From NCBI GenBank assembly GCA_019112625.1, contig DXIW01000063.1:1-61758 (forward strand): a stretch of 61,758 nucleotides of DNA, read 5' to 3'. The notes below the pieces were generated by a model. The model ran no database searches. It saw only the letters and a list, made by a program, of their open reading frames with translations, and was not told the DNA's origin. Made by a program: the position numbers and the translations under genes. This stretch comes from Candidatus Acutalibacter stercorigallinarum (GTDB lineage Bacteria; Bacillota; Clostridia; Oscillospirales; Acutalibacteraceae). This document shows positions 1-61,758 of the stretch, piece after piece (the stretch's first letter is position 1; every line of letters begins with the position of its first letter).

Positions 1-57
1 GTTCCGAGCCAGCCCCCTCCCCACCCAGGCCATTCCTCCCATCCCATTTCCCCGCAC

Positions 58-87
58 AAAAAGCCCGGAGGCATCACGCCTCCGGGC
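58..87 (-). terminator. Rho-independent terminator
   Basis: A 10-bp GC-rich stem (63-72 with 78-87) has a 5-nt loop. It is followed on the minus strand by a short T run (A run at 58-62 on the plus strand). It lies just past the stop of the small cysteine protein and would end that transcript. Confidence 0.75.
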
Positions 88-147
88 CAACATTTCCCAC
101 GTTTGCCCCTCTCCGGGGACTCCATTTTCCCGCTGCCGGGCCGCCCC

Positions 148-381
148 TTACAGCTTAAAATCCTCCTCCGTAAACTGGGAGGTCCGCAGGGGCGGGGCCA
201 CCCGTGGCTCCCGCATCAGGGGGTCGTACTGGTAGTTTTTGCAGCTGCCGTCCTTCCGCTCCTTCCGCAGGGAGCACAGCACCTGCCCCTCCGAGCCGCT
301 GTTGTGGCGGCAGTAGGCGCAGCTGGGCTCCACGCTCCCCCCGAACAGGGGCGCTTTTTTCCTTTTGCGAAACAACCCCAT
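148..381 (-). CDS. Small cysteine-containing protein of unknown function (77 aa)
   Basis: Not recognised as a named family. The protein begins with a basic stretch (MGLFRKRKKAP). It carries four cysteines in a CAYC...C...C arrangement within about 30 residues, which would suit a small metal-binding fold, although this is only inferred. The start at 381 was chosen because GGAGGAG lies at good spacing; an upstream in-frame ATG at 423 has no such site. It is the last gene of a minus-strand unit downstream of ylbJ, separated from it by three 100-bp tandem repeats, and a terminator follows. The codon pattern fits its neighbours and the frame is intact. Confidence 0.6.
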   Translation of the reverse strand: MGLFRKRKKAPLFGGSVEPSCAYCRHNSGSEGQVLCSLRKERKDGSCKNYQYDPLMREPRVAPPLRTSQFTEEDFKL

Positions 382-460
382 GGCGATCTCCTCCTCTCCC
401 GCCCGGGATGCCCTCCCGGCCATTTTTTCATCTCTCCCGCAGGCCGCGCCTCACACCCAG

Positions 461-757
461 CGCGCACCTGTCTTTCCCGACTGCCCTCCCGGGCAGCCCG
501 TCCTTACAAGGCCAGGCCCGGCAAGCCCGCGCCATCCTTCCCGGAGCCTCCTCCGGCCAGCGCACACCTGTCTTTCCCGACTGCCCTCCCGGGCAGCCCG
601 TCCTTACAAGGCCAGGCCCGGTAAGCCCGCGCCTTCCTTCCCGGAGCTTCCCCCGGCCAGTACACACCTGTTTTTCCCGACTGCCCTCCCGGGCAGCCAA
701 CTCTTACAGGGCCAGGAACGGCAAGCCCGCGCCTTCCTTCCCGGAGCTTCTCCCGGC
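461..757. repeat. Three tandem copies of a 100-bp non-coding repeat
   Basis: Three head-to-tail units have an exact 100-bp period (461-560, 561-660, 661-757). By eye, units 1 and 2 differ at 5 positions, and unit 3 differs from unit 2 at about 14. Each unit holds the short hairpin CTGCCC-TCCC-GGGCAG (first at 481-496), and units 1 and 2 also hold an imperfect CCGGAG/CTCCGG pair. A 100-bp period is not divisible by three, so the units cannot encode a protein repeat. This fills the 389-bp gap between ylbJ and the small cysteine gene; nothing else was seen there. Confidence 0.9.
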
Positions 758-770
758 GTTTCTGCCGGTA

Positions 771-1976
771 TTATACCACATCCCGCCCTGGGGCGCAATC
801 CTCCTTTTCCCCCGCCTTCCCGGCCAGGAGCAGGAAGGCCGCGCACAGCAGCACCAGGGACAGCCCCCCGGCCGCCGTGGCGGACAGCCCTCCAAAGGCC
901 AGGTCGGTGTTCCCCGCCTGGGCGAACACCGCCCGGCTCCCCTGGGGCAGGGGCCAGACCCGCCCCAGCAGGGCCGCCAGCCCGGCCGCCGCCGCTCCGT
1001 GGACCACCCGGAACAGGAAGAACCGCCCCCAGGGCCCGGGGAACCGGACAAACAGCGCCGCCACCTGCAGGTGGACGCACAGCCCCCCAAAGGCCAGCCC
1101 AAAGGCGAAGAGCCCCGCCCCCGCCTGGTACCCGGCGGCGGTCCCCACCCCGCCGGTGACCTCCAGCAGGAAGGCCAGCAAAGCCTGGGCCTCCCCGGGG
1201 GAGCACAGCCCGGTGCCCGCCAATGCCCCGGTCAGCAGGGCGGTGACTCCGCTGGCGCGGAGGACAGCGGAGCCCCCGGCGAACAGCACGATGCAGGCGC
1301 ACATCCGCAGCACAGCGGCCGAGGCGTCGGAAACAGCGGCCACCAAAGCCCCTCCCGGGCTGCCCCCGGGCTTTTTCAGGTCTTTTCCGGGCGAACTTGG
1401 GTCTTTTTCGGGCAAAACCGGGCCGTTTTTGAGCGGGACCGGGCTGCCCCAGGCGGCCAATATCCCGCAGAGAAGGCTCCCCAGCGTCACCGCGGCGAAC
1501 AGCAGCCACCCCGCCCCCACACTGTGGAGCACCGCCCCGCCCAGGTACGTTACCACAAAAGCCGCCCCAGGATTCACACAAAACAGCATCATCCGGGCCG
1601 CCTGCCCCTCTGTCACCTCCCCTTGCCCCAGCAGCAGGGAGGCGGCCCGCGCCCCGGCGGGGTAGCCCCCCACCCAGCTCAGCAAAATGGGGGCGGCGCA
1701 GCACGCCGGCAGCCGGAACACATACCGGGCCAAAAAGCCCAGCCCACGGCCAAAAACCGCCCCCGCGCCAGAGCGCACCACAAAGCTGGTCAGGGCCAAA
1801 AACGGGAACAGGGAGGGAGCCAGCCCCGTCAAACAGTAGAGGATACTGGCCCGCACGCTCTCCGTCACCGGGGCGGGCCAGACCAGCAGCGCGGCCCCCG
1901 CTCCCAGGGCCAGCAGGGCCGCCCCCACCGTGTTCCAGGTAAGGCTCTGCCCCCAGGATTTCCGCCGTTTTTCCAT
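771..1976 (-). CDS. ylbJ: YlbJ/SpoVV sporulation membrane protein
   Basis: A 401-residue polytopic membrane protein of the nucleoside-recognition (Gate) family, YlbJ type. Alternating hydrophobic segments run the whole length. The conserved-looking parts include SLFPFLALTSFV near residue 60 and the LLSWVGGYPAGARAASLL stretch near residue 100. In Bacillus subtilis this protein (SpoVV) sits in the outer forespore membrane and moves dipicolinic acid from the mother cell toward the forespore; the same role is inferred here. It is transcribed away from yqfC-yqfD, which are also mother-cell genes in Bacillus, and overlapping SigE-like promoters lie between them. The region around residues 180-200 (the KNGPVLPEKD area) is a soluble loop rich in K and P. 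Confidence 0.85.
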   Translation of the reverse strand: MEKRRKSWGQSLTWNTVGAALLALGAGAALLVWPAPVTESVRASILYCLTGLAPSLFPFLALTSFVVRSGAGAVFGRGLGFLARYVFRLPACCAAPILLSWVGGYPAGARAASLLLGQGEVTEGQAARMMLFCVNPGAAFVVTYLGGAVLHSVGAGWLLFAAVTLGSLLCGILAAWGSPVPLKNGPVLPEKDPSSPGKDLKKPGGSPGGALVAAVSDASAAVLRMCACIVLFAGGSAVLRASGVTALLTGALAGTGLCSPGEAQALLAFLLEVTGGVGTAAGYQAGAGLFAFGLAFGGLCVHLQVAALFVRFPGPWGRFFLFRVVHGAAAAGLAALLGRVWPLPQGSRAVFAQAGNTDLAFGGLSATAAGGLSLVLLCAAFLLLAGKAGEKEDCAPGRDVV

Positions 1977-1998
1977 GGTACCGCCCCCTTTGGTACAG

Positions 1999-2026
1999 GT
2001 CTATGCCCGCCGGGGTGGGATACATT
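1999..2026. promoter_or_regulatory. Candidate overlapping divergent SigE promoters
   Basis: On the plus strand, GTCTATG (1999-2005) and GATACATT (2019-2026) are 13 bp apart and resemble the SigE -35 and -10 elements; GATACATT is one mismatch from the usual CATACA-T form. On the minus strand the same DNA reads ATGTATC then CATAGACC with similar spacing. Both flanking genes belong to the mother-cell SigE regulon in Bacillus. The match is by eye only. Confidence 0.4.
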
Positions 2027-2067
2027 CCACCCCTGGCGCATAAGGTTACGGGAGAGGGGGGACGCCC

Positions 2068-2292
2068 ATGGAACAGAGAGGCGCCGGGGGCGCGGTGATC
2101 CAGCTGTCAGGCAACCGCCAGGCCCTCATCGACGGCTGCGACGGCATCGTGGACTACAGCCCGGAGCGGGTGGTGCTGCGGGCCGGGCGGCTCACCGTGC
2201 GCCTGCTGGGCCGGGACCTGCGCCTGCGGGTGCTCACCAGCGCCACCGCGGTGGTAGAGGGCTTCCTCACCGGGGTGGAATACGGTTTTTAG
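2068..2292 (+). CDS. yqfC: Sporulation protein YqfC
   Basis: A 74-residue member of the YabP/YqfC family. Its core (IQLSGNRQALIDGCDGIVDY, then S-PERVVLRAGRLTVRLLGRDL) shows the beta-rich pattern of this family, and the length is near the usual one. It is followed 11 bp later by yqfD, the conserved order in Clostridia and Bacillus. Expression in the mother cell under SigE is expected from Bacillus and supported here by a SigE-like promoter just upstream. The molecular role is not established. Confidence 0.85.
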   Translation: MEQRGAGGAVIQLSGNRQALIDGCDGIVDYSPERVVLRAGRLTVRLLGRDLRLRVLTSATAVVEGFLTGVEYGF

Positions 2293-2303
2293 GGGGGAGC
2301 GCA

Positions 2304-3506
2304 GTGCTGGAGCGGCTGTTCCACTGGCTGTTCGGCTATGTGGAGTTCACCGTGCGGGGCGGGGCCCCGCGGCTGTTCACCATGGCGGCGAAAAACGGCC
2401 TGCTGCTGTGGGATTTCGCCTGGGAGGAGGAGACCGCCCGGGCCCGGATAAAGGCCAGGGAGTACCGGCGGCTGCCGCTGCTGTGCCGCCGCAGCGGGGC
2501 CGCCGCCCGCCTGGAGAAAAAGCGGGGCCTGCCCTTTTTCGCGGCCCGGCTGGCCCGGCGCAAGGGCCTGCTGGCAGGGGCTGTGCTGGGGGCGGCGCTG
2601 TTCTGGTACCTGTCGGGGTTCGTCTGGGGGGTGACGGTCACCGGGACGGAGACCGTCACCCGGCGGCAGGTGCGGGACGCGGCGGCCCAGTACGGCGTTT
2701 CCGTGGGCAGCCCCCGGGCACAGCTGAAACCCCGCCAGGCCGCCCACGGCATCCTGGCCCAGATTGGCCGGCTGAGCTGGGCCTCGGTCAACACCGACGG
2801 CTGTTTTGTGGAGGTGGCGGTAAAGGAGGGGGAGCCCGCCCCGGAGGCGGAGACCCAGGAGAAGTGGTCCAACCTGGTGGCCAGCCGGGGCGGGGTGGTG
2901 GTGTCGGCCCAGGCGGAGCAGGGCCGCCTGGAAGTGCAGCCCGGGGACGTGGTGGAGAAAGGGCAGATCCTGGTCTCTGGGCTGTATCAGTATATCCCCG
3001 ACCCCTATGGCCGCCAGCCTACGCATCCAGCCCAGATTTTGGGCCCGGCCCGGGGCAGCGTTATCGCCGAGACCTACCGGGAGTTCACCGCCCAGGCGGA
3101 GAGCAGCCAGGACCGGCAGGTCCCTTCCGGGGAGCGGGAGGAGCGCGTTTTCCTCCGGCTGTTCGGGCTGCGGCTGCCCCTGGGGCTGTGGAGCCAGCCC
3201 GCCGGGGAGTTCCGGTTCTCCCAGAGCGTCAGCGCCTGGGAGGTGCTGGGGGTGCAGCTGCCCGTGGCCCTGGAGGAGGAGCGGTACGACCCGGTGGTGA
3301 CCCGTTCGGTCCCTCTCAGCAGGGAGGAGCAGCGGGACGCCGCCCTCCGGGCGCTGCGGCAGCTGCAGCGGGAGGAGCTGCCCCAGGGCGCGGAGATCCT
3401 GGAGGAGGAGCTGCGTTTTACCTATACCCAGGAGGGCTGTACGGTCACCGCCCAGTGCCGCTGTTGGGAGGAGATCGGGCAAATCCAAGAGATTTTGGTG
3501 GAGTAG
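2304..3506 (+). CDS. yqfD: Sporulation protein YqfD
   Basis: A 400-residue protein with a cytosolic N-terminal part (about 1-85), one transmembrane helix (about residues 93-112, ending YLSGFVWGVTV) and a large extracytoplasmic domain, as in YqfD. The frame is open far upstream, but homology-like sequence starts at VLERLFHWLFGYVEF. The start was therefore placed at the GTG at 2304, which has a GGGGGGAG site just upstream. It forms a two-gene unit with yqfC. In Bacillus yqfD is a SigE-dependent sporulation gene; the biochemical role is unknown. It precedes phoH, a common order in this phylum. Confidence 0.85.
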   Translation: MLERLFHWLFGYVEFTVRGGAPRLFTMAAKNGLLLWDFAWEEETARARIKAREYRRLPLLCRRSGAAARLEKKRGLPFFAARLARRKGLLAGAVLGAALFWYLSGFVWGVTVTGTETVTRRQVRDAAAQYGVSVGSPRAQLKPRQAAHGILAQIGRLSWASVNTDGCFVEVAVKEGEPAPEAETQEKWSNLVASRGGVVVSAQAEQGRLEVQPGDVVEKGQILVSGLYQYIPDPYGRQPTHPAQILGPARGSVIAETYREFTAQAESSQDRQVPSGEREERVFLRLFGLRLPLGLWSQPAGEFRFSQSVSAWEVLGVQLPVALEEERYDPVVTRSVPLSREEQRDAALRALRQLQREELPQGAEILEEELRFTYTQEGCTVTAQCRCWEEIGQIQEILVE

Positions 3507-3552
3507 CCTAATGGAACGGAAAAGTTTTGGCTAAAATTCATAGGTTTTCCGC

Positions 3553-3582
3553 TTGAAGAACCGAATTCCCTTGTGCTATAAT
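3553..3582 (+). promoter_or_regulatory. SigA-type promoter for the phoH operon
   Basis: TTGAAG (3553-3558) and TATAAT (3577-3582) are separated by 18 bp, and a TG one base before the -10 gives an extended -10 element. It lies about 55 bp before the phoH start and would drive the phoH-ybeY-dgkA-era run. Confidence 0.7.
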
Positions 3583-3636
3583 AAAACACAAGAAAACGCT
3601 GGGATACTGGCGAAATAGGAGACAAGGGAGATTCGT

Positions 3637-4593
3637 TTGGAACAGAGGATCAATCTGGATAGAATGGAACAGGCCGCGGAGCTCTTCGGTAGCTTCGACG
3701 GCAACATGAAACAGCTGGAACAGCGCTATGGGGTGGCCCTGGTGTTCCGGGATTCGGAGCTGAAGATTACCGGGGAGGACCCGGAGGCCGTGGACAAGGC
3801 GGCCCGGGTGGTAAAAAGCCTCATCACCCTCATCGGCGGCGGGGAGACCCTCACCGACCAGAACGTGCGCTACTGCATGCAGATGGTGGAGGAGGACGGC
3901 GACGACAAGGTGGCCCGCCTGGCCGGGGACTGCATCTGCATCACCAGCAAGGGCAAGCCCATCAAGCCCAAGACTGTGGGCCAGCGCACCTACTGCGACA
4001 ATATCCGGGACAACACCATCACCATCGGCGTGGGGCCTGCCGGCACCGGCAAGACCTACCTGGCGGTGGCCATGGCGGTAAAGGCCTTCCGGGCCCAGGA
4101 GATCAACCGCATCATCCTCACCCGCCCCGCGGTGGAGGCCGGGGAGAAGCTGGGCTTTTTGCCCGGGGATCTGCAGCAGAAGGTGGACCCCTACCTGCGG
4201 CCGCTGTACGACGCGCTGTTCGACATGCTGGGGGCGGAGACCTACCAGCGCTATGTGGAGCGGGGGAATATCGAGGTGGCGCCTCTGGCCTACATGCGGG
4301 GCCGCACCCTGGACGACAGCTTCATCATCTTAGACGAGGCCCAGAACACCACCGGGGAGCAGATGAAGATGTTCCTCACCCGGCTGGGGTTTGGCTCGAA
4401 AATGGTCATCACCGGGGACATCACCCAGATCGACCTGCCGGACGGGAAGAAGTCCGGCCTGAAAGAGGCGGTGCGCATCCTGAAGGGCATCGAAGACATC
4501 GCCGTGTTCCGTTTTACGGAGAAGGACGTGGTGCGCCACCGGCTGGTGCAGGACATCATCCGGGCCTACGAGCGGGCCAGCCGGACAAAGTGA
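3637..4593 (+). CDS. phoH: PhoH-like ATPase
   Basis: A 318-residue protein, almost the same length as Bacillus PhoH. An N-terminal KH-like part (about 1-100) is followed by an ATPase domain with Walker A GPAGTGKT near residue 133 and Walker B FIILDEAQN near residue 231. The start is a TTG at 3637, chosen because ACAAGGGAG is at good spacing. PhoH proteins are cytoplasmic ATPases thought to act in RNA metabolism, and they are almost always next to ybeY, as here. It is the first gene of the run that continues through ybeY, dgkA and era. Confidence 0.92.
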   Translation: MEQRINLDRMEQAAELFGSFDGNMKQLEQRYGVALVFRDSELKITGEDPEAVDKAARVVKSLITLIGGGETLTDQNVRYCMQMVEEDGDDKVARLAGDCICITSKGKPIKPKTVGQRTYCDNIRDNTITIGVGPAGTGKTYLAVAMAVKAFRAQEINRIILTRPAVEAGEKLGFLPGDLQQKVDPYLRPLYDALFDMLGAETYQRYVERGNIEVAPLAYMRGRTLDDSFIILDEAQNTTGEQMKMFLTRLGFGSKMVITGDITQIDLPDGKKSGLKEAVRILKGIEDIAVFRFTEKDVVRHRLVQDIIRAYERASRTK

Positions 4594-4630
4594 CAAAATT
4601 TCCCAAATAACAGAAAGGGAGGATATATCG

Positions 4631-5131
4631 ATGGAGAAAATTCGTGTCATCATTTCCAACAGGCAGCGGGCTGTGAAGATCCCCACCGGCCTGCGGATGC
4701 TGATCCGCCGGTGCTGCCATGCCGTGCTGCAGCTGGAGCATTTCCCCGACTCGGCGGAGATCAGCGTGTCCTTTGTGGACAACGAGCAGATTCGGGAGAT
4801 GAACAAGCAGTACCGGAATAAAGACGCGGAGACCGACGTGCTGTCCTTCCCCATGGGGGAGAACGGCGTGTACGATGTGAACCACGAGACCGGGGCCAAG
4901 ATCCTGGGGGACATTGTCATCTCTGTCCCCAAGGCCATGGAGCAGGCCAAGACCTACGGCCACAGCCTGGAGCGGGAGGTGGGCTACCTCACCGCCCATT
5001 CCATGCTGCACCTGCTGGGCTACGACCATGAGGACGGCGGCCTGGCCCGGGTGCGCATGCGGGAGAAGGAAGAGTACGTTATGCGGGAGCTGGGCCTGCC
5101 GGCCAGCAGCAGCTACGCCCCGGATGCCTGA
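4631..5131 (+). CDS. ybeY: Endoribonuclease / rRNA maturation factor YbeY
   Basis: A 166-residue protein with the zinc-binding signature HSMLHLLGYDH near residue 122 (the HxxxHxxxxxH triad) and the conserved LSFPMGE segment near residue 75. YbeY is a metal-dependent RNase needed for 16S rRNA 3' end maturation and ribosome quality control. The start has a GGGAGGATATATCG leader. It overlaps the next gene, dgkA, by 8 bp, which suggests translational coupling. The neighbour order phoH-ybeY-dgkA-era is typical of Firmicutes. Confidence 0.95.
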   Translation: MEKIRVIISNRQRAVKIPTGLRMLIRRCCHAVLQLEHFPDSAEISVSFVDNEQIREMNKQYRNKDAETDVLSFPMGENGVYDVNHETGAKILGDIVISVPKAMEQAKTYGHSLEREVGYLTAHSMLHLLGYDHEDGGLARVRMREKEEYVMRELGLPASSSYAPDA

Positions 5132-5633
5132 CCGGGAGCCTGCCGGCAGCAGACGCAGGCTGTTCCGCAGCTTTGGGGACGCCCTGCGGGGCGTCTGGAA
5201 CTGCGTGGAGAGCGAGCGGAACATGCGCATCCACCTGACGGCGTGCTGCTATGTGGTGTTTTTCGGCTGCCAGCTGCCCCTTACCCGGGGGGAGTGGGCG
5301 GCCTTGGTGCTGGCCATGGCCCTGGTCACCGGGGCCGAAGCCATGAATACCGCCGTGGAGAAGCTCTGCGATTTTGCCCAGAAGCGCCACAGCCTGATGA
5401 TCCGCGTGGTAAAGGACGCGGCGGCGGGGGCAGTACTCCTGTGTGCTGTGGGGGCGGCCGCGGCGGGGCTCACCATCTTTTTGCGGCGGGAGCTGTGGCA
5501 GGCGGTGTGGGGCATCCTCACCAGCCCCTTCGCGCTGCTGGGATTCGTGCTGTCCCTGGGGGCGGCCCTGGCCTTTATCCTGCTGGGGCCCCGGGGGCTG
5601 CGGGACCGTTTGGAACGCCTTTGGAAAAAATAA
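5124..5633 (+). CDS. dgkA: Diacylglycerol/undecaprenol kinase family protein
   Basis: A 169-residue membrane enzyme of the DgkA family. The hallmark is GAEAMNTAVEKLCD at about residues 71-84, which holds the catalytic and metal-binding glutamates, followed by the KDAAAGAVLL segment. Firmicutes members phosphorylate undecaprenol in the lipid carrier cycle rather than diacylglycerol; that substrate is inferred. Two hydrophobic segments flank the motif. There is an extra C-terminal hydrophobic helix (about 135-158) beyond the usual 120-130 residues. The ATG at 5124 overlaps the end of ybeY. Confidence 0.88.
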   Translation: MPDREPAGSRRRLFRSFGDALRGVWNCVESERNMRIHLTACCYVVFFGCQLPLTRGEWAALVLAMALVTGAEAMNTAVEKLCDFAQKRHSLMIRVVKDAAAGAVLLCAVGAAAAGLTIFLRRELWQAVWGILTSPFALLGFVLSLGAALAFILLGPRGLRDRLERLWKK

Positions 5634-5717
5634 CTGGGAGCGCGCCGGTGGGCGCGCCCCTGTGCTGTCTGCCCCGAAACGGGGACAGCGAGACTGTAAC
5701 AGAGAGGGGGAGCGCCC
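5634..5717 (+). other. dgkA-era spacer with two hairpins
   Basis: The 84-bp spacer can form GCGCGCC-GGT-GGGCGCGC and a second hairpin built on CCCC-GAAA-CGGGG flanked by CTGT/ACAG. Neither has a T tract, so they are not obvious terminators. They may affect mRNA stability or segmental expression between dgkA and era. Confidence 0.35.
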
Positions 5718-6653
5718 ATGGAAGGGGAGCGCGTAAAACAGGAGGATATGGCCGCGGAGCGGTCGGCGTTTTTGGCCATTGTGGGGCGGCCCAATGTGGG
5801 CAAGTCCTCCCTGCTGAACCGGATGATTGGGGAGAAGATCGCCATCGTCTCGAAAAAGCCCCAGACCACCCGCACCCGGATCATGGGGGTGCTCACCCAG
5901 GGGGCGGACCAGCTGGTGTTTCTGGACACCCCCGGCCTGGTAAAGCCCAAAAATTCCCTGGGGGACTACATGGCCAAGTCCGTGGCCAGCGCGGTGGCCG
6001 GGGTGGACGCCTGCCTGCTGGTCACCGAGGCGGGGGCCAAGATCTCCCCGGCGGACCGGGACCTGGTCCGGCGCTTTGAGGAGCTGAAGCTCCCGGCGGT
6101 GCTGGCCATCAATAAAATCGACCTGCTGAAGGACAAGACGCCCCTGATGGGGCAGATCGGGGAATTTGCCCAGCTGTACGACTTTGCCGCGGTGGTGCCG
6201 GTCTCTGCCCAGGCGGGGGACGGCATGGACGAGCTGCTGGACGAGCTGAAAAAGCTGGCCCAGCCCGGGGGACACCTGTTCCCGCCGGACACCCTCACCG
6301 ACCAGCCCGAGCGGGTCATCGCCGCGGAGGTGGTGCGGGAGAAGGTGCTGCGGCTGCTGGACCAGGAGGTGCCCCACGGGGTGGCGGCGGTCACCGAGTC
6401 CATGAAGGACCGGGGCGGGCTGCTGGAGCTGCAGGTCACCCTGTACTGCGAGCGGCCCAACCACAAGGGCATCCTCATCGGCAAGGGCGGGGCCATGCTG
6501 AAAAAGATCGGCAGTATGGCCCGGGAAGACCTGGAGGCTTTCTTCGGCTGCAAGGTGAACCTGCAGCTGTGGGTGAAGGTGAAGGAGGACTGGCGCCAGC
6601 GCCCGGAGACCCTGCAGAGCCTGGGCTTCTCCTTAAAAGACCTGGAGCTGTAA
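5718..6653 (+). CDS. era: GTPase Era
   Basis: A 311-residue ribosome-assembly GTPase that binds 16S rRNA near its 3' end. The G1 motif GRPNVGKS is near residue 22, TTRTR supplies the switch region, DTPG is G3 and NKID is G4 near residue 132. A C-terminal KH domain carries GILIGKGGAMLKKIG near residue 255. The length is slightly above the usual 300 because of a short N-terminal extension before AFLAIVGRP. No cytidine deaminase gene lies between dgkA and era, unlike Bacillus. Confidence 0.96.
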   Translation: MEGERVKQEDMAAERSAFLAIVGRPNVGKSSLLNRMIGEKIAIVSKKPQTTRTRIMGVLTQGADQLVFLDTPGLVKPKNSLGDYMAKSVASAVAGVDACLLVTEAGAKISPADRDLVRRFEELKLPAVLAINKIDLLKDKTPLMGQIGEFAQLYDFAAVVPVSAQAGDGMDELLDELKKLAQPGGHLFPPDTLTDQPERVIAAEVVREKVLRLLDQEVPHGVAAVTESMKDRGGLLELQVTLYCERPNHKGILIGKGGAMLKKIGSMAREDLEAFFGCKVNLQLWVKVKEDWRQRPETLQSLGFSLKDLEL

Positions 6654-6797
6654 GGCTGCCTAGCACAAACCCAGCGGAAAGTCTGCCGCACCCTGTCGAA
6701 AAGACAAAAGTTTTCCTGTCATAGCCGGGGCCAAGCTGCAAATACTCTCTAAAAGAGGGACGTGCCTGCCGGCGTCCCTGCAAAGGGGGAAACGCTT

Positions 6798-7001
6798 GTG
6801 GACGAGAAGCAGGCTTGGCAGCTGTTTGCCCGGACAGGGAAGATCGAGGACTATATCCGCTATACACAGATCAAAAACCAGGCTGGGGGGCTGTGTCCCC
6901 CAGCCGGGGAGGCATACGGTGAAAGTAACGACCCAGGGGCTCATCATCCGGGAGCAGGTGGTGGGGGAGAGCGACCGCCTGGTCACGGTGCTCACCCGTG
7001 A
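6798..7001 (+). CDS. YqzL-like small protein
   Basis: A short reading frame between era and recO, the position of yqzL in Bacillus. The N-terminal part (VDEKQAWQLFARTGKIEDYI) matches the YqzL pattern of W..F..TG.IE.Y. The GTG start at 6798 follows AAAGGGGG. The frame runs 67 residues, longer than the roughly 47 usual for YqzL, and its last 83 bp overlap the recO start in another frame. The C-terminal third is G/P/H-rich and probably a by-product of the overlap. Function unknown. Confidence 0.6.
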   Translation: MDEKQAWQLFARTGKIEDYIRYTQIKNQAGGLCPPAGEAYGESNDPGAHHPGAGGGGERPPGHGAHP

Positions 7002-7671
7002 CGAGGGGGTGGTGCGGGCCTTTGCCCGCCGGGCCAAAAACCTGAAGGACAGCAAGAACGCCGCCACCGGCTTGCTCTGCTATTCCCGCCTGAACCTGTG
7101 GAAGGGGCGGGACAAGTACATGATCAACGACGCCTTTCCCATCGAGGTGTTTTTCGGCCTGCGGGAGGACATCCTCCGGCTGGCCCTGGCCCAGTATTTC
7201 TGCGAGCTCTCGGTGGAGCTGGTGCCCGACGGGGCGGAGTCGGGGGACTATCTGCGCCTGGTGCTCAACGCCCTGCATTTTTTGAGCAAGGGCAGCCGGC
7301 CGGAGGCGCAGCTCAAGGCCATTGTGGAGCTGCGGATGCTCAGCCTGTCCGGCTATATGCCGGACCTGGTGTGCTGTGCCGCGTGCGGCGCCTATGAGAC
7401 GGAGCGCATGTATTTTAAGGTGAACCGGGGGACCATCTACTGTAAAGATTGCTACCTGCCCAAGGGGGACCCCTTTGTGGCACTGTCCCCGGCGGCGCTC
7501 ACCGCCATGCGGCACATCATCTATTCCGATTTTGAGAAGATCTTCTCCTTCGGCGTGTCCCCCGGGGCCCAGAAGGAGCTGTCCGCCGCGGCGGAGGCCT
7601 ACACCGTCCACACCCTGCAGAAGCGGCCCAAGACTTTGGATTTTTACAACAGCCTGGCGGCCTCCCCGTAA
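6919..7671 (+). CDS. recO: DNA repair protein RecO
   Basis: A 250-residue RecO protein, which loads RecA and anneals strands in the RecFOR pathway. It has an N-terminal OB fold (about 1-80, with TTQGLIIREQVVGESDRLVTV), a helical middle, and the cysteine pairs CCAACG and CKDC of the zinc-binding region (about residues 153-178). An upstream in-frame TTG at 6796 exists, but the GTG at 6919 with GGGGAGG spaced correctly, and the match to the RecO N terminus, decide the start. It follows era and the YqzL-like gene. Confidence 0.93.
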   Translation: MKVTTQGLIIREQVVGESDRLVTVLTRDEGVVRAFARRAKNLKDSKNAATGLLCYSRLNLWKGRDKYMINDAFPIEVFFGLREDILRLALAQYFCELSVELVPDGAESGDYLRLVLNALHFLSKGSRPEAQLKAIVELRMLSLSGYMPDLVCCAACGAYETERMYFKVNRGTIYCKDCYLPKGDPFVALSPAALTAMRHIIYSDFEKIFSFGVSPGAQKELSAAAEAYTVHTLQKRPKTLDFYNSLAASP

Positions 7672-7718
7672 GGGGGGACAGGCCGGGGCCGCCGCGGCTT
7701 TGGAAAGGATGACATACC

Positions 7719-8456
7719 GTGACATACAAGACTATGCTGGAGCGGGCCCGGGACCATGTGGCCCGCCATTTGGACTGCCCGCCGGACAGGCTGCTGGCCC
7801 CGGGCACGTCCTTTGTGGAGAACCGCCGGGCCGAAGCGCCTTTCCTGGAGGTCTGCACCATGGGGGCGGGGGTGGTGGTCTCCGCCTCGCCGGAGCTGCT
7901 GCCCCGGGTGGAGCCCCTCCTCACCGGGAAGAGTCGGGACGAGGTCTTCGAGTTCCCCCTGGTGTACGGCCAGTCTTTGTACTATCTCCCGGACCTGGGG
8001 CGCTTTCATCCCCTGCCCCTGCCGGAGGGGTACCGGTACCGGCTGCTTGCCGGGGAGCAGGTGAAGGAGCTGCGGGGCATCGCCGGATTCGACAACTCCC
8101 TGGCCTTTGACGCCCAGGGGGAGACCCCCACCTGCATCGTGTTTTTCGCGGAGCGGGACGGGGAGGTCGCCGGGCTGGCCGGGGCCGCCCCCGAGGGGGA
8201 GGGCCTGTGGGAGATGGGTGTGGACGTGCAGCCCGCCTTCCGCCGGGGAGGCCTGGGGGCCGCCCTGGTGAGCCATCTTACCGCCGCCATTTTAGAGCGG
8301 GACGTGGTCCCCTTCTACTGCGCCTCGGTGACCAATATCGGCTCCCAGGGGGTGGCGTTCCGGGCGGGGCTGGCGCCCGCCTGGGTGTCCACCTACCGCA
8401 CGGTGCTGGACGGCAGTTTCGCCTATGGGGGCTTGGCCCCGGCCCTGCCGGAATAA
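7719..8456 (+). CDS. GNAT-family N-acetyltransferase with N-terminal extension
   Basis: A 245-residue protein whose C-terminal half (about 130-235) is a GNAT fold. The acetyl-CoA binding region is visible as VDVQPAFRRGGLGAALVSHL near residue 167, and the C-terminal motif is SVTNIGSQGVAFRAGL. The N-terminal half lacks a recognised domain. The GTG start at 7719 follows GGAAAGGATG. It sits between recO and mutS2 in the same direction and may be co-transcribed. The substrate cannot be told from sequence. Confidence 0.75.
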   Translation: MTYKTMLERARDHVARHLDCPPDRLLAPGTSFVENRRAEAPFLEVCTMGAGVVVSASPELLPRVEPLLTGKSRDEVFEFPLVYGQSLYYLPDLGRFHPLPLPEGYRYRLLAGEQVKELRGIAGFDNSLAFDAQGETPTCIVFFAERDGEVAGLAGAAPEGEGLWEMGVDVQPAFRRGGLGAALVSHLTAAILERDVVPFYCASVTNIGSQGVAFRAGLAPAWVSTYRTVLDGSFAYGGLAPALPE

Positions 8457-8483
8457 GGAAATCTTTTGTTTGAGGAATCGAGT

Positions 8484-10835
8484 ATGGACAAGAATTACCG
8501 GGCGTTAGAGCTCGACAAGATTTTAGAGATGGTGGCGAAAGAGGCCACCTGCCCCGACGCGGCGGAGCTGGCCCGGGCCATCCAGCCGGTGTACACCGCC
8601 GCCGAGGCCCGGCACCTGCTGGAGGAGACCGACGCCGCCTTTGTGCTCATGGCCAAATTCGGCGCGCCCTCTTTCTACGGGCTGCAGAACGTGACCAACG
8701 CCCTGCGCCGGGCCCAGGCCGGGGGCGGGCTGGGCCTGCCGGAGCTGCTGGCCGTGGGGGCCACCCTGCGGGCCATCCGCTCCCTGAAGCAGTGGCACGA
8801 GAAGAGCGCCGGCGTGAAGAACGCCCTCACCGCCCGGTTCGAAATCCTGGCGCCCAACAAGTACTTAGAGGAGAAGATCTTCACCTGCATCGTAAGCGAG
8901 GAGGAGGTGGCGGACGCCGCCTCCCCGGCGCTGGCGGCCATCCGGAGGAAGATCCGGGCGGCCTCTGTCCGGGCCCGGGAGCAGCTGGACAAGCTCATCC
9001 GCTCCACCTCCCACCAGAAGCACCTGCAGGAGGCCATCGTCACCCAGCGGGGGGGCCGGTACGTGGTGCCGGTAAAGGCCGAGTACCGGGGGGAGATCCC
9101 CGGTCTGGTCCACGACACCTCCGCGTCCGGGGCCACGGTGTTCATCGAGCCCATGAGCGTGGTGGAGGCCAACAACGAGATCCGGGTGCTCCAGTCCGAC
9201 GAGCAGGACGAGATCGCCCGCATTCTGCTGGAGCTCTCCGGGGAGGCGGGGGAGTTTGCCGACAGCATCATCGACAGCTACCAGTACGCGGTGCAGCTGA
9301 ACCTGATCTTCGCCAAGGCCCAGGTGGCCTACCGGATGAAGGCCGTGGTGCCGGTGATCGACGAGAGCCGGCGCACGGTGCTCCACGCCGCCCGGCACCC
9401 TCTCATCGACAAGGACCAGGTGGTGTCCACGGACATCTCCCTGGGGGAGAGCTTCGACGCCCTGATCATCACCGGCCCCAACACCGGCGGCAAGACCGTC
9501 TCCTTAAAGACCATCGGCCTGTTGACCCTGATGGCTATGTGCGGGCTGATGATCCCCGCCGGGGAGGGCAGCCGGGTGGCGGTGTACCGCCACATCCTGG
9601 CGGACATCGGGGACGAGCAGAGCATCGAGCAGTCCCTGTCCACCTTCTCCGCCCACATGACCAATATCATCCGCATTTTGCGGGTGGCGGACAGCCAGAG
9701 CCTGGTGCTGTTGGACGAGCTGGGCGCCGGCACCGACCCGGTGGAGGGCGCGGCCCTGGCCACGGCCCTCATCGAGGAGCTGCGGCGCAAGGGGGCCAGG
9801 CTGGCCTGCACCACCCACTACGCCGAGCTGAAGGCCTACGCCCTGGAGACCGACGGGGTGGAGAACGCCTGCTGCGAATTTGACGTGGCCACCCTGCGGC
9901 CCACCTACCGGCTGCTCATCGGGGTGCCGGGGAAGTCCAACGCCTTCGCCATCACCCGGCGGCTGGGGATGGACGGGCGCATTGTGGACCGGGCCGGGGA
10001 GCTGGTGAGCCGGGAGAACACCGCCTTCGAGCAGGTGGTGGGCCGCCTGGAGGAGAGCCGCCGGGCCCTGGAGGACCAGCTGGAGCAGGCCCGGGAGGAG
10101 GCCCGGAAGGCCCGGGAGAGCGCGAAGCAGTCGGAGGAGAAGCTGGAGGAGGCGGAGCGCCAGGCCCAGAAGGAGATGGACCGGGCCCGGCAGGAGGCCG
10201 CCCTCATCGTGCAAAAGACACGGCAGCAGGCCGACGCCCTGTTAAACGAGCTGGACGAGCTCCGGCGGCAGAAGAACAAGGCCCTCTCCGCGGAGCAGAA
10301 GGCCCGGCTGCGGGCGGGGATGCGGGACCTGGAGAAGGCCTCGGACCCGGTGCGCAGGCGCTCCAACGACGGGTACGTGCTGCCCCGGGAGCTGCGGGTG
10401 GGGGACCCGGTGCTCATCTTCGACATCGACAAGGAGGCCACGGTGCTGGAAGCCCCCAAGGACGGCCAGGTGCTGGTGCAGGCCGGGGTCATCAAGACCC
10501 GGGTGGCGCTGTCCAACCTGCGGCTGCTCACCAAGACCCAGCAGAAGAAGCAGCTGGGCCGCACGGTGACCCGGTCTATCTCCACCCAGGAGGCCTCCAC
10601 CAGCCTGGACCTGCGGGGCCAGAACGTGGAGGAGGGCCTGATGGAGGTGGACGCCTTCCTGGACCGGGCCAGCCGGATGCACCTGTCCCAGGTGACCATC
10701 ATCCACGGCAAGGGCACCGGGGTGCTGCGGGCCGGGGTGCAGAAACACCTGCGGAAATGCCCCCAGGTGAAGAGCTTCCGCCTGGGCACCTACGGCGAGG
10801 GGGAGAGCGGCGTCACCATCGTGGAGCTGAAATAA
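8484..10835 (+). CDS. mutS2: Endonuclease MutS2
   Basis: A 783-residue MutS2 protein. It lacks the MutS mismatch-recognition domain and instead has an ATPase domain with Walker A GPNTGGKT near residue 331 and Walker B LVLLDELGAGTDP near residue 406. A long coiled coil (about 515-620) and a C-terminal Smr nuclease domain (about 705-783, with LDLRGQNVEEG and HGKGTGVLR) follow. MutS2 suppresses homologous recombination and acts on stalled ribosomes in Bacillus. A TTG at 8466 is in frame, but the ATG at 8484 has GAGGA at proper spacing. A terminator follows. Confidence 0.95.
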   Translation: MDKNYRALELDKILEMVAKEATCPDAAELARAIQPVYTAAEARHLLEETDAAFVLMAKFGAPSFYGLQNVTNALRRAQAGGGLGLPELLAVGATLRAIRSLKQWHEKSAGVKNALTARFEILAPNKYLEEKIFTCIVSEEEVADAASPALAAIRRKIRAASVRAREQLDKLIRSTSHQKHLQEAIVTQRGGRYVVPVKAEYRGEIPGLVHDTSASGATVFIEPMSVVEANNEIRVLQSDEQDEIARILLELSGEAGEFADSIIDSYQYAVQLNLIFAKAQVAYRMKAVVPVIDESRRTVLHAARHPLIDKDQVVSTDISLGESFDALIITGPNTGGKTVSLKTIGLLTLMAMCGLMIPAGEGSRVAVYRHILADIGDEQSIEQSLSTFSAHMTNIIRILRVADSQSLVLLDELGAGTDPVEGAALATALIEELRRKGARLACTTHYAELKAYALETDGVENACCEFDVATLRPTYRLLIGVPGKSNAFAITRRLGMDGRIVDRAGELVSRENTAFEQVVGRLEESRRALEDQLEQAREEARKARESAKQSEEKLEEAERQAQKEMDRARQEAALIVQKTRQQADALLNELDELRRQKNKALSAEQKARLRAGMRDLEKASDPVRRRSNDGYVLPRELRVGDPVLIFDIDKEATVLEAPKDGQVLVQAGVIKTRVALSNLRLLTKTQQKKQLGRTVTRSISTQEASTSLDLRGQNVEEGLMEVDAFLDRASRMHLSQVTIIHGKGTGVLRAGVQKHLRKCPQVKSFRLGTYGEGESGVTIVELK

Positions 10836-10863
10836 GGTTGTTGCCAAACTGTAAAGAAACAGG

Positions 10864-10889
10864 ACCGCCCTTGCGAAAAGGGCGGTTTT
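10864..10889 (+). terminator. Rho-independent terminator after mutS2
   Basis: A 7-bp stem (ACCGCCC 10864-10870 with GGGCGGT 10880-10886) has a 9-nt loop and is followed by a short T run. It separates mutS2 from the MazG-like gene. Confidence 0.75.
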
Positions 10890-10932
10890 GTATTACAATA
10901 AGGGGAGTATCACCGGCAAAAGGAGGCTGGCT

Positions 10933-11301
10933 ATGGAGGGACAGACCACCATCAAATACCTGCAGCGCTACCTGCGGGAGAAGGACCTGGGCTTTTTGGC
11001 CTGCGCGGCCCTGCCCCCGGGGGAGGAGCGCCAGAAGCGGGAGGCCCAGGCCGCCGGCGACTTTTTCCGCAAGCTGGTGGAGGAGGTGGGGGAGGTCTCC
11101 CGGGCCATCTCCCACCGGCAGTTCCGGCAGCCGGGGCAGCCCATCAAGGGCACCCTGGACGAGGAGTTGTGGGATGTGATCTACTACACCCTGTGCCTGG
11201 CGGAGTTCTATGGCATCGACATGGAGGCCGCCATCCGGGAAAAGGAGGCGCTGAATAACCAGCGCTTCCACGACGCCCACCCCTTCGAGGCCGGGCGCTG
11301 A
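10933..11301 (+). CDS. MazG-like nucleotide pyrophosphohydrolase family protein
   Basis: A 122-residue all-helical protein with the metal-binding pattern of the MazG/dUTPase-like superfamily: KLVEEVGEVSRAI (the EExxE motif) near residue 42 and DEELWDVIYYTL (the ExxD motif) near residue 75. Members hydrolyse nucleoside triphosphates to monophosphates and pyrophosphate, often as house-cleaning; the exact substrate is unknown. The start at 10933 has AAAGGAGG at ideal spacing. It stands alone between the mutS2 terminator and htpG. Confidence 0.8.
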   Translation: MEGQTTIKYLQRYLREKDLGFLACAALPPGEERQKREAQAAGDFFRKLVEEVGEVSRAISHRQFRQPGQPIKGTLDEELWDVIYYTLCLAEFYGIDMEAAIREKEALNNQRFHDAHPFEAGR

Positions 11302-11362
11302 ACCATGTTTGCCCGCGGCGGGACACCGCCGCTTCATTATGGAAAGGAAATGAGAGAGCACT

Positions 11363-13255
11363 ATGGCACGAAAAGAATTTCAAGCAGAGAGCAAACGGCT
11401 GATGGACTTGATGATCAACTCCATCTACACCCACAAGGAGATCTTCCTCCGGGAGCTGATCTCCAACGCCAGCGACGCCATTGACAAGCTGTACTACCGC
11501 ACCCTGGAGGACGGCGCCACCGGCCTGTCCCGGGAGGACTTCTTCATCCGCATCGATTTGAATAAGGACGCCCGCACCCTCACCATCACCGACAACGGCG
11601 TGGGCATGACCCAGGAGGAGCTGGACAACAACCTGGGCGTCATCGCCAAAAGCGGGTCCCTCCAGTTCAAGCAGGAGGCGGAGCAGAAGGAGGACGTGGA
11701 CATCATCGGCCAGTTCGGCGTGGGGTTCTACTCCGCGTTCATGGTCAGCGACAAGGTGACGGTGGAGAGCCGGGCCTTTGGCAGCGACACCGCCTGGAAG
11801 TGGGAGTCGGAAGGGGTGGAGGGCTACGAGATCACCCCCTGCGGCAAGGCGGACCGGGGGACGGTCATCACCCTGCACCTAAAGCCCGACACCGAGGACG
11901 AGCGCTACAGCGAGTTTTTGGAGCAGTACCGTATCCAGGGGCTGGTGAAGAAATATTCCGACTACATCCGCTACCCCATCCGCATGGAGATGGTCCACAC
12001 CCACTTAAAGGAGGGCACCGGGGTGGACGGCAAGGAGCCGGAGTACGAGTCCCACACCGAGCTGGAGACCTTGAACAGCATGGTGCCCATCTGGAAGAAG
12101 GCCAAGTCCGAGGTGACCGACCAGGAGCTGAACGCCTTCTACAAGGAGAAGTTCTTCGACTGGCAGGACCCCTTAAAGGTCATCCGCACCTCCACCGAGG
12201 GGGCGGCCACCTACACGGCGCTGCTGTTCTTGCCCAAGAGCGCCCCTATGGACTACTACACCAGGGAGTACGAGAAGGGCCTGCAGCTCTACGCCAGCGG
12301 CGTGCTCATCATGGAGAAGTGCCCGGACCTGCTCCCCGACTGCTTCAGCTTTGTGAAGGGCTTGGTAGACTCTCAGGACCTGTCTCTCAATATCTCCCGT
12401 GAGATGCTCCAGCACGACCGGCAGCTGAAGCTCATCGCCGGGCGGCTGGAGAAGAAGATCGCCTCGGAGCTCCAGTCCATGCTGAACAACGACCGGGAGA
12501 AGTACGAGGAGTTCTGGAAGAGCTTCGGCCTGCAGCTGAAGTACGGCATGTACGACAACTACGGCGCCAAAAAGGACGAGCTGAAGGACCTGGTGCTGTT
12601 CACCTCCTCCCAGGAGGAGAAGCTGGTGACCCTGAAGGAGTACGCCGGCCGGATGAAGCCGGACCAGCCCGCCATCTACTACGGCTGCGGGGAGAGCGTC
12701 CAGCGCATTTTAAGCCTGCCCCAGGCGGAGGCCGTGCTGGCCAAGGGCTATGAGATCCTTTGCCTGACGGACAACGTGGACGAGTTCGCCCTGAAGATGC
12801 TGGGCAAGTACGAGGACAAGGAGTTCCGGAACATCTCCGCCGACAACCTGGACCTGGAGAGCGACGAGGCCAAGGAGCAGGCCAAAAAGCTGGCGGAGGA
12901 GCACAAGGACCTGCTGGCCGCCCTGAAGGACGCCCTGGGGGACAAGGTGAAGGAGGTAAAGCTCTCCTCCCAACTCAAGTCCCACGCGGTGTGCATCACC
13001 ACCGACGGGATGATCTCCACGGAGATGGAGAAGGTATTGAACGCCATGCCTGCCCGGGAGAAGATCAAGGCCCAGCGGGTGCTGGAGGTAAACCCGGAGC
13101 ACCCGGTGTTCCAGAAGCTGGAGGCCCTGAAGGACAGCGACCCGGAGCGGCTGAAGCTCTACGCCGAGCTCCTCTACGACCAGGCCCTGCTGGTGGAGGG
13201 CATCGCCCTGGAGGACCCGGCGGACTTCGCCCAGAAGCTCTGCCAGATCATGTGA
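11363..13255 (+). CDS. htpG: Molecular chaperone HtpG (Hsp90)
   Basis: A 630-residue Hsp90 homologue of usual bacterial length. The N-terminal ATPase domain shows the GHKL motifs ELISNASDAIDKL (near 35), DNGVGM (near 79) and GQFGVGFYSAFMVSD (near 115). The middle and C-terminal dimerisation domains are complete. HtpG is a cytosolic ATP-dependent chaperone. GGAAAGGAAATGAGAGAGC precedes the ATG. It is followed by a CPBP membrane protein 32 bp later, which may be co-transcribed. Confidence 0.96.
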   Translation: MARKEFQAESKRLMDLMINSIYTHKEIFLRELISNASDAIDKLYYRTLEDGATGLSREDFFIRIDLNKDARTLTITDNGVGMTQEELDNNLGVIAKSGSLQFKQEAEQKEDVDIIGQFGVGFYSAFMVSDKVTVESRAFGSDTAWKWESEGVEGYEITPCGKADRGTVITLHLKPDTEDERYSEFLEQYRIQGLVKKYSDYIRYPIRMEMVHTHLKEGTGVDGKEPEYESHTELETLNSMVPIWKKAKSEVTDQELNAFYKEKFFDWQDPLKVIRTSTEGAATYTALLFLPKSAPMDYYTREYEKGLQLYASGVLIMEKCPDLLPDCFSFVKGLVDSQDLSLNISREMLQHDRQLKLIAGRLEKKIASELQSMLNNDREKYEEFWKSFGLQLKYGMYDNYGAKKDELKDLVLFTSSQEEKLVTLKEYAGRMKPDQPAIYYGCGESVQRILSLPQAEAVLAKGYEILCLTDNVDEFALKMLGKYEDKEFRNISADNLDLESDEAKEQAKKLAEEHKDLLAALKDALGDKVKEVKLSSQLKSHAVCITTDGMISTEMEKVLNAMPAREKIKAQRVLEVNPEHPVFQKLEALKDSDPERLKLYAELLYDQALLVEGIALEDPADFAQKLCQIM

Positions 13256-13287
13256 CGGAAATCTCGCGACGCGGAAAGGATACCGCT

Positions 13288-14505
13288 ATGGACCAATACC
13301 CCTACAACAGCTGGCCGCCCCAGGGGAGCCAGCCCCCTGCGCCCCCCGGCGGGCAGCAGGCCCAGCCCCCTTACGGCCCGGCCCCCTTTTACGGGCAGCC
13401 CCCTTACGGGGCCGCCCCCTATGGCCCTGCCCCGGCCCAGCAGGCCCCGGCAGGCTGGCAGGCCCCGCCGCCCCCGGCGGGCCCGGCCTATCCCCAGCCC
13501 TGCCCGCAGCCCTACCCCGCCCCTGTTTACCAGGCGCCGCCCTACGCCCTGGGTGGCCCCCGGCGGGACCCCCTGGTCAAGGGGGCAAGCCGCACCATGA
13601 ACCGCATGTGCCTGTGCGTCATCGCCCAGACGGCGGCCTCCTTCCTGTGGAGCCTGCTGTTCTCCGCCCTGATGACCCTGGGCGGGGTGGACCTGTACGC
13701 GGACAACATGGCCTACCTGTGGCTCAGCGCGGCCCTGGTGCCCCTGTCCACGGCCCTGCCCTTCGCCCTGTACCTGCTGGTGGGCAAAAAGGACCTGCCC
13801 CAGTACCTGCGCTTTGAGAAGGTGGGCTTCCTCACCGGACTGCTGTGCGTGGTGGGGGGCCTGGCCATCTGCATCCTGGGCAATTACCCCGCCTTTTTCC
13901 TCCAGGACCTGCTGGGCTTTTTCGGTTACCAGCCCAGCTCCTCCGTCTTGGGCGGGGAGAGCACCTGGGCCTCCCTGGCGCTGGAGTTCTGCTCCACCGC
14001 GGTGCTGGTGCCGGTGATGGAGGAGTTCGCCTTCCGGGGCGTGCTGTTTTCCGCCCTGCGGAAGCACGGCACCGGCTTCGCGGTGGTGGGCTCGGCGCTG
14101 GTGTTCGCCTTTGTGCACCTGGACGCCTCCAGCGTGCTGTTCGCCTTTATCGCCGGGCTGGTGTTCGGCTTTTTGTACGCCCGCACCAACAACCTGTGGG
14201 TGACCATCGCCATCCACGGGCTGAACAACGGCATCGCCGTGGTCAGCGGATACCTGGACCTGTTCGTCCCCGCGGGGCTGGCCGATTTGGTGAGCTCCCT
14301 GCTGCTTTTGGTCCCCATCGCCCTGGGGCTTGCGGCCCTGGTGGTGCTGTGGGTGTTCCGGCGGAAGCTCTTCCCCAAAAGTGTTTGGCAGGAGACCCCC
14401 TACCCCCTGGAGGCCGGCCGGGCCGCCAGGGCCACGGTGCGGGCGCCCTTGTTCTGGGTGACTGCGGCCATGATGCTGGTCTACACCGCCGCCCTGTTCT
14501 TCTAG
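13288..14505 (+). CDS. CPBP-family intramembrane protease with proline-rich N terminus
   Basis: A 405-residue protein. Residues 1-90 are low complexity, rich in P, Q, Y, G and A, with repeats such as PPYG, and look disordered and cytosolic. The rest holds about eight membrane segments with the CPBP (Abi/Rce1-like) motifs: EEFAFRGVLF near residue 247, FAFVHLD near 272 and HGLNNG near 311. These glutamate-dependent intramembrane proteases process membrane peptides or proteins; the substrate here is unknown. It lies between htpG and tadA, with only 2 bp before tadA. Confidence 0.85.
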   Translation: MDQYPYNSWPPQGSQPPAPPGGQQAQPPYGPAPFYGQPPYGAAPYGPAPAQQAPAGWQAPPPPAGPAYPQPCPQPYPAPVYQAPPYALGGPRRDPLVKGASRTMNRMCLCVIAQTAASFLWSLLFSALMTLGGVDLYADNMAYLWLSAALVPLSTALPFALYLLVGKKDLPQYLRFEKVGFLTGLLCVVGGLAICILGNYPAFFLQDLLGFFGYQPSSSVLGGESTWASLALEFCSTAVLVPVMEEFAFRGVLFSALRKHGTGFAVVGSALVFAFVHLDASSVLFAFIAGLVFGFLYARTNNLWVTIAIHGLNNGIAVVSGYLDLFVPAGLADLVSSLLLLVPIALGLAALVVLWVFRRKLFPKSVWQETPYPLEAGRAARATVRAPLFWVTAAMMLVYTAALFF

Positions 14506-14507
14506 CC

Positions 14508-14972
14508 ATGGAGCTGGCGTTTTTGCCCAAAAAGGAGCTGATGGGCCGGGCCCTGGCCCTGGCCCGGGAGGCCGCCGCCGCGGGGGAGGTCCCGGTGGGG
14601 GCGGTGGTGGTCAAGGACGGGCGGGTCATCGGGGAGGGGCGCAACCGCCGGGAGGCGGGGAAGAGCGCCCTGGCCCACGCGGAGCTGGAGGCCATCGCCC
14701 AGGCCTGTGAGGCTCTGGGTACCTGGCGGCTCACCGGCTGCCAGCTGTATGTGACCCTGGAGCCCTGCCCCATGTGCACCGGGGCCGTCATCAACGCCCA
14801 CATCGACACGGTGGTGTACGGCTGCGACGACGAGCGGGCCGGCTGCTGCGGCACGGCCGCGGACCTGTTCGCCCTGCCCTACAGCCACCGGCCCCTGGTG
14901 TACCGGGGCTGCCGGGAGGAGGAGTGCCGGGCCCTGCTGCAGGACTTTTTCCGGGGGCTGCGGGAAAAATAG
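14508..14972 (+). CDS. tadA: tRNA-specific adenosine deaminase TadA
   Basis: A 154-residue zinc deaminase that converts A34 to inosine in tRNA-Arg(ACG). The catalytic HAELEAI motif is near residue 57 and the zinc ligands are in LEPCPMCTGA near residue 84. The length is usual for the family. The ATG follows the CPBP stop by 2 bp without a strong ribosome binding site of its own, which implies translational coupling. A terminator lies just downstream. Confidence 0.93.
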   Translation: MELAFLPKKELMGRALALAREAAAAGEVPVGAVVVKDGRVIGEGRNRREAGKSALAHAELEAIAQACEALGTWRLTGCQLYVTLEPCPMCTGAVINAHIDTVVYGCDDERAGCCGTAADLFALPYSHRPLVYRGCREEECRALLQDFFRGLREK

Positions 14973-14980
14973 CACAAATA

Positions 14981-15006
14981 GGCTCTGGCTTTGCCAGGGC
15001 CTTTTT
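14981..15006 (+). terminator. Rho-independent terminator after tadA
   Basis: A 9-bp stem (14981-14989 with 14993-15001) has a TTT loop and a following T5 run. It closes the htpG-CPBP-tadA unit just before the guaA promoter. Confidence 0.8.
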
Positions 15007-15029
15007 CCGTTCTCTCAGGCGGCCGCACC

Positions 15030-15058
15030 TTGCGGAAACCGCCGGGATATGCTACAAT
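15030..15058 (+). promoter_or_regulatory. SigA-type promoter for guaA
   Basis: TTGCGG (15030-15035) and TACAAT (15053-15058) are 17 bp apart, about 35 bp before the start. The leader is too short for a purine riboswitch, and none was seen. Confidence 0.65.
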
Positions 15059-15092
15059 AAAAAACCTGGAGAAAAATCGCGAAAAGGATGGG

Positions 15093-16634
15093 ATGGATAT
15101 GGAACACAGCCAGCACGAACGGGTGGTGGTACTGGATTTCGGCGGGCAGTACGCCCAGCTCATCGCCCGGCGGGTGCGGGACCTGGGGGTCTACTGCGAG
15201 ATCAAGAATTACAAGACGGACCCGGAAACCTTGCGGGACTGCAAGGGCATTATTTTTACAGGCGGGCCCAACAGCGTGTACGCGGAAGGGGCGCCCCTGT
15301 GCCCGAAGGCCGTGTTTGACCTGGGCGTGCCGGTGCTGGGCATCTGCTACGGGGCCCAGGCCATGGCCCACCTGCTGGGCGGGGAAGTGGCCCAGAGCCC
15401 GGTCCACGAGTTCGGCAAGACGCCGGTGGCCTTTTCCCAGAGCTCCCTGCTGTTCGGGGAGGTGCCGGACAGCGTGTGCTGGATGAGCCACAACGACTAT
15501 ATCGCAAAGCTGCCGGAGGGCTTTGTCTCCTCTGCCTACAGCGCCCACTGCCCGGTGGCCGCCATGGAGTGCCCGGAGAAAAAGCTCTACGCCGTGCAGT
15601 TCCACCCGGAGGTGGAGCACACCCAGTACGGCAGCGCCATCATCAAAAACTTCCTGTACCAGGTGTGCGGCTGCGCCGGGGACTGGAAGATGGCCTCTTT
15701 CGCCCAGGAGACCATCGCCGCCATCCGGGAGCGGGTGGGGGACAAGAAGGTCCTCTGCGGCCTCTCCGGCGGGGTGGATTCCTCGGTGGCGGCCATGCTG
15801 GTGCACAAGGCCATCGGCAAGAACCTGACCTGCATCTTCGTGGACCACGGCCTGCTGCGCAAGGGCGAGGGGGACATGGTGGAGCAGGTGTTCCAGAAAG
15901 AGTTTGACATGAACATCATCCGGGTCAACGTCCGGGAGCGGTTCCTCACCAGGCTCCAGGGCGTGGAGGAGCCGGAGCGGAAGCGGAAGATCATCGGCGA
16001 GGAGTTCATCCGGGTGTTCGAGGAGGAGTCGAAAAAACTGGGCAAAATGGACTTCCTCTGCCAGGGCACCATCTACCCCGACGTGGTGGAGAGCGGCACC
16101 GGCGAGGCGGCTGTTATCAAGAGCCACCACAACGTGGGGGGCCTGCCCGAGGACATCGGCTTCGAGGGCCTGGTAGAGCCCCTGCGGGACCTGTTCAAGG
16201 ACGAGGTCCGCCGGGTGGGCCTGGAGCTGGGCATCCCGGAGAACCTGGTGTGGCGCCAGCCCTTCCCCGGCCCGGGCCTGGCGGTGCGTATCATGGGGGA
16301 GGTCACCGGCGAGAAGCTGGCCCTCCTGCAGGAGGCGGACGCCATCTTCCGGGAGGAGGTGGCAAACGCCGGCCTGACCCGGGACGTGGACCAGTATTTC
16401 GCGGTGCTCACCGCCAACCGCAGCGTGGGCGTCATGGGCGACGGCCGCACCTACGGCGTCACCGTGGCCCTGCGTGCCGTGACCACCACCGACTTTATGA
16501 CCGCCGACTGGGCCCACCTGCCCTACGACCTGCTGGGCAAGACCTCCAACCGCATCATCAACGAGGTCCCCGGCGTCAACCGCGTGGTGTACGACATCAC
16601 CAGCAAACCCCCGGCCACCATTGAGTGGGAATGA
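15093..16634 (+). CDS. guaA: GMP synthase (glutamine-hydrolysing)
   Basis: A 513-residue enzyme that makes GMP from XMP, ATP and glutamine. The N-terminal class I amidotransferase has the nucleophile in [17 protein letters not shown] near residue 87 and the catalytic HPEVEHT. The PP-loop ATP pyrophosphatase starts with [12 protein letters not shown] near residue 222. The C-terminal dimerisation domain ends PPATIEWE, the standard end of GuaA. The start is either ATG 15093 or ATG 15099 behind GAAAAGGA; the two cannot be separated by eye. It has its own promoter and terminator. Confidence 0.96.
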
Positions 16635-16651
16635 CCCACTCTCGCACACAA

Positions 16652-16684
16652 ACCCCCCCGCTCAAAAAGCAGGGGGTGTTTTTC
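16652..16684 (+). terminator. Terminator after guaA
   Basis: A C-rich arm and G-rich arm pair around an A-rich loop and are followed by TGTTTTT. It ends guaA and faces the convergent gene at 16688. Confidence 0.7.
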
Positions 16685-16687
16685 GCC

Positions 16688-17164
16688 CTATTCTTGGAGG
16701 TGATCCTCCAGGTCCTGGCTTTGTGGGTAGGCCTGGAGGAAGCGGGCGGTCAGGTCCTTTTCCCTGCTGAAGAACAGGGTCAGGGAGCTGTCCCAGGCCA
16801 CAATCTCCACCTGGGCCAGGGGGTGCTGCATGGTCAGGGGGAGTCGCCAGAAGCCGGAGTAGCCGTCGGCGTAGGGGAGGGGGTGCGCCAGCACCTCCCG
16901 CAGGGAGATGTGCTTGTCAAAGCCGGAGAACACCGCCCAGATCCACTGGAAATTCTCCCGCTCCACCAGGGCGGTGAGGGCCTCGCCGCTAATCCAGCAG
17001 GAATCGCCCCGGACCATGGCCTCTGCCTTGGGGTCGCTGGGATAGCACTCGCAGTCGGTGATGAGCCAGTTGTAATCCTTCTGCCGGCCGCCCATGGCGT
17101 CGAAAACCTTGCCCAGATAGGTGTAGTAGGATTCGCCCTTTTCATTTATCGCGCCGTAGACCAT
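16688..17164 (-). CDS. Conserved hypothetical protein (158 aa)
   Basis: Not recognised with certainty. The protein is soluble, acidic and rich in aromatic residues (MVYGAINEKGESYYTYL at the start, W and F at many positions). The pattern of NWLITDCECYP and FQWIWAVFSGF suggests an alpha/beta fold in which a DUF2691-like relationship is possible but unproven. No signal peptide, membrane segment or catalytic motif is seen. It is a single-gene unit convergent with guaA and divergent from the flavodiiron gene; the codon use is normal. Confidence 0.55.
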   Translation of the reverse strand: MVYGAINEKGESYYTYLGKVFDAMGGRQKDYNWLITDCECYPSDPKAEAMVRGDSCWISGEALTALVERENFQWIWAVFSGFDKHISLREVLAHPLPYADGYSGFWRLPLTMQHPLAQVEIVAWDSSLTLFFSREKDLTARFLQAYPQSQDLEDHLQE

Positions 17165-17249
17165 ACTGCCGCGCCTCCTGTCTTTTTTTCCATGATACCA
17201 CAGGGCCGCTAAAAGGACAAGGCAGCGGCGCCGAAGCGGTCACAAACCC

Positions 17250-17278
17250 TTGCAAACCCCCGGGTTCTGTGGTACTAT
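17250..17278 (+). promoter_or_regulatory. SigA-type promoter for the flavodiiron gene
   Basis: TTGCAA (17250-17255), a 17-bp spacer and TACTAT (17273-17278). The transcript would carry a leader of about 90 nt. Confidence 0.55.
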
Positions 17279-17376
17279 GAAAGGCAGAAGACCCGGCGTT
17301 GCCTGGGGGAGAGCCCCGGCGGATGAGCGGGGGAAAAGCAGGCAACAATATTCATAGACAGAGGAAAGGAGACCCT

Positions 17377-19170
17377 ATGAAGATCACCGACGATATTTTG
17401 TATGTAGGCGTAAACGACCACCAGGTGGACCTGTTCGAGGGGCAGTACGTGGTGCCCAACGGCATGTCCTACAACTCCTATGTGATCCGGGACGAGAAGA
17501 TCGCCGTAATGGACACGGTGGACGCCAAATTCACCCACGAGTGGCTGGACAACCTGGCCGGCGCCCTGGAGGGCAAAAAGCCCGACTACCTCATCGTGCA
17601 GCACATGGAGCCCGACCACGCCGCCAACATCCACAACTTTATGAAGGTCTACCCCGACACCACCGTGGTGGCCAATGTAAAGACCTTCGCCATGATCCAG
17701 AGCTTTTTCCGGGACTTGGACCTGGAGGGCAAAAAGCTGGAGGTGAAAAATGGCGACTCCCTGAGTTTGGGCCGCCACACCCTCACCTTTGTGTTCGCCC
17801 CCATGGTCCACTGGCCCGAGGTGATGGTCACCTATGACAGCACGGAGAAGGTGCTGTTCTCTGCCGACGGCTTCGGCAAGTTCGGGGCCCTGGACGTGGA
17901 GGAGGACTGGGACGACGAGGCCCGCCGGTACTACATCGGCATTGTGGGCAAGTACGGCGCCCAGGTGCAGAACCTCTTAAAGGCCGCCGCCACCCTGGAC
18001 ATCCAGACCATCTGCCCCCTGCACGGGCCGGTGCTCACCGAGAACCTGGGCCACTACCTGGAGAAGTACAACATCTGGTCCTCCTACGCGGTGGAGAGCG
18101 AGGGCGTGATGATCGCCTACACCTCCGTCTACGGCCACACCAAGAAGGCCGTGGAGGCGCTGGCCGCCAAGCTGCGGGAGAAGGGCTGCCCGGAGGTGGT
18201 GGTCTGCGACCTGGCCCGCATGGACATGGCCAAGGCGGTGGAGAACGCCTTCCGCTACGGCAAGCTGGTGCTGGCCACCACCACCTACAACTCCGAGATC
18301 TTCCCCTTTATGCGGGACTTCATCCAGCACCTCACCGAGCGCAACTACCAGAAGCGCACTGTGGGCCTCATCGAGAACGGCAGCTGGGCCCCCATGGCCG
18401 CCAAGGTGATGAAGAAGATGCTGGAGGGCTGCAAGGACATCACCTGGCTGAACACCACGGTGAAGATCATGTCCTCCTTAAGCCAGGAGAACATGGACCA
18501 GCTGGAGGCCATGGCCGCCGAGCTGAGCACCGAGTATATCGCCCACTCCGCCGAGCGGGCCAACAAGAACGACCTGACCGCCCTGTTCAAGATCGGCTAC
18601 GGGCTGTACGTGGTCACCAGCAACGACGGGGAGAAGGACAACGGCCTTATCGTCAACACCGTGACCCAGCTCACCGACAACCCCAACCGGGTGGCGGTGA
18701 ACATCAACAAGGACAACTACTCCCACCACATCATCAAAAAGACCGGTGTGATGAACGTCAACGTCCTGTCGGTGGACGCGCCCTTCAGCGTGTTCGAGAA
18801 TTTCGGCTTCCAGAGCGGCCGCCAGGCGGACAAGTTTGCCGGCTGGAAGACCTACCGCTCCGATAACGGCCTGGTGTTCCTGCCCCAGTATATCAACGCT
18901 TTCCTGTCTTTGAAGGTGGAGCAATATGTGGACCTGGGTACCCACGGCATGTTCATCTGCACCGTGACCGAGGCCCGGGTGATGAGCGACAAGCCCACCA
19001 TGACCTACACCTACTACCAGGAGAACGTGAAGCCCAAGCCCCAGACCGAGGGAAAGAAGGGCTTTGTGTGCAAGATCTGCGGGTATATCTACGAGGGGGA
19101 CGTGCTGCCCGACGACTTCGTCTGCCCCCTGTGCAAGCACGGCGCCGCGGACTTTGAGCCCATCGGGTAA
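17377..19170 (+). CDS. Flavodiiron protein fused to flavin reductase and rubredoxin domains
   Basis: A 597-residue multi-domain redox protein. Residues 1-245 form a metallo-beta-lactamase-like diiron domain with HMEPDHAAN near residue 75. Residues 250-390 are flavodoxin-like (MIAYTSVYGHTKKAVE). Residues 410-550 resemble the flavin reductase fold. The C terminus is a rubredoxin with CKICGYIY near residue 564 and CPLC near 585. Such proteins reduce O2 or NO to water or N2O in anaerobes. Carrying both a flavin reductase and rubredoxin could let one chain take electrons from a nicotinamide donor, which is inferred. AAAGGAGA precedes the ATG at 17377. Confidence 0.88.
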   Translation: MKITDDILYVGVNDHQVDLFEGQYVVPNGMSYNSYVIRDEKIAVMDTVDAKFTHEWLDNLAGALEGKKPDYLIVQHMEPDHAANIHNFMKVYPDTTVVANVKTFAMIQSFFRDLDLEGKKLEVKNGDSLSLGRHTLTFVFAPMVHWPEVMVTYDSTEKVLFSADGFGKFGALDVEEDWDDEARRYYIGIVGKYGAQVQNLLKAAATLDIQTICPLHGPVLTENLGHYLEKYNIWSSYAVESEGVMIAYTSVYGHTKKAVEALAAKLREKGCPEVVVCDLARMDMAKAVENAFRYGKLVLATTTYNSEIFPFMRDFIQHLTERNYQKRTVGLIENGSWAPMAAKVMKKMLEGCKDITWLNTTVKIMSSLSQENMDQLEAMAAELSTEYIAHSAERANKNDLTALFKIGYGLYVVTSNDGEKDNGLIVNTVTQLTDNPNRVAVNINKDNYSHHIIKKTGVMNVNVLSVDAPFSVFENFGFQSGRQADKFAGWKTYRSDNGLVFLPQYINAFLSLKVEQYVDLGTHGMFICTVTEARVMSDKPTMTYTYYQENVKPKPQTEGKKGFVCKICGYIYEGDVLPDDFVCPLCKHGAADFEPIG

Positions 19171-19184
19171 AACAAAACAGGTGA

Positions 19185-19216
19185 CGCCGCCCGGCTGAAA
19201 AGCCGGGCGGCGTTTT
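19185..19216 (+). terminator. Rho-independent terminator
   Basis: A 12-bp GC-rich stem with a GAAA loop, followed by TTTT. It ends the flavodiiron gene. Confidence 0.85.
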
Positions 19217-19228
19217 CGCGCCTGCGCC

Positions 19229-19257
19229 TTGACAGGCCGGGCCGGGTGTGGTATGGT
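19229..19257 (+). promoter_or_regulatory. SigA-type promoter for the GNAT gene
   Basis: A perfect TTGACA (19229-19234), a 17-bp spacer and an extended -10 TGGTATGGT (-10 at 19252-19257), 21 bp before the start codon. Confidence 0.7.
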
Positions 19258-19278
19258 GGGCGAAAAGGAGGGATTGCC

Positions 19279-19734
19279 ATGGAGATCGTGAGCCTGCGGC
19301 CGGGGGACGCCCTGTGGGAGGCCGTGGCCGCCTGCGCGGAGGATTGTTCCTGGCGGGCGGGGAAGGGCCTGGCCCAGCAGATGCGGGAGGGGCGGTTCCA
19401 GGACTGGGAGCGGGTGTTCGCCCTGGCAGAGGGGACGGCCATCGCCGGGTACTGCGCCTTGGTGGAGGTGGACTGCCTGGACGTGCCCTACCGGCCCTTT
19501 ATCGGCTATGTGTTCGTAGGGGAGCCCTACCGGGGACAGCGCTGGAGCGAAAAGCTCATCCGGGCCGCCATGGCCTATGCCGGGGAGCTGGGCTGGCCCC
19601 GGGTCTACATCTGCACCGACCACGTGGGCCTGTACGAGAAGTACGGGTTCCGGAAGATCGACGAGGCCCCGGCCCCCTGGGACCCGGCAAAGACCGAGAC
19701 TATCTTCGTCCAGGAGACGGGAGCGGGAAACTAA
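19279..19734 (+). CDS. GNAT-family N-acetyltransferase
   Basis: A 151-residue single-domain GNAT. The conserved core is YVFVGEPYRGQRWSEKLIRAA (the acetyl-CoA pyrophosphate-binding loop) near residue 76, and the C-terminal motif is VGLYEKYGFRKID near residue 117. AAGGAGGG precedes the ATG at 19279. It is a single-gene unit with its own promoter and a shared bidirectional terminator downstream. The substrate is unknown. Confidence 0.85.
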   Translation: MEIVSLRPGDALWEAVAACAEDCSWRAGKGLAQQMREGRFQDWERVFALAEGTAIAGYCALVEVDCLDVPYRPFIGYVFVGEPYRGQRWSEKLIRAAMAYAGELGWPRVYICTDHVGLYEKYGFRKIDEAPAPWDPAKTETIFVQETGAGN

Positions 19735-19777
19735 GGAATAGGGAAGAGGTGATTTCCTCTCGCGGTGGGGCGATGGC

Positions 19778-19872
19778 GCCCGGCCCTCCCCGGCTCCGCC
19801 TGGGGCGGAGCCGGCTCACCCCTTTCGGGGGGGGGAGCCGCCGCGGCGTGCCGCGGCAGGGGAGGGCCGGGC
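19778..19872. repeat. Four-arm palindromic element 1 (outer stem with three hairpins)
   Basis: A 14-bp outer stem (19778-19791 with 19859-19872) encloses three directly abutting hairpins. These are 19792-19812 (9-bp stem GGCTCCGCC), 19813-19839 (interrupted stem closed by GGCTC/GAGCC) and 19840-19857 (8-bp stem GCCGCGGC). There is no coding sequence here. The same architecture with different arm sequences recurs at 22291, 34499 and 48698. Confidence 0.85.
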
Positions 19873-19904
19873 TGCCCGCCTCCCCCCGCGGATGGGAAAA
19901 CGTG

Positions 19905-19937
19905 AAAAAGGGACCGCCAACCAGGCGGTCCCTTTTT
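19905..19937. terminator. Bidirectional terminator
   Basis: A perfect 9-bp stem GGGACCGCC/GGCGGTCCC is flanked by A5 on the left and T5 on the right. It serves the GNAT gene on the plus strand and nfnB on the minus strand. Confidence 0.88.
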
Positions 19938-19947
19938 GTGCGCGGTG

Positions 19948-21336
19948 TTATTCCCCGGAGAGGGCTTTGTGGATGGCTTGGGCCGCGGTCTTGCCGGCGC
20001 CCATGGCCAAGATCACCGTGGCGGCGCCGGTGACGGCGTCACCCCCGGCGTAGACGTGCTCCCGGCTGGTGAGGCCCGTCTCCTCGTTGACGATGATGCC
20101 GCCCCACTTCTGGGTCTCCAGGCCCTTTGTGGTGGACTTGATCAGGGGGTTGGGGGAGGTGCCGATGGCCATGATGACGCAGTCCACGTCCAGGGTGAAC
20201 TCGCTGCCGGGCTTCTCCACGGGCCGGCGGCGGCCGGAGGCGTCGGGCTCGCCCAGCTCCATCTGGATGCACTCCATGCCGGAGACGAAGCCGTTCTCGT
20301 CCCCCAGGATGCGGGTGGGGTTGTTCAGCAGGTGGAACACGATGCCCTCCTCCTGGGCGTGCTCCACCTCCTCCGCCCGGGCGGGGAGCTCCGCCATGCT
20401 GCGGCGGTAGACGATGTACACCTCTTCCGCCCCCAGGCGCTTGGCGCACCGGGCGGCGTCCATGGCCACGTTGCCGCCGCCCACCACCGCCACCTTTTTG
20501 GCGTGCTGGATGGGGGTGTCGCTGCCCTCCCGGTAGGCCTTCATCAGGTTGACCCGGGTGAGGAACTCGTTGGCGGAGTACACGCCCTTCAGGTTCTCCC
20601 CGGGGATGTTCATAAACCGGGGCAGGCCCGCGCCGGAGCCGATGAACACGGCCTCGAAGCCCTGCTCCAGCAGCTCGTCGATGGACAGCACCCGGCCGAT
20701 GACCATGTTGGTCTCCACCTTGACGCCCAGGGCCTTCAGGCCGTCGATCTCCTTCTGGACGATGGCCTTGGGCAGCCGGAACTCGGGGATGCCGTAGACC
20801 AGCACGCCGCCGGCGGTGTGCAGGGCCTCAAACACGGTGACATCGTAGCCCTTTTTGGCCAGGTCCCCGGCACAGGTGAGCCCTGCCGGGCCGGAGCCCA
20901 CCACCGCCACCTTGTGGCCGTTGGGGGCGGGCTTCTGGGGGGCACCGCAGGTGTGGGCGTTGTGCCAGTCCGCCACAAAGCGCTCCAGGCGGCCGATGGC
21001 CACTGGCTCCCCCTTGATGCCCCGGACGCACTTCTGCTCGCACTGGCTCTCCTGGGGGCACACCCGGCCGCACACCGCGGGCAGGGAGGAGGACTGGGTG
21101 ATGATCTGGTAGGCGGCCTCGAAATCGCCTGCGGCCACCTGCTGGATAAAGGCGGGGATGCGGATATTCACCGGGCAGCCGGCGACGCAGGGCATGTTTT
21201 TGCAGTTGAGGCACCGCTGGGCCTCGTCCATGGCTTGCTCCTGGGTATAGCCCAGGGCCACCTCGTCAAAGTTCTTGTTGCGCACCTCCGGGGCCTGGGA
21301 GGGCATCTCGTTCTTTTTCAAGCTCATGTTGGGCAT
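19948..21336 (-). CDS. nfnB: NfnB-type NADPH-dependent oxidoreductase (GltD/glutamate synthase small-subunit family)
   Basis: A 462-residue flavoprotein. The N-terminal iron-sulfur part has CLNCKNMPCVAGCP near residue 45 and a CGRVCPQESQCEQKC cluster. It is followed by an FAD motif VAVVGSGPAGL near residue 142 and an NADPH motif VAVVGGGNVAMDAAR near residue 285. Such proteins are often annotated as NADPH glutamate synthase. Because it directly follows an NfnA-like partner, the better reading is the large subunit of ferredoxin:NADP+ transhydrogenase, which couples NADH and reduced ferredoxin to NADPH by electron bifurcation. AAGGAGG precedes the start, 1 nt after the nfnA stop. Confidence 0.85.
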   Translation of the reverse strand: MPNMSLKKNEMPSQAPEVRNKNFDEVALGYTQEQAMDEAQRCLNCKNMPCVAGCPVNIRIPAFIQQVAAGDFEAAYQIITQSSSLPAVCGRVCPQESQCEQKCVRGIKGEPVAIGRLERFVADWHNAHTCGAPQKPAPNGHKVAVVGSGPAGLTCAGDLAKKGYDVTVFEALHTAGGVLVYGIPEFRLPKAIVQKEIDGLKALGVKVETNMVIGRVLSIDELLEQGFEAVFIGSGAGLPRFMNIPGENLKGVYSANEFLTRVNLMKAYREGSDTPIQHAKKVAVVGGGNVAMDAARCAKRLGAEEVYIVYRRSMAELPARAEEVEHAQEEGIVFHLLNNPTRILGDENGFVSGMECIQMELGEPDASGRRRPVEKPGSEFTLDVDCVIMAIGTSPNPLIKSTTKGLETQKWGGIIVNEETGLTSREHVYAGGDAVTGAATVILAMGAGKTAAQAIHKALSGE

Positions 21337-21337
21337 C

Positions 21338-22180
21338 TCACTGCACCTCCTTGTGGAACAGGTTGCAGGCCGCGTCGTAGGCGTGGCGCTCGAAGGGCCG
21401 GTACATGGTGTTGCGGGCCATGGCCTCGTCGAAGTCCACCTCAAAGCCGTCGAAGTCCGGGCCGTCCACACAGGCGAACTTGGTCTTGCCGCCCACGGTA
21501 AGGCGGCAGCCGCCGCACATGCCTGTGCCGTCGATCATAATAGGGTTCATGCTCACCACGGTCTTGATGTTGTGCTGTTTGGTGAGCTGGGTGACGAATT
21601 TCATCATCACCAGGGGGCCGATGGCGATGACCTCGTCGTACTGCTCCCCGGCGTCAATAAGCCGCTCTAAGGCGTTGGTGACCAGGCCCTTCTCCCCGTA
21701 GGAGCCGTCGTCGGTCATGACCACCAGCTTGTCGCTGGCGGCTTTGAACTCCTCCTCCAGGATCACCAGGTCCTTGCTGCGGAACCCCACGATGGCGTGG
21801 ACCTCCGCTCCCAGCTGGTGCAGCTTTTTGGCGATGGGGTAGGCGATGGCGCAGCCCACGCCGCCGCCCACCACGGCCACTTTCTTCAGGCCCTCCACCT
21901 CGGAGGGGCGGCCCAGGGGGCCGACGAAGTCGTGGAGGCTGTCGCCCGCCTCCAGGTGGTTGAGCAGCTCGGTGGTGGCGCCCACGATCTGGAAGATGAT
22001 GGTGACGGTGCCCTGCTCCCGGTCGAAGTCCGCGATGGTGAGGGGGATGCGCTCCCCGTCCTCGTGGACCCGGAGGATGATGAACTGGCCGGGCTCCGCC
22101 TTTCTGGCGATGTGGGGAGCGTCGATGACCATCCGGGTGACGGTGGGGTTGAGAGGCTCCTTTTTCAATATGAGATACAT
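21338..22180 (-). CDS. nfnA: NfnA-type ferredoxin-NADP reductase subunit
   Basis: A 280-residue FAD and NAD-binding reductase of the dihydroorotate dehydrogenase electron-transfer type. An FAD-binding barrel (about 1-95) comes first. The NAD-binding domain begins VAVVGGGVGCAIAYPIAKKL near residue 101, and the C-terminal [2Fe-2S] site lies in GMCGGCRLTVGG with a further C. The ATG at 22180 was preferred over 22186 because AGGAG lies 9 nt upstream instead of 3. It forms an operon with nfnB and is the NADH-side subunit by family knowledge. Confidence 0.85.
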   Translation of the reverse strand: MYLILKKEPLNPTVTRMVIDAPHIARKAEPGQFIILRVHEDGERIPLTIADFDREQGTVTIIFQIVGATTELLNHLEAGDSLHDFVGPLGRPSEVEGLKKVAVVGGGVGCAIAYPIAKKLHQLGAEVHAIVGFRSKDLVILEEEFKAASDKLVVMTDDGSYGEKGLVTNALERLIDAGEQYDEVIAIGPLVMMKFVTQLTKQHNIKTVVSMNPIMIDGTGMCGGCRLTVGGKTKFACVDGPDFDGFEVDFDEAMARNTMYRPFERHAYDAACNLFHKEVQ

Positions 22181-22233
22181 AGACATTCGCTCCTTTGCGG
22201 CGAAAGTGGGATCTTTTTCGCGTCGTCCTGTCT

Positions 22234-22262
22234 ATTATAGCAATCCTTGCGCCAGAAAGCAA
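22234..22262 (-). promoter_or_regulatory. SigA-type promoter for nfnA-nfnB
   Basis: On the minus strand: TTGCTT (22257-22262), a 17-bp spacer, and the extended -10 TGCTATAAT (-10 at 22234-22239). It lies about 50 bp upstream of nfnA. Confidence 0.7.
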
Positions 22263-22290
22263 CGGGGAAATCTTATCCTACCAGGCATGC

Positions 22291-22404
22291 GGCCGCCCTC
22301 CTGCCCCGGCCCGGGGGCCGGGGCAGGGCAAGGGCCCAGGGGGGCAGGCCGAGCCTGCCCCCCCTGGGCCCTTGGATTTTTCCCGAGGGAAAAATCGGGC
22401 GGCC
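22291..22404. repeat. Four-arm palindromic element 2
   Basis: An outer stem GGCCGCCC/GGGCGGCC (22291-22298 with 22397-22404) encloses three hairpins in direct contact. Arm 1 is about 22299-22328. Arm 2 is 22329-22374, a 21-bp stem with one bulge and a CGA loop. Arm 3 is 22375-22396, a 10-bp stem GATTTTTCCC with a 2-nt GA turn. It lies 13 bp past the spoIIE stop and may stabilise or end that transcript. Confidence 0.85.
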
Positions 22405-22416
22405 ACTGCTGCGGCC

Positions 22417-24771
22417 CTATACCAGCACCAGCACCAGGGCGGTCACGTCGTCCTCATGGCCGTCGCTGCGGCGCTTTTTGGCCTCGTCGGTAATGCGCTG
22501 GGCAAAGGCGTTGGGGTTCTCCCCCTCGTCCCAGTCCGCCACCAGGTCCGCCAGCCACTCGTGGCCCGCGGCCACCACCCCATCGGACACCAGCACCACC
22601 ACGTCGCCGGGGCCCAGGTCCCGCTGGCAGCTGGCGAACTCCACCCCCGGGAGGATGCCCAGGGGCACGCTGGAGGCCTCCAGCACCTCGGTGCGGCGGC
22701 CCCGGCGCAGGATGGTACAGGCAGCCCCCGCCTTGCGGAACTGGGCCTCCCCGGTGAACAGGTCGATGCAGGCCAGGTCCAGGGTGGCCAGGGACTCGTC
22801 CCCCGACTTGGCCATAAGGGCGGCGTTGATGGTCTGCAGCATACTGTCGAAGCCGATGCCTGCCTTCAGCAGGCTCTCCGCCATGGCGGAGGTCATGGCC
22901 CCGTCCACCGCGGCCCGGCCCCCGGTGCCCATGCCGTCGCTGAGCACGGCGATGAGCCTGCCGCAGCCGTCGGCGAACACGCTGGCGCTGTCCCCGCAGA
23001 AGGTGCCGTTCCCCGCGCTGCTCTGGGAGAAGCCCCGGCCCACCTCCAGGGCGGGGCGCTGGCACATCTGGATGCGGCAGCGGTCCTGGGAGACGCTGAC
23101 GCAGGGGGGCGAGAACATCCTGCCGCAGGCCGCGGAGACCTCCCGGGTGAAGGTGCCCCGGTTCAGGCGCTTCTGGCGCTCCCGCTCAATCTCCGCTTCC
23201 ATGGTCATGCGGCCGAATCGGTCGATGCGGCAGCACACCTCTAAGGGGGTGATGCCGTTGTCCCGGAGCACGTCCGCCACCCGCTGGGCGGCCTCCTCGT
23301 CAAACTGCTGGTACAGGGAGAACTCCCCGGCCATCTCGTCCAAAATGCCGGCGGTGGTCTTGAAGTGCTCCTCCACCACCTCCCGGATCTGGGCGGCCCG
23401 GAGCTCGGCGGCCTCCTTCATCAGGTAGCGGTTGTAATTCTTGTTGAGCTCGTCCCGCATCTCCCCAGCCCTGCCGCAGCGCTCTACAAAGGCCTTGGTG
23501 AAGTCCCCGGTCTCCACCTTCCCCTTCGCCTTGAGGGGGCCGGCCAGCTGGGAGAAGTTTTCCAAAGTCTCCGCCTTGTGCTTCCGCCAGCAGGCAGCGC
23601 TCATGCCGCAGCCGGCGCAGATGGCCTCCGCGGAGCGGTCGTACACCCCCTGGAGGCTGGGGGCGCACAGGGCGCTGAGCTTCTGGGAGATCTCCTCCAC
23701 CGAGGCGTGGACATTTGTGAGGGCTTGGGCGGCGTATTTCAGCCGCATGACGATGTTCCCCCGCAGGGCACCGCCGCTGAGGGAGTCCCGCCGCAGGCCG
23801 AAGGCCTCGGTGAGCCAGCGGCTTTTGGGCAGCAGCATGTACGCCACGGTGGCCGCCGCCACCTCGATGGCGCCGGTGACCAGCCGTGTGTCCCCCGAGC
23901 CCACCTGGAGGGAGGCCACCCCGTGGGACACGATAAAGGCCACCGCTGCCGCCGCCTTGCCCATGGGGGCGAACACCCCGGCCATGAGCCCGCCCAGGCC
24001 GTAGGCCCCGGAGAGGTAGGAGAGCCCCGCGGTGGACAGCCCCTGGACCACCCCGGCGGTGACCCCTGCCACCGCGCCGCCGCTGATACCCCCGGCCCTG
24101 GCGCAGGTGATGACCAAGAGCACCATGAGTATCCGGCCCAGGGACACGCCGGAGAGGCTCACCTGGGAGAAGGCCAGCACCAGGATGGCCACTGTCACAG
24201 TGAGGGCGGCCACGTCACCTCCCTCTAGGGGCGCCTGGAGCAGGGTGCGGCCGGACTTCCGATCCGGGCCCAGGAACAGCCCCGCCGTGCGGGTGAGGAA
24301 ATAGGCGCACCCCGCCCCCAAAAAGGATTCCGCCAGGTACAGGGCCGCTGTGTAGGACATGGAGCCGTTGAGGAACACCATGGTCATACCCGTGAGGAAT
24401 AGGGGCAAAAACGCCACCGCCGGGGCGTAGAGGGGGTGGGTATTCACCCCGCGTAGCTCGGAGAGGGACCACCGGATGGCCGCCACTGCGATAAGGGCCG
24501 CCTCGTAACGGATGGGCACGTAGACCGGGGAGGGGAACAGGTACCCCAAAAACGCCCCCAGCACCGCAGCCCACAGCCCGCCCCGGGGGGCTGCCGCCGC
24601 CACCGCAATCCCAAAGGGGGCGTATCGGCCAAATACCAATCCTCTGGCGCACAACAGCCCTGTGAGAAAGCTGGCCCCTGCCACCAGGGCCTTGCGGGCA
24701 TAGGTCGTGTGCAGCGCTTCCCCCGCTTGCTGCAAAAATCGACGAACTCTGGAACCTTCCACCAAAAACAC
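22417..24771 (-). CDS. spoIIE: Stage II sporulation protein E (PP2C phosphatase)
   Basis: A 784-residue protein. An N-terminal region of about ten membrane segments (about 30-330) precedes a regulatory linker and a C-terminal PP2C-type serine phosphatase domain (about 590-784) with DGMGTGGRAAVDGAM and VLVSDGVVAAG. SpoIIE dephosphorylates SpoIIAA and so activates SigF in the forespore; it also localises to the polar septum. The start is taken as GTG at 24771. TTG 24765 or GTG 24762 are alternatives, since AGAAGG at 24774-24779 is close. The upstream region has a -10 and possible Spo0A boxes. Confidence 0.93.
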   Translation of the reverse strand: MFLVEGSRVRRFLQQAGEALHTTYARKALVAGASFLTGLLCARGLVFGRYAPFGIAVAAAAPRGGLWAAVLGAFLGYLFPSPVYVPIRYEAALIAVAAIRWSLSELRGVNTHPLYAPAVAFLPLFLTGMTMVFLNGSMSYTAALYLAESFLGAGCAYFLTRTAGLFLGPDRKSGRTLLQAPLEGGDVAALTVTVAILVLAFSQVSLSGVSLGRILMVLLVITCARAGGISGGAVAGVTAGVVQGLSTAGLSYLSGAYGLGGLMAGVFAPMGKAAAAVAFIVSHGVASLQVGSGDTRLVTGAIEVAAATVAYMLLPKSRWLTEAFGLRRDSLSGGALRGNIVMRLKYAAQALTNVHASVEEISQKLSALCAPSLQGVYDRSAEAICAGCGMSAACWRKHKAETLENFSQLAGPLKAKGKVETGDFTKAFVERCGRAGEMRDELNKNYNRYLMKEAAELRAAQIREVVEEHFKTTAGILDEMAGEFSLYQQFDEEAAQRVADVLRDNGITPLEVCCRIDRFGRMTMEAEIERERQKRLNRGTFTREVSAACGRMFSPPCVSVSQDRCRIQMCQRPALEVGRGFSQSSAGNGTFCGDSASVFADGCGRLIAVLSDGMGTGGRAAVDGAMTSAMAESLLKAGIGFDSMLQTINAALMAKSGDESLATLDLACIDLFTGEAQFRKAGAACTILRRGRRTEVLEASSVPLGILPGVEFASCQRDLGPGDVVVLVSDGVVAAGHEWLADLVADWDEGENPNAFAQRITDEAKKRRSDGHEDDVTALVLVLV

Positions 24772-24818
24772 CGCCTTCTGTCAAATTATGGGAAACCTAT
24801 CGGGAGGCTCGTTCCCTC

Positions 24819-24874
24819 ATTATAGGGAAGGTGCGGCGCTTTTTCTGTCGCTTGCAAGGTGAGATTTCCTGTCG
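24819..24874 (-). promoter_or_regulatory. Candidate spoIIE promoter with possible Spo0A boxes
   Basis: A minus-strand TATAAT (24819-24824) lies about 50 bp before spoIIE and lacks a good -35 at 17 bp. TGTCG-type half boxes occur at 24846-24850 and 24870-24874, and a better Spo0A-like TGTCAAA at 24779-24785. In Bacillus spoIIE uses a SigA promoter activated by Spo0A~P. This is suggestive only. The remaining 24875-24985 shows nothing else clear. Confidence 0.35.
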
Positions 24875-24988
24875 TGTTATTCGGGTTTCCCCGGCTTTTC
24901 CGGCTTTGGGAGGGCTTCGGCCCAGCTCCTGCCGGAATAAAGTTATGTAAATTTAATTATGGTAATTAAGGTCCCGCCCAAATTGGGT

Positions 24989-25017
24989 TTGACTTTTTTC
25001 CCCGGGAGGCATATAAT
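24989..25017 (+). promoter_or_regulatory. SigA-type promoter of the T-box transcript
   Basis: TTGACT (24989-24994), a 17-bp spacer and a perfect TATAAT (25012-25017), just ahead of the T-box leader. Confidence 0.85.
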
Positions 25018-25029
25018 AGACGAAAAGAA

Positions 25030-25277
25030 TGAAAACCGAAGAACGGGAGAAGTACCGGGGGAGCCTTTCCTCACAGCGAGCCGCGGCAGGTGGGAGCGCG
25101 GCAGGAAGACCACTTGGGAATGGACCCGGGAGGGCGTGCCGGAACAGGGGAGACCCCCAGTATGGCCGACGTGGTCCCGCGTTAAGGGAGAGAGTCGGGT
25201 CGGGCCCATGCCCGGCCAAGTTGGGTGGTACCGCAGGCCTGTGTTGTCCTGTCCCATGGTTGGGGCGGGATTTTTTT
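25030..25277 (+). promoter_or_regulatory. T-box riboswitch, tryptophan-type specifier
   Basis: A 5' leader with the conserved T-box sequence TGGGTGGTACCGC (25222-25234). It is followed by a terminator: stem CCTGTCCC (25248-25255) with GGGGCGGG (25262-25269) including two G-U pairs, then T7. Upstream, stem I sequences AGCGAGC and GGTGGGAG are recognisable. The specifier region GGGAATGGACCC places TGG (Trp) at 25121-25123. Uncharged tRNA-Trp should pair with both sites and favour read-through into the aminotransferase and trpS. The trpS gene downstream agrees with a Trp specifier. Confidence 0.88.
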
Positions 25278-25314
25278 ATTTTCCAAACCCATTACGAAAA
25301 AGGAGCTGTGCCCT

Positions 25315-26508
25315 ATGGAATACCAGTTTTCAGAACGTGTGAAAAGCCTGAAACCTTCCGCCATTCGGGAGATTTTGAAAAACTCCTCCGACCCCAGCGT
25401 CATCCCCCTGTCCGCGGGCAACCCCGCCCCCGACGCCTTCCCCTACGACGCGGTGCGGCAGATCAGCCAGGACCTGCTGCAGAACACCCCCATCGACGCT
25501 TTGCAGTACGGTGTCACCGAGGGGTACGCCCCCCTGCGCCAGCACCTGCTGGGCTATATGCAGAAGAAGCACCACGTGGGCTCGGAAAATGACGACATCC
25601 TCATCACCAGCGGGGCCCAGCAGGTCATGGACCTGCTGACCAAGACTTTGCTCAACGAGGGGGACACCGTGCTGTGCGAGGCCCCCAGCTTCATCGGCTC
25701 CCTCAACACCTTCCGGTCCTACCGGGCCAAGCTGGTGGGCATCCCCATGGAGGAGGACGGCATCGACACCCAGAAGCTGGAAGAGGCCCTGAACCGTGAG
25801 AAAAATGTAAAGTACCTGTACACCATCCCCAACTTCCAGAACCCCTCCGGCATCACCATGAGCCTGGAGAAGCGGAAGAAAGTCTACGAGCTGTGCCGGG
25901 ACCACAACGTCATCGTGCTGGAGGACAACCCCTACGGCGACCTGCGGTTCGCCGGGGAGGACGTGCCCTCCATCAAGTCCCTGGACACCGAGGGCGTGGT
26001 GGTCTACGCCGGCAGCTTCTCCAAGGTGATCTCCCCCGGGATGCGGGTGGGCTACGCCATCGGGCCCAAGGCGGTGCTGCAGAAGATGGTGGTGTGCAAG
26101 CAGGGGGAGGACGTCCACTCCAACATGTGGGCCCAGATCATCTGCCACCGCATTATGACCGAGACCGACTACGAGGCCCATCTGGAGCGGCTGCGCACCA
26201 TCTACCGCCGGAAGAGCGGTATCCTGCTGGAGGCCATGGAGAAGTACTTCAAGCCCCTGGGCATCACCTGGAGCCAGTTTGAGGGCGGCCTGTTCGCCTG
26301 GTGTACCCTGCCCCAGGGCGTGGACATGCTGGACTTTGTCAAAAAGGCCACGGAGAATAAGGTCTGCGTGGTGCCGGGCACGGCCTTCCTCACCGACGAG
26401 AGCGAGCCCTGCCGGTCCTTCCGCATCAACTTCTCCACCCCCACCGACCAGCAGCTGGCCGACGGCATCCGCCTGCTGGCCCAGACCTATGAGGAAATGA
26501 CGAGATAA
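25315..26508 (+). CDS. PLP-dependent aminotransferase (class I/II), Trp T-box controlled
   Basis: A 397-residue fold-type I aminotransferase. The lysine that binds pyridoxal phosphate is in AGSFSKVISPGMRVGY near residue 235. The conserved N/P/Y residues lie in TIPNFQNPSGITMS (near 180) and LEDNPYGDLRF (near 203), and the terminal arginine in CRSFRINFS. The sequence is close to the aromatic/2-aminoadipate aminotransferase group. AAAGGAGC precedes ATG 25315. It lies between a Trp T-box and trpS, 12 bp apart, so an aromatic amino acid, perhaps tryptophan, is the likely substrate; this is inferred from context. Confidence 0.85.
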   Translation: MEYQFSERVKSLKPSAIREILKNSSDPSVIPLSAGNPAPDAFPYDAVRQISQDLLQNTPIDALQYGVTEGYAPLRQHLLGYMQKKHHVGSENDDILITSGAQQVMDLLTKTLLNEGDTVLCEAPSFIGSLNTFRSYRAKLVGIPMEEDGIDTQKLEEALNREKNVKYLYTIPNFQNPSGITMSLEKRKKVYELCRDHNVIVLEDNPYGDLRFAGEDVPSIKSLDTEGVVVYAGSFSKVISPGMRVGYAIGPKAVLQKMVVCKQGEDVHSNMWAQIICHRIMTETDYEAHLERLRTIYRRKSGILLEAMEKYFKPLGITWSQFEGGLFAWCTLPQGVDMLDFVKKATENKVCVVPGTAFLTDESEPCRSFRINFSTPTDQQLADGIRLLAQTYEEMTR

Positions 26509-26520
26509 GGAGAGCTTACT

Positions 26521-27522
26521 ATGGAAGCGCAACAGAAAAAACGGGTCCTCAGCCTGATCCAGCCCACAGGCACCTTCACCCTGGGCAACTACCTGGGGGC
26601 CCTGAAAAATTTTGTAAGCCTGCAGGATGAGTACGAGTGCGTGTACGGCCTGGCGGACCTGCACGCCATCACCGTGCGGCAGGAGCCCGCGGCCCTGCGG
26701 AAAAACGTGCTGGAAGGCTACGCCATGATGCTGGCCATGGGCATCGACCTGGACAAGAGCGTTTTCTTCATCCAGAGCCAGGTGCCGGAGCATGCCCAGC
26801 TGGCCTGGCTCCTCAACTGCTACACCCAGTTCGGGGAGCTCTCTCGCATGACCCAGTTCAAGGATAAATCCGCCAAGCACGCGGACAACATCAACGCCGG
26901 GCTGTTCACCTACCCCTGCCTCATGGCCGCGGACATCCTGCTGTACCAGGCGGACTACGTCCCCGTGGGCGCCGACCAGAAGCAGCACCTGGAGCTGACC
27001 CGGAACATCGCCGAGCGGTTCAACGGCCTGTACAGCCCCACCTTCGTGGTGCCCGAGCCCATCATCCCCAAGCACGGGGCCCGGATCATGTCCCTGCAGG
27101 ACCCCACCAAGAAGATGAGCAAGTCCGACGAGAACGTGAACGCCTTCATCACCGTGCTGGACGACCCGGACACCATCCTGCGGAAGTTCAAGCGGGCCGT
27201 CACCGACAGCGACGCCACCGTGCGGTTCGACCCGGAGAACAAGCCCGGGGTCTCTAACCTGATGGCCATCTACTCCACCATCACCGGGCGGACCATGGAG
27301 GAGATCGAGGCGGAGTTCGCGGGCAAAGGCTATGGCGATTTCAAGCCCGCCGTGGCGGAGGCTGTCATCGAAGAGCTGCGGCCCATCCAGGAGCGGTACC
27401 AGCAGCTGATCGGCGACAAGGCCTACTTGGAGCAGTGCTACCGGGACAACGCCCCCAAAGCGGAGCACATCGCCCGCAAGACCCTGCAGAAGGTGATGAA
27501 GAAGATCGGCTATCTGGCGTAA
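26521..27522 (+). CDS. trpS: Tryptophanyl-tRNA synthetase
   Basis: A 333-residue class Ic synthetase that charges tRNA-Trp. The HIGH-like motif is in [15 protein letters not shown] near residue 15, and the KMSKS loop is KKMSKSDEN near residue 198. Length and both motifs are normal for TrpRS. It is the second gene of the T-box operon, so its expression should rise when tRNA-Trp is uncharged. A strong terminator follows directly. Confidence 0.97.
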
Positions 27523-27525
27523 CAC

Positions 27526-27567
27526 AAAAAGACCTGGGAGCGCAGCTGAGGCTCTCAGGTCTTTTTT
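27526..27567. terminator. Terminator after trpS
   Basis: A stem AAAAAGACCTG/CAGGTCTTTTT, extended by GAG/CTC around a 1-nt mismatch, with a T6 end. Nearly symmetrical. Confidence 0.85.
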
Positions 27568-27742
27568 GGTGAGAGAGTTTTTCCCGCGGGCAGGGAAAAA
27601 CGCTGCCTATCTGGGAGTATTTGCTGTTACCTTGTCATCAACGGAAAAGAGAAGGGCTTCGTTCGATATTGCTGATGCTTATAGATAAAGACTTATGTCT
27701 CAAAGGGGGTGGTCCCCCTTTGTATCCCCCACGGGGGAGAGG

Positions 27743-27795
27743 TCTCACCTGCCGGTTCGGTCGGCGTTGGGAAAGCGCCACTGGCGCTTAACGCC
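27743..27795 (+). repeat. Core-hairpin module A1
   Basis: The core TCTCACCTGCCGGTTCGGTC (27743-27762) is followed at once by a hairpin: 6-bp stem GGCGTT, bulge GGGA, 7-bp stem AAGCGCC, loop ACT, then the matching arms. It is near-identical to the copy at 40689. Confidence 0.85.
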
Positions 27796-27830
27796 TCCCC
27801 CGTACCCCCTCCTACGAGGCGGGGCTTCGG

Positions 27831-27883
27831 TCTCGGCTGCCGCCTCGGTCGGTCCTGGACGGTGCCCACCGGGCACCAGGACC
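27831..27883 (+). repeat. Core-hairpin module A2
   Basis: The core variant TCTCGGCTGCCGCCTCGGTC (27831-27850; 16 of 20 identical to A1) is followed by GGTCCT, bulge GGAC, GGTGCCC, loop ACC, GGGCACC, AGGACC. The stems differ from A1 but pair perfectly, keeping the 6 / 4 / 7 / 3 geometry. Confidence 0.85.
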
Positions 27884-28027
27884 CCCCTCGCACCCCCCAA
27901 GGGCAAAGGACTAAAATCTGCCCCGCCAAAATTTGCACATAGCCCCGCCGGGCAGGAAAATCCCTCTGGGGGATACAAAAGGGGGGCGATGGCCACATCG
28001 TCCCCCTTTTGAAAAGAAAAAAAGAAT

Positions 28028-28114
28028 CCCCCCTCCCGCTGCGGCGGAGGTACCTCTTCGGAACACCACAGCAGCGGGAGGGGGGTAGGGGGGAGGGCAG
28101 ATGGGAGGGCAGAT
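28028..28114. repeat. Long hairpin and 12-bp tandem duplication
   Basis: A 15-bp stem CCCCCCTCCCGCTGC (28028-28042) pairs with 28071-28085 around a 28-nt loop that itself holds GAGG-TA-CCTC. It is followed by two exact copies of GGGAGGGCAGAT (28091-28102, 28103-28114). It lies downstream of the minus-strand XRE gene and might act as its terminator, though no T tract is adjacent. Confidence 0.6.
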
Positions 28115-28182
28115 GGCGGGAAAAAGCTGGACGAAAGAGAAAGCCAGAAAAAAAATCGCCCCGCCGGGGGCAGGCCGGCAGG

Positions 28183-28398
28183 TCACCGTAGAAAGTCCTC
28201 CATGGGGCAGCCGTACAGCTGGGCCAGGCGGTACAGGTCAAAGACGCTGGGGGCGGTGTGGCCGGTCTCGTAGTAGGTGTAGGTGGGGCGGCTCACCCCC
28301 GGGTGCTGGGCCACCTCCCGCTGGGAGAGCCCGGCCTGGGCGCGGGCCCGCCGCAGGTTTTGTCCCAAGTGTTTCCGCAGTGTTTCCAGGTCGGCCAT
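28183..28398 (-). CDS. XRE-family helix-turn-helix regulator
   Basis: A 71-residue DNA-binding protein consisting of a single Cro/CI-type helix-turn-helix. The sequence LGQNLRRARAQAGLSQREVAQ, then PGVSRPTYTYYETG (about residues 11-46) is the classic five-helix core. AAAGGAGGG precedes the ATG at 28398. It is transcribed divergently from the ribbon-helix-helix gene at 28567 with a 168-bp region containing repeated sequences that could be operators. The target genes are unknown. Confidence 0.85.
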   Translation of the reverse strand: MADLETLRKHLGQNLRRARAQAGLSQREVAQHPGVSRPTYTYYETGHTAPSVFDLYRLAQLYGCPMEDFLR

Positions 28399-28420
28399 GT
28401 GGGTCCCTCCTTTTTTCTAC

Positions 28421-28449
28421 AGGATAGCACAAAAGCCGGTGTTGTGCAA
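28421..28449 (-). promoter_or_regulatory. SigA-type promoter for the XRE gene
   Basis: On the minus strand: TTGCAC (28444-28449), a 17-bp spacer, and the extended -10 TGCTATCCT (-10 at 28421-28426). Confidence 0.65.
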
Positions 28450-28454
28450 CAAAA

Positions 28455-28514
28455 TGTAATACAATTTGACATGCATATATGTGACGCCTTTTGCAATACG
28501 ATATGTAATACAAG
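28455..28514. promoter_or_regulatory. Repeated operator-like sequences in the XRE/RHH divergent region
   Basis: TGTAATACAA occurs twice (28455-28464 and 28505-28514), 50 bp apart, with TTGACA at 28466-28471 and a CATATATG palindrome between them. The AT-rich block stands out in this GC-rich genome. It may bind the XRE or ribbon-helix-helix protein; the -10 for the plus-strand gene is unclear. Confidence 0.4.
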
Positions 28515-28566
28515 AAGAAACGCAGGGCGAGGGAAAAGCACCGCCCCATGGACGAAAGGCGCACCG

Positions 28567-28746
28567 ATGAGAGAATTCCATATTCCAAAAATCCCGGCAA
28601 CGACGAATAAATCCATCCGTTTTCCCAATGATGTCATCGAGGGGGTGGAGGAGGCCATCCGCGGCACAGACTGCAGCTTCTCCGCCTTTGTCATCGAGGC
28701 CACCCGGGTGGCCCTGGCAAACCTGGCGGAGGAAAAGGACGGTTGA
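28567..28746 (+). CDS. Ribbon-helix-helix (YlcI/YnfO-like) small protein
   Basis: A 59-residue protein. Residues 14-55 (NKSIRFPNDVIEGVEEAI, then FSAFVIEATRVALANL) fit the ribbon-helix-helix pattern of a short beta strand and two helices, as in YlcI/YnfO-type proteins. The ATG at 28567 has GAAAGG upstream. The frame extends upstream without a good start. It is divergent from the XRE regulator and lies 88 bp before a lipoprotein gene. A DNA-binding role is inferred; no toxin partner is visible. Confidence 0.65.
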   Translation: MREFHIPKIPATTNKSIRFPNDVIEGVEEAIRGTDCSFSAFVIEATRVALANLAEEKDG

Positions 28747-28772
28747 CAGCGCCGCCTGTTTTGCGGTATGAT
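28743..28772 (+). promoter_or_regulatory. SigA-type promoter for the lipoprotein gene
   Basis: TTGACA (28743-28748), an 18-bp spacer and TATGAT (28767-28772). The -35 overlaps the end of the upstream ribbon-helix-helix gene. Confidence 0.65.
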
Positions 28773-28834
28773 TCCTATGCCCGCGGCAGTTGCCTGCGGC
28801 GGGTAAGTTTTTCATCCCCAAAAAGGAGGACTTT

Positions 28835-29302
28835 ATGAAAAAACGGATTTTGGCGGCTTTGCTGGCCGTCCTGTTCCTGCTGCCCATGGGGGCCTGCTCC
28901 CAGCCTGGCGGCGGGAAAACCATCGAGGGCACGGTGGAGGAAGTGCTGGAGAAAGTCACCGGCGACCTGCCGGTAGAGACCTCCCTTCTCACCACCCCGG
29001 TGACGGAGGAGAACTTCGCCTGGTACTTCTATATCGACCCCATCGAGGGGGCCGAGGGCATGGCCTCCGAGGCGGCCATGAGCGCGGTGCCCCACGCCAT
29101 CTGCCTGCTGAAGCTCCCCGAGGACGCGGACGCCGAGCAGGTACAGGCGGACATCGAGGAGGCCCTGAACCCCCACAAGTGGGTGTGCGTCGAAGCTGAG
29201 GCCAATGAGGTGGCCCGCCAGGGCCAGTGGATCCTGGTGGCCCAGTCCACCAAGGACGTGGTGGACCAGGCCCTGGAGAATTTCAACGCCCTGGCCCAGT
29301 AA
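28835..29302 (+). CDS. Putative lipoprotein (155 aa), possibly DUF4358-like
   Basis: A secreted lipoprotein with a signal peptide MKKRILAALLAVLFLLPMGAC; the lipobox LPMGAC puts the lipidated cysteine near residue 21. The mature part (ETSLLTTPVTEENFAWYFYI..., then CLLKLPEDADAEQVQADIEE) has the alternating pattern of small periplasm-side alpha/beta domains. It resembles DUF4358-type lipoproteins of Clostridia, but that is tentative. AAAAGGAGG precedes the ATG. It is a single-gene unit with its own promoter and terminator. Confidence 0.7.
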   Translation: MKKRILAALLAVLFLLPMGACSQPGGGKTIEGTVEEVLEKVTGDLPVETSLLTTPVTEENFAWYFYIDPIEGAEGMASEAAMSAVPHAICLLKLPEDADAEQVQADIEEALNPHKWVCVEAEANEVARQGQWILVAQSTKDVVDQALENFNALAQ

Positions 29303-29308
29303 GCGGGA

Positions 29309-29355
29309 CAAAAAAGAGAGGCTGTACCCAGCACGGGTACGGCCTCTTTTTTTGT
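29309..29355. terminator. Bidirectional terminator
   Basis: AGAGGC and GTACCC arms pair with GGGTAC and GCCTCT around AGCAC, flanked by A6 and T7. It serves the lipoprotein gene and the convergent radical SAM gene. Confidence 0.85.
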
Positions 29356-29370
29356 GTGATTCGGGCTCCC

Positions 29371-30018
29371 TTACTGGGAGATGTACTGCCGCACGAAGAA
29401 ATCCGCCCCCACCTTTTCACTGAGCTTCCGGCAGGCGTCGATCTCCTCCTTGGGCATGGTGCTCACCACGGTCATGCGCACGAAGGGCACGTTCATGGCG
29501 GCGTCGGCGGTAAAGCGGAGAATCGCCGGCAGGGCCTTTAGGCCGAACTTGCTGTGGCACACCGCGTCGTAGCCTTCGGGGGTGCTGGCGTTCAAGCTGA
29601 CGGAGACCGCGTCTACCCGGCCGTCCAGCTCCAGGCCGGTGCGCCGCCCGGTGATCAGGTCCGCCAGGCCGTTGGTGTTGATGCGCACAAAGTGGGAGCC
29701 GCGGCCTTTCAGCTGGTCGCACAGCCACATCATGTCGTCCCACCGGCAGGCGGGCTCCCCATAGCCGCAGAACACCACCTCCTGGTAGCGGTTCAGGTCC
29801 TCTTTCGCCAGCTCCGCCCAGATCTCCTCCTTGGTGGGCTCGCCGCCCTGGTACCACAGGTTCTCCGCGTACAGGCTGCCGCTGCTGTTGTTGCGCAGGC
29901 AGAAGTCGCAGTGGTTGGGGCACTGGTTGGTCATGTTCACGTACAGCTTGTCCTGGTAAACGTAGGTGATGCTGGCGCCGTACTTCTGGCTGCCAGCGGG
30001 TTTCTGTTGGGGTTCCAT
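29371..30018 (-). CDS. TatD-associated radical SAM protein
   Basis: A 215-residue radical S-adenosylmethionine enzyme with CPNHCDFC near residue 33 (the CxxxCxxC cluster site), followed by GYGEPACRWD (the SAM-binding GGE-like motif). It is short and lacks an auxiliary cluster domain. Proteins of this type are found next to tatD in many anaerobes; here tatD lies 29 bp upstream in the same direction. The reaction is unknown. The start at 30018 was chosen because the reading frame upstream is only the shadow of tatD. Confidence 0.85.
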   Translation of the reverse strand: MEPQQKPAGSQKYGASITYVYQDKLYVNMTNQCPNHCDFCLRNNSSGSLYAENLWYQGGEPTKEEIWAELAKEDLNRYQEVVFCGYGEPACRWDDMMWLCDQLKGRGSHFVRINTNGLADLITGRRTGLELDGRVDAVSVSLNASTPEGYDAVCHSKFGLKALPAILRFTADAAMNVPFVRMTVVSTMPKEEIDACRKLSEKVGADFFVRQYISQ

Positions 30019-30047
30019 GCTGGTGCGCTTCCTCTCTCGCTCGTGTT

Positions 30048-30827
30048 TCAGTTTGGGTCGATGACGAACAGCCGCCGGGCGTTTGCCTCCGCGGCCTGTA
30101 AAATCTCCTCGGCGGGCTGGCCCCGCACCTCCCCGATCCTCTCCGCCACATAGGCGATGAGGGAGGAGTCGTTCCGCTTGCCCCGGAAGGGGACAGGGGC
30201 CATGTAGGGGCAGTCGGTCTCCAAGAGCAGCCGGTCCAGGGGGATGTTTTTCGCCACCTCCACCGGGTGGCGGGCGTTTTTGAAGGTGACCACGCCCCCC
30301 AGGCCGATGTACATGCCCAGGCCCAGAATTTCCCGGGCCGTCTCCCAGCTGCCGGAAAAGCAGTGCACCACCCCGGCGGGCCGGTATTGCCGCAGAAAGG
30401 ACAGGGTGTCGGCATGGGCCTCCCGGTCGTGGACCACCACGGGCAGGGAGAGCTCCCTTGCCAGCTCCAGCTGGTCGGCGAACACCTCTTGCTGCCGGTC
30501 CTTGGGGCAGGCGTCCAGCCAGTGGTAGTCGAGACCGATCTCCCCCACGGCCACCATTTTGGGCCGGCCAAGCCAGCCTTTTACCTGGGCCAGCCAATCA
30601 TGGGGCAGGTCCCGGGCCTCCTCGGGGTGGATGCCCGCCGCGCCGTAGACATAGCCGTACCGCTGGGTGAGCTCCCAGGTGGTCTGGCAGCTAGCTAGGT
30701 CCGCGGCCATGTTGATAACGCCCGAAACGTCCTTCTCCGGCAGGATATGGCCCAAAAGCTCCTCCCGGTCCGGGTCGAACTGGCTGTCGTCGTAATGGGC
30801 GTGGGAATCGAAAATAGAAGTCGTCAT
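30048..30827 (-). CDS. tatD: TatD-family hydrolase (DNase)
   Basis: A 259-residue TIM-barrel metal hydrolase. The metal ligands are seen in FDSHAHYDD (near 7), VGEIGLDYHW (near 93), PVVVHDREAH (near 128), VHCFSGS (near 153) and LLLETDCPYMAP (near 203). TatD proteins are magnesium-dependent 3'-5' exonucleases linked to DNA repair. It overlaps the membrane-protein gene upstream by 4 bp and precedes the radical SAM gene, in a unit beginning with metG, a common order in Firmicutes. Confidence 0.93.
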   Translation of the reverse strand: MTTSIFDSHAHYDDSQFDPDREELLGHILPEKDVSGVINMAADLASCQTTWELTQRYGYVYGAAGIHPEEARDLPHDWLAQVKGWLGRPKMVAVGEIGLDYHWLDACPKDRQQEVFADQLELARELSLPVVVHDREAHADTLSFLRQYRPAGVVHCFSGSWETAREILGLGMYIGLGGVVTFKNARHPVEVAKNIPLDRLLLETDCPYMAPVPFRGKRNDSSLIAYVAERIGEVRGQPAEEILQAAEANARRLFVIDPN

Positions 30828-31153
30828 AGTTTTCGGTACCTTTTCTCAATGTTTCCGTGGAACCAGACCAGCCATGCCAGGCCTGCGGTGCAGGCCAGCA
30901 GCGCTGCCGCGGCTGCCGCCAGCGGGTGTGCCAGCCCCAACAGCCCGCCCAGCCACCAGGGCAGGGAATAGAGGGTGAACATGCGGCTGTGGGCCCGGTT
31001 GTACGCGGGCACGTCTGTGACAGTCTCCCGGGGGACTTTCTCCCCGGCCCAGAACCACATGGGCTCTTCCCGGCGGCGGGCGTAAAGGCCAAAACCCAGG
31101 AAGAGCCCGGCACAGACCCACATGCAGGCCAGCATGATGATTTTTCCAACCAT
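30824..31153 (-). CDS. Small integral membrane protein (109 aa)
   Basis: Family not named with confidence. There are three hydrophobic helices (about residues 3-23, 62-78 and 80-97). The first is followed by a soluble loop with YARRREEPMWFWAGEKVP and VPAYNRAHSRMF, a pattern seen in short membrane proteins of unknown function in Clostridia. It lies between metG and tatD on the same strand, overlapping tatD by 4 bp (ATGA), so it is probably translated with it. AGGGAGGGACAG precedes the start. Confidence 0.7.
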   Translation of the reverse strand: MVGKIIMLACMWVCAGLFLGFGLYARRREEPMWFWAGEKVPRETVTDVPAYNRAHSRMFTLYSLPWWLGGLLGLAHPLAAAAAALLACTAGLAWLVWFHGNIEKRYRKL

Positions 31154-31184
31154 ACCTGTCCCTCCCTAGCGGGTCTTGGGATGC

Positions 31185-33143
31185 TTAGCAGAGCTTGGCC
31201 CCGGCGGGGATAGCATCGTCCACCATGATCAGGTTCAGCTTTTCCTCCCCCTTCTCCGTGTGCACGGCGGAGAGCAGCATGCCGCAGCTCTCCAGGCCCA
31301 TCATCTTCCGGGGGGGCAGGTTGACAATGGCCACCAGCGTCTTGCCGATGAGGTCCTCCGGCTGGTACCACTTGCGGATGCCCGAGAGGATCTGCCGGTC
31401 CACGCCGGTGCCGTCGTCCAAGGTGAATTTCAGGAGCTTGTCGCTCTTCTTCACCGCCTCGCAGGCTTTTACCTTTACTGCCCGGAAATCGGACTTGCAG
31501 AAGGTGTCAAAGTCCACCTTCTCCTCCAGCAGGGGCTCGGTCTCGATGGCGGGAGTGGGCTGGGCGGCCTGGTGGAGCTCCTCGGCCTTCTGCAGCACCT
31601 CCTCCACGTCCAGCCGGGCGAAGAGAATCTCCGGCTTTTCGGTGACCTTGTTGCCGCTGGGGTACAGGCCGGTCTTGTCCAGGTCCTCCCAATCCCGGGC
31701 CTGGGTGTTCAGCTGGGCGAAGATCTTCTCCGCGGTCTCGGGCATAAAGGGCTTCAAGAGGCTGGCCCCCAGGGCGATGCAGTCCACCAAGTTGTAGAGG
31801 ACGGTGGCCAGGCGGGGCTTCTTCTCCTCGTCCTTGGCCAGGGCCCAGGGCATGGTCTCGTCAATATACTTGTTGCACCGCTTGAACAGGGCGAACACCT
31901 CGGTGATAGCGTCGGCCACCCGCAGGTCCGCCATTTTCTGCTCGGCCCTGTCCCGGCAGGCGGCGGCCACGGCCTTCAGGTCCTCGTCCACCGCCTCGGT
32001 AACGCCGGTGTTCTCCACCAGGCCGCCGAAATACTTGTTGCTCATGGAGACAGTGCGGTTCACCAGGTTGCCCAGGATGTTGGCCAGGTCGGAGTTGTTC
32101 CGCTCGCATACCAGCTCCCAGGTCAGGTTGCCGTCGTTGTCGTAGGGCATCTCGTGGAGGACGAAGTACCGCACCGCGTCTACGCCGAACACCTCCACCA
32201 GCTGGTCGGCATAGATGATGTTGCCCTTACTCTTGCTCATCTTGCCGCCGTTCATCAGCAGCCAGGGGTGGCCGAACACCTGCTTCGGCAGGGGCAGGTC
32301 CAACGCCATGAGGAAGATGGGCCAGTAGATGGTGTGGAACCGGACGATGTCCTTGCCGATGAGGTGCAGGTCCGCGGGCCACAGCTTCTCAAACTGCGCT
32401 TCGCTCTGCTCCCCGCAGTGGTAGCCGATGCCGGTGATGTAGTTGGTCAAAGCGTCCAGCCACACGTACACCACGTGCTTGGGGTCGAACTCCACCGGGA
32501 TGCCCCAGGTGAAGCTGGTGCGGGACACGCACAAATCCTGCAGGCCCGGCAGCAGGAAGTTGTTCATCATCTCGTTCTTCCGGGCCACAGGCTGGATGAA
32601 CTCCGGGTGGTTGTTGATATAGTCGATGAGCCGGGGGGCGTACTTGCTCATCTTGAAGAAGTAGGCCTCCTCCTTGGCGGGGTGGACCTCCCTTCCGCAG
32701 TCGGGGCACTTGCCGTCCACCAGCTGGCTCTCGGTCCAGAAGCTCTCGCAGGGGGTGCAGTACAGCCCTTCGTAAGAGCCCTTGTAGATGTCGCCCTTGT
32801 CGTAGAGGTATTTGAAGATCTTCTGGACCTCTTTCTCGTGGTAGTCGTCGGTGGTGCGGATGAAGTGGTCGTAGGACACGCCCATCAGGTCGAACTGCTC
32901 CTTGATGATAGCGGCCACCTTGTCCACAAACTCCTTGGGGGTGACGCCTTCGGCCTCGGCCTTCAGCTCGTTTTTCTGGCCGTGCTCGTCGGTGCCGGTC
33001 TGGAAGAACACATCAAAGCCCTCCAGGCGCTTGAACCGGGCGATGGCGTCCGCCAGGACGATCTCGTACACGTTGCCGATGTGGGGCTTGCCCGACGTGT
33101 AGGCGATGGCGGTGGTGAGGTAATATTTCCCTTTGCTGTTCAT
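31185..33143 (-). CDS. metG: Methionyl-tRNA synthetase
   Basis: A 652-residue class Ia synthetase. The HIGH motif is in TSGKPHIGNVYE near residue 20 and the KMSKS loop is GGKMSKSKGN near residue 300. Zinc-finger cysteines are CTPC and CPDC (about 127-147). A C-terminal EMAP/Trbp111-like tRNA-binding domain (about 545-652) is present, which gives the longer form. No T-box was found in the 166-bp region upstream. It leads the unit metG - membrane protein - tatD - radical SAM. Confidence 0.97.
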   Translation of the reverse strand: MNSKGKYYLTTAIAYTSGKPHIGNVYEIVLADAIARFKRLEGFDVFFQTGTDEHGQKNELKAEAEGVTPKEFVDKVAAIIKEQFDLMGVSYDHFIRTTDDYHEKEVQKIFKYLYDKGDIYKGSYEGLYCTPCESFWTESQLVDGKCPDCGREVHPAKEEAYFFKMSKYAPRLIDYINNHPEFIQPVARKNEMMNNFLLPGLQDLCVSRTSFTWGIPVEFDPKHVVYVWLDALTNYITGIGYHCGEQSEAQFEKLWPADLHLIGKDIVRFHTIYWPIFLMALDLPLPKQVFGHPWLLMNGGKMSKSKGNIIYADQLVEVFGVDAVRYFVLHEMPYDNDGNLTWELVCERNNSDLANILGNLVNRTVSMSNKYFGGLVENTGVTEAVDEDLKAVAAACRDRAEQKMADLRVADAITEVFALFKRCNKYIDETMPWALAKDEEKKPRLATVLYNLVDCIALGASLLKPFMPETAEKIFAQLNTQARDWEDLDKTGLYPSGNKVTEKPEILFARLDVEEVLQKAEELHQAAQPTPAIETEPLLEEKVDFDTFCKSDFRAVKVKACEAVKKSDKLLKFTLDDGTGVDRQILSGIRKWYQPEDLIGKTLVAIVNLPPRKMMGLESCGMLLSAVHTEKGEEKLNLIMVDDAIPAGAKLC

Positions 33144-33195
33144 AGTGCTGCAACTCTCCTTTGGAAAGGTATTTTCGCGGTTTCGCGCAGGGCGG

Positions 33196-33227
33196 AAAAG
33201 GCGTCACAGGAAAGGCCCTATGACGCC
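33196..33227 (-). terminator. Weak terminator between the 33-aa gene and metG
   Basis: A 7-bp stem (33200-33206 with 33221-33227) with a short T run on the minus strand. It suggests that the 33-residue protein and metG are partly separate units. Confidence 0.5.
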
Positions 33228-33309
33228 ATGGGCATTCGTATCCCAGGACAGGACGGGATGGGGTGCGGCATCGCTTGCGCCACCTCTCTTCTAAAGCGGG
33301 GGCCTCGGA

Positions 33310-33411
33310 CTAGCGAAAGACCAGCACGGAGAAGAGGGTGGCCACCAGCAGAAGGGCCAGCAGGGCGGCGGTGGCCCGCACGAAGAGCTTGCGGAATTTC
33401 TGGTTTCCCAT
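33310..33411 (-). CDS. 33-residue single-pass membrane protein
   Basis: A very short gene, found by reading the minus strand behind a strong ribosome binding site (AAAGGAGG, 9 nt before ATG at 33411). The product begins MGNQKFRKLFVRATAA and continues as one hydrophobic helix of leucine, alanine and valine, ending FSVLVFR at a TAG. The basic N terminus then helix is typical of small Firmicutes membrane proteins (DUF4044-like in size and layout, not proven). A consensus-like promoter lies upstream. Function unknown. Confidence 0.7.
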   Translation of the reverse strand: MGNQKFRKLFVRATAALLALLLVATLFSVLVFR

Positions 33412-33466
33412 AGGGGGCGGCCTCCTTTCTTGTGAGGGCATGGGCCCGGGACCAAAATTACTTTTT

Positions 33467-33495
33467 AGTTTACCATTTTTTTTCGGGTTTGTAAA
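33467..33495 (-). promoter_or_regulatory. SigA-type promoter for the 33-aa gene
   Basis: On the minus strand: TTTACA (33490-33495), a 17-bp spacer and TAAACT (33467-33472), with an A-rich spacer. Confidence 0.6.
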
Positions 33496-33525
33496 GGCGC
33501 TGTCCCGGGGAGTTGCGGCTGCCGG

Positions 33526-33554
33526 TTGACTTTATTTCCCGGTTGTACTACTAT
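33526..33554 (+). promoter_or_regulatory. SigA-type promoter for pdxY
   Basis: TTGACT (33526-33531), a 17-bp spacer and TACTAT (33549-33554). Divergent from the promoter of the 33-aa gene. Confidence 0.6.
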
Positions 33555-33615
33555 TTTGTGGGCGGGCCCTGCCCGCTTCCCGTCACTTTTGCTTACGAAA
33601 GGATGCTGAAGCCTT

Positions 33616-34482
33616 ATGACATATCAGAAAATGAGCTGCGCCGCCATCCACGACCTGTCCGGGGTGGGGAAGTGCTCCCTCACCGTGGCCCTGCCCATCC
33701 TCTCCGCCTGCGGGGTGGAGACGGCGGTGATGCCCACGGCGGTGCTGTCCACCCACACCGGGGGGTTTACCGGCTACACCTACCGGGACCTGACCGACGA
33801 CATGCTCCCCATGGCCGAGCACTGGAAGAAGGAGGGCTGCTCCTTCGACGCGGTGTACAGCGGCTTTTTGGGCAGCCCAGAGCAGATCGGCATCGTGGCG
33901 GAGATTTTCGCCATGTTCCGGGAGAAGGGGGCCTTTGTGGCCGTGGACCCGGTGATGGGGGACGCGGGCAAGCTCTACGCCACCTACACCAAGGAGATGG
34001 CCGACGGCATGGGCACCCTGTGCCGCAGCGCCGACCTGGTGATGCCCAACTTCACCGAGGCCTGCCACATTCTGGGCATGCCCTACCGGGAGGGCCCCTA
34101 CGAGGAGGCCTATGTGCGGGAGATTCTGGAACGGCTCTGCGCCATGGGGCCCAAAATGGCGGTGCTCACCGGGGTGTGGAGCGAGGACAGCCAGTTAGGG
34201 GCCGCCTGCCTGGACGCCGGTTCTGGGGAGCTGCAGTGGTGCATGGCCCCTCGGGTGCCCGGGGCCTACCACGGCACCGGGGACGTGTTCGGCTCCACCC
34301 TGGTGGCGGGGCTCCTAAACGGCATGGCCCTGTCCCAGGCCTGCCAGCTGGCGGTGGACTACACCCAGCGGGTCATCGTCACCACCCACCAGGTGGGGGG
34401 CGACCTGCGCATGGGCCCCAAGTTTGAGTGCCACCTGCCCTGGCTCTGCCAGAAGATGGCGGACTTCCGGGCGGGCCGGTAA
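33616..34482 (+). CDS. pdxY: Pyridoxal/pyridoxamine kinase (PfkB superfamily)
   Basis: A 288-residue kinase of the pyridoxal kinase branch of the ribokinase fold. The N-terminal signature HDLSGVGKCSLTVALPIL is near residue 12 and the mid motif AVDPVMGDAGKLY near residue 113. The catalytic region YHGTGDVFGSTLVAGL is near residue 218; its aspartate is the expected general base. It would phosphorylate B6 vitamers to give PLP, the cofactor of the aminotransferases in this window. It stands alone with its own promoter; a four-arm palindrome follows. Confidence 0.88.
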   Translation: MTYQKMSCAAIHDLSGVGKCSLTVALPILSACGVETAVMPTAVLSTHTGGFTGYTYRDLTDDMLPMAEHWKKEGCSFDAVYSGFLGSPEQIGIVAEIFAMFREKGAFVAVDPVMGDAGKLYATYTKEMADGMGTLCRSADLVMPNFTEACHILGMPYREGPYEEAYVREILERLCAMGPKMAVLTGVWSEDSQLGAACLDAGSGELQWCMAPRVPGAYHGTGDVFGSTLVAGLLNGMALSQACQLAVDYTQRVIVTTHQVGGDLRMGPKFECHLPWLCQKMADFRAGR

Positions 34483-34498
34483 CAGCGCTTCCCGCCGG

Positions 34499-34593
34499 CC
34501 CCCGCCCTCTCCGCCCCCGCCTGCGGCGGGGGCGCCCTGGCGCCCACGGGCGCCAGGGCAGGCGCGGCGCAGCCGCGCCGGAGAGGGCGGGGG
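34499..34593. repeat. Four-arm palindromic element 3
   Basis: A 14-bp outer stem CCCCCGCCCTCTCC (34499-34512 with 34580-34593) encloses three contiguous hairpins. Arm 1 is 34513-34533 (8 bp), arm 2 is 34534-34559 (12 bp, 2-nt turn) and arm 3 is 34561-34579 (8 bp, GCA loop). A single A separates arms 2 and 3. The rest of the 328-bp gap to paaK holds a promoter and nothing else recognised. Confidence 0.88.
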
Positions 34594-34681
34594 ACCAGGG
34601 CAAGAGGGCAGCCACCCCGGGCACACAGCCCAAAGGCCCCCAAAAATTCTGTAAAAACCACGAATTTTGCCCCCGCCGCCC

Positions 34682-34710
34682 TTGCAAAAACGGGGGAAAT
34701 AAGGTAAAAT
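34682..34710 (+). promoter_or_regulatory. SigA-type promoter for the paaK-ior cluster
   Basis: TTGCAA (34682-34687), a 17-bp spacer and TAAAAT (34705-34710), about 100 bp before paaK. Confidence 0.65.
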
Positions 34711-34810
34711 AAATAGAACTGCTTTTTCAAGTTAAAGCGCAAAAAGCGGCAGAGAAACCGTCTCCCGCCCAGGAGAGGCCGGGACGGCCGGGAAAGAAGG
34801 ACAAAAAACC

Positions 34811-36133
34811 ATGGAGACCAGGTTTTTCCAAAAAGACATCGAGACCATGAAGCGGGCGGACATCGAGGCCCTGCAGCTGGAGCGGCTGCGCTGGATGGTG
34901 GACTACTGCTACAACAACGTCCCCTTCTACCACGAGCGGCTGGGGGCGGCGGGCATCACCGCCGGGGAGAAGATCAAGACCCTGTCGGACATCCAGTACA
35001 TCCCCTTCACCACCAAGGACGACATCCGGGACAACTACCCCTTCGGCATGCTGGCTGTGCCCATGAAGGACATCGTGCGCATCCACGCCAGCTCCGGCAC
35101 CACGGGCAAGCCCACGGTGGGGGCTTATACCCGGGAGGACATTGAGAACTGGTCGGATTTTGTAGCCCGCCTGGTCACCGCAGTGGGCGTTACCGAAGAG
35201 GACATCATCCAGATCAGCTTCGGCTACGGCCTGTTCACCGGGGCTCTGGGGCTCCACTTCGGCCTGGAGAAGGTGGGGGCCACGGTCATCCCCGCCAGCT
35301 CCGGCAACTCGGAAAAGCAGCTGATGATGCTGCGGGACTTCGGGGTCACCGGCCTGGTGGCCACCCCCAGCTACGCCCTGTACCTGGGCGAGCTGGTGGC
35401 GGAGAGCCCCTACCCCAAAGAGGCCTACGCCAAGCTGAAGCACGGTATTCTGGGCAGCGAGGGCTGCACCGAGGAGATGCGCGCCCGCATCGAGGAGACC
35501 TTGGGCATCACCGTCTCCGACAACTACGGCATGACGGAGCTCACTGGGCCCGGCGTCTCCGGCGAGTGCTACCTGCGCCAGGGCCTGCACTTTGCGGAGG
35601 ACGCCTTCCTGCCGGAGATCATCGACCGGGACACCCTGGAGCACAAGGCCCCTGGGGAGGCCGGGGAGCTGGTGGTCACCACCCTCACCCGCAAGGGCAT
35701 GCCGGTGCTGCGCTACCGCACCAAGGACATCACCCGCCTGAACTACGAGCCCTGCGCCTGCGGCCGCACCCATGTGCGCATGGATAAGGTCATGGGCCGC
35801 ACTGACGATATGCTCATCATCAAGGGCGTCAACGTGTTCCCCAGCCAGATCGAGAGCGTGCTGGTGGGCACGGAGAAGGTAGGTCCCCACTACCAGCTGG
35901 TGGTGCGGAAGAAGAACTTCCTGGACACCCTGGAGGTGAAGGTGGAGCTCACCGACGGCAGCCTGCTGGAGAGCTTCGGCGAGCTGGAGGCCCTGCAGAA
36001 GAAGATCCACGACCGGTTAAAGAGTGTGCTGGGCCTGGAGACCCGGGTCACCCTGGTCTCCCCCAAGAGCCTGGAGCGCTTCCAGGGCAAGGCCAAGCGG
36101 GTGCTGGACCTGCGCAGCCAGCCGGAGAAGTAA
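34811..36133 (+). CDS. paaK: Phenylacetate--CoA ligase family protein (first copy)
   Basis: A 440-residue adenylate-forming enzyme. The ATP-binding loop is HASSGTTGKPTVGAY near residue 98, with SDNYGMTELTGPG near residue 238 and the C-terminal motifs GRTDDMLIIKGVNVFPSQIE near residue 333. These enzymes join arylacetates to CoA with ATP cleavage, or work in reverse to make ATP from aryl-acyl-CoA. It is directly upstream of iorA-iorB, and a second paralogue follows iorB. The pairing points to arylacetyl-CoA made from aromatic amino acids; the exact acid is unknown. Confidence 0.9.
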   Translation: METRFFQKDIETMKRADIEALQLERLRWMVDYCYNNVPFYHERLGAAGITAGEKIKTLSDIQYIPFTTKDDIRDNYPFGMLAVPMKDIVRIHASSGTTGKPTVGAYTREDIENWSDFVARLVTAVGVTEEDIIQISFGYGLFTGALGLHFGLEKVGATVIPASSGNSEKQLMMLRDFGVTGLVATPSYALYLGELVAESPYPKEAYAKLKHGILGSEGCTEEMRARIEETLGITVSDNYGMTELTGPGVSGECYLRQGLHFAEDAFLPEIIDRDTLEHKAPGEAGELVVTTLTRKGMPVLRYRTKDITRLNYEPCACGRTHVRMDKVMGRTDDMLIIKGVNVFPSQIESVLVGTEKVGPHYQLVVRKKNFLDTLEVKVELTDGSLLESFGELEALQKKIHDRLKSVLGLETRVTLVSPKSLERFQGKAKRVLDLRSQPEK

Positions 36134-36219
36134 GAACCCCCGCTTTTCTGGAAGCTGTGGGTCTGCTGTTTGTTTTCCATCGACGTTTCCGTTGAACAAC
36201 CATAGAGAGGAAGATCACC

Positions 36220-37944
36220 ATGAAACAACTTTACCTGGGCAACGAGGCCGTTGCCCGAGGCCTGTACGAGGCCGGGGTGCGGGTGGCCTCTGCCTACCCG
36301 GGCACGCCCAGTACAGAGATCACCGAGGCCGCGGTCAAATACCCGGAGATCAGCTGCGAGTGGGCCCCCAACGAGAAGGTGGCCACCGAGGCCGCCTGCG
36401 GGGCCTCCATCGCCGGAGCCAGGTCCTTCTGCGCCATGAAGCACGTGGGCCTAAACGTGGCCGCCGACCCCCTGTTCACCATGAGCTACATCGGCGTAAA
36501 CGGCGGTATGATGCTGGCCGTGGCCGACGACCCGGGGATGCACTCCTCCCAGAACGAGCAGGACTCCCGCAACTACGCCCGGGCGGCGAAGGTCCCCATG
36601 CTGGAGCCCGCCGACTCCGCCGAGTGCAAGGAGTTTACCAAGCTGGCCTATGGGCTTAGCGAGGAGTACGACACCCCCGTCATCCTGCGGCTCACCACCC
36701 GCATCGCCCACTCCCGCTCCATCGTGGAGACAGAGGACCGTCAGGACTTGCCCTTGAAGGAGTACCAGAAGGACCCCGCCAAAAACGTGATGCTCCCCGC
36801 CTTTGCCAAGCCCAAGCACGAGAAGGTGGAGGCCCGCACCCAGGCCCTCATCCGCTACGCGGAGACCACCCCCCTCAACCGGGTGGAGCTCAACGGCTCC
36901 AAAACCGGCGTCATCACTGCCGGGGCCTGCTACCAGTACGTGAAGGAGGCCATGGGCGACACCGTCAACTACTGTAAGCTGGGCCTGGTGTGGCCCCTGC
37001 CGGAGCAGCTTTTGAAGGGCTTCGCCGCACAGTGCGAGACCGTGTACGTGGTGGAGGAGCTGGACGACTTCATCGAGAACCACTGCAAGGCCCTGGGCCT
37101 TGCGGTCACCGGCAAGGAGAAATTCCCCCGCTGCGGGGAGTTCTCCCAGAAGTTGGTGAAAAAGCTCCTCACCGGGGAGGAGGCCAAGAGCGTGGCCCTG
37201 GAGGAGACCATCCCCGTGCGGCCCCCTGTCATGTGCTGCGGCTGCCCTCACCGGGGCGTGTTCTACGCCTTAAAGCGGGAGAAGGTCTACGTCAGCGGCG
37301 ACATCGGCTGCTACACCCTGGGCGCTTCCGCGCCCCTTTCCGCCATGGACGCCTGCATCTGCATGGGCGCCTCTGTCTCGGCCCTCCACGGCTACAACAA
37401 GGCCCGGGGCCCCGAGGGGGAGAAGAAGGCGGTGGCCGTCATCGGCGACTCCACCTTCATCCACTCCGGCATCACCAGCCTCATCGACATCGCCTACAAC
37501 GCCACCAACTCCGTGGTCATCGTGCTGGACAACTCCATCACCGGCATGACCGGCCACCAGCAGAACCCCACCACCGGGTACAACATCAAGGGCGACCCCG
37601 CCGCCGCCGTGGACCTGGAGGCTTTGTGCCGCGCCGTGGGCATCCGCCGGGTCACCGTGGTGGACCCCTACGATTTGAAGGAGGTCACCCGGGTGCTGAA
37701 GGAGGAGCTGGCCACCGAGGAGCCCTCGGTGATCATCAGCCGCCGGCCCTGCGCCCTGCTGAAGTACGTAAAGCACAAGCCCGCCCTGAAAGTGGAGCCG
37801 GAGAAGTGCATCGGCTGCAAGTCCTGCCTGGGGATCGGCTGCCCGGCCATCAGCCTGCGGGAGGGCAAGGCTGTGATCGACGGCACCCAGTGCGTGGGCT
37901 GCGGGGTGTGCACCTCCCTGTGCCCCAAGGGCGCCATCGGCTGA
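36220..37944 (+). CDS. iorA: Indolepyruvate:ferredoxin oxidoreductase, alpha subunit
   Basis: A 574-residue subunit. The N-terminal pyruvate-oxidoreductase-like domain begins NEAVARGLYEAGVRVASAYPG. The thiamine-diphosphate domain carries GDSTFIHSGITSLIDIAYN near residue 408. A C-terminal ferredoxin domain has CIGCKSCLGIGCP and CVGCGVCTSLCP (about 531-570). With iorB it oxidises indolepyruvate or other aryl-pyruvates to aryl-acetyl-CoA, reducing ferredoxin. GAGAGGAAG precedes the ATG. It lies between the two paaK genes. Confidence 0.95.
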   Translation: MKQLYLGNEAVARGLYEAGVRVASAYPGTPSTEITEAAVKYPEISCEWAPNEKVATEAACGASIAGARSFCAMKHVGLNVAADPLFTMSYIGVNGGMMLAVADDPGMHSSQNEQDSRNYARAAKVPMLEPADSAECKEFTKLAYGLSEEYDTPVILRLTTRIAHSRSIVETEDRQDLPLKEYQKDPAKNVMLPAFAKPKHEKVEARTQALIRYAETTPLNRVELNGSKTGVITAGACYQYVKEAMGDTVNYCKLGLVWPLPEQLLKGFAAQCETVYVVEELDDFIENHCKALGLAVTGKEKFPRCGEFSQKLVKKLLTGEEAKSVALEETIPVRPPVMCCGCPHRGVFYALKREKVYVSGDIGCYTLGASAPLSAMDACICMGASVSALHGYNKARGPEGEKKAVAVIGDSTFIHSGITSLIDIAYNATNSVVIVLDNSITGMTGHQQNPTTGYNIKGDPAAAVDLEALCRAVGIRRVTVVDPYDLKEVTRVLKEELATEEPSVIISRRPCALLKYVKHKPALKVEPEKCIGCKSCLGIGCPAISLREGKAVIDGTQCVGCGVCTSLCPKGAIG

Positions 37945-37998
37945 GGCCGGGTCCGGGCAGAACGACAGCGAATCCTGACGAATCAAAAGGTGGTCTAT

Positions 37999-38568
37999 AT
38001 GAAGAAAAGCGTTATGATCGTAGGCGTGGGCGGGCAGGGCACCCTGCTTGCCAGCCGTATTTTAGGCGACGCCATGATGAACCAGGGCTACGACGTGAAA
38101 GTCAGCGAGGTCCACGGCATGAGCCAGCGGGGCGGGTCCGTGGTGACCTACGTGCGCTGGGGCGACAAAGTGGCCTCCCCTGTCATCGAGACCGGCGAAG
38201 CCGACATCCTCCTGGCCTTCGAGCAGCTGGAGGCCGCCCGCTTCCTGCCCTATGTGAAGCAGGGCGGCGCAGTGGTCACTTCCACCCAAAAGATCGACCC
38301 CATGCCCGTGGTCACCGGGCAGATGGCATACCCCCAGGGCCTGCTGGAGGCCATCCAGGCCAAGGGCGTGAAGGTCCTGGCGGTGGACGCCCTGGGCCTG
38401 GCCGAGGAGGCCGGCTCCCAGAAGGCAGTGAACGTGGTGCTCATCGGCGCCATGGCCAAGCGCCTGGGCGGCGAAAAAGCTGATTGGCTGGCCGCCCTGG
38501 AGCGCTGCGTGCCCCCCAAGTTTTTGGAGATGAACCAGAAGGCCTTCGAGCTGGGCTACCAGGCCTGA
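37999..38568 (+). CDS. iorB: Indolepyruvate:ferredoxin oxidoreductase, beta subunit
   Basis: A 189-residue gamma-domain subunit of the 2-oxoacid:ferredoxin oxidoreductase family. The signature MIVGVGGQGTLLASRILGDA is near residue 6, and EVHGMSQRGGSVVTYVRWGD near residue 36. The ATG at 37999 has AAAAGGTGG upstream; a GTG at 37990 is less likely. It is paired with iorA 54 bp upstream, and both are needed for activity. It is followed by the second paaK. Confidence 0.94.
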   Translation: MKKSVMIVGVGGQGTLLASRILGDAMMNQGYDVKVSEVHGMSQRGGSVVTYVRWGDKVASPVIETGEADILLAFEQLEAARFLPYVKQGGAVVTSTQKIDPMPVVTGQMAYPQGLLEAIQAKGVKVLAVDALGLAEEAGSQKAVNVVLIGAMAKRLGGEKADWLAALERCVPPKFLEMNQKAFELGYQA

Positions 38569-38625
38569 CGGTGCTTCTGCCCCCTGCCGGGCCTGCCCGG
38601 AAACCCTGATACAGAAAGAGGATGT

Positions 38626-39939
38626 GTGAACCCCATGCCAAACTATTTCCAGCCAGAAATCGAGTGCGCCTCCCGGGAGACGCTGCGGGAGATCCAGTCC
38701 CAGCGCCTGCGGGACATGGTAAAGCGCTGCTACGAGAACGTGCCCCTGTACAAGAAGCGCTTCGATGAGATGGGCCTGAAGCCCGAGGACATCCAGTCCA
38801 TCGACGACCTGCACAAGCTGCCCTTCACCACCAAGCAGGACCTGCGGGATACCTACCCCTTCGGCCTGGTGGCCGTCCCCCGGGACGACCTGGCCCGGGT
38901 CCACGCCTCCTCCGGCACCACGGGCAAGCAGACCGTGGTGGCCTACACCGAGCACGACCTGGACGTGTGGGCCACTTCTGCGGCCCGGTCTATCGTGGGC
39001 TGCGGCGGCACTCACGAGGACTTCGTCCACGTGTCCTACGGCTACGGCCTGTTCACCGGCGGCCTAGGGCTTCACGATGGCGCGGAAAAGCTGGGGGCCA
39101 CGGTGATCCCCGTCTCTTCCGGCAACACCAGCCGCCAGGTGCAGATTTTGCAGGACTACGGCTCCGACATCCTGGCCTGCACCCCCAGCTACGCCATGTA
39201 CATCGGCGAGACCGTGCGGGACAAGGGCATCGACTCCCACAGCCTGCGGGTGCGCATCGGCATTTTCGGCGCCGAGCCCTGGACCGAGGAGATGCGCCGG
39301 GAGATCGAGAAGGCCCTGGCCATCAAGGCCTACGACATCTACGGCCTGTCGGAGATCGCCGGGCCCGGCGTGGCCTGCGAGTGCACCGAGCAGAACGGCA
39401 TGCACGTCCAGGAGGACTTCTTCTACCCCGAGATTATCGACCCCGCCACCGGCGAGCAGCTCCCCGACGGCCAGGAGGGCGAGCTGGTGTTCACCTGCAT
39501 CGGCAAGGAGGCCCTGCCCCTCATCCGCTACCGCACCCGGGACATCTGCTCCCTCACCCACGAGAAGTGCGCCTGCGGCCGCACCACCGTGCGCATGACC
39601 AAGCCCAAGGGCCGCACCGACGACATGCTCATCATCCGGGGCATCAACGTGTTCCCCAGCCAGATCGAGAGCGTGCTTCTGGACCTGGGCATGGACCCCA
39701 ACTACCGGATGATCGTGGACCGAAAGAACAACCTGGACACCCTGGAGGTGCAGGTGGAGATGAACGAGTCCCTCTTCTCCGACACGGTGCGCAACCTGGA
39801 GCGGGTGGAGCAGACCATCGCCAACGCCCTGCACTCCACCTTGAACATCGCCGCCAAGATCACCCTCCTGGAGCCCAAGTCCATCGAGCGCAGCGAGGGC
39901 AAGGCCAAGCGGGTCATCGACAAGCGGAAGCTGGTGTGA
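38626..39939 (+). CDS. paaK: Phenylacetate--CoA ligase family protein (second copy)
   Basis: A 437-residue paralogue of the gene at 34811. Key motifs are HASSGTTGKQTVVAY near residue 94, AYDIYGLSEIAGPG near residue 235 and GRTDDMLIIRGINVFPSQIE near residue 328. The start is GTG 38626 (GAGG 4 nt upstream) or ATG 38635. It differs enough from the first copy to suggest another acid specificity. It lies directly behind iorAB and is followed by an ACT-domain gene with its own promoter. In Methanogens and some anaerobes the iorAB-paaK linkage is known. Confidence 0.9.
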   Translation: MNPMPNYFQPEIECASRETLREIQSQRLRDMVKRCYENVPLYKKRFDEMGLKPEDIQSIDDLHKLPFTTKQDLRDTYPFGLVAVPRDDLARVHASSGTTGKQTVVAYTEHDLDVWATSAARSIVGCGGTHEDFVHVSYGYGLFTGGLGLHDGAEKLGATVIPVSSGNTSRQVQILQDYGSDILACTPSYAMYIGETVRDKGIDSHSLRVRIGIFGAEPWTEEMRREIEKALAIKAYDIYGLSEIAGPGVACECTEQNGMHVQEDFFYPEIIDPATGEQLPDGQEGELVFTCIGKEALPLIRYRTRDICSLTHEKCACGRTTVRMTKPKGRTDDMLIIRGINVFPSQIESVLLDLGMDPNYRMIVDRKNNLDTLEVQVEMNESLFSDTVRNLERVEQTIANALHSTLNIAAKITLLEPKSIERSEGKAKRVIDKRKLV

Positions 39940-39956
39940 TTTTCTTCCCGCCCGCC

Positions 39957-39985
39957 TCGACAAATCCTTTCCCGTATGCTATACT
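39957..39985 (+). promoter_or_regulatory. SigA-type promoter for the ACT-domain gene
   Basis: TCGACA (39957-39962), a 17-bp spacer and an extended -10 TGCTATACT (-10 at 39980-39985). Confidence 0.65.
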
Positions 39986-40029
39986 GAACATAACGAGAGG
40001 ACCGCTATCTTTTGGAAGGAGTTGACAGT

Positions 40030-40461
40030 ATGCAGATCCAACAGCTTTCTGTGTTCGTAGAGAACAAGCCCGGCCGCCTGGCGGAAATCACCGAGGCCCT
40101 GGCCGGGGCCGGCGTGGACATCCGCGCCATCTCCGTGGCGGATACCAGCGATTTCGGCATCCTGCGGGTGATCGTGGACAAGCCCCAGCAGGCCGTGGAG
40201 GCCTTGAAATCCCACGGGATGACCGTGTCCCTCACCAATGTGATCGCCGTGGGCTTCGACGACAGGCCCGGCTGCTTTGCCTCTGCGGTGCGGCTGCTGG
40301 CGGACAAGGGCTTCGACATGGAGTACATGTACGCCTTCATCAGCCGGGACAAGGGCAAGGCCTACGTCATCATCCGGGTCAGCCAGGGCGAGAAGGCCGC
40401 CGAGACCCTGAAGGCCAACGGCTTCGAGATCCTGGAGCAGTCCGCGCTGGACAATATGTGA
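40030..40461 (+). CDS. Tandem ACT-domain protein
   Basis: A 143-residue protein made of two ACT domains. The first (about 1-70) begins IQQLSVFVENKPGRLAEITEAL and the second (about 71-143) begins VIAVGFDDRPGCFASAVRLL. Each holds the NKPG or DRPG turn that contacts amino-acid ligands. No catalytic domain is attached. ACT proteins sense amino acids, and homologues commonly sit next to paaK-iorAB, so sensing of aromatic amino acids is likely but inferred. It has its own promoter and GGAAGGAG upstream. Confidence 0.85.
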   Translation: MQIQQLSVFVENKPGRLAEITEALAGAGVDIRAISVADTSDFGILRVIVDKPQQAVEALKSHGMTVSLTNVIAVGFDDRPGCFASAVRLLADKGFDMEYMYAFISRDKGKAYVIIRVSQGEKAAETLKANGFEILEQSALDNM

Positions 40462-40515
40462 GTATAAGCTAGGCCCCTGCGCCCACCCCGGCGCGGGGAC
40501 CCACCCCATCCCTCC

Positions 40516-40554
40516 GGCCCCCGCCTGTGTTTTGCAGGCGGGGGCCATTTTTTT
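40516..40554 (+). terminator. Rho-independent terminator after the ACT gene
   Basis: A perfect 12-bp stem GGCCCCCGCCTG/CAGGCGGGGGCC with a 7-nt loop, followed by A and T7. Confidence 0.9.
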
Positions 40555-40688
40555 GCTGTGATTTTTGGCGCGCAGATATACTTGTTTTGGAAGAGGAAGC
40601 CTCACTGACGCGGAAAGAAATTTCTTTTTTCTGCTCAGTTCTTCAAAGGGGGGCGCACCCCCCTTGTATCCCCCCCACGGGGGAGAGG

Positions 40689-40741
40689 TCTCACCTGCCG
40701 GTTCGGTCGGCGTTGGGAAAGCGCCACCGGCGCTTAACGCC
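40689..40741 (+). repeat. Core-hairpin module B1
   Basis: The identical 20-nt core (40689-40708) is followed by GGCGTT, bulge GGGA, AAGCGCC, loop ACC and the matching arms (40709-40741). It differs from A1 only in the loop (ACC for ACT). Confidence 0.88.
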
Positions 40742-40785
40742 TCCCCCGCACCCCCTCCTACGAGGCGTAAATTTTTATCTTGCCG

Positions 40786-40835
40786 CGAGTTTCGCGGATG
40801 CGAAACTCGACCGAGCAAGTCGAACGGCAGTGAGA
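40786..40835 (-). repeat. Core-hairpin module B2 (inverted, degenerate)
   Basis: On the minus strand, TCTCACTGCCGTTCG and a terminal CGGTC (40809-40835) echo the core with two gaps and an insertion. A perfect 10-bp hairpin CGAGTTTCGC-ATCC-GCGAAACTCG (40786-40809) follows. The GGG bulge is missing. Confidence 0.5.
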
Positions 40836-41006
40836 CTTGGCTCGTGCGCACATCCCCCCAAGGGCACGCTTGACCCGGGTGTACAGTAAAAATGACCCGT
40901 TTTTCTCTGTTGGAAACCCCTTTGTAGTAAGCCCAGGCTGAGCGGGTCCTTCCGGGGACGAATAAGCCAAAGTTTCGTGCCAGCGAGACTTGATTCGCCC
41001 CTCTCA

Positions 41007-41075
41007 GTCACGGCTTCGCCGTGACAGCGTCTCGCCTGCCTCCCTCCTTGAGGGAGGTGGCCCGGCAAAGCCGGG
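41007..41075. repeat. REP-like cluster of three hairpins
   Basis: Three hairpins follow each other: GTCACGGC-TTC-GCCGTGAC (41007-41025), CCTCCCTC-CTT-GAGGGAGG (41039-41057) and CCCGGC-AAA-GCCGGG (41061-41075). The first, with its CCCTCTCAGTCACGG lead-in, looks like a repetitive extragenic element common in Oscillospiraceae genomes, from memory. From here to cotJA nothing else is clear except a weak SigE-like CATACCCT at 41214. Confidence 0.65.
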
Positions 41076-41270
41076 TCGAAGGGAGTCTAAATGGGGATTG
41101 CCGGCGGGGGAGGGAAGAGGAGAGGAACCCCCAGCCACCTTTGGCCCCGTCTCACCCGCCTCCGCCCGCGCGGTCACGCGCCGCGCCCCCTGTCACGCCC
41201 TGCCCTGGCCGCGCATACCCTGTAGCAAGGGGACAAGGTCCCCGAAATCTACAGAAAAGAGGGAATTCAC

Positions 41271-41474
41271 TTGGCAGAAGAGATCACCGGCATGGCCTGC
41301 GGCCTGTACGAGGCCCTGAGCCCCCTGCCCCAGGACCCGGTGCCCGCTATGGCCTACGTGCCCTACCAGCAGTGGACCGGGGAGCTCCACCAGGCGGAGC
41401 GCGCCCTGGACGCCGGCACCCTGTTCCCGGTGCTGGATAAGCCCTTTACCGGCAGAAGGGGGGCGCCCCGATGA
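41271..41474 (+). CDS. cotJA: Spore coat protein CotJA
   Basis: A 67-residue coat-associated protein with the family pattern MAYVPYQQWTGELHQAERAL, then DAGTLFPVLDKPFTG (about residues 23-60). The start is a TTG at 41271 behind AAAGAGGGAA. It overlaps cotJB by 4 bp (ATGA). In Bacillus the cotJ operon is SigE-dependent and its products enter the inner spore coat; a convincing SigE promoter was not found here, only a weak CATACCCT at 41214. Confidence 0.88.
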   Translation: MAEEITGMACGLYEALSPLPQDPVPAMAYVPYQQWTGELHQAERALDAGTLFPVLDKPFTGRRGAPR

Positions 41475-41722
41475 GCGAGGAACAACTGCTGCGCAAGCGC
41501 TATTACGCGGCCCAATTCGCCGTGTGGGAGCTCCACCTGTTTTTGGACACCCACCCCAACAACAAAGAGGCAGCCCGCCGCCTGGAAGAGCACCAGGGCC
41601 GGGCCGCCCAGCTGAAGCGGGAATTTGAGGAGAAATACGGCCCCATCGGGGAGATGGGCCCCAACACCAGCCGCTGGGCCTGGGTCAGCGACCCCTGGCC
41701 CTGGGAAAAGGAGGGGAACTAA
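41471..41722 (+). CDS. cotJB: Spore coat protein CotJB
   Basis: An 83-residue coat protein. LRKRYYAAQFAVWELHLFLDTHPNN near the start, and the C-terminal WAWVSDPWPWEKEGN rich in tryptophan, are typical of CotJB. It sits between cotJA (4-bp overlap) and cotJC (stop immediately followed by ATG), so the three are translated from one message. It is made in the mother cell and assembled into the coat by family knowledge. Confidence 0.92.
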   Translation: MSEEQLLRKRYYAAQFAVWELHLFLDTHPNNKEAARRLEEHQGRAAQLKREFEEKYGPIGEMGPNTSRWAWVSDPWPWEKEGN

Positions 41723-42322
41723 ATGTTTGTCTACGAAAAGCGATTGCAGTACCCCATCCGCATCAAGAACCCCAACCCCAAGCTGGCGAAGCTCATCATC
41801 AGCCAGTACGGCGGCCCCCACGGGGAGATCGGCGCGTCCCTGCGGTACCTCAGCCAGCGGTACGCCATGCCCACCCCCGAGCTGAAAGCCATCCTCACCG
41901 ACATCGGCACCGAGGAGCTCTCCCACCTGGAGATGGTGGGCACCATCGTGTACCAGCTCACCCGCAACCTCACCCCCCAGCAGATCCAGGAGGCGGGCTT
42001 CGACACCTACTTTCTGGACCACACCACCGGAGTGTACCCGGTGGCGGCCTCGGGGATGCCCTTCAGCGCCCAGACCTTCTCCGTCACCGGCGACACCATC
42101 GCCGACCTCCAGGAGGACATGAGTGCCGAGCAGAAAGCCCGGATGACCTACGACAATATCCTCCGCTTCGCCGATGACCCGGACGTGCGGGATCCCATCA
42201 AGTTCCTGCGGGAGCGGGAGATCGTCCACTTCCAGCGCTTCGGCGAGGGGCTGCGTATCCTCACCGACAAGCTGGACAGCAAGAATTTCTACGCCTTCAA
42301 CCCCTCCTTCGACAAGCCCTGA
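41723..42322 (+). CDS. cotJC: Spore coat protein CotJC (manganese catalase family)
   Basis: A 199-residue protein of the dimanganese catalase fold. Metal ligands are visible in GGPHGEIGASLRYLSQRY (near 33), IGTEELSHLEMVGTIVYQL (near 62) and the late helix REREIVHFQRFGEGL (near 172). It is likely to remove peroxide at the spore surface, which is inferred from the family. The length is normal. A strong terminator follows the stop. Confidence 0.93.
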   Translation: MFVYEKRLQYPIRIKNPNPKLAKLIISQYGGPHGEIGASLRYLSQRYAMPTPELKAILTDIGTEELSHLEMVGTIVYQLTRNLTPQQIQEAGFDTYFLDHTTGVYPVAASGMPFSAQTFSVTGDTIADLQEDMSAEQKARMTYDNILRFADDPDVRDPIKFLREREIVHFQRFGEGLRILTDKLDSKNFYAFNPSFDKP

Positions 42323-42338
42323 CAGCCGGGGAGGCGAC

Positions 42339-42374
42339 GCCCGCCTGGGGAGACCCGGGCGGGCATCTTTTTTT
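42339..42374 (+). terminator. Terminator after cotJC
   Basis: An 11-bp stem (42339-42349 with 42354-42364, one T-G pair) with a short loop, then ATC and T7. Confidence 0.85.
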
Positions 42375-42395
42375 GAAAAAACAGGGGAGACCCCC

Positions 42396-42443
42396 TTGAC
42401 AAACTCGGGGCAGCTGCCTATACTATAAATGAACAATCGTTCA
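42396..42443 (+). promoter_or_regulatory. Promoter and ArsR/SmtB-type operator of the metal operon
   Basis: TTGACA (42396-42401), a 17-bp spacer and TATACT (42419-42424). Directly downstream lies the inverted repeat TGAACAATCGTTCA (42430-42443), which matches the core of ArsR/SmtB operators (TGAAC...GTTCA). Binding there would block transcription, so the operon is probably autorepressed and released by metal. Confidence 0.85.
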
Positions 42444-42462
42444 AATGAAAGGATGTTGTAAT

Positions 42463-42825
42463 ATGCCGGAACGGAAAACAGCGCCGGGCTGCGATTTCCT
42501 CTTTGTCCACCAGGACATTGTGGACCGGGTGAACAGCGCCATGCCCGGGGAGGAGGAGCTCTTCGACCTGGCGGAGCTGTTCAAAGTGTTCGGGGATTCC
42601 ACCCGCATCAAAATTTTGTACCTGCTCTTCGAGGCGGAGATGTGCGTGTGCGACATCGCCCAGCTGCTGGGTATGACCCAGTCGGCCATCTCCCACCAGC
42701 TGCAGGTGCTGAAAAAGAGCAAGCTGGTGAAATACCGCCGGGAGGGCAAGACCGTGTTCTACTCGTTAGCCGACGACCATGTGCGCGCCATTCTGGGCCA
42801 GGGCATGGACCACGTCACCGAATAA
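42463..42825 (+). CDS. ArsR/SmtB-family metal-responsive repressor
   Basis: A 120-residue winged-helix repressor. ELFKVFGDSTRIKILYLLFEAEMCVCDIA, then MTQSAISHQLQVLKKSKLV and YRREGKTVFYSL (about residues 28-105) form the family core. The CVCD segment holds the cysteines of the alpha-3 metal site used by CadC and ArsR types. With the operator upstream and a P-type ATPase downstream, it probably represses this operon until Cd, Pb or Zn binds. AAAGGATG precedes the ATG. Confidence 0.9.
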   Translation: MPERKTAPGCDFLFVHQDIVDRVNSAMPGEEELFDLAELFKVFGDSTRIKILYLLFEAEMCVCDIAQLLGMTQSAISHQLQVLKKSKLVKYRREGKTVFYSLADDHVRAILGQGMDHVTE

Positions 42826-42853
42826 ACCAAAACGATTCTAGGAGGCACTCACC

Positions 42854-43075
42854 ATGAAAAAGACCTACCAGCTCACCGACCTGGACTGCGCCAACTGCGC
42901 CGCCAAAATGGAGACCGCCATCAAGAAGATCGACGGGGTGTCCGACGCCTCTGTCAGCTTCCTCACCCAGAAGATGACCGTGGATGCCGACGACAGCCGG
43001 TTCGACGAGATCATGAAGCAGGTAGTGAAGGCCTGCAAAAAGGTGGAGCCCGACTGCGTCATCAACCTGAAATAA
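42854..43075 (+). CDS. Heavy-metal-associated (HMA) domain protein
   Basis: A 73-residue single-domain metallochaperone with the metal-binding CANC in LTDLDCANCAAKMETAI near residue 12. It matches the N-terminal HMA domain of ZntA/CadA ATPases. Here it is a separate gene 41 bp before the ATPase, which itself lacks the domain, so the domain seems split off. It would deliver Zn, Cd or Pb to the pump. Confidence 0.9.
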   Translation: MKKTYQLTDLDCANCAAKMETAIKKIDGVSDASVSFLTQKMTVDADDSRFDEIMKQVVKACKKVEPDCVINLK

Positions 43076-43116
43076 ATAGGCGCTGCGCAAAATCAAAGCT
43101 GAAGGACTTGAGAGGT

Positions 43117-44997
43117 ATGACTAGAAAACAGAAGAAAATGCTGGCCCGCATCGTCATCAGCGCGGTATTGCTGGTAGCCGCCGTGCTCATCCCCTACAGC
43201 GGCACCTGGCGGTTTTTGCTGTTCTTCCCCGCCTATTTCACCATCGGCTGGGACGTGTTGTGGAAGGCCGCCCGGAACATCGCCCATGGCCAGGTATTCG
43301 ACGAGAACTTCCTCATGGCCCTGGCCACGGTGGGGGCCTTCTGCACCGGCTTTTTCGGGGAGGGGGAATACCCCGAGGCCGTGTTCGTCATGCTGTTCTA
43401 CCAGGTGGGGGAGCTGTTCCAGAGCTACGCCGTGGGCAAGTCCCGCAAGTCCATCGCCAGCCTGATGGACATCCGCCCGGACTACGCCAACGTGGAGCGT
43501 GAGGGCCAGCTGGTCCAGGTGGACCCGGAACAGGTGGCCATCGGGGACGTGATTACCGTCAAGGCCGGGGAGAAGGTGCCCCTGGACGGGGTGGTGCTGG
43601 AGGGCAGCTCCTCCCTGAACACCGCCGCCCTCACCGGGGAGTCCCTGCCCCGGGAGGTGGGCCCCGGGGACAGCGTCATCAGCGGCTGCGTAAACCAGAG
43701 CGGCCTGCTGCGAGTGCAGGTGACCAAGGCCTTCGGGGAGTCCACCGTGGCGAAGATTCTGGACCTGGTGGAGAACTCCAGCAGCAAGAAGGCCAAGGCG
43801 GAGAACTTCATCACCAAATTTGCCCGGTACTACACCCCAATCGTGGTCATCGCCGCCGTGGCCCTGGCGGTGCTGCCGCCCCTGTTCTTTGGCCAAAGCT
43901 GGGCGGACTGGCTCCAGCGGGCCCTGACCTTCCTGGTGGTCTCCTGCCCCTGCGCCCTGGTGATCTCCGTGCCCCTCAGCTTCTTCGGGGGCATCGGCGG
44001 GGCCTCCCGGCAGGGCATCCTGGTGAAGGGCGGCAACTATTTGGAGGCCCTGGCCGCCACGGAAGTGGTGGTGTTCGATAAGACCGGCACCCTCACCCAG
44101 GGGGTGTTCCACGTCACCGCCATCCACCCCGACCAGTACAGCCAGGCCCAGCTGCTAGAGCTGGCCGCCCTGGCGGAGAGCTACTCCGACCACCCCATCT
44201 CCCGCTCTTTGAAGGAGGCCTACGGCAAAGAGCTGGACACCTCCCGGGTGGGTGAGGTGGAGGAGCTCTCCGGCCATGGGGTGCGGGCCCGGGTGGACGG
44301 GAAACTGGTGTGCGCCGGCAACGATAAACTGATGGAGGAGATCGGCGCGGGGTGGCGCCCCTGCCACCACGTGGGCACCACGGTGCACGTGGCGGTGGAC
44401 GGGGTCTATGCCGGGCATATCGTCATCTCCGACCGGGTGAAGCCCGACGCCAAAGCCGCTGTCGCCGCCCTGAAGGCCCAGGGGGTAAAAAAGACCGTCA
44501 TGCTCACCGGGGACACCAAAGCCGTGGGGGAGAGCGTGGCCAAGGAGCTGGGCCTGGACCAGGCCTACACCCAGCTGCTCCCCGGGGATAAGGTGGAGAA
44601 GGTGGAGGCCCTGCTCCTGGAAAAATCCCCCAAAGGGAAGCTGGCCTTCGTGGGGGACGGCATCAACGACGCGCCGGTGCTCTCCCGGGCGGACATCGGC
44701 ATCGCCATGGGGGCCCTGGGCTCAGATGCCGCCATCGAGGCTGCGGACATCGTCCTCATGGACGACAAGCCCTCCAAGATCGCCAAGGCCATGGAGATCT
44801 CCAAGCGCACCCTGGGCATCGTGCGGCAGAACATCGTGTTCGCCCTGGCTGTCAAGGTGCTGGTGCTGCTCCTCAGCGCCTTCGGCCTCTCCAATATGTG
44901 GCAGGCGGTGTTTGCCGACGTGGGCGTCATGGTCCTGGCCATCCTGAACGCCTCCCGGGCCCTGAAGGCCGGCCGGGAGGAGACCGCAGCGCTGTAA
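43117..44997 (+). CDS. Heavy-metal-translocating P-type ATPase (ZntA/CadA-like)
   Basis: A 626-residue P1B-type ATPase. The transmembrane metal site is VVSCPCALVIS near residue 274, the phosphorylated aspartate in VVFDKTGTLTQG near residue 319, and the hinge in GDGINDAPVLSRADIGIAMG near residue 513. SDHPISRS is the HP locus. It has no N-terminal HMA domain. The CPC motif and the ArsR partner suggest export of Zn, Cd or Pb. ATG 43117 follows AGAGGT; a TTG at 43108 is also in frame. A bidirectional terminator follows. Confidence 0.93.
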   Translation: MTRKQKKMLARIVISAVLLVAAVLIPYSGTWRFLLFFPAYFTIGWDVLWKAARNIAHGQVFDENFLMALATVGAFCTGFFGEGEYPEAVFVMLFYQVGELFQSYAVGKSRKSIASLMDIRPDYANVEREGQLVQVDPEQVAIGDVITVKAGEKVPLDGVVLEGSSSLNTAALTGESLPREVGPGDSVISGCVNQSGLLRVQVTKAFGESTVAKILDLVENSSSKKAKAENFITKFARYYTPIVVIAAVALAVLPPLFFGQSWADWLQRALTFLVVSCPCALVISVPLSFFGGIGGASRQGILVKGGNYLEALAATEVVVFDKTGTLTQGVFHVTAIHPDQYSQAQLLELAALAESYSDHPISRSLKEAYGKELDTSRVGEVEELSGHGVRARVDGKLVCAGNDKLMEEIGAGWRPCHHVGTTVHVAVDGVYAGHIVISDRVKPDAKAAVAALKAQGVKKTVMLTGDTKAVGESVAKELGLDQAYTQLLPGDKVEKVEALLLEKSPKGKLAFVGDGINDAPVLSRADIGIAMGALGSDAAIEAADIVLMDDKPSKIAKAMEISKRTLGIVRQNIVFALAVKVLVLLLSAFGLSNMWQAVFADVGVMVLAILNASRALKAGREETAAL

Positions 44998-45000
44998 GCG

Positions 45001-45034
45001 AAAAAAGGACCGCCGTACACACGGCGGTCCTTTT
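45001..45034. terminator. Bidirectional terminator
   Basis: A perfect 10-bp stem GGACCGCCGT/ACGGCGGTCC with loop ACAC, flanked by A6 and T4. It serves the ATPase gene and the convergent DUF6054 gene. Confidence 0.88.
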
Positions 45035-45041
45035 GCTGCGC

Positions 45042-45374
45042 TCACAGGTCGTTGATGGCCCCGGCGATGGTCTCCAGAAAGGCCTCCTCCCCAAAGGTGT
45101 TCAGCTTGAAGAAGGTGGCCTGGCTGCCCCCGGAGGTGATGGCGGTGAGAAAGTAGCTGCCATTGGCCCCCGCCAGGGTGAGGCTCATGCTCACCCGGTT
45201 GCCGCCGGTCCAGCTGTACCGCTCGTAGACCCGCACCGCGCAGCGGAAGTCCCCTTGGCTGTAGTCGCTGCCGTCCTCGTAGCTGGCGGACATGCTGCCC
45301 CCCAGCACCGCCTGGTGCAGGTGTTCCAGAATGGCGTCAAAGTCGCCTGTGACCTGTTTGACGTATTTTGCCAT
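45042..45374 (-). CDS. DUF6054-family protein (110 aa)
   Basis: A soluble 110-residue protein. The pattern YVKQVTGDFDAILEHLHQAVL, then MSASYEDGSDY and CAVRVYERYSWTGGNRVSM followed by FLTAITSGGSQATFFKLNT is that of DUF6054, recalled from annotation of related Clostridia. No catalytic residues or membrane segments are evident. GGAAAGGAG precedes the ATG. It lies 18 bp behind the APH-like kinase gene and is probably co-transcribed with it. Function unknown. Confidence 0.75.
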   Translation of the reverse strand: MAKYVKQVTGDFDAILEHLHQAVLGGSMSASYEDGSDYSQGDFRCAVRVYERYSWTGGNRVSMSLTLAGANGSYFLTAITSGGSQATFFKLNTFGEEAFLETIAGAINDL

Positions 45375-45392
45375 AGCGTGCTCCTTTCCCCG

Positions 45393-46304
45393 TCAACCCC
45401 GGTTTGCCAGGGCCTGTTCCAAAAGCCGCCGCACCTCCTCCAGGGAGGAAAAGGGCGGCAGGCCTGCCTCCTTGGCTGTCTCCCGGAGGATGTCCGGCCC
45501 GAAGTCGTGGACGGCGAGGCCGTCCAGAACCCCCTGGACAAAGGCCTCCCGGTCCTCCCCGGCCCAGAGCTTCAGCAGCAGGGGGTCCCGCTGGAACAGC
45601 CCCAGGGCCAGGGGCGGCAGCTCGTACCAGGCGGGGGCCAGGCAGGCGTCCGCCCAGTCGATGAGCACAGGCCGGCCTTTTTCGTCCACCAGCACGTTCT
45701 CCCCGGTCAGGTCCCCGTGGACCAGCACAGGCTCCGCCAGGTCCACCGCCCGGGCCCGGGCCTGCAGCTCCTCTGCCAGGGCAGGGGCCACGTGGGCCAG
45801 CCGGGGGTTTTCCCTGCCCCGCCGCCGCAGATCCACCGGGGGGATGAGCCCCGGGGCGGGCCGGTTGACCAGCGCCAGCAGCTCCTTGAGCTGCCGGGCG
45901 AAAAACTCCTTTTCCCGGGGGGAGGCAGTGGGCAGCCAGTCTCCTGCCTCTCGCCCGGGGCAAAACTGGGTGACCAGGTAGTAAAAATCGTACTTGTCCC
46001 GCACCAGCCCCTGGGCCAGGAGCTTCGGCACCGGCACCCCCAGCTTTGTGAGATGGCCGCACACCGCCGCCTCATTCCGGAAATCCGGTTCCGGGTCCAG
46101 GCCGGACTCCCGGGGGAAGAACACCTTCACCACCAGGTCCCCGCAGCGGAACACCCCGTTGGTGCCGGGGGTCAGGTTTTGCAGGGGCGCAAAGGGCAGC
46201 CCCTCCCGGCGGAAAATTTCCCGCACCAGGGGCGTAAACGCGGGGATGGACTGGAACACCCGCCCCCAGTCGTCCCAGTTTTGGATGGTCTCGGAGAACA
46301 GCAT
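45393..46304 (-). CDS. Aminoglycoside phosphotransferase-like (APH) kinase
   Basis: A 303-residue protein with the protein-kinase-like fold. The ATP-binding lysine is in DLVVKVFFPRE near residue 57. The catalytic loop is VLVHGDLTGENVLVDEKGRPVLIDWADA near residue 194, with the usual H-D...N and the metal-binding D. The family phosphorylates many small molecules, and nothing here shows drug resistance. It has its own promoter and is followed by the DUF6054 gene in the same direction. Confidence 0.85.
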   Translation of the reverse strand: MLFSETIQNWDDWGRVFQSIPAFTPLVREIFRREGLPFAPLQNLTPGTNGVFRCGDLVVKVFFPRESGLDPEPDFRNEAAVCGHLTKLGVPVPKLLAQGLVRDKYDFYYLVTQFCPGREAGDWLPTASPREKEFFARQLKELLALVNRPAPGLIPPVDLRRRGRENPRLAHVAPALAEELQARARAVDLAEPVLVHGDLTGENVLVDEKGRPVLIDWADACLAPAWYELPPLALGLFQRDPLLLKLWAGEDREAFVQGVLDGLAVHDFGPDILRETAKEAGLPPFSSLEEVRRLLEQALANRG

Positions 46305-46325
46305 GGCGGCCCCTCCTTTTTGTCC

Positions 46326-46354
46326 ATCATAGCACAGCCCGGGCTATCTGGCAA
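46326..46354 (-). promoter_or_regulatory. SigA-type promoter for the APH-DUF6054 unit
   Basis: On the minus strand: TTGCCA (46349-46354), a 17-bp spacer and an extended -10 TGCTATGAT (-10 at 46326-46331). Confidence 0.7.
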
Positions 46355-46355
46355 C

Positions 46356-46383
46356 AAAAACCTCCCCCGCACCGCGGGGGAGG
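46356..46383 (-). terminator. Terminator of the GntR-ABC operon
   Basis: A perfect 10-bp stem CCTCCCCCGC/GCGGGGGAGG around a 3-nt loop, followed on the minus strand by T5. It closes the unit just downstream of the zinc-ribbon gene. Confidence 0.88.
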
Positions 46384-46389
46384 TCCTGA

Positions 46390-46611
46390 TCAGCCAAAGG
46401 CCTGTTTGATCTTCTCCAGCTCCTCCCGGGTCTCCACCCAGTTCTCCACGTAGCCGCAGGAGCAGCACACGTAGCGGATCACCGGGATCTTCCCGAACAG
46501 GGTGGCGGCGCTGGTGTAGATGTTGTTCCCGCTGGCGTAGCGGCCCGGGTGGTCCGGCACCCGGACGATGTGGCTGCCGCCGCACTTGGGGCATCGGTTG
46601 GTATATCGCAT
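46390..46611 (-). CDS. Zinc-ribbon-like small protein
   Basis: A 73-residue protein with two CxxC pairs: CPKCG near residue 7 and CCSCG near residue 49, separated by a 40-residue beta-rich stretch (IVRVPDHPGRYASGNN...). This is a zinc-ribbon arrangement. GGAG lies 7 nt before the ATG, inside the last codons of the permease gene, so it is translated with that gene. It is the last gene of the GntR-ABC unit. Function unknown. Confidence 0.75.
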   Translation of the reverse strand: MRYTNRCPKCGGSHIVRVPDHPGRYASGNNIYTSAATLFGKIPVIRYVCCSCGYVENWVETREELEKIKQAFG

Positions 46612-46612
46612 A

Positions 46613-47251
46613 TCAAAACTCCATTTTCCGATAGAAATGCAGGGTGAGGAAGAACGAGCCCACATACAGGGCCACCACCGCCAGGGCGGCGAAGGGCGCC
46701 AGGGCCCCGGCGTTCTGCTCCACAAAGTCGAAGGCGGAGCGGATGGCCTCGTCGCTCCAAACGCCCAGGCGGTTGAGGCCGAAGAGCAGCGCCATGGGCA
46801 CGAAGATCATCCCCATAAACACCGCCACCACGAAGTTCTGCCCCAGCTTCAGGCACACGGGGATCATCACCGCCTGGAACAACAGGGTGAGGCTCAGGAA
46901 CACCGGGTAGCTCCAGGCGGGCATGGGGGAGCCCAGCCCCAGATTGTCGGCGATGACGATGAGATTCATCACCGCGGTGCTCACCAGCCCGGCGATGTAT
47001 TTGGACAGCACCACCTTCCCCCGGCTGATGGGGGAGGCGCAGATGAATTTGTTCCACCCGTTGGCCTTGTCGTAGTGGATGGAGTAGCAGGGCACCATGC
47101 AGCCCAGGGAGAGCAGCACCCCGACAGCGGGCCCCAGCATCTCCTCCTGACCGATGACCAGGTTGAATACACAGAAGACTAAGACGAACCCAAGGGTCAT
47201 TAGCAGCTCTTTCTTCGCGGAATACACGTCCTTATACAGTAAACCCAGCAT
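46613..47251 (-). CDS. ABC-2 type transporter permease
   Basis: A 212-residue membrane protein with six hydrophobic segments (about 16-34, 38-57, 85-103, 112-131, 139-158 and 180-205). A basic segment GWNKFICASPISRGKVVLSKYIAG after the second helix is typical of ABC-2 permeases. It works with the ATPase encoded just upstream (the stop and start codons abut). The transport substrate is unknown; similar GntR-linked systems respond to envelope-active peptides, which is only a possibility here. Confidence 0.85.
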   Translation of the reverse strand: MLGLLYKDVYSAKKELLMTLGFVLVFCVFNLVIGQEEMLGPAVGVLLSLGCMVPCYSIHYDKANGWNKFICASPISRGKVVLSKYIAGLVSTAVMNLIVIADNLGLGSPMPAWSYPVFLSLTLLFQAVMIPVCLKLGQNFVVAVFMGMIFVPMALLFGLNRLGVWSDEAIRSAFDFVEQNAGALAPFAALAVVALYVGSFFLTLHFYRKMEF

Positions 47252-48112
47252 TTAGATCTTCTCCTTTCCCGGCTTCTTCCCCTTGATGGAGTAGAGCATC
47301 AGGTCGTCCAAGGTGGCGCTCTCCACCGCCAGGTCCCCGGGCATCTCATAGCGCTTTACCAGGGCGGTCACCCCGAAGTCGCTGTCCCGGTAGCCCACCA
47401 CCGTGGCGGGAGCCAACTCCGCCAGCTGTTCCCTGCTGCCGTGGAACAGGCCGTAGGTCTCCAGCAGGGTGTCCTTCTCCCCGGAGAGGAAGATTTTCCC
47501 CTGGTGGATGAAGGTGATGTAGTCGGCAATCTTCTCCAGGTCCCCGGTGATGTGGGAGGACAAGAACACGCTGTGGCCCTCGTCCTGGATGTAGTCGTAG
47601 AGGATGTCTAAGATGTCGTCCCGCACGATGGGGTCCAGCCCGGAGGTGGCCTCGTCCAGCAGCAAGAGCTTCGCCCCGTGGGACAGGGCCGCCGCCAGGG
47701 ACAGCTTCATCACCATGCCCCGGGAGTAGGCCTTGATCTTTTTGCCCGATTCGATCTGGAACCGCTCCAGGTAAGCCCGGTAGGCAGCCCCGTCCCAGTG
47801 CTTGTAGATCTTGGACAGGACCTTCCCCAGCTGGAGGGCGTTCATCTCCGGGGGGAAGAAGCCGGAATCCAGCACCAGCCCCACCTCTTCCATCACAGAG
47901 CGGTCGGCGGCGGGGTCCCGCCCCAGCAGGCGGATGTCACCGCTGTCCTTTTCGATGAGCCCCAGCATGGCCTTGATGGTGGTGCTCTTCCCGGCACCGT
48001 TCTCCCCGATAAAGCCCATGATGCACCCCATGGGCAGGGTGAGGCTGACCCCGTCCAGGGTAAATGATTCATATTCCTTGCGCAAGTTCCGCAATTCAAT
48101 GGCGTTGGTCAT
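47252..48112 (-). CDS. ABC transporter ATP-binding protein
   Basis: A 286-residue ATPase. Walker A GENGAGKSTT is near residue 37, the signature is degenerate (the SRGMVMKLSLAAAL stretch near residue 131) and Walker B is LLLLDEATSGLDP near residue 152, with the H-loop in FLSSHIT. A C-terminal extension (about 215-286) follows the core. It is the partner of the ABC-2 permease downstream and lies directly behind the GntR regulator gene. Confidence 0.93.
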   Translation of the reverse strand: MTNAIELRNLRKEYESFTLDGVSLTLPMGCIMGFIGENGAGKSTTIKAMLGLIEKDSGDIRLLGRDPAADRSVMEEVGLVLDSGFFPPEMNALQLGKVLSKIYKHWDGAAYRAYLERFQIESGKKIKAYSRGMVMKLSLAAALSHGAKLLLLDEATSGLDPIVRDDILDILYDYIQDEGHSVFLSSHITGDLEKIADYITFIHQGKIFLSGEKDTLLETYGLFHGSREQLAELAPATVVGYRDSDFGVTALVKRYEMPGDLAVESATLDDLMLYSIKGKKPGKEKI

Positions 48113-48128
48113 AACTGATGTTCCTTTC

Positions 48129-48503
48129 CTAAGGTTCCTCCCAGAGCAGCTCCAAAGCGGAGAGCAGTTCCTCCTTGGTCATGCCGCAGAGGGCGGCGGC
48201 TTTTGCCGCCTCGGCCAGGTGGTGCTCCACCTGGCGCAGCTGCTCCTCCCGCAGAAATTCGGCGTTCTTCCCCGCCACAAAGCTCCCCTTGCCGGTGAGG
48301 GTGTACAAAAACCCCTCCCGCTCCAGCTCCTCGTAGGCGCGCTTGGTGGTGATGACGCTGATGCGCAGCTCCTTGGCCAGCAGCCGCATGGAGGGGAGAG
48401 GGTCCCCTTCTTTCAGCTGCCCGGCGAGGATCAATGCTTTGATCTGCTCGGTGATCTGTTCGTAGATGGGCTTCCCGTTCTGGTTGCTGATGCTGATGTT
48501 CAC
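48129..48503 (-). CDS. GntR-family regulator (YtrA subfamily)
   Basis: A 124-residue protein. The winged helix (about 10-75) has [20 protein letters not shown], then [28 protein letters not shown]. There is only a short helical C-terminal tail (about 85-124), the mark of the YtrA subfamily. The GTG start at 48503 follows AAAGGAAG. It heads the unit with the ABC ATPase, permease and zinc-ribbon genes. A perfect AT-rich palindrome over its own promoter is the probable operator. Confidence 0.9.
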
Positions 48504-48581
48504 GGCATCTACTTCCTTTCCACCGCGCCTGCCCAGGGGGCCGTTCCCGGATGAGGGCGGCAATATTCCTTCGCGAACGAA

Positions 48582-48624
48582 ATATTGTATATATACAGTA
48601 TATACAATATCTACGGTTTGTCAA
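48582..48624 (-). promoter_or_regulatory. Promoter and 12-5-12 operator of the GntR-ABC operon
   Basis: On the minus strand, TTGACA (48619-48624), a 16-bp spacer and TATACT (48597-48602). The -10 lies inside a perfect inverted repeat ATATTGTATATA-N5-TATATACAATAT (48582-48610). Such GTATA/TATAC palindromes are typical for YtrA-type repressors. The AT-rich block is striking against the GC-rich background. Confidence 0.85.
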
Positions 48625-48697
48625 GGGGGCGGCAAAAAGTTTTTTTGGCGGCCCGGGACGGCTTTGGGCGGGGCTTCTGGGGAGCGAGGGCCAGCGA

Positions 48698-48778
48698 GAA
48701 ACTCCCCGACTTGCGCAAAGCGCAAGTCAGCCCCTCGAAAAGAGGGGCCAGCCGCCAAAGGCGGCTGGGGGGAGTTTC
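48698..48778. repeat. Four-arm palindromic element 4
   Basis: An outer 10-bp stem GAAACTCCCC/GGGGAGTTTC (48698-48707 with 48769-48778) encloses three hairpins. Arm 1 is GACTTGCGC-AAA-GCGCAAGTC (48708-48728), arm 2 is GCCCCTC with a 5-nt loop (48730-48748) and arm 3 is CAGCCGCC-AAA-GGCGGCTG (48749-48767... with G60). Only single bases separate the arms. A further AGCG/CGCT pair extends the outer stem after one mismatch. It lies in the divergent gntR-ispDF region; the rest of that 352-bp gap holds the two promoters. Confidence 0.88.
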
Positions 48779-48828
48779 CCGCTCCCAGCCCCACCCAAAC
48801 CGCACTGGTATTCCGTGCCGGTTTGTGC

Positions 48829-48834
48829 TATACT
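48829..48834 (+). promoter_or_regulatory. Extended -10 promoter for ispDF
   Basis: TGTGCTATACT contains an extended -10 (TATACT 48829-48834), 22 bp before the start. The -35 region is poor, as is common when an extended -10 is present. Confidence 0.5.
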
Positions 48835-48855
48835 GTTCCAAAAGGAGGTGCCGGG

Positions 48856-50025
48856 ATGGAACAGGCAAAATTCGGGGCGGTGCTGCTGGCCGCGGGGAAC
48901 TCCACCCGTATGGGCGGCAGCCGGTCGAAGGTGCTGGAGGAGCTGGGGGGCAGGCCGGCCTTGTGCCGGTCTCTGGAGGTGCTGGACCGCTGCCCCCTCA
49001 TCGGGGAGATCTGCCTGGTGTGCCGGGAGCAGGACCGGGGGGACATGCTCCCCTTGACTTCGGGCCTCGCGACCCCGGTGCGGGTGGTGTCCGGCGGGGC
49101 CCAGCGCCAGGACTCGGTGGAGCAGGGCGTGAAGGCCCTCACCGGCCCCTGGGAGTATGTGGCCATCCACGACGGGGCCCGGCCCCTGGTGACGGAGGAG
49201 GTCCTGGCAGCCGTGTGCCGGGACGCCATGGCCTATGGGGCCGCCACCGCCGCCGTGCCCAGCAAGGACACCTGCAAGCTGGCGGATGAGGCGGGCTTTG
49301 TGGCCGCCACCCCCGCCCGGGACAGGCTGTGGGCGGTGCAGACCCCCCAGGCCTTTTCCCTGGCCCTGTACCGGGAGGCCCTGGGGAAGGCCCGGGCCGC
49401 GGGCCAGAGCTACACCGACGACTGCCAGCTCATCGAGGCCGCGGGGGGCAAAGTCAAATTGACCATGGGGGACTACCGGAACATCAAGCTCACCACCCCC
49501 GAGGACCTGTTGGCCGCCCGGGCCTACCTGGGCGGGGAAGGAGGGAAAAAGACCGTGCGCATCGGCTATGGGTACGACGTCCACCGGCTGGTGGAGGGGC
49601 GGAAATTGATTCTGGCCGGGGTGGAGGTGCCCTTTGAGAAGGGCCTTTTGGGCCACTCCGACGCGGACGTCATCGCCCACGCAGTGGCGGACGCCCTGCT
49701 GGGGGCGGCGGCTTTGGGGGACATCGGCCACCTGTTCCCGGACACAGACCCCCGCTACGCCGGGGCGGACAGCCTGAAGCTCCTGGGCGAGGTGTGCCGC
49801 CTGCTCCGGGAGAAGGGTTTTTCCATCGGCAATATCGACGCCACCCTGCTGGCCCAGCGGCCCAAAATCGCCCCCCATATTTCGCGGATGCGGGAGAACC
49901 TGGCGGCGGCCTGCGGCATCGCCGTGGACCAGGTGAGCGTAAAGGCCACCACCGAGGAGCGCCTGGGCTTCACCGGCCGGGAGGAGGGCATGGCCGCCTC
50001 CGCGGTGTGCCTGCTGGAGCGGTGA
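48856..50025 (+). CDS. ispDF: Bifunctional IspD/IspF isoprenoid enzyme
   Basis: A 389-residue fusion. Residues 1-225 are IspD (2-C-methyl-D-erythritol 4-phosphate cytidylyltransferase) with [13 protein letters not shown] near 9 and HDGARPLV near 102. Residues 232-389 are IspF (MECDP synthase) with [14 protein letters not shown] near 235 and the metal ligand region [19 protein letters not shown] near 265. Both act in the MEP pathway, at steps 3 and 5. AAAGGAGG precedes the ATG. A terminator follows. A fused ispDF is known in other bacteria. Confidence 0.95.
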
Positions 50026-50066
50026 GCCGCGCCCGCCATAAAATTATAATAAGAGCCCGCCTTCCT

Positions 50067-50094
50067 GGGACCGCCGTTTCCGGCGGTCCCTTTT
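50067..50094 (+). terminator. Terminator after ispDF
   Basis: A perfect 10-bp stem GGGACCGCCG/CGGCGGTCCC with a TTTC loop and a TTTT tail. Confidence 0.85.
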
Positions 50095-50179
50095 CGCTGC
50101 CGCCATAGCACAGGAGCCTCTTTCCGCATAGTATGGCAATAAGACCGAAAATCGGGAAAGATAAGACGAGGTGATCGGT

Positions 50180-50407
50180 ATGGGCAAGCCCTTGCTTGTG
50201 GTGAGCTCTGTCACATATGCCATGAAGAGCCGGGACCTCCTCTCCGCCCGGGGGTTCCGGGCCTATGTGGAGCGCATCCCCCGCACCCGGGAGACCGGCT
50301 GCGGCTACGGTGTCTACGTGCCCCAGGGGGCGGACGAGGCGGAACGCATCTTAAAAGAGAACGGGGTCCGCATTTTGGGCAGGATGGAACAGGAGGGGAG
50401 ACCATGA
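50180..50407 (+). CDS. DUF3343 family protein (putative sulfur/selenium carrier-like)
   Basis: A 75-residue protein with the DUF3343 pattern: PLLVVSSVTYAMKSRDLLSARGF at the start, GCGYGVYVP in the middle and ILKENGVRI near the end. DUF3343 is found near sulfur and selenium metabolism genes in anaerobes; a role in carrying Se/S is suggested but unproven. GAGGTGATC precedes ATG 50180. It overlaps the cysteine desulfurase gene by 4 bp, which supports a joint role. Confidence 0.8.
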   Translation: MGKPLLVVSSVTYAMKSRDLLSARGFRAYVERIPRTRETGCGYGVYVPQGADEAERILKENGVRILGRMEQEGRP

Positions 50408-51552
50408 TCTATCTGGACAACAGCGCCACCACCTACCCCAAGCCGCCCCAGGTGCGGCAGGCGGTGGCCCGGGCTTTGGGGGAGCTGGGGGCCAACCCGG
50501 GCCGGGGCGGCTACCCCATGAGCCAGCGCACCGCCCAGGCCGTGTACCGCTGCCGCTGCCTGGCGGCGGAATTTTTCGGCGCGCCAGGGCCGGAGTGCGT
50601 CATCTTCCAGCCCAGCTGCACCCAGGCACTGAACCTGGTGCTGAAGGGCAGCCTGAAGCAGGGGGACCACGTGGTGGTCTCCGATTTGGAGCACAACGCG
50701 GTGATGCGGCCCCTCACCGCCCTTTCTGCCCGGGGGGTGACCTACACCCTGGCCAAAACCGTCCCCGGGGACAACGACGCCACCCTGGACGCCTTCCGCC
50801 AGGCCATGGGCCCCCGCACTAAGCTGGTGGTGTGCACCCAGGCCTCCAACGTGTTCGGCTTCCGGCTGCCGGTGGAGCGTATTGCCGCCCTGTGCCATCA
50901 GTACGGGGCAAAGCTGTGTGTAGACGCCGCCCAGAGCGCCGGCCTGGTGCCCATCCACCTCCAGCGGGACGGCATCGACTACCTGTGCTGCGCGGGTCAC
51001 AAGGGGCTTTACGGCCCCATGGGGGTGGGGCTTCTGGTGCTCCGGGACCCGGCGGACGGCCTTACCCCCTTGGTGGAGGGCGGCACGGGCACCCAGTCCC
51101 GGAGCCTGGCTCAGCCCGAGGACTCCCCCGAGCGCTACGAGAGCGGCACCCTGAACGTGCCGGGCATCGCGGGCTTGGAGGCGGGCCTCCTGTTCGTCCG
51201 CCGCCAGGGGCCCCAGGCCCTCTGCCAGAAGGAGCTGGCCCTGCTGGCCCGGCTGCACCGGCAGCTGGCCGGGCTCCCCGGGGTGGAGCTGTACACAGAA
51301 GAACCCCGGGCCCCCTATTTCCTGCCGGTGCTGTCCTTCAACCTCCGGGGCATGGAGAGCGAGGCGGTGGGGGAGCGCCTGGGGCAGGCGGGGATCGCCG
51401 TGCGGTGTGGCCTGCACTGCGCCCCCCTGGCCCACCAGAAGCTGGGCACCCAGCAGGGCACAGTGCGGGTGTCCCCCTCGGCCTTCACCCGCCGGGAGGA
51501 GATCGACGCCCTGGCCCGGCAGGTGGGCCGCCTCTGCCGGGAGAAAGTTTGA
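50404..51552 (+). CDS. Class V aminotransferase / cysteine desulfurase family protein
   Basis: A 382-residue PLP enzyme. The pattern MIYLDNSATTYPKPPQV at the start, DLEHNAVMRPL near residue 98, VDAAQSAG near 178 and the PLP lysine in CAGHKGLYGPMGVGLL near 200 fits the NifS-like desulfurases. The loop with the active-site cysteine is VRCGLHCAPLAHQKLGT near residue 333. It would take sulfur (or selenium) from cysteine (selenocysteine). It is translationally coupled to DUF3343 upstream. The acceptor protein is unknown. Confidence 0.88.
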   Translation: MIYLDNSATTYPKPPQVRQAVARALGELGANPGRGGYPMSQRTAQAVYRCRCLAAEFFGAPGPECVIFQPSCTQALNLVLKGSLKQGDHVVVSDLEHNAVMRPLTALSARGVTYTLAKTVPGDNDATLDAFRQAMGPRTKLVVCTQASNVFGFRLPVERIAALCHQYGAKLCVDAAQSAGLVPIHLQRDGIDYLCCAGHKGLYGPMGVGLLVLRDPADGLTPLVEGGTGTQSRSLAQPEDSPERYESGTLNVPGIAGLEAGLLFVRRQGPQALCQKELALLARLHRQLAGLPGVELYTEEPRAPYFLPVLSFNLRGMESEAVGERLGQAGIAVRCGLHCAPLAHQKLGTQQGTVRVSPSAFTRREEIDALARQVGRLCREKV

Positions 51553-51691
51553 GAAGTAGCGGGAAAATACTTTTCTTTCTCTTTTTTCTATGATAAAATA
51601 ACAGAGAATGGGTGCGAGGCGCCCACAACGGAAGGAAAACATCCCTTTGCGGGGGACTTTTTCTGCGAAAGGAAAGAAAGGAGTGACGGCA

Positions 51692-52606
51692 GTGGACTCG
51701 GTGCTGGAATCCCTCATGCGGTTGGGCGATGCCATCTACAGCTCCGCGCGGAACTTCACGCTGCGGGACGCGGTAGACGTGCTCATCGTCACCTTCCTGC
51801 TCTACGAGCTCATCAAGCTGGTGCGGGACACCCGGGCGGGCCAGCTGGTCAAGGGCATCATCCTGCTGGTGGCCCTGTTCCTGGTATCCCACTATTTCAA
51901 CTTCCTCATGCTCAACCAGATTTTGCGGGCGTTCGTCCAGTCCGCCATCATCGTGGTGGTCATCCTGTTCCAGCCGGAGATCCGCAAGGCGCTGGAGCAG
52001 GTGGGCCACAGCAACGTGGTAAAATCCCTGGGCAGCGCCGTGGGCGGCAAGGACAGGGAGGCCCAGAACCAGGCGCTGCGCAAGGCCATCAGCGGCGTGG
52101 CGGACGCCACCGCCATCCTCCAGAAGCTGCGCATGGGGGCGCTCATCGTGTTCGAGCGCCAGACCAAGCTGGGGGAGATCGCCGAGACAGGCACCGTGGT
52201 GGAGGCAGAGCCCTCCGCCCAGCTCATCGCCAATATCTTCTTCAATAAGGCGCCCCTCCACGACGGGGCCATGATTATCCGGGACGGCAGCATCTACGCG
52301 GCGGGGTGCATTTTGCCCCTCACCAGCAACGACAACGTCAGCGCCGAGCTGGGCACCCGCCACCGGGCCGCCCTGGGCATGAGTGAGAATTCCGACGCCG
52401 TGGTGGTGGTGGTCTCCGAGGAGACCGGGCAGATCTCCATCGCCATGGGGGGCAAGCTGACCCGCAACTACACCCGGGCCACCCTGGCCGATCGGCTGGA
52501 GGAACTGCTCATCGGCAGCCCCGAGAGCAGCGCTTCCGGCGGCAAGCGGATCTTGGGCAAGCTGGGCCTGCGCGGGGCCAAGAGGGGAGGCGGTCAGCAT
52601 GGCTGA
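51692..52606 (+). CDS. cdaA: Diadenylate cyclase CdaA
   Basis: A 304-residue membrane-anchored cyclase that makes c-di-AMP from two ATP. Three hydrophobic segments (about residues 22-100) precede the DAC domain, which has the DGA motif in PLHDGAMIIRDG near residue 189 and the RHR motif in GTRHRAALGMSE near residue 221. GTG 51692 was chosen since AAAGGAG is 8 nt upstream. It overlaps cdaR by 8 bp. c-di-AMP controls potassium and cell-wall balance. Confidence 0.95.
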   Translation: MDSVLESLMRLGDAIYSSARNFTLRDAVDVLIVTFLLYELIKLVRDTRAGQLVKGIILLVALFLVSHYFNFLMLNQILRAFVQSAIIVVVILFQPEIRKALEQVGHSNVVKSLGSAVGGKDREAQNQALRKAISGVADATAILQKLRMGALIVFERQTKLGEIAETGTVVEAEPSAQLIANIFFNKAPLHDGAMIIRDGSIYAAGCILPLTSNDNVSAELGTRHRAALGMSENSDAVVVVVSEETGQISIAMGGKLTRNYTRATLADRLEELLIGSPESSASGGKRILGKLGLRGAKRGGGQHG

Positions 52607-54023
52607 GGACAAGCGCTTCCCCCCGGAAGAGCAGGAACAGCAGGAGGGCAAGGGCAGGCTGAGCCTGCACAACCTGTTCTACCACAACACCTTTGTGCTC
52701 ATCTTCTCCTTCGTGGTGTCCGTCATCGCCTGGTTCATTATGTACCAGTACAGCGGAGAGTCCCGCACCTATATGGTGTACGACGTGCCCATCACCACCC
52801 TCTACTCCTCCGAGGCGGAGGCCGAGGGCCTGCGGGAGTTCAACAAATCTTACAGCACCGTGGACGTGGAGGTCTCGGGCAACAGCCTCATCACCAGCCG
52901 GCTCACCGCCGCGGACTTCACCGCCACCATCTCCGTGAACCCCAGCTCCAGCAAGGTGACGGGCAACACCCTGCAGCGCATGTCCGTGCCGGTGCGGGTG
53001 GTGAAAAACGCCGCCCAGGCGGACTACGAGATCGTGTCGGTGAGCCCCGAGGAGGTCACCGTGGAGTACGACCGCTACAAAGAGGCCTCCTTCCCCATCG
53101 AGCAGGAGATCACCTACAGCGCGGGCAGCGGGTACTATGCCGCGGCCCCGGTGCTGTCGGAGGAGTCGGTGGTCATCTCCGGACCCGAATCCTCTGTGAA
53201 TAAGATCAGCCGGGTGGCGGTAAGCCGCACCCTGGACACCCCCCTGGAGGAGAGCGCCAGCTTCTCCGCCTCCTTAAAGCTGTACGACCAGGACAACCAG
53301 GAGATCACCAACACAGGAGACCTGTACCTGTCCTCCAGCCTGGAGAGCGTGGACGTGAGCATCACGGTGATGAACCGCAAGACCGTGCCCCTTACGGTGA
53401 GCACTTTGCGCCAGCCCTCCAACTTCTCCAGCTCCCGCATCACCATCGAGCCCGCCCAGATCGACATTGCCGGGGCCAAGGAGGTGCTGGATGAGATCCA
53501 GGAGATCCAGCTGGATACGGTCGTCGATTTTGGCCGGCTGGACCTGGGCCAGGAGAACAGCTTTGTGTCGGACATCACCCTGCCCGCCGGCGTGCGCAAC
53601 CTGACCAACGTGGGGGACAATGTGGTGAGCCAGGCTACCGTCACCGTGAACCTCAACGGCTACCAGCAGGTCACGGTCACCGTGCCCGAGGAGAACATCC
53701 AGACCACCAACACCCCCGCCGGGAAAGAGGTGGAGCTCACCACCCAGACCCTGGACGTGAGCATCATCGGGCCCGAGGCCCAGGTGACCAACATCACCGG
53801 GGAGATGCTCTCGGTGGTTGCCGACCTGAACAACTTCGGCAGCCGCACCGGCAGCGTGGAGGTGCCTGTCACCGTGTCCATCTCTGGCAGCGAGGCGGAC
53901 TCCTGCTGGGTGGTGGGCACCTATGTGGTGGCCGTGGACCTGGAGGAACCGGAGACCGCCCTGGCCATGACCAGGACCCGGACATCCACCGCCTCCCGGG
54001 TAGAGGCCGCGCCCCAGGAATAG
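52599..54023 (+). CDS. cdaR: YbbR-domain protein CdaR
   Basis: A 474-residue protein with one N-terminal membrane helix (about 32-48: TFVLIFSFVVSVIAWFIM) and a large extracytoplasmic region. That region contains several YbbR-like beta repeats of about 80 residues (each with a D-V-E-V or V-T-V pattern). CdaR regulates the cyclase CdaA in Bacillus. It overlaps cdaA by 8 bp. In Bacillus glmM follows; here a terminator follows instead. The tail is low complexity, rich in T and R. Confidence 0.9.
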   Translation: MAEDKRFPPEEQEQQEGKGRLSLHNLFYHNTFVLIFSFVVSVIAWFIMYQYSGESRTYMVYDVPITTLYSSEAEAEGLREFNKSYSTVDVEVSGNSLITSRLTAADFTATISVNPSSSKVTGNTLQRMSVPVRVVKNAAQADYEIVSVSPEEVTVEYDRYKEASFPIEQEITYSAGSGYYAAAPVLSEESVVISGPESSVNKISRVAVSRTLDTPLEESASFSASLKLYDQDNQEITNTGDLYLSSSLESVDVSITVMNRKTVPLTVSTLRQPSNFSSSRITIEPAQIDIAGAKEVLDEIQEIQLDTVVDFGRLDLGQENSFVSDITLPAGVRNLTNVGDNVVSQATVTVNLNGYQQVTVTVPEENIQTTNTPAGKEVELTTQTLDVSIIGPEAQVTNITGEMLSVVADLNNFGSRTGSVEVPVTVSISGSEADSCWVVGTYVVAVDLEEPETALAMTRTRTSTASRVEAAPQE

Positions 54024-54041
54024 AATCGCCAGAAACAGGGA

Positions 54042-54076
54042 GGGAAGCTGTCCCCAGGGACAGCTTCCCTCTTTTT
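54042..54076 (+). terminator. Terminator after cdaR
   Basis: A perfect 13-bp stem GGGAAGCTGTCCC/GGGACAGCTTCCC with a 2-nt turn, then TCTTTTT. Confidence 0.9.
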
Positions 54077-54171
54077 CCCGTCCAAAAGAAGGGGCGGGGG
54101 CTATGCAAGTCTTTTGAAAAGGTGTATAATATAAAATTAGTTTGTTCCAACCGGGAAAGGAGGCCATGGCC

Positions 54172-54366
54172 ATGGATGTGCGCGTGGGCGACGTACTGCG
54201 GATGAAAAAGCCCCACCCCTGCGGCAGCAGCGAGTTTACCGTGCTGCGGGTGGGGATGGATTTCAAAATCAAGTGCAACGGCTGCGGGAGAGAGGTCATG
54301 CTCCCCCGGCTGAAATGCGAGAAGAACATCAAGAAGATCCTCCGGGAGGAGCCCGGGGAGCAGTAG
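54172..54366 (+). CDS. DUF951 family protein
   Basis: A 64-residue protein with the DUF951 (YyzM-like) pattern: [19 protein letters not shown] at the start, and [12 protein letters not shown] in the middle. The cysteines PCG and CNGC may bind zinc. ATG 54172 was preferred over 54166, since AAAGGAGG is 8 nt upstream instead of 2. A TATAAT at 54125-54130 lies upstream without a clear -35. It is followed 52 bp later by prfA. Function unknown. Confidence 0.88.
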
Positions 54367-54418
54367 CTGCTTTCTCGAACCTGGGATCACACCATATTCG
54401 GGAAAGGAAAGAGCTGCT

Positions 54419-55486
54419 ATGTTTGAAAATTTACAGGTATTCGAGAACCGCTACGAGGAGCTGAACGCCAAGCTCTACGACCCGGCAAGCGCCGCGGACC
54501 GGGAGCTGTTCGCCGCCCTGATGAAGGAGCACAAGGAGCTGGAGCCCATCGTGGAGGCCTACCGGGCCTGGCGCCAGTGCCGGCAGGACCTGGCCGGGGC
54601 CAGGGAGCTGCTGGAGGACACCCACGACCGGGACCTGCGGGAGCTGGCCCAGGAGGAGATCAAGGAGGGCGAGGGGAAGCTCCAGGAGCTGGAGGAGCGG
54701 CTGAAAGTGCTGCTTTTGCCCAAAGACCCCAACGACGGGAAGAACGTCATCGTGGAGATTCGGGGGGGCACTGGCGGCGAGGAGGCCGCCCTGTTCGCCT
54801 ACGACCTCTACCGCATGTACACCGCCTATGCCGAGCGCCGGGGCTGGCGCACGGAGATTGTCTCTTTAAACGAGACGGAGCTGGGGGGCTTTAAGGAGGT
54901 CAGCTTCCTGGTGGACGGGGAGGGGGCCTACTCCCGGCTGAAGTTCGAGAGCGGCGCCCACCGGGTCCAGCGTGTGCCGGAGACCGAGACCCAGGGGCGC
55001 ATCCACACCTCGGCGGCCACCGTGGCTGTGCTGCCCGAGGCCGAGGAGGTGGAGGTGGACATCGACCCCAAGGACCTGCAGATCGACACCTTCCGTTCCA
55101 GCGGGGCGGGGGGGCAGCACATCAACAAGACCTCCTCGGCCATCCGGGTCACCCACCTGCCCACGGGCATGGTGGTGGAGTGCCAGGACGAGCGCAGCCA
55201 GTACAAGAACAAGGATAAGGCCCTAAAGGTCCTGCGGGCCCGGCTTTTGGACCAGGAGCGGGCCAAGGCCAGCTCCCAGATCGCCCAGGAGCGGAAGAGC
55301 CAGGTGGGCAGCGGCGACCGGTCCGAGCGCATCCGCACCTACAACTTCCCCCAGTCCCGGGTGACGGACCACCGCATCGGCCTCACCCTCTACAAGCTGG
55401 AAGAGGTGCTGGCCGGGGACCTGGACGAGATCATCGACAGCCTCATCGCCGCGGACCGGGCCGCCAAGCTGGAGGCCCAAGAGTGA
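54419..55486 (+). CDS. prfA: Peptide chain release factor 1
   Basis: A 355-residue class I release factor for UAA and UAG. The catalytic GGQ is in [17 protein letters not shown] near residue 230, and the stop-codon recognition region is near residue 185 ([19 protein letters not shown] covers part of it). The length is standard. There is no prmC next to it, unlike many Firmicutes. It follows DUF951 and precedes the TsaC-CoaE fusion gene. Confidence 0.97.
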
Positions 55487-55520
55487 AGCTACGCCTGTTG
55501 GCGGGATAGGATGCTTGCCT

Positions 55521-57149
55521 ATGAAACACACGATTTTGCTGAAAGGGGACCGGCCCCAGGACTTGAAAAAGGCCGGGGAGCTCCTGCGGGCGGGGGGCCT
55601 GGTGGCCATCCCCACCGAGACGGTGTACGGCCTGGCCGCCAACGCTTTGGACGGAGCGGCGGTCAAGGCCATCTACCAGGCCAAGGGCCGCCCCTCGGAT
55701 AACCCCCTCATCGTCCATATCTGCGACTTTGGCCAGCTGCCCCCCCTGGTGCGGGAGGTGCCGGAAGCCGCCAAACAGCTGGCCCAGGCCTTCTGGCCCG
55801 GGCCCCTCACCATCATCCTGAAAAAGTCGGGCCTGGTGCCCGCCGAGACCAGCGGCGGCCTGGATACGGTGGCGGTGCGGTTCCCCGCCCACCCGGTGGC
55901 CCAGGCGGTCATCCGGGAGGCCGGGGTGCCCCTGGCGGCCCCCTCGGCCAACCTCTCCGGCCGGCCCAGCCCCACCACCTTCGCCCATGTGGAGGAGGAC
56001 CTCACCGGCCGGGTGGACGCCCTGGTGGACGGCGGCGACTGCGCCGTGGGGGTGGAGTCCACGGTCATCACCCTGGCGGAGGGCGTGCCCAAGGTGCTGC
56101 GGCCCGGGGGCGTCACCGTGGCCCAGCTCCGGGAGGTGCTGGGCCGGGTGGAGGTGGACCCGGCGGTCCTCCACAAGCTGGAGGAGGGCAAGCGGGCCGC
56201 CTCCCCGGGGATGAAATACAAGCACTACGCCCCCCAGGCCCAGGTGTACCTGGTGGATGCCTCCCCGGAGGACTACGAAACTTATGTAAACCAGCAAGGC
56301 GACGGCACCGCCCTCTGCTTCGACGAGGACGCCCCCCGTCTCACCGTGCCCTTCGTCAGCTACGGCAGCCGGTACGACGGGGCCAAGCAGGCCCACCTGC
56401 TGTTCTCCGCCCTCCACTACCTGGACCAGGTGGGGGCGAAAAAGGCCTATGCCCGCGTGCCCGCCAAGCGGGGGGTGGGGCTGGCAGTGTACAACCGGCT
56501 CATCCGGGCGGCGGCGTTCCGCGTCCTCCGGCCCAGGCCCTGCCTTACCGTGGGACTGGTGGGCCCCAGCGGGGCGGGGAAGTCCACCGTGGGAAAGCTG
56601 TTGGCCCAGGGCGGCTGCGCTGTCATCGACTGCGACGCCCTCACCCGGGACCCCGCTGTTTACGACGAGGGCTGCCTCCAGGAGCTGCGGGCCGCCTTCG
56701 GACCGGAGGTGGTGCGGGAGGGCGCCCTGGACCGGAAGCTCCTGGCCCAGCGGGCCTTTGCCGCCCCTGGCGGGAAGGAGCGGCTCCAGGCCATCACCTT
56801 CCCCCGCATTTTGGTCCGGGTGCAGGAGCTGCGGGCCCAGGCGGAGGCTCAGGGCTGCCCGGCGGTGGTGCTGGACGCCCCCACCCTCTTCGAGGCGGGG
56901 CTGGACCGCTCCTGCGCCCGCATTTTGGCTGTCACCGCCCCGGAGGAGCTGCGGCTGGCCCGCGTCGTAAAGCGGGACCACATTACAGAGGAGCAGGCCC
57001 GGCTGCGGTTTTCCGCCCAAAAGCCCGGGGAGTTCTACGCCGCCCGAGGGGACTACCTGGTGGACACCGGCGGCAGCACCCCCCTGGAGGAGGCCGTGGC
57101 CCCCATCCTGGCCGAGCTCACCGCCCCGCCGGAGGAGAACAGCCTATGA
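55521..57149 (+). CDS. Fusion of threonylcarbamoyl-AMP synthase (Sua5/TsaC) and dephospho-CoA kinase (CoaE)
   Basis: A 542-residue protein. Residues 1-205 are the TsaC/YrdC domain (GGLVAIPTETVYGLAANAL near 24, KGRPSDNPLIVHI near 54), and residues 220-340 the Sua5 C-terminal domain ending AVYNRLIRAAAFRVL. Residues 345-542 form CoaE, with P-loop GLVGPSGAGKSTVG near 351, DCDALTRD near 373 and LDAPTLFEAG near 452. The first part makes L-threonylcarbamoyl-AMP for tRNA t6A, and the second adds phosphate to dephospho-CoA. The frame is continuous across the joint. The start is ATG 55521 or TTG 55515. It overlaps the next gene by 4 bp. Confidence 0.9.
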   Translation: MKHTILLKGDRPQDLKKAGELLRAGGLVAIPTETVYGLAANALDGAAVKAIYQAKGRPSDNPLIVHICDFGQLPPLVREVPEAAKQLAQAFWPGPLTIILKKSGLVPAETSGGLDTVAVRFPAHPVAQAVIREAGVPLAAPSANLSGRPSPTTFAHVEEDLTGRVDALVDGGDCAVGVESTVITLAEGVPKVLRPGGVTVAQLREVLGRVEVDPAVLHKLEEGKRAASPGMKYKHYAPQAQVYLVDASPEDYETYVNQQGDGTALCFDEDAPRLTVPFVSYGSRYDGAKQAHLLFSALHYLDQVGAKKAYARVPAKRGVGLAVYNRLIRAAAFRVLRPRPCLTVGLVGPSGAGKSTVGKLLAQGGCAVIDCDALTRDPAVYDEGCLQELRAAFGPEVVREGALDRKLLAQRAFAAPGGKERLQAITFPRILVRVQELRAQAEAQGCPAVVLDAPTLFEAGLDRSCARILAVTAPEELRLARVVKRDHITEEQARLRFSAQKPGEFYAARGDYLVDTGGSTPLEEAVAPILAELTAPPEENSL

Positions 57150-57718
57150 AAAAAGGTTGCGCCATTGTACTGATTTTGGCGGCGTGCGTCGCCGCGGCCG
57201 CGTTCTTTTTCGGCCCCCAGCTGGTGGAGACGGGCCTGCGCTTCCTGTACCCCAAGCCCTACGGGGAGCTGGTGGCCCGGGAGGCCGCGGAATTCGGCCT
57301 GGAGGAGCACCTGGTCTACGCGGTGATCAAGACCGAGAGCGGCTTTGACGAGGACGCTCAGTCCCACGCCGACGCCCACGGGCTCATGCAGCTCACCCAG
57401 CCCACCTTCGACTGGATGGCCGAGCTGCACCCCCCGGAGAACGGGGGCGGGGACATCTTCGACCCCGGGGACAACATCCATTGCGGGTGCGCCCTGCTCC
57501 GGCTGCTGCTGGACCACTACGGCCATCTGGAGGTGGCCCTGGCCGCCTACAACGCCGGTATGGGCAACGTGGACGGCTGGCTCCAGGACAGCGCCTACTC
57601 CCAGGATGGGGAGACCCTGCACACCATCCCCTACCCGGAGACCGCCGCCTACGTGGAGAAAGTCCAGCGGGCCTACCACATCTACCAGCGGCTGTACCCA
57701 GCCGCAGAAACCGGTTGA
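57146..57718 (+). CDS. Lytic transglycosylase (SLT domain)
   Basis: A 190-residue protein. An N-terminal hydrophobic helix (about 5-24) anchors or exports it, and a goose-lysozyme-like SLT domain follows. The catalytic glutamate is in AVIKTESGFDEDAQSHADAHGLMQL near residue 62, and the closing motif is ALAAYNAGMGNV near residue 133. It cleaves peptidoglycan glycan strands, leaving anhydro ends. It lies directly behind the coaE part of the fusion gene (4-bp overlap), the usual coaE-slt order in Clostridia. Confidence 0.92.
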   Translation: MKKGCAIVLILAACVAAAAFFFGPQLVETGLRFLYPKPYGELVAREAAEFGLEEHLVYAVIKTESGFDEDAQSHADAHGLMQLTQPTFDWMAELHPPENGGGDIFDPGDNIHCGCALLRLLLDHYGHLEVALAAYNAGMGNVDGWLQDSAYSQDGETLHTIPYPETAAYVEKVQRAYHIYQRLYPAAETG

Positions 57719-57743
57719 TTTTTCCCCGCTGCCGTGGTACAGT
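57715..57743 (+). promoter_or_regulatory. SigA-type promoter for the M18 peptidase gene
   Basis: TTGATT (57715-57720), a 17-bp spacer and TACAGT (57738-57743), about 55 bp before the start. Confidence 0.55.
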
Positions 57744-57800
57744 AAGACAGGACGAACCAACAGGGCATATCCCCTGTCATCCATAGGAGGAATATACATT

Positions 57801-59219
57801 ATGCCAAGAAAACCCAAGACCGAGAAGATCGACGCCAAGGAGCTGGCGAAAAAGCTCCTCATCGACAAGACCCACGGCGCTGCCAAGGCCGGCGCCAAAG
57901 AGCTGGAGAAGGCCGATAAGTTCAGCGTGGGCTACAAGAAGTTCCTGGACCTGTCCAAGACCGAGCGGGAGACCGTCACCTACGCGGTGGAGGCCGCCGA
58001 GGCCGCGGGCTTCGTGCCCTTCGAGTCCGGCAAAAAGTACCGGGCCGGGGAGAAGGTCTACTACAACAACCGGGGCAAGGCCATCTGCCTGGCGGTCATC
58101 GGCAAAGAGGGCTGCAAGGACGGGGTGCGCATCGCCGCCGCCCACATCGACAGCCCCCGGGTGGACCTGAAGCCCATCCCCCTGTATGAAGCCAATGAGC
58201 TGGCCCTGTTAAAGACCCACTACTACGGCGGCATCAAAAAGTACCAGTGGACCGCCATCCCCCTGTCCATGCACGGCAAGGTGGTGCGCAAGGACGGCAG
58301 CGAGCTCACCCTGTGCATCGGCGAGAAGGAGGGCGACCCCCAGTTCACCATCACCGACATCCTGCCCCACCTGGGCAAGGACCAGAGCGCCAAAAAGCTG
58401 GGGGAGGCCTTTACCGGCGAGGACCTGAACGTGCTGGTGGGCAGCCTGCCCCTTTCCGACGGGGAGGGGGAGCAGCTCTTCAAGCTGAACATCATGAACA
58501 TCCTCCACCAGCAGTACGGCATCGTGGAGGGTGACCTGATCTCCGCGGAGATCGAGTTCGTGCCCGCCTTCAAGGCCACGGATATCGGCTTCGACCGGAG
58601 CATGGTCGGGGCCTACGGCCACGACGACCGGGTCTGCGCCTACCCCGCCCTGGAGGCCATCCTGAAGTGCAAGGCCCCCAAGCACACGGTGGTCACCGTG
58701 CTGGCGGACAAGGAGGAGATCGGCTCTGTGGGCAACACGGGCCTGGCCTCCGAGTACCTGCGGTATTTCGTGGCCGACCTGGCCGCCGCCGAGGGCCTGG
58801 AGGCCCGCCACGTGTGGTCCGCCTCCAACTGCCTCTCCGCCGACGTGACCGCGGCCTTCGACCCCACCTATGCCTATGCCTACGAGGCCGGCAACTCCTG
58901 CTACCTGAACCGGGGCGTGGGCGTGGCCAAGTACACCGGGTCCCGGGGCAAGGGCGGCAGCAACGACGCCTCCGCCGAGTTTTTGGGCTGGGTGCGCCGG
59001 CTCTTCGACCAGGAGGAAGTGCTGTGGCAGATCGGCGAGCTGGGCAAGGTGGACCAGGGCGGCGGCGGCACCGTGGCCTTGGATATCTCCCGTCTCAACG
59101 CCGATGTGATCGATGTGGGCGTGCCGGTGCTCTCCATGCACGCCCCCTTCGAGGTGGTCTCCAAGCTGGACGTGTACATGGCCTACCGGGCCTTCAAAGC
59201 CTACTTCGAGGCGGAGTAA
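57801..59219 (+). CDS. M18 family aminopeptidase
   Basis: A 472-residue metallopeptidase. Zinc ligands are visible in RIAAAHIDSPRVDLKP near residue 112, GAYGHDDRVCAYPAL near 274, ADKEEIGSVGNTGL near 305 and the late VPVLSMHAPFEV near 443. M18 enzymes are tetrahedral cytosolic aminopeptidases that prefer acidic or neutral N-terminal residues. TAGGAGGAATATACATT precedes the ATG at 57801. It is a single-gene unit with its own promoter and terminator. Confidence 0.94.
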   Translation: MPRKPKTEKIDAKELAKKLLIDKTHGAAKAGAKELEKADKFSVGYKKFLDLSKTERETVTYAVEAAEAAGFVPFESGKKYRAGEKVYYNNRGKAICLAVIGKEGCKDGVRIAAAHIDSPRVDLKPIPLYEANELALLKTHYYGGIKKYQWTAIPLSMHGKVVRKDGSELTLCIGEKEGDPQFTITDILPHLGKDQSAKKLGEAFTGEDLNVLVGSLPLSDGEGEQLFKLNIMNILHQQYGIVEGDLISAEIEFVPAFKATDIGFDRSMVGAYGHDDRVCAYPALEAILKCKAPKHTVVTVLADKEEIGSVGNTGLASEYLRYFVADLAAAEGLEARHVWSASNCLSADVTAAFDPTYAYAYEAGNSCYLNRGVGVAKYTGSRGKGGSNDASAEFLGWVRRLFDQEEVLWQIGELGKVDQGGGGTVALDISRLNADVIDVGVPVLSMHAPFEVVSKLDVYMAYRAFKAYFEAE

Positions 59220-59237
59220 ACCAATCACAGGCAAACG

Positions 59238-59273
59238 AAAAGAGCTTCCAGGCTGCCCTGGAAGCTCTTTTTT
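59238..59273. terminator. Terminator after the M18 peptidase gene
   Basis: A 12-bp stem AGAGCTTCCAGG/CCTGGAAGCTCT with a CTGC loop, flanked by A4 and T6. Confidence 0.9.
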
Positions 59274-59385
59274 CGGTGAGTGGCAGCAAGCCTTGCGAGG
59301 CGGCGCGTGCGAGACACGCCTTGGAGGACCCCCGGCGAGTGGTCCCGCCTCCTGCGCTGTTTTCTCAGGATTTAAGACCGTGGGA

Positions 59386-59460
59386 CGCTGTCCCACACCC
59401 TTGCTTCTCACCTGCCGGTTCGGTCTGCCGCTGGGCAACGTGCCACCGGCACGTAGCGGC
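59386..59460 (+). repeat. Core-hairpin module C
   Basis: A hairpin GTGGGAC-GCT-GTCCCAC lies just upstream of the identical 20-nt core (59406-59425). One T follows, then GCCGCT, bulge GGGCA, ACGTGCC, loop ACC, GGCACGT, AGCGGC (59427-59460). Stems differ from the other modules in both arms at once. It occupies the 288-bp gap between the M18 gene and the DUF4179 gene; 59274-59380 shows only GC-rich sequence without clear features. Confidence 0.85.
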
Positions 59461-59507
59461 CCTTTTGAAAAAGGCTTGTGCGAAAACTTTACGTTTTTGC
59501 ATCTTCC

Positions 59508-61082
59508 CTACGCCACCGGCACCTCCACGCCGTTGACGGTAAGGCTGGCGATCTCCGCCGTGTCCACCGGCAGGACTGTCTCATAGCGGGCGGTCATGTT
59601 GCCGTTCCCGTCGGGCAGCAGGCTGTAGCCGTCGGGGTCCAGCGCGTAGGCCACTTCCTCCCCGCTTGTGAGGGTGACGGACACGTTCAGTTTCGACACC
59701 GCCGGGGCGATGCGCTTTAATACCCCATCGATCTGGGGCGTCTCCTCCTCGGGGGTGGCGGCCGCCGTCACCGTAATGCCCAGGGGCGTAACCCGGATGG
59801 AGTCCAGCACCGCGTCGCTGTAGGTGTAGGTAAAGGCCAGCTCCTCACCGTCGGCCAAGTGCTTTGTCTCCACCTGTACGTTGTAGGGCCCGGTGAGCTC
59901 CAACGCGGTGTCGCCGGCGCTCTGCAGGGTGAAGTCCTGGCTCCACTCCCCAGAGAGGGCGGTGTTGTAGGTGGTATAGGTGAAATGCAGCGTCTCGTAG
60001 CCCAGCTTCTCCTGGGGGATGTTATAGATCAGCTCCACATACTCGTTCCCCATAACAGGAGCGCCGTTCTGGTAGAACTCCCCATTCCCCAGCAGGTTGG
60101 TGATCTGGCCGTTCTCGTACCGGTAGCTGTTCTCCCAAGCGATGCCGCCGTAGCTGCCGGAGTTGGGCTCGTAGTCCGGGTCGCTGTTGGTGCCGCCGTC
60201 CAACCGCAGCGCCGACTTCCAGCCGTTCTCCAGATGGAACTGCAGGTGCAGCTGGCCGTCCAGGTACGACGCCCCAGTGAGGGTGACGCCCTCCACCGTG
60301 GGGTCGGCGGTCTCGTGGTAACGGGCGGTAAAGTGCAGCGCCTGGGGCTCCCCCGGGGCGAGGAAGGTCATGGAGCCGTCTTTCACCAGGGCGGTGTAGC
60401 GGGCTTCCCAGGTCTGGGCCAGCAGATCCTCCTCCACGTCCAGGGTGTAGGTGGTGGTGCCCGCGGGCTCGGTGATGGTCAGGCTGTCCAGGGGCAGGGC
60501 CAGCTCCTGCTGGTTTTTGCCCCCCAGCAGCTCGGTGACGGTCAGGTTCAGGGCGGCCCCGTCCAGAGCCCCGGGGCGGGTCACGTCGCAGCGGTAGGTG
60601 GCGGTGCGGGTCTCCTCCTCAAAGTACACCGGCGCGGCGGAGAAGCCCTGCTCCCAGCCCTCCCCGGAGATGGTCCCCGCCACCCGGGTGGTGTCGGAGA
60701 GGCGGCCCCCCTCCTGGTCGGTGAGGGTGAAGAAGATGCCGGCGCTGTCCCCGTCGTTGAAGGCGGCGGGCACGTTCAGGGTGATGCCCTGGCTGGCGGC
60801 GGGCTCCCCAGAGGTGGCGGTGGGGGCCAGCTGTTCCTGCCAGGCGGGCAGCAGCTGGGCGAAGAAGCCCCCCAGCCCGGGCACCGCCGCGAAAGCGGTC
60901 ACCGACAAAGCGCACACCAGCACCAAGGCCACCGCCACGGTGGCGAAGCGCCGGGCCTTTACCGGCCTGCGGGGCATGCGGCCCCCGGCCCGGCGGGCGG
61001 CCATCTGTTCCAGGGTGGCCTGTTCCAGCTCCCGGCTGGGGACGATAACGCGGTTCATGGAATCGTACGTGTGCTTACACAT
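59508..61082 (-). CDS. DUF4179-type anti-sigma/sensor protein
   Basis: A 524-residue membrane protein. The cytosolic N terminus (about 1-45, with YDSMNRVIVPSRELEQATLEQM) would contact the sigma factor. One membrane helix (about 46-66) follows, then a DUF4179-like domain with AVPGLGGFFAQLLP at its start and a large beta-rich extracytoplasmic region. It overlaps the sigma factor gene by 8 bp. It would hold the sigma factor at the membrane until an unknown signal. The extracellular part (about 450 residues) is long for the family. Confidence 0.82.
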   Translation of the reverse strand: MCKHTYDSMNRVIVPSRELEQATLEQMAARRAGGRMPRRPVKARRFATVAVALVLVCALSVTAFAAVPGLGGFFAQLLPAWQEQLAPTATSGEPAASQGITLNVPAAFNDGDSAGIFFTLTDQEGGRLSDTTRVAGTISGEGWEQGFSAAPVYFEEETRTATYRCDVTRPGALDGAALNLTVTELLGGKNQQELALPLDSLTITEPAGTTTYTLDVEEDLLAQTWEARYTALVKDGSMTFLAPGEPQALHFTARYHETADPTVEGVTLTGASYLDGQLHLQFHLENGWKSALRLDGGTNSDPDYEPNSGSYGGIAWENSYRYENGQITNLLGNGEFYQNGAPVMGNEYVELIYNIPQEKLGYETLHFTYTTYNTALSGEWSQDFTLQSAGDTALELTGPYNVQVETKHLADGEELAFTYTYSDAVLDSIRVTPLGITVTAAATPEEETPQIDGVLKRIAPAVSKLNVSVTLTSGEEVAYALDPDGYSLLPDGNGNMTARYETVLPVDTAEIASLTVNGVEVPVA

Positions 61083-61560
61083 GCAGCAGATCCTCCTCTT
61101 CTAAAAGTTCCCGGAGCATGGCCCTGGCCCGGGTCAGCCGCTGCCGCACGGCGGCGGGCTTCAGGTCCAATACCTGGGCGATCTCGGCGGTGGTCATGTC
61201 CTCCCAGTAAAACAGGTGGAGCACAACCCGGTACTTTTTGGGCAGCTTCAAAAGCTCCTGGTGCAGGCCCAGCTCCTCCCGGGTCTCAAAGGGCAGGTCC
61301 TCGGTGAGGGGGGCGCTGCGGCGGCGCCATGGGGAGCGCCACAAGTCGTTGCAGCAGTTGATGGTCACCCGCAGGAACCAGGCCTTGGCGTGGTCGCCGC
61401 TGTGAAAGGCCGGGGCCTTCTCCACATACCGGAGGAACACCTCCTGGTACACGTCGTCGGCGTCGGCCTGGCTGCGGGTCTGGGCGAAGGCCAGGCGGTA
61501 CACCATGGGGCCGAATTGCTGGATCACGGCCTCATCCTTGGGCCGTTGCTGTCCTGTCAT
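61075..61560 (-). CDS. RNA polymerase ECF-type sigma factor
   Basis: A 161-residue sigma-70 family protein with region 2 (VYRLAFAQTRSQADADDVYQEVFLRYVEK, about residues 20-50) and region 4 (LPKKYRVVLHLFYWEDMTTAEIAQVL, then RQRLTRARAMLRE, about 107-150). Regions 1.1 and 3 are missing, as expected for ECF factors. GAAAGGAGGGAGAGC precedes the ATG. The start of the DUF4179 gene lies inside its end, so the two are co-expressed as sigma and anti-sigma factor. Confidence 0.92.
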   Translation of the reverse strand: MTGQQRPKDEAVIQQFGPMVYRLAFAQTRSQADADDVYQEVFLRYVEKAPAFHSGDHAKAWFLRVTINCCNDLWRSPWRRRSAPLTEDLPFETREELGLHQELLKLPKKYRVVLHLFYWEDMTTAEIAQVLDLKPAAVRQRLTRARAMLRELLEEEDLLHV

Positions 61561-61652
61561 GCTCTCCCTCCTTTCTGCCCCTAATACGGGGGAGGGGCCG
61601 CTGTTGTGACAGCGCCGCCGGTTTTTTCCGAAAAAGCGCGAAGAGAGGATAG

Positions 61653-61686
61653 AAAAAGGGCCTGGAGCACCCTCCAGACCCTTTTT
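61653..61686. terminator. Bidirectional terminator
   Basis: GGG...CTGGAG pairs with CTCCAG...CCC around a short loop, flanked by A5 and T5. It lies at the 3' end of the minus-strand permease gene that enters from the right edge, upstream of the sigma factor gene. Confidence 0.8.
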
Positions 61687-61687
61687 C

Positions 61688-61758
61688 TTATTGTTTCTGG
61701 CTGCCGGGCTCCCGGTCGGGGATGATGAGGTTCAGCACGATCCCCACGATGATGCCCA
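61688..61758 (-). CDS. C-terminal end of a probable uracil/xanthine permease (partial)
   Basis: Only the last 22 codons are in the window. They read GIIVGIVLNLIIPDREPGSQKQ in two parts: a hydrophobic helix end (IIVGIVLNLIIP) and a charged tail, then TAA. This resembles the end of nucleobase:cation symporters (uracil permease type, often ...GIxxGILLNLIxP). The call is by similarity of a short tail and is weak. The gene runs on beyond the right edge. Confidence 0.45.
   Translation of the reverse strand, partial: GIIVGIVLNLIIPDREPGSQKQ

Follow-up and report, generated by a model that had tools for sequence, protein, structure and literature searches.

Dispersed palindromic elements with a conserved four-way junction at gene ends in part of the genus Acutalibacter

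Introduction

Why would separate gaps between genes carry DNA that folds alike although much of its sequence differs? The question is raised by a contig of Candidatus Acutalibacter stercorigallinarum (genome G000), of which the whole stretch analysed, 61,758 nt, is hereafter called the window. A preliminary description of the window had claimed four intergenic elements (E1 to E4) of one fold, each an outer stem closing three abutting hairpins. Here, the fold, abundance, distribution and variation of these elements were analysed computationally.

Results and Discussion

The window elements fold into four-way junctions

The minimum-energy folds of E1 to E4 consisted of an outer stem and three abutting hairpins with RNA and DNA parameters alike, confirming the claimed layout at all four sites. 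The z values against shuffles were −5.8, −8.6, −9.8 and −10.0 with RNA parameters and −6.7, −8.3, −8.1 and −10.8 with DNA parameters for E1 to E4, respectively. E1 (19778..19872) has an outer stem of 14 bp and arms of 9, 10 (one mismatch) and 7 bp, and lies in a convergent gap with the two gene ends 43 and ~75 nt away. E2 (22291..22404) has an outer stem of 8 bp (GGCCGCCC/GGGCGGCC) and arms of ~12, 20 (one bulge) and 9 bp; it is located in a tandem gap, 12 nt past the stop codon of a 784-aa gene on the − strand whose product we take to resemble SpoIIE. E3 (34499..34593), with an outer stem of 14 bp, arms of 9, 11 and 8 bp and one linker base, also occupies a tandem gap, 16 nt past the stop codon of a presumably pyridoxine-kinase-like gene. 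E4 occupies a divergent gap and has an outer stem of 15 pairs with one A-C mismatch, arms of 9, 7 and 8 bp and two linker bases; it had been placed at 48698–48778, and its outer stem extends to 48693..48783. The junctions had been called perfect, which is too strong for E1, E2 and E4 with their mismatch, bulge and A-C mismatch, respectively.

A Watson–Crick descriptor recovered E1, E3 and E4 at scores of 36–41, with the rest of the window at or below 20.5, and missed E2 because of the one-base bulge in the middle arm; the strictest descriptor setting gave one match in total across eight shuffled windows. The earlier statement that the arms differ completely in sequence holds only in part. The motif GCCCTC(T/C)CC is present in the outer stems of both E1 and E3, and a covariance model (R1), built from 10 elements with E3 included and E1, E2 and E4 left out, finds E1 (E value, 5e-5) and E4 (E value, 2e-4). 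E2 was not found by R1. Sequence relatedness among the window elements is thus partial.

The architecture is in excess over shuffled sequence

The G000 sample comprised the window and 20 stretches picked around BLAST matches to E3, and its 25 descriptor matches scoring at least 26 in 431 kb of 2.19 Mb (~20%) therefore represent a density biased upward. Counting against shuffled sequence, as the preliminary description had proposed, gave no match in five local dinucleotide shuffles of G000 or of any other sampled genome. Twenty-two of the 25 matches are typical and three are doubtful: L016:15795 is a four-hairpin repeat, and ordinary runs of hairpins appear to underlie L024:15609 and L022:17974. 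With a stricter descriptor, G000 yielded 22 three-hairpin forms versus 1 in one shuffle and 16 two-hairpin forms versus 3, 4 of the 16 lying inside three-hairpin elements and 5 in a separate T-shaped repeat. No stem enclosing four or five hairpins in direct contact (linkers of at most 2 nt) was found in 10 sampled genomes.

The elements contain ~80% G+C, a composition in which GC-rich intergenic DNA might fold by chance, but the shuffled sequence contradicts this. Moreover, covariation in alignment A2 (10 sequences, chosen and structured by hand) exceeded that of all 500 shuffles and of every slid register; RNAalifold on a first alignment, A1, had recovered only part of the structure, and the A2 structure was written by hand instead. 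Chance folding was rejected as exceedingly improbable.

Elements occur in part of the genus and form sequence subfamilies

The best match of the gene before E3 was found in Candidatus Acutalibacter pullistercoris, on a contig matching genome G006 of the genus to which the window belongs, and this genus is accordingly assigned to GTDB Acutalibacter. The descriptor found 17 matches in 634 kb of G006 and 16 in 142 kb of G023 (20 after two stretches were added), with none in five shuffles of either genome. Elements are rare in G022 (2 in 113 kb, one of them doubtful). No match scoring at least 26 was found in G024 (111 kb; one weak match, score 20, under the stricter descriptor) or in G027 (149 kb), in which ~3 and ~4, respectively, would be expected at the density of G006. 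Judged by nucleotide identity only, G000 seems slightly nearer to G024 and G027 than to G023. No elements were found in samples of 8–40 kb, too small to exclude them, from G004, G005, G013, G016, G018, G019, G021, G025, G026, G028, G030, G037 and G045 and from six named relatives. One AT-rich match was seen in G003, and one typical element in G181, which belongs to another genus of the family (sample with 44% G+C). Model R1 matched at least 4 of 29 genus genomes and at least 2 of 200 family genomes, namely G000 and one of another genus. In these comparisons, which use partly sampled assemblies with stretches often picked around matches, the elements are present in part of the genus Acutalibacter. 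Separately, G017 carries two adjacent AT-rich three-hairpin structures (L128:6370–6484 and 6658–6773) which are alike in sequence and unlike the GC-rich family.

The elements are 74–136 bp long (median, 90). Among 73 elements, 51 match another over at least 60 nt and 16 match at 85% or more; L016:15795, L205:261 and probably L154:1 represent a related four-hairpin repeat yet were kept in this count and/or in that of 60 used below. The species own partly separate sequence subfamilies. The outer-stem word CCCTCTC is found in 7 of the 23 listed G000 elements, the G006 subfamily carries GGGGGGCCTCCC, and the G023 subfamily combines outer stem CCGTCTCGC with middle arm CTTTTGC, a further arm being highly variable.

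A one-sided G-rich tail of ~15 nt, approximately GGGAGGCGGGTGGG, was observed beside the outer stem in G023 at L110:2684, L149:4567, L144:18429, L144:19226, L228:4024 and L228:4576, giving these copies a polarity.

Copies are dispersed and some sites are filled in one species

Near-identical copies lie in flanks that do not align, and their similarity ends at or shortly beyond the outer stem. Three G006 copies (L141:14278, L141:16231 and L168:1285) are 88–93% identical, and G000 L017:13142 is 92% identical to G006 L160:8151 with non-aligning flanks. G023 copies with the CCGTCTCGC stem and the CTTTTGC arm are located at different sites, with the likeness stopping at the outer stem or past the one-sided tail. 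What recurs at unrelated sites is in essence the cloverleaf alone, joined in G023 by that tail.

Orthologous sites were compared for 41 elements (25 of them listed), L024:15609 and L022:17974 having been dropped beforehand. Ten sites have both flanks colinear between G000 and G006, of which 4 are shared, 2 are filled in G000 only and 4 in G006 only; this tally leaves out L016:15795, the four-hairpin repeat, which is also shared, and does not count L013:7720/L182:3355 or L028:19024, whose right flanks are not colinear. The G000-only site L016:14264 faces a different stretch of ~720 nt in G006. No clear target-site duplication was seen, the filled and empty sites being too diverged to show one, and BLAST of the E4 region against plasmids gave no match. 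Together, near-identical copies at unrelated sites and sites filled in one species indicate, and thereby support, mobility of the elements.

The fold is kept at shared sites where the letters changed

At the E3 site, G000 and G006 share the outer stem CCGCCCTCTCCG while all three arms differ; all of these arms pair, without a mismatch in G006, and most of the ~190 nt downstream is near-identical between the species. At the E2 site, the outer stem is likewise kept, and G006 has the AT-rich arm on the opposite side and the interior in reverse order. The four-stem layout is kept with changed letters at the L016:15681 site, with one mismatch in the G006 middle arm, and at the L018:17052 site the outer stem and first arm are nearly unchanged and the other two arms changed. 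At four shared sites, the elements have thus stayed paired in one layout despite many changed stem letters. The architecture without shared sequence proposed in the preliminary description is seen between species and, in part, at these four orthologous sites, but the window elements are to some extent alike in sequence.

Slow single compensations would seem to explain such changes less well than would templated correction, inversion or the replacement of whole blocks. In yeast, the arms of repeats are reported to become alike, and spacers to be inverted, through template switching (PMC8604942). The elements might be mutational relics, that is, old palindromic insertions whose arms are matched solely through template-switch correction, without selection or function. 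Besides the inverted order of the E2 interior, two G006 copies agree with this reading in differing by an inverted middle-arm loop, TGC versus GCA. A relic by itself, however, leaves unexplained why three abutting hairpins, not four or five, recur with different letters in several species, and does not account for dispersed copies; we regard this reading as rather doubtful. Selection on structure and templated arm correction are both live explanations for the upkeep of pairing.

Elements lie mostly downstream of genes and pairing appears to be kept at the DNA level

With our own gene caller, 60 elements were assigned to tandem gaps (31), convergent gaps (13), divergent gaps (7), genes (7, at least one of which is apparently a gene-caller error) and edges (2). 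Gap lengths alone predict ~61, 16 and 23% tandem, convergent and divergent placements; 61, 25 and 14% of 51 were observed. The elements are mostly directly downstream of genes, and 27 of the 31 tandem ones are nearer to the upstream stop codon than to the next start (median, 37 nt).

The stems of the 60 elements contain 2315 Watson–Crick pairs of 2365 (97.9%, a value bounded by detection since the descriptor permits at most one mismatch per stem), 10 G-T, 15 A-C and 25 other oppositions; with tandem genes defining the coding strand, 5 G-T and 5 A-C are counted. Matches summed over three genomes numbered 56 with Watson–Crick pairs alone and 110 with G-T allowed, versus 113 and 118 with G-A and C-T as controls. 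The wobble-tolerant descriptor was therefore rejected, its summed gain not exceeding that of control mismatch classes. In G000 alone, 45 G-T-tolerant matches (shuffle, 8) were obtained versus 40 and 37 for the controls (shuffles, 13 and 14), and a small RNA component in this genome is possible.

Loops of 3 nt make up 112 of 180; a C-G pair closes 99 of these triloops, and 58 of the triloops read GNA or the complementary TNC. GNA-type loops give DNA hairpins high stability. Within elements, loops do not all have one polarity (15 same, 5 mixed), and this fits folding of one strand only weakly. The lack of a clear wobble excess together with C-G-closed GNA/TNC triloops favors upkeep of pairing probably at the DNA level, as judged from the sequences.

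Three roles had been considered in the preliminary description: a cruciform protein target, a transcript-end stabilizer and a non-autonomous mobile palindrome. The last is directly supported by the dispersed near-identical copies and one-species sites, and the first is possible. As a transcript-end RNA element, the junction would block 3′ exonucleases or help to end transcription in the mRNA. The location just past stop codons, the strand bias of GNA-type loops in tandem gaps (22 on the coding strand versus 11) and the slightly raised wobble-tolerant count of G000 are compatible with an RNA role, but no overall wobble excess exists, 7 of the 60 elements are in divergent gaps, and a T tract adjoins 8 of 73 elements versus 11% of random places. 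Rfam gave no match at threshold at the elements in the stretches scanned: none in the window and, with a permissive threshold, only sub-threshold matches at elements of L013 and L016. An RNA function of this kind is accordingly judged unlikely. Intrinsic terminators were rejected, with a T-tract rate not above that of random places, as was any known structured RNA family at threshold in the scanned stretches. The sole Rfam match at threshold in the window is a T-box leader at 25030–25259 (+).

Alternatively, the elements may be host DNA-structure elements, cruciform or junction sites selected at gene ends that would, for example, take up supercoils or serve as the binding site of a nucleoid or topoisomerase protein, functions also proposed for BIMEs. 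The fold kept at four orthologous sites, the apparently DNA-level pairing and the gene-end location argue for such a role. On the other side, only 4 of the 10 colinear sites are shared by the two closest genomes compared, and the element seems dispensable because none was found in 111 kb of G024 and 149 kb of G027. The host role, which is compatible with the mobile reading preferred below, is a possibility that we hold only tentatively.

The family resembles REPs and differs from the known systems compared

REPs, as reported (PMC3733652), are palindromic, intergenic sequences of many copies, mainly between unidirectional and convergent genes near gene 3′ ends, forming species-specific families within the GTAG and CGTC superfamilies. 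The Acutalibacter elements, too, are palindromes scattered between genes and gathered at gene 3′ ends, as in REPs, REPINs and BIMEs, and their distribution over gap types is similar to that described for REPs. REPs, however, measure 20–40 bp and bear GTAG or CGTC as an unpaired tag, whereas the Acutalibacter units are ~90 bp and enclose three hairpins in an outer stem. Such tag words are rare within 6 nt of the element ends in G000 and G006, with GTAG/CTAC seen twice in G006 and GACG twice in G000; in G023, CGTC was seen 19 times within 6 nt of the ends, inside the paired outer stem. No mobilizing gene was identified. The RAYT-type profile PF01797 (Y1_Tnp) matched 9 of 29 genus genomes and none of the element-bearing G000, G006, G022 and G023, whose assemblies are 81–97% complete so that a gene may have been missed. 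RAYT mobilization was rejected on this result. The family behaves as REP type but departs from REPs in the features tested, tag and RAYT. The open-licence literature searched listed no account of elements like these from the genus or the family, including as a REP/BIME class, the case envisaged in the preliminary description.

MITEs are short, geneless, dispersed near-identical copies with terminal inverted sequence and a target-site duplication on insertion. The Acutalibacter elements share the former properties and differ in an architecture of three hairpins conserved more than sequence; no target-site duplication was recognized at the sites compared, which are too diverged to show one. Mobile hairpin elements of mitochondrial genomes, which include a double-hairpin type, are also hairpin-based and presumed selfish but are organelle elements, and we know of none with a four-way junction. 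Integron attC sites are read largely by the fold of one DNA strand and vary in sequence, as proposed here for the Acutalibacter elements, but consist of one imperfect hairpin with extrahelical bases rather than three arms. The conserved four-way junction is the distinguishing feature of the family.

Taken together, we consider it probable that the elements are REP-like, non-autonomous, dispersed palindromic DNA in which the conserved property is the four-way junction, with pairing kept by templated arm correction, by selection on the fold or by both. This explanation and its rivals overlap in the confidence assigned to them and are not exclusive. The mobilizing enzyme, the strand used and any host function are what we infer in the following scheme. 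A single strand, exposed as lagging-strand template or in transcription-opened DNA, would fold into the junction, with its loops as tight triloops. The element would be copied by a recombinase acting in trans, other than a Y1/RAYT transposase, that recognizes the fold more than the letters. In place, template switching between arms during replication would restore pairing, making arms match and at times flipping loops or the interior, and this upkeep is possibly helped by selection at gene ends for a site that forms a junction or absorbs supercoils.

More speculatively, the elements may represent a class of mobile DNA recognized by fold rather than letters, in which the three arms change rapidly, in situ and in blocks, while remaining near-perfectly paired, and each species places its own sequences on one architecture. 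Elements conserved mainly in architecture are easily missed by repeat finders, which seek sequence. If the junction is what is recognized, they would provide a natural DNA series in which the shape stays constant and the letters vary. Such a series could help to find the reading enzyme and to tell templated arm correction apart from selection on DNA structure.

Other repeats in the sampled stretches

The four-hairpin repeat (family I) is a second, sequence-conserved repeat, found at L016:15795–15891 and in L043–L062, with a degenerate copy at window 40999–41085. It has an outer stem CCCCTC.., four hairpins (GTC..GAC, CTCCCC..) and a short central spacer, and often contains other repeats. The T-shaped repeat, also conserved in sequence, has an outer stem CAAGAA.CGC.. 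over two hairpins, with copies at L015:3813–3871, L022:1035–1094, L025:9853–9911, L026:7876–7936 and L028:12664–12725. A hairpin module, ACGTGCC..GGCACGT, recurs at window 59433–59508 and in L044, L046 and L025, and in the latter three it adjoins GTCTCGCCTGCCGGCTCGGTCGGC.
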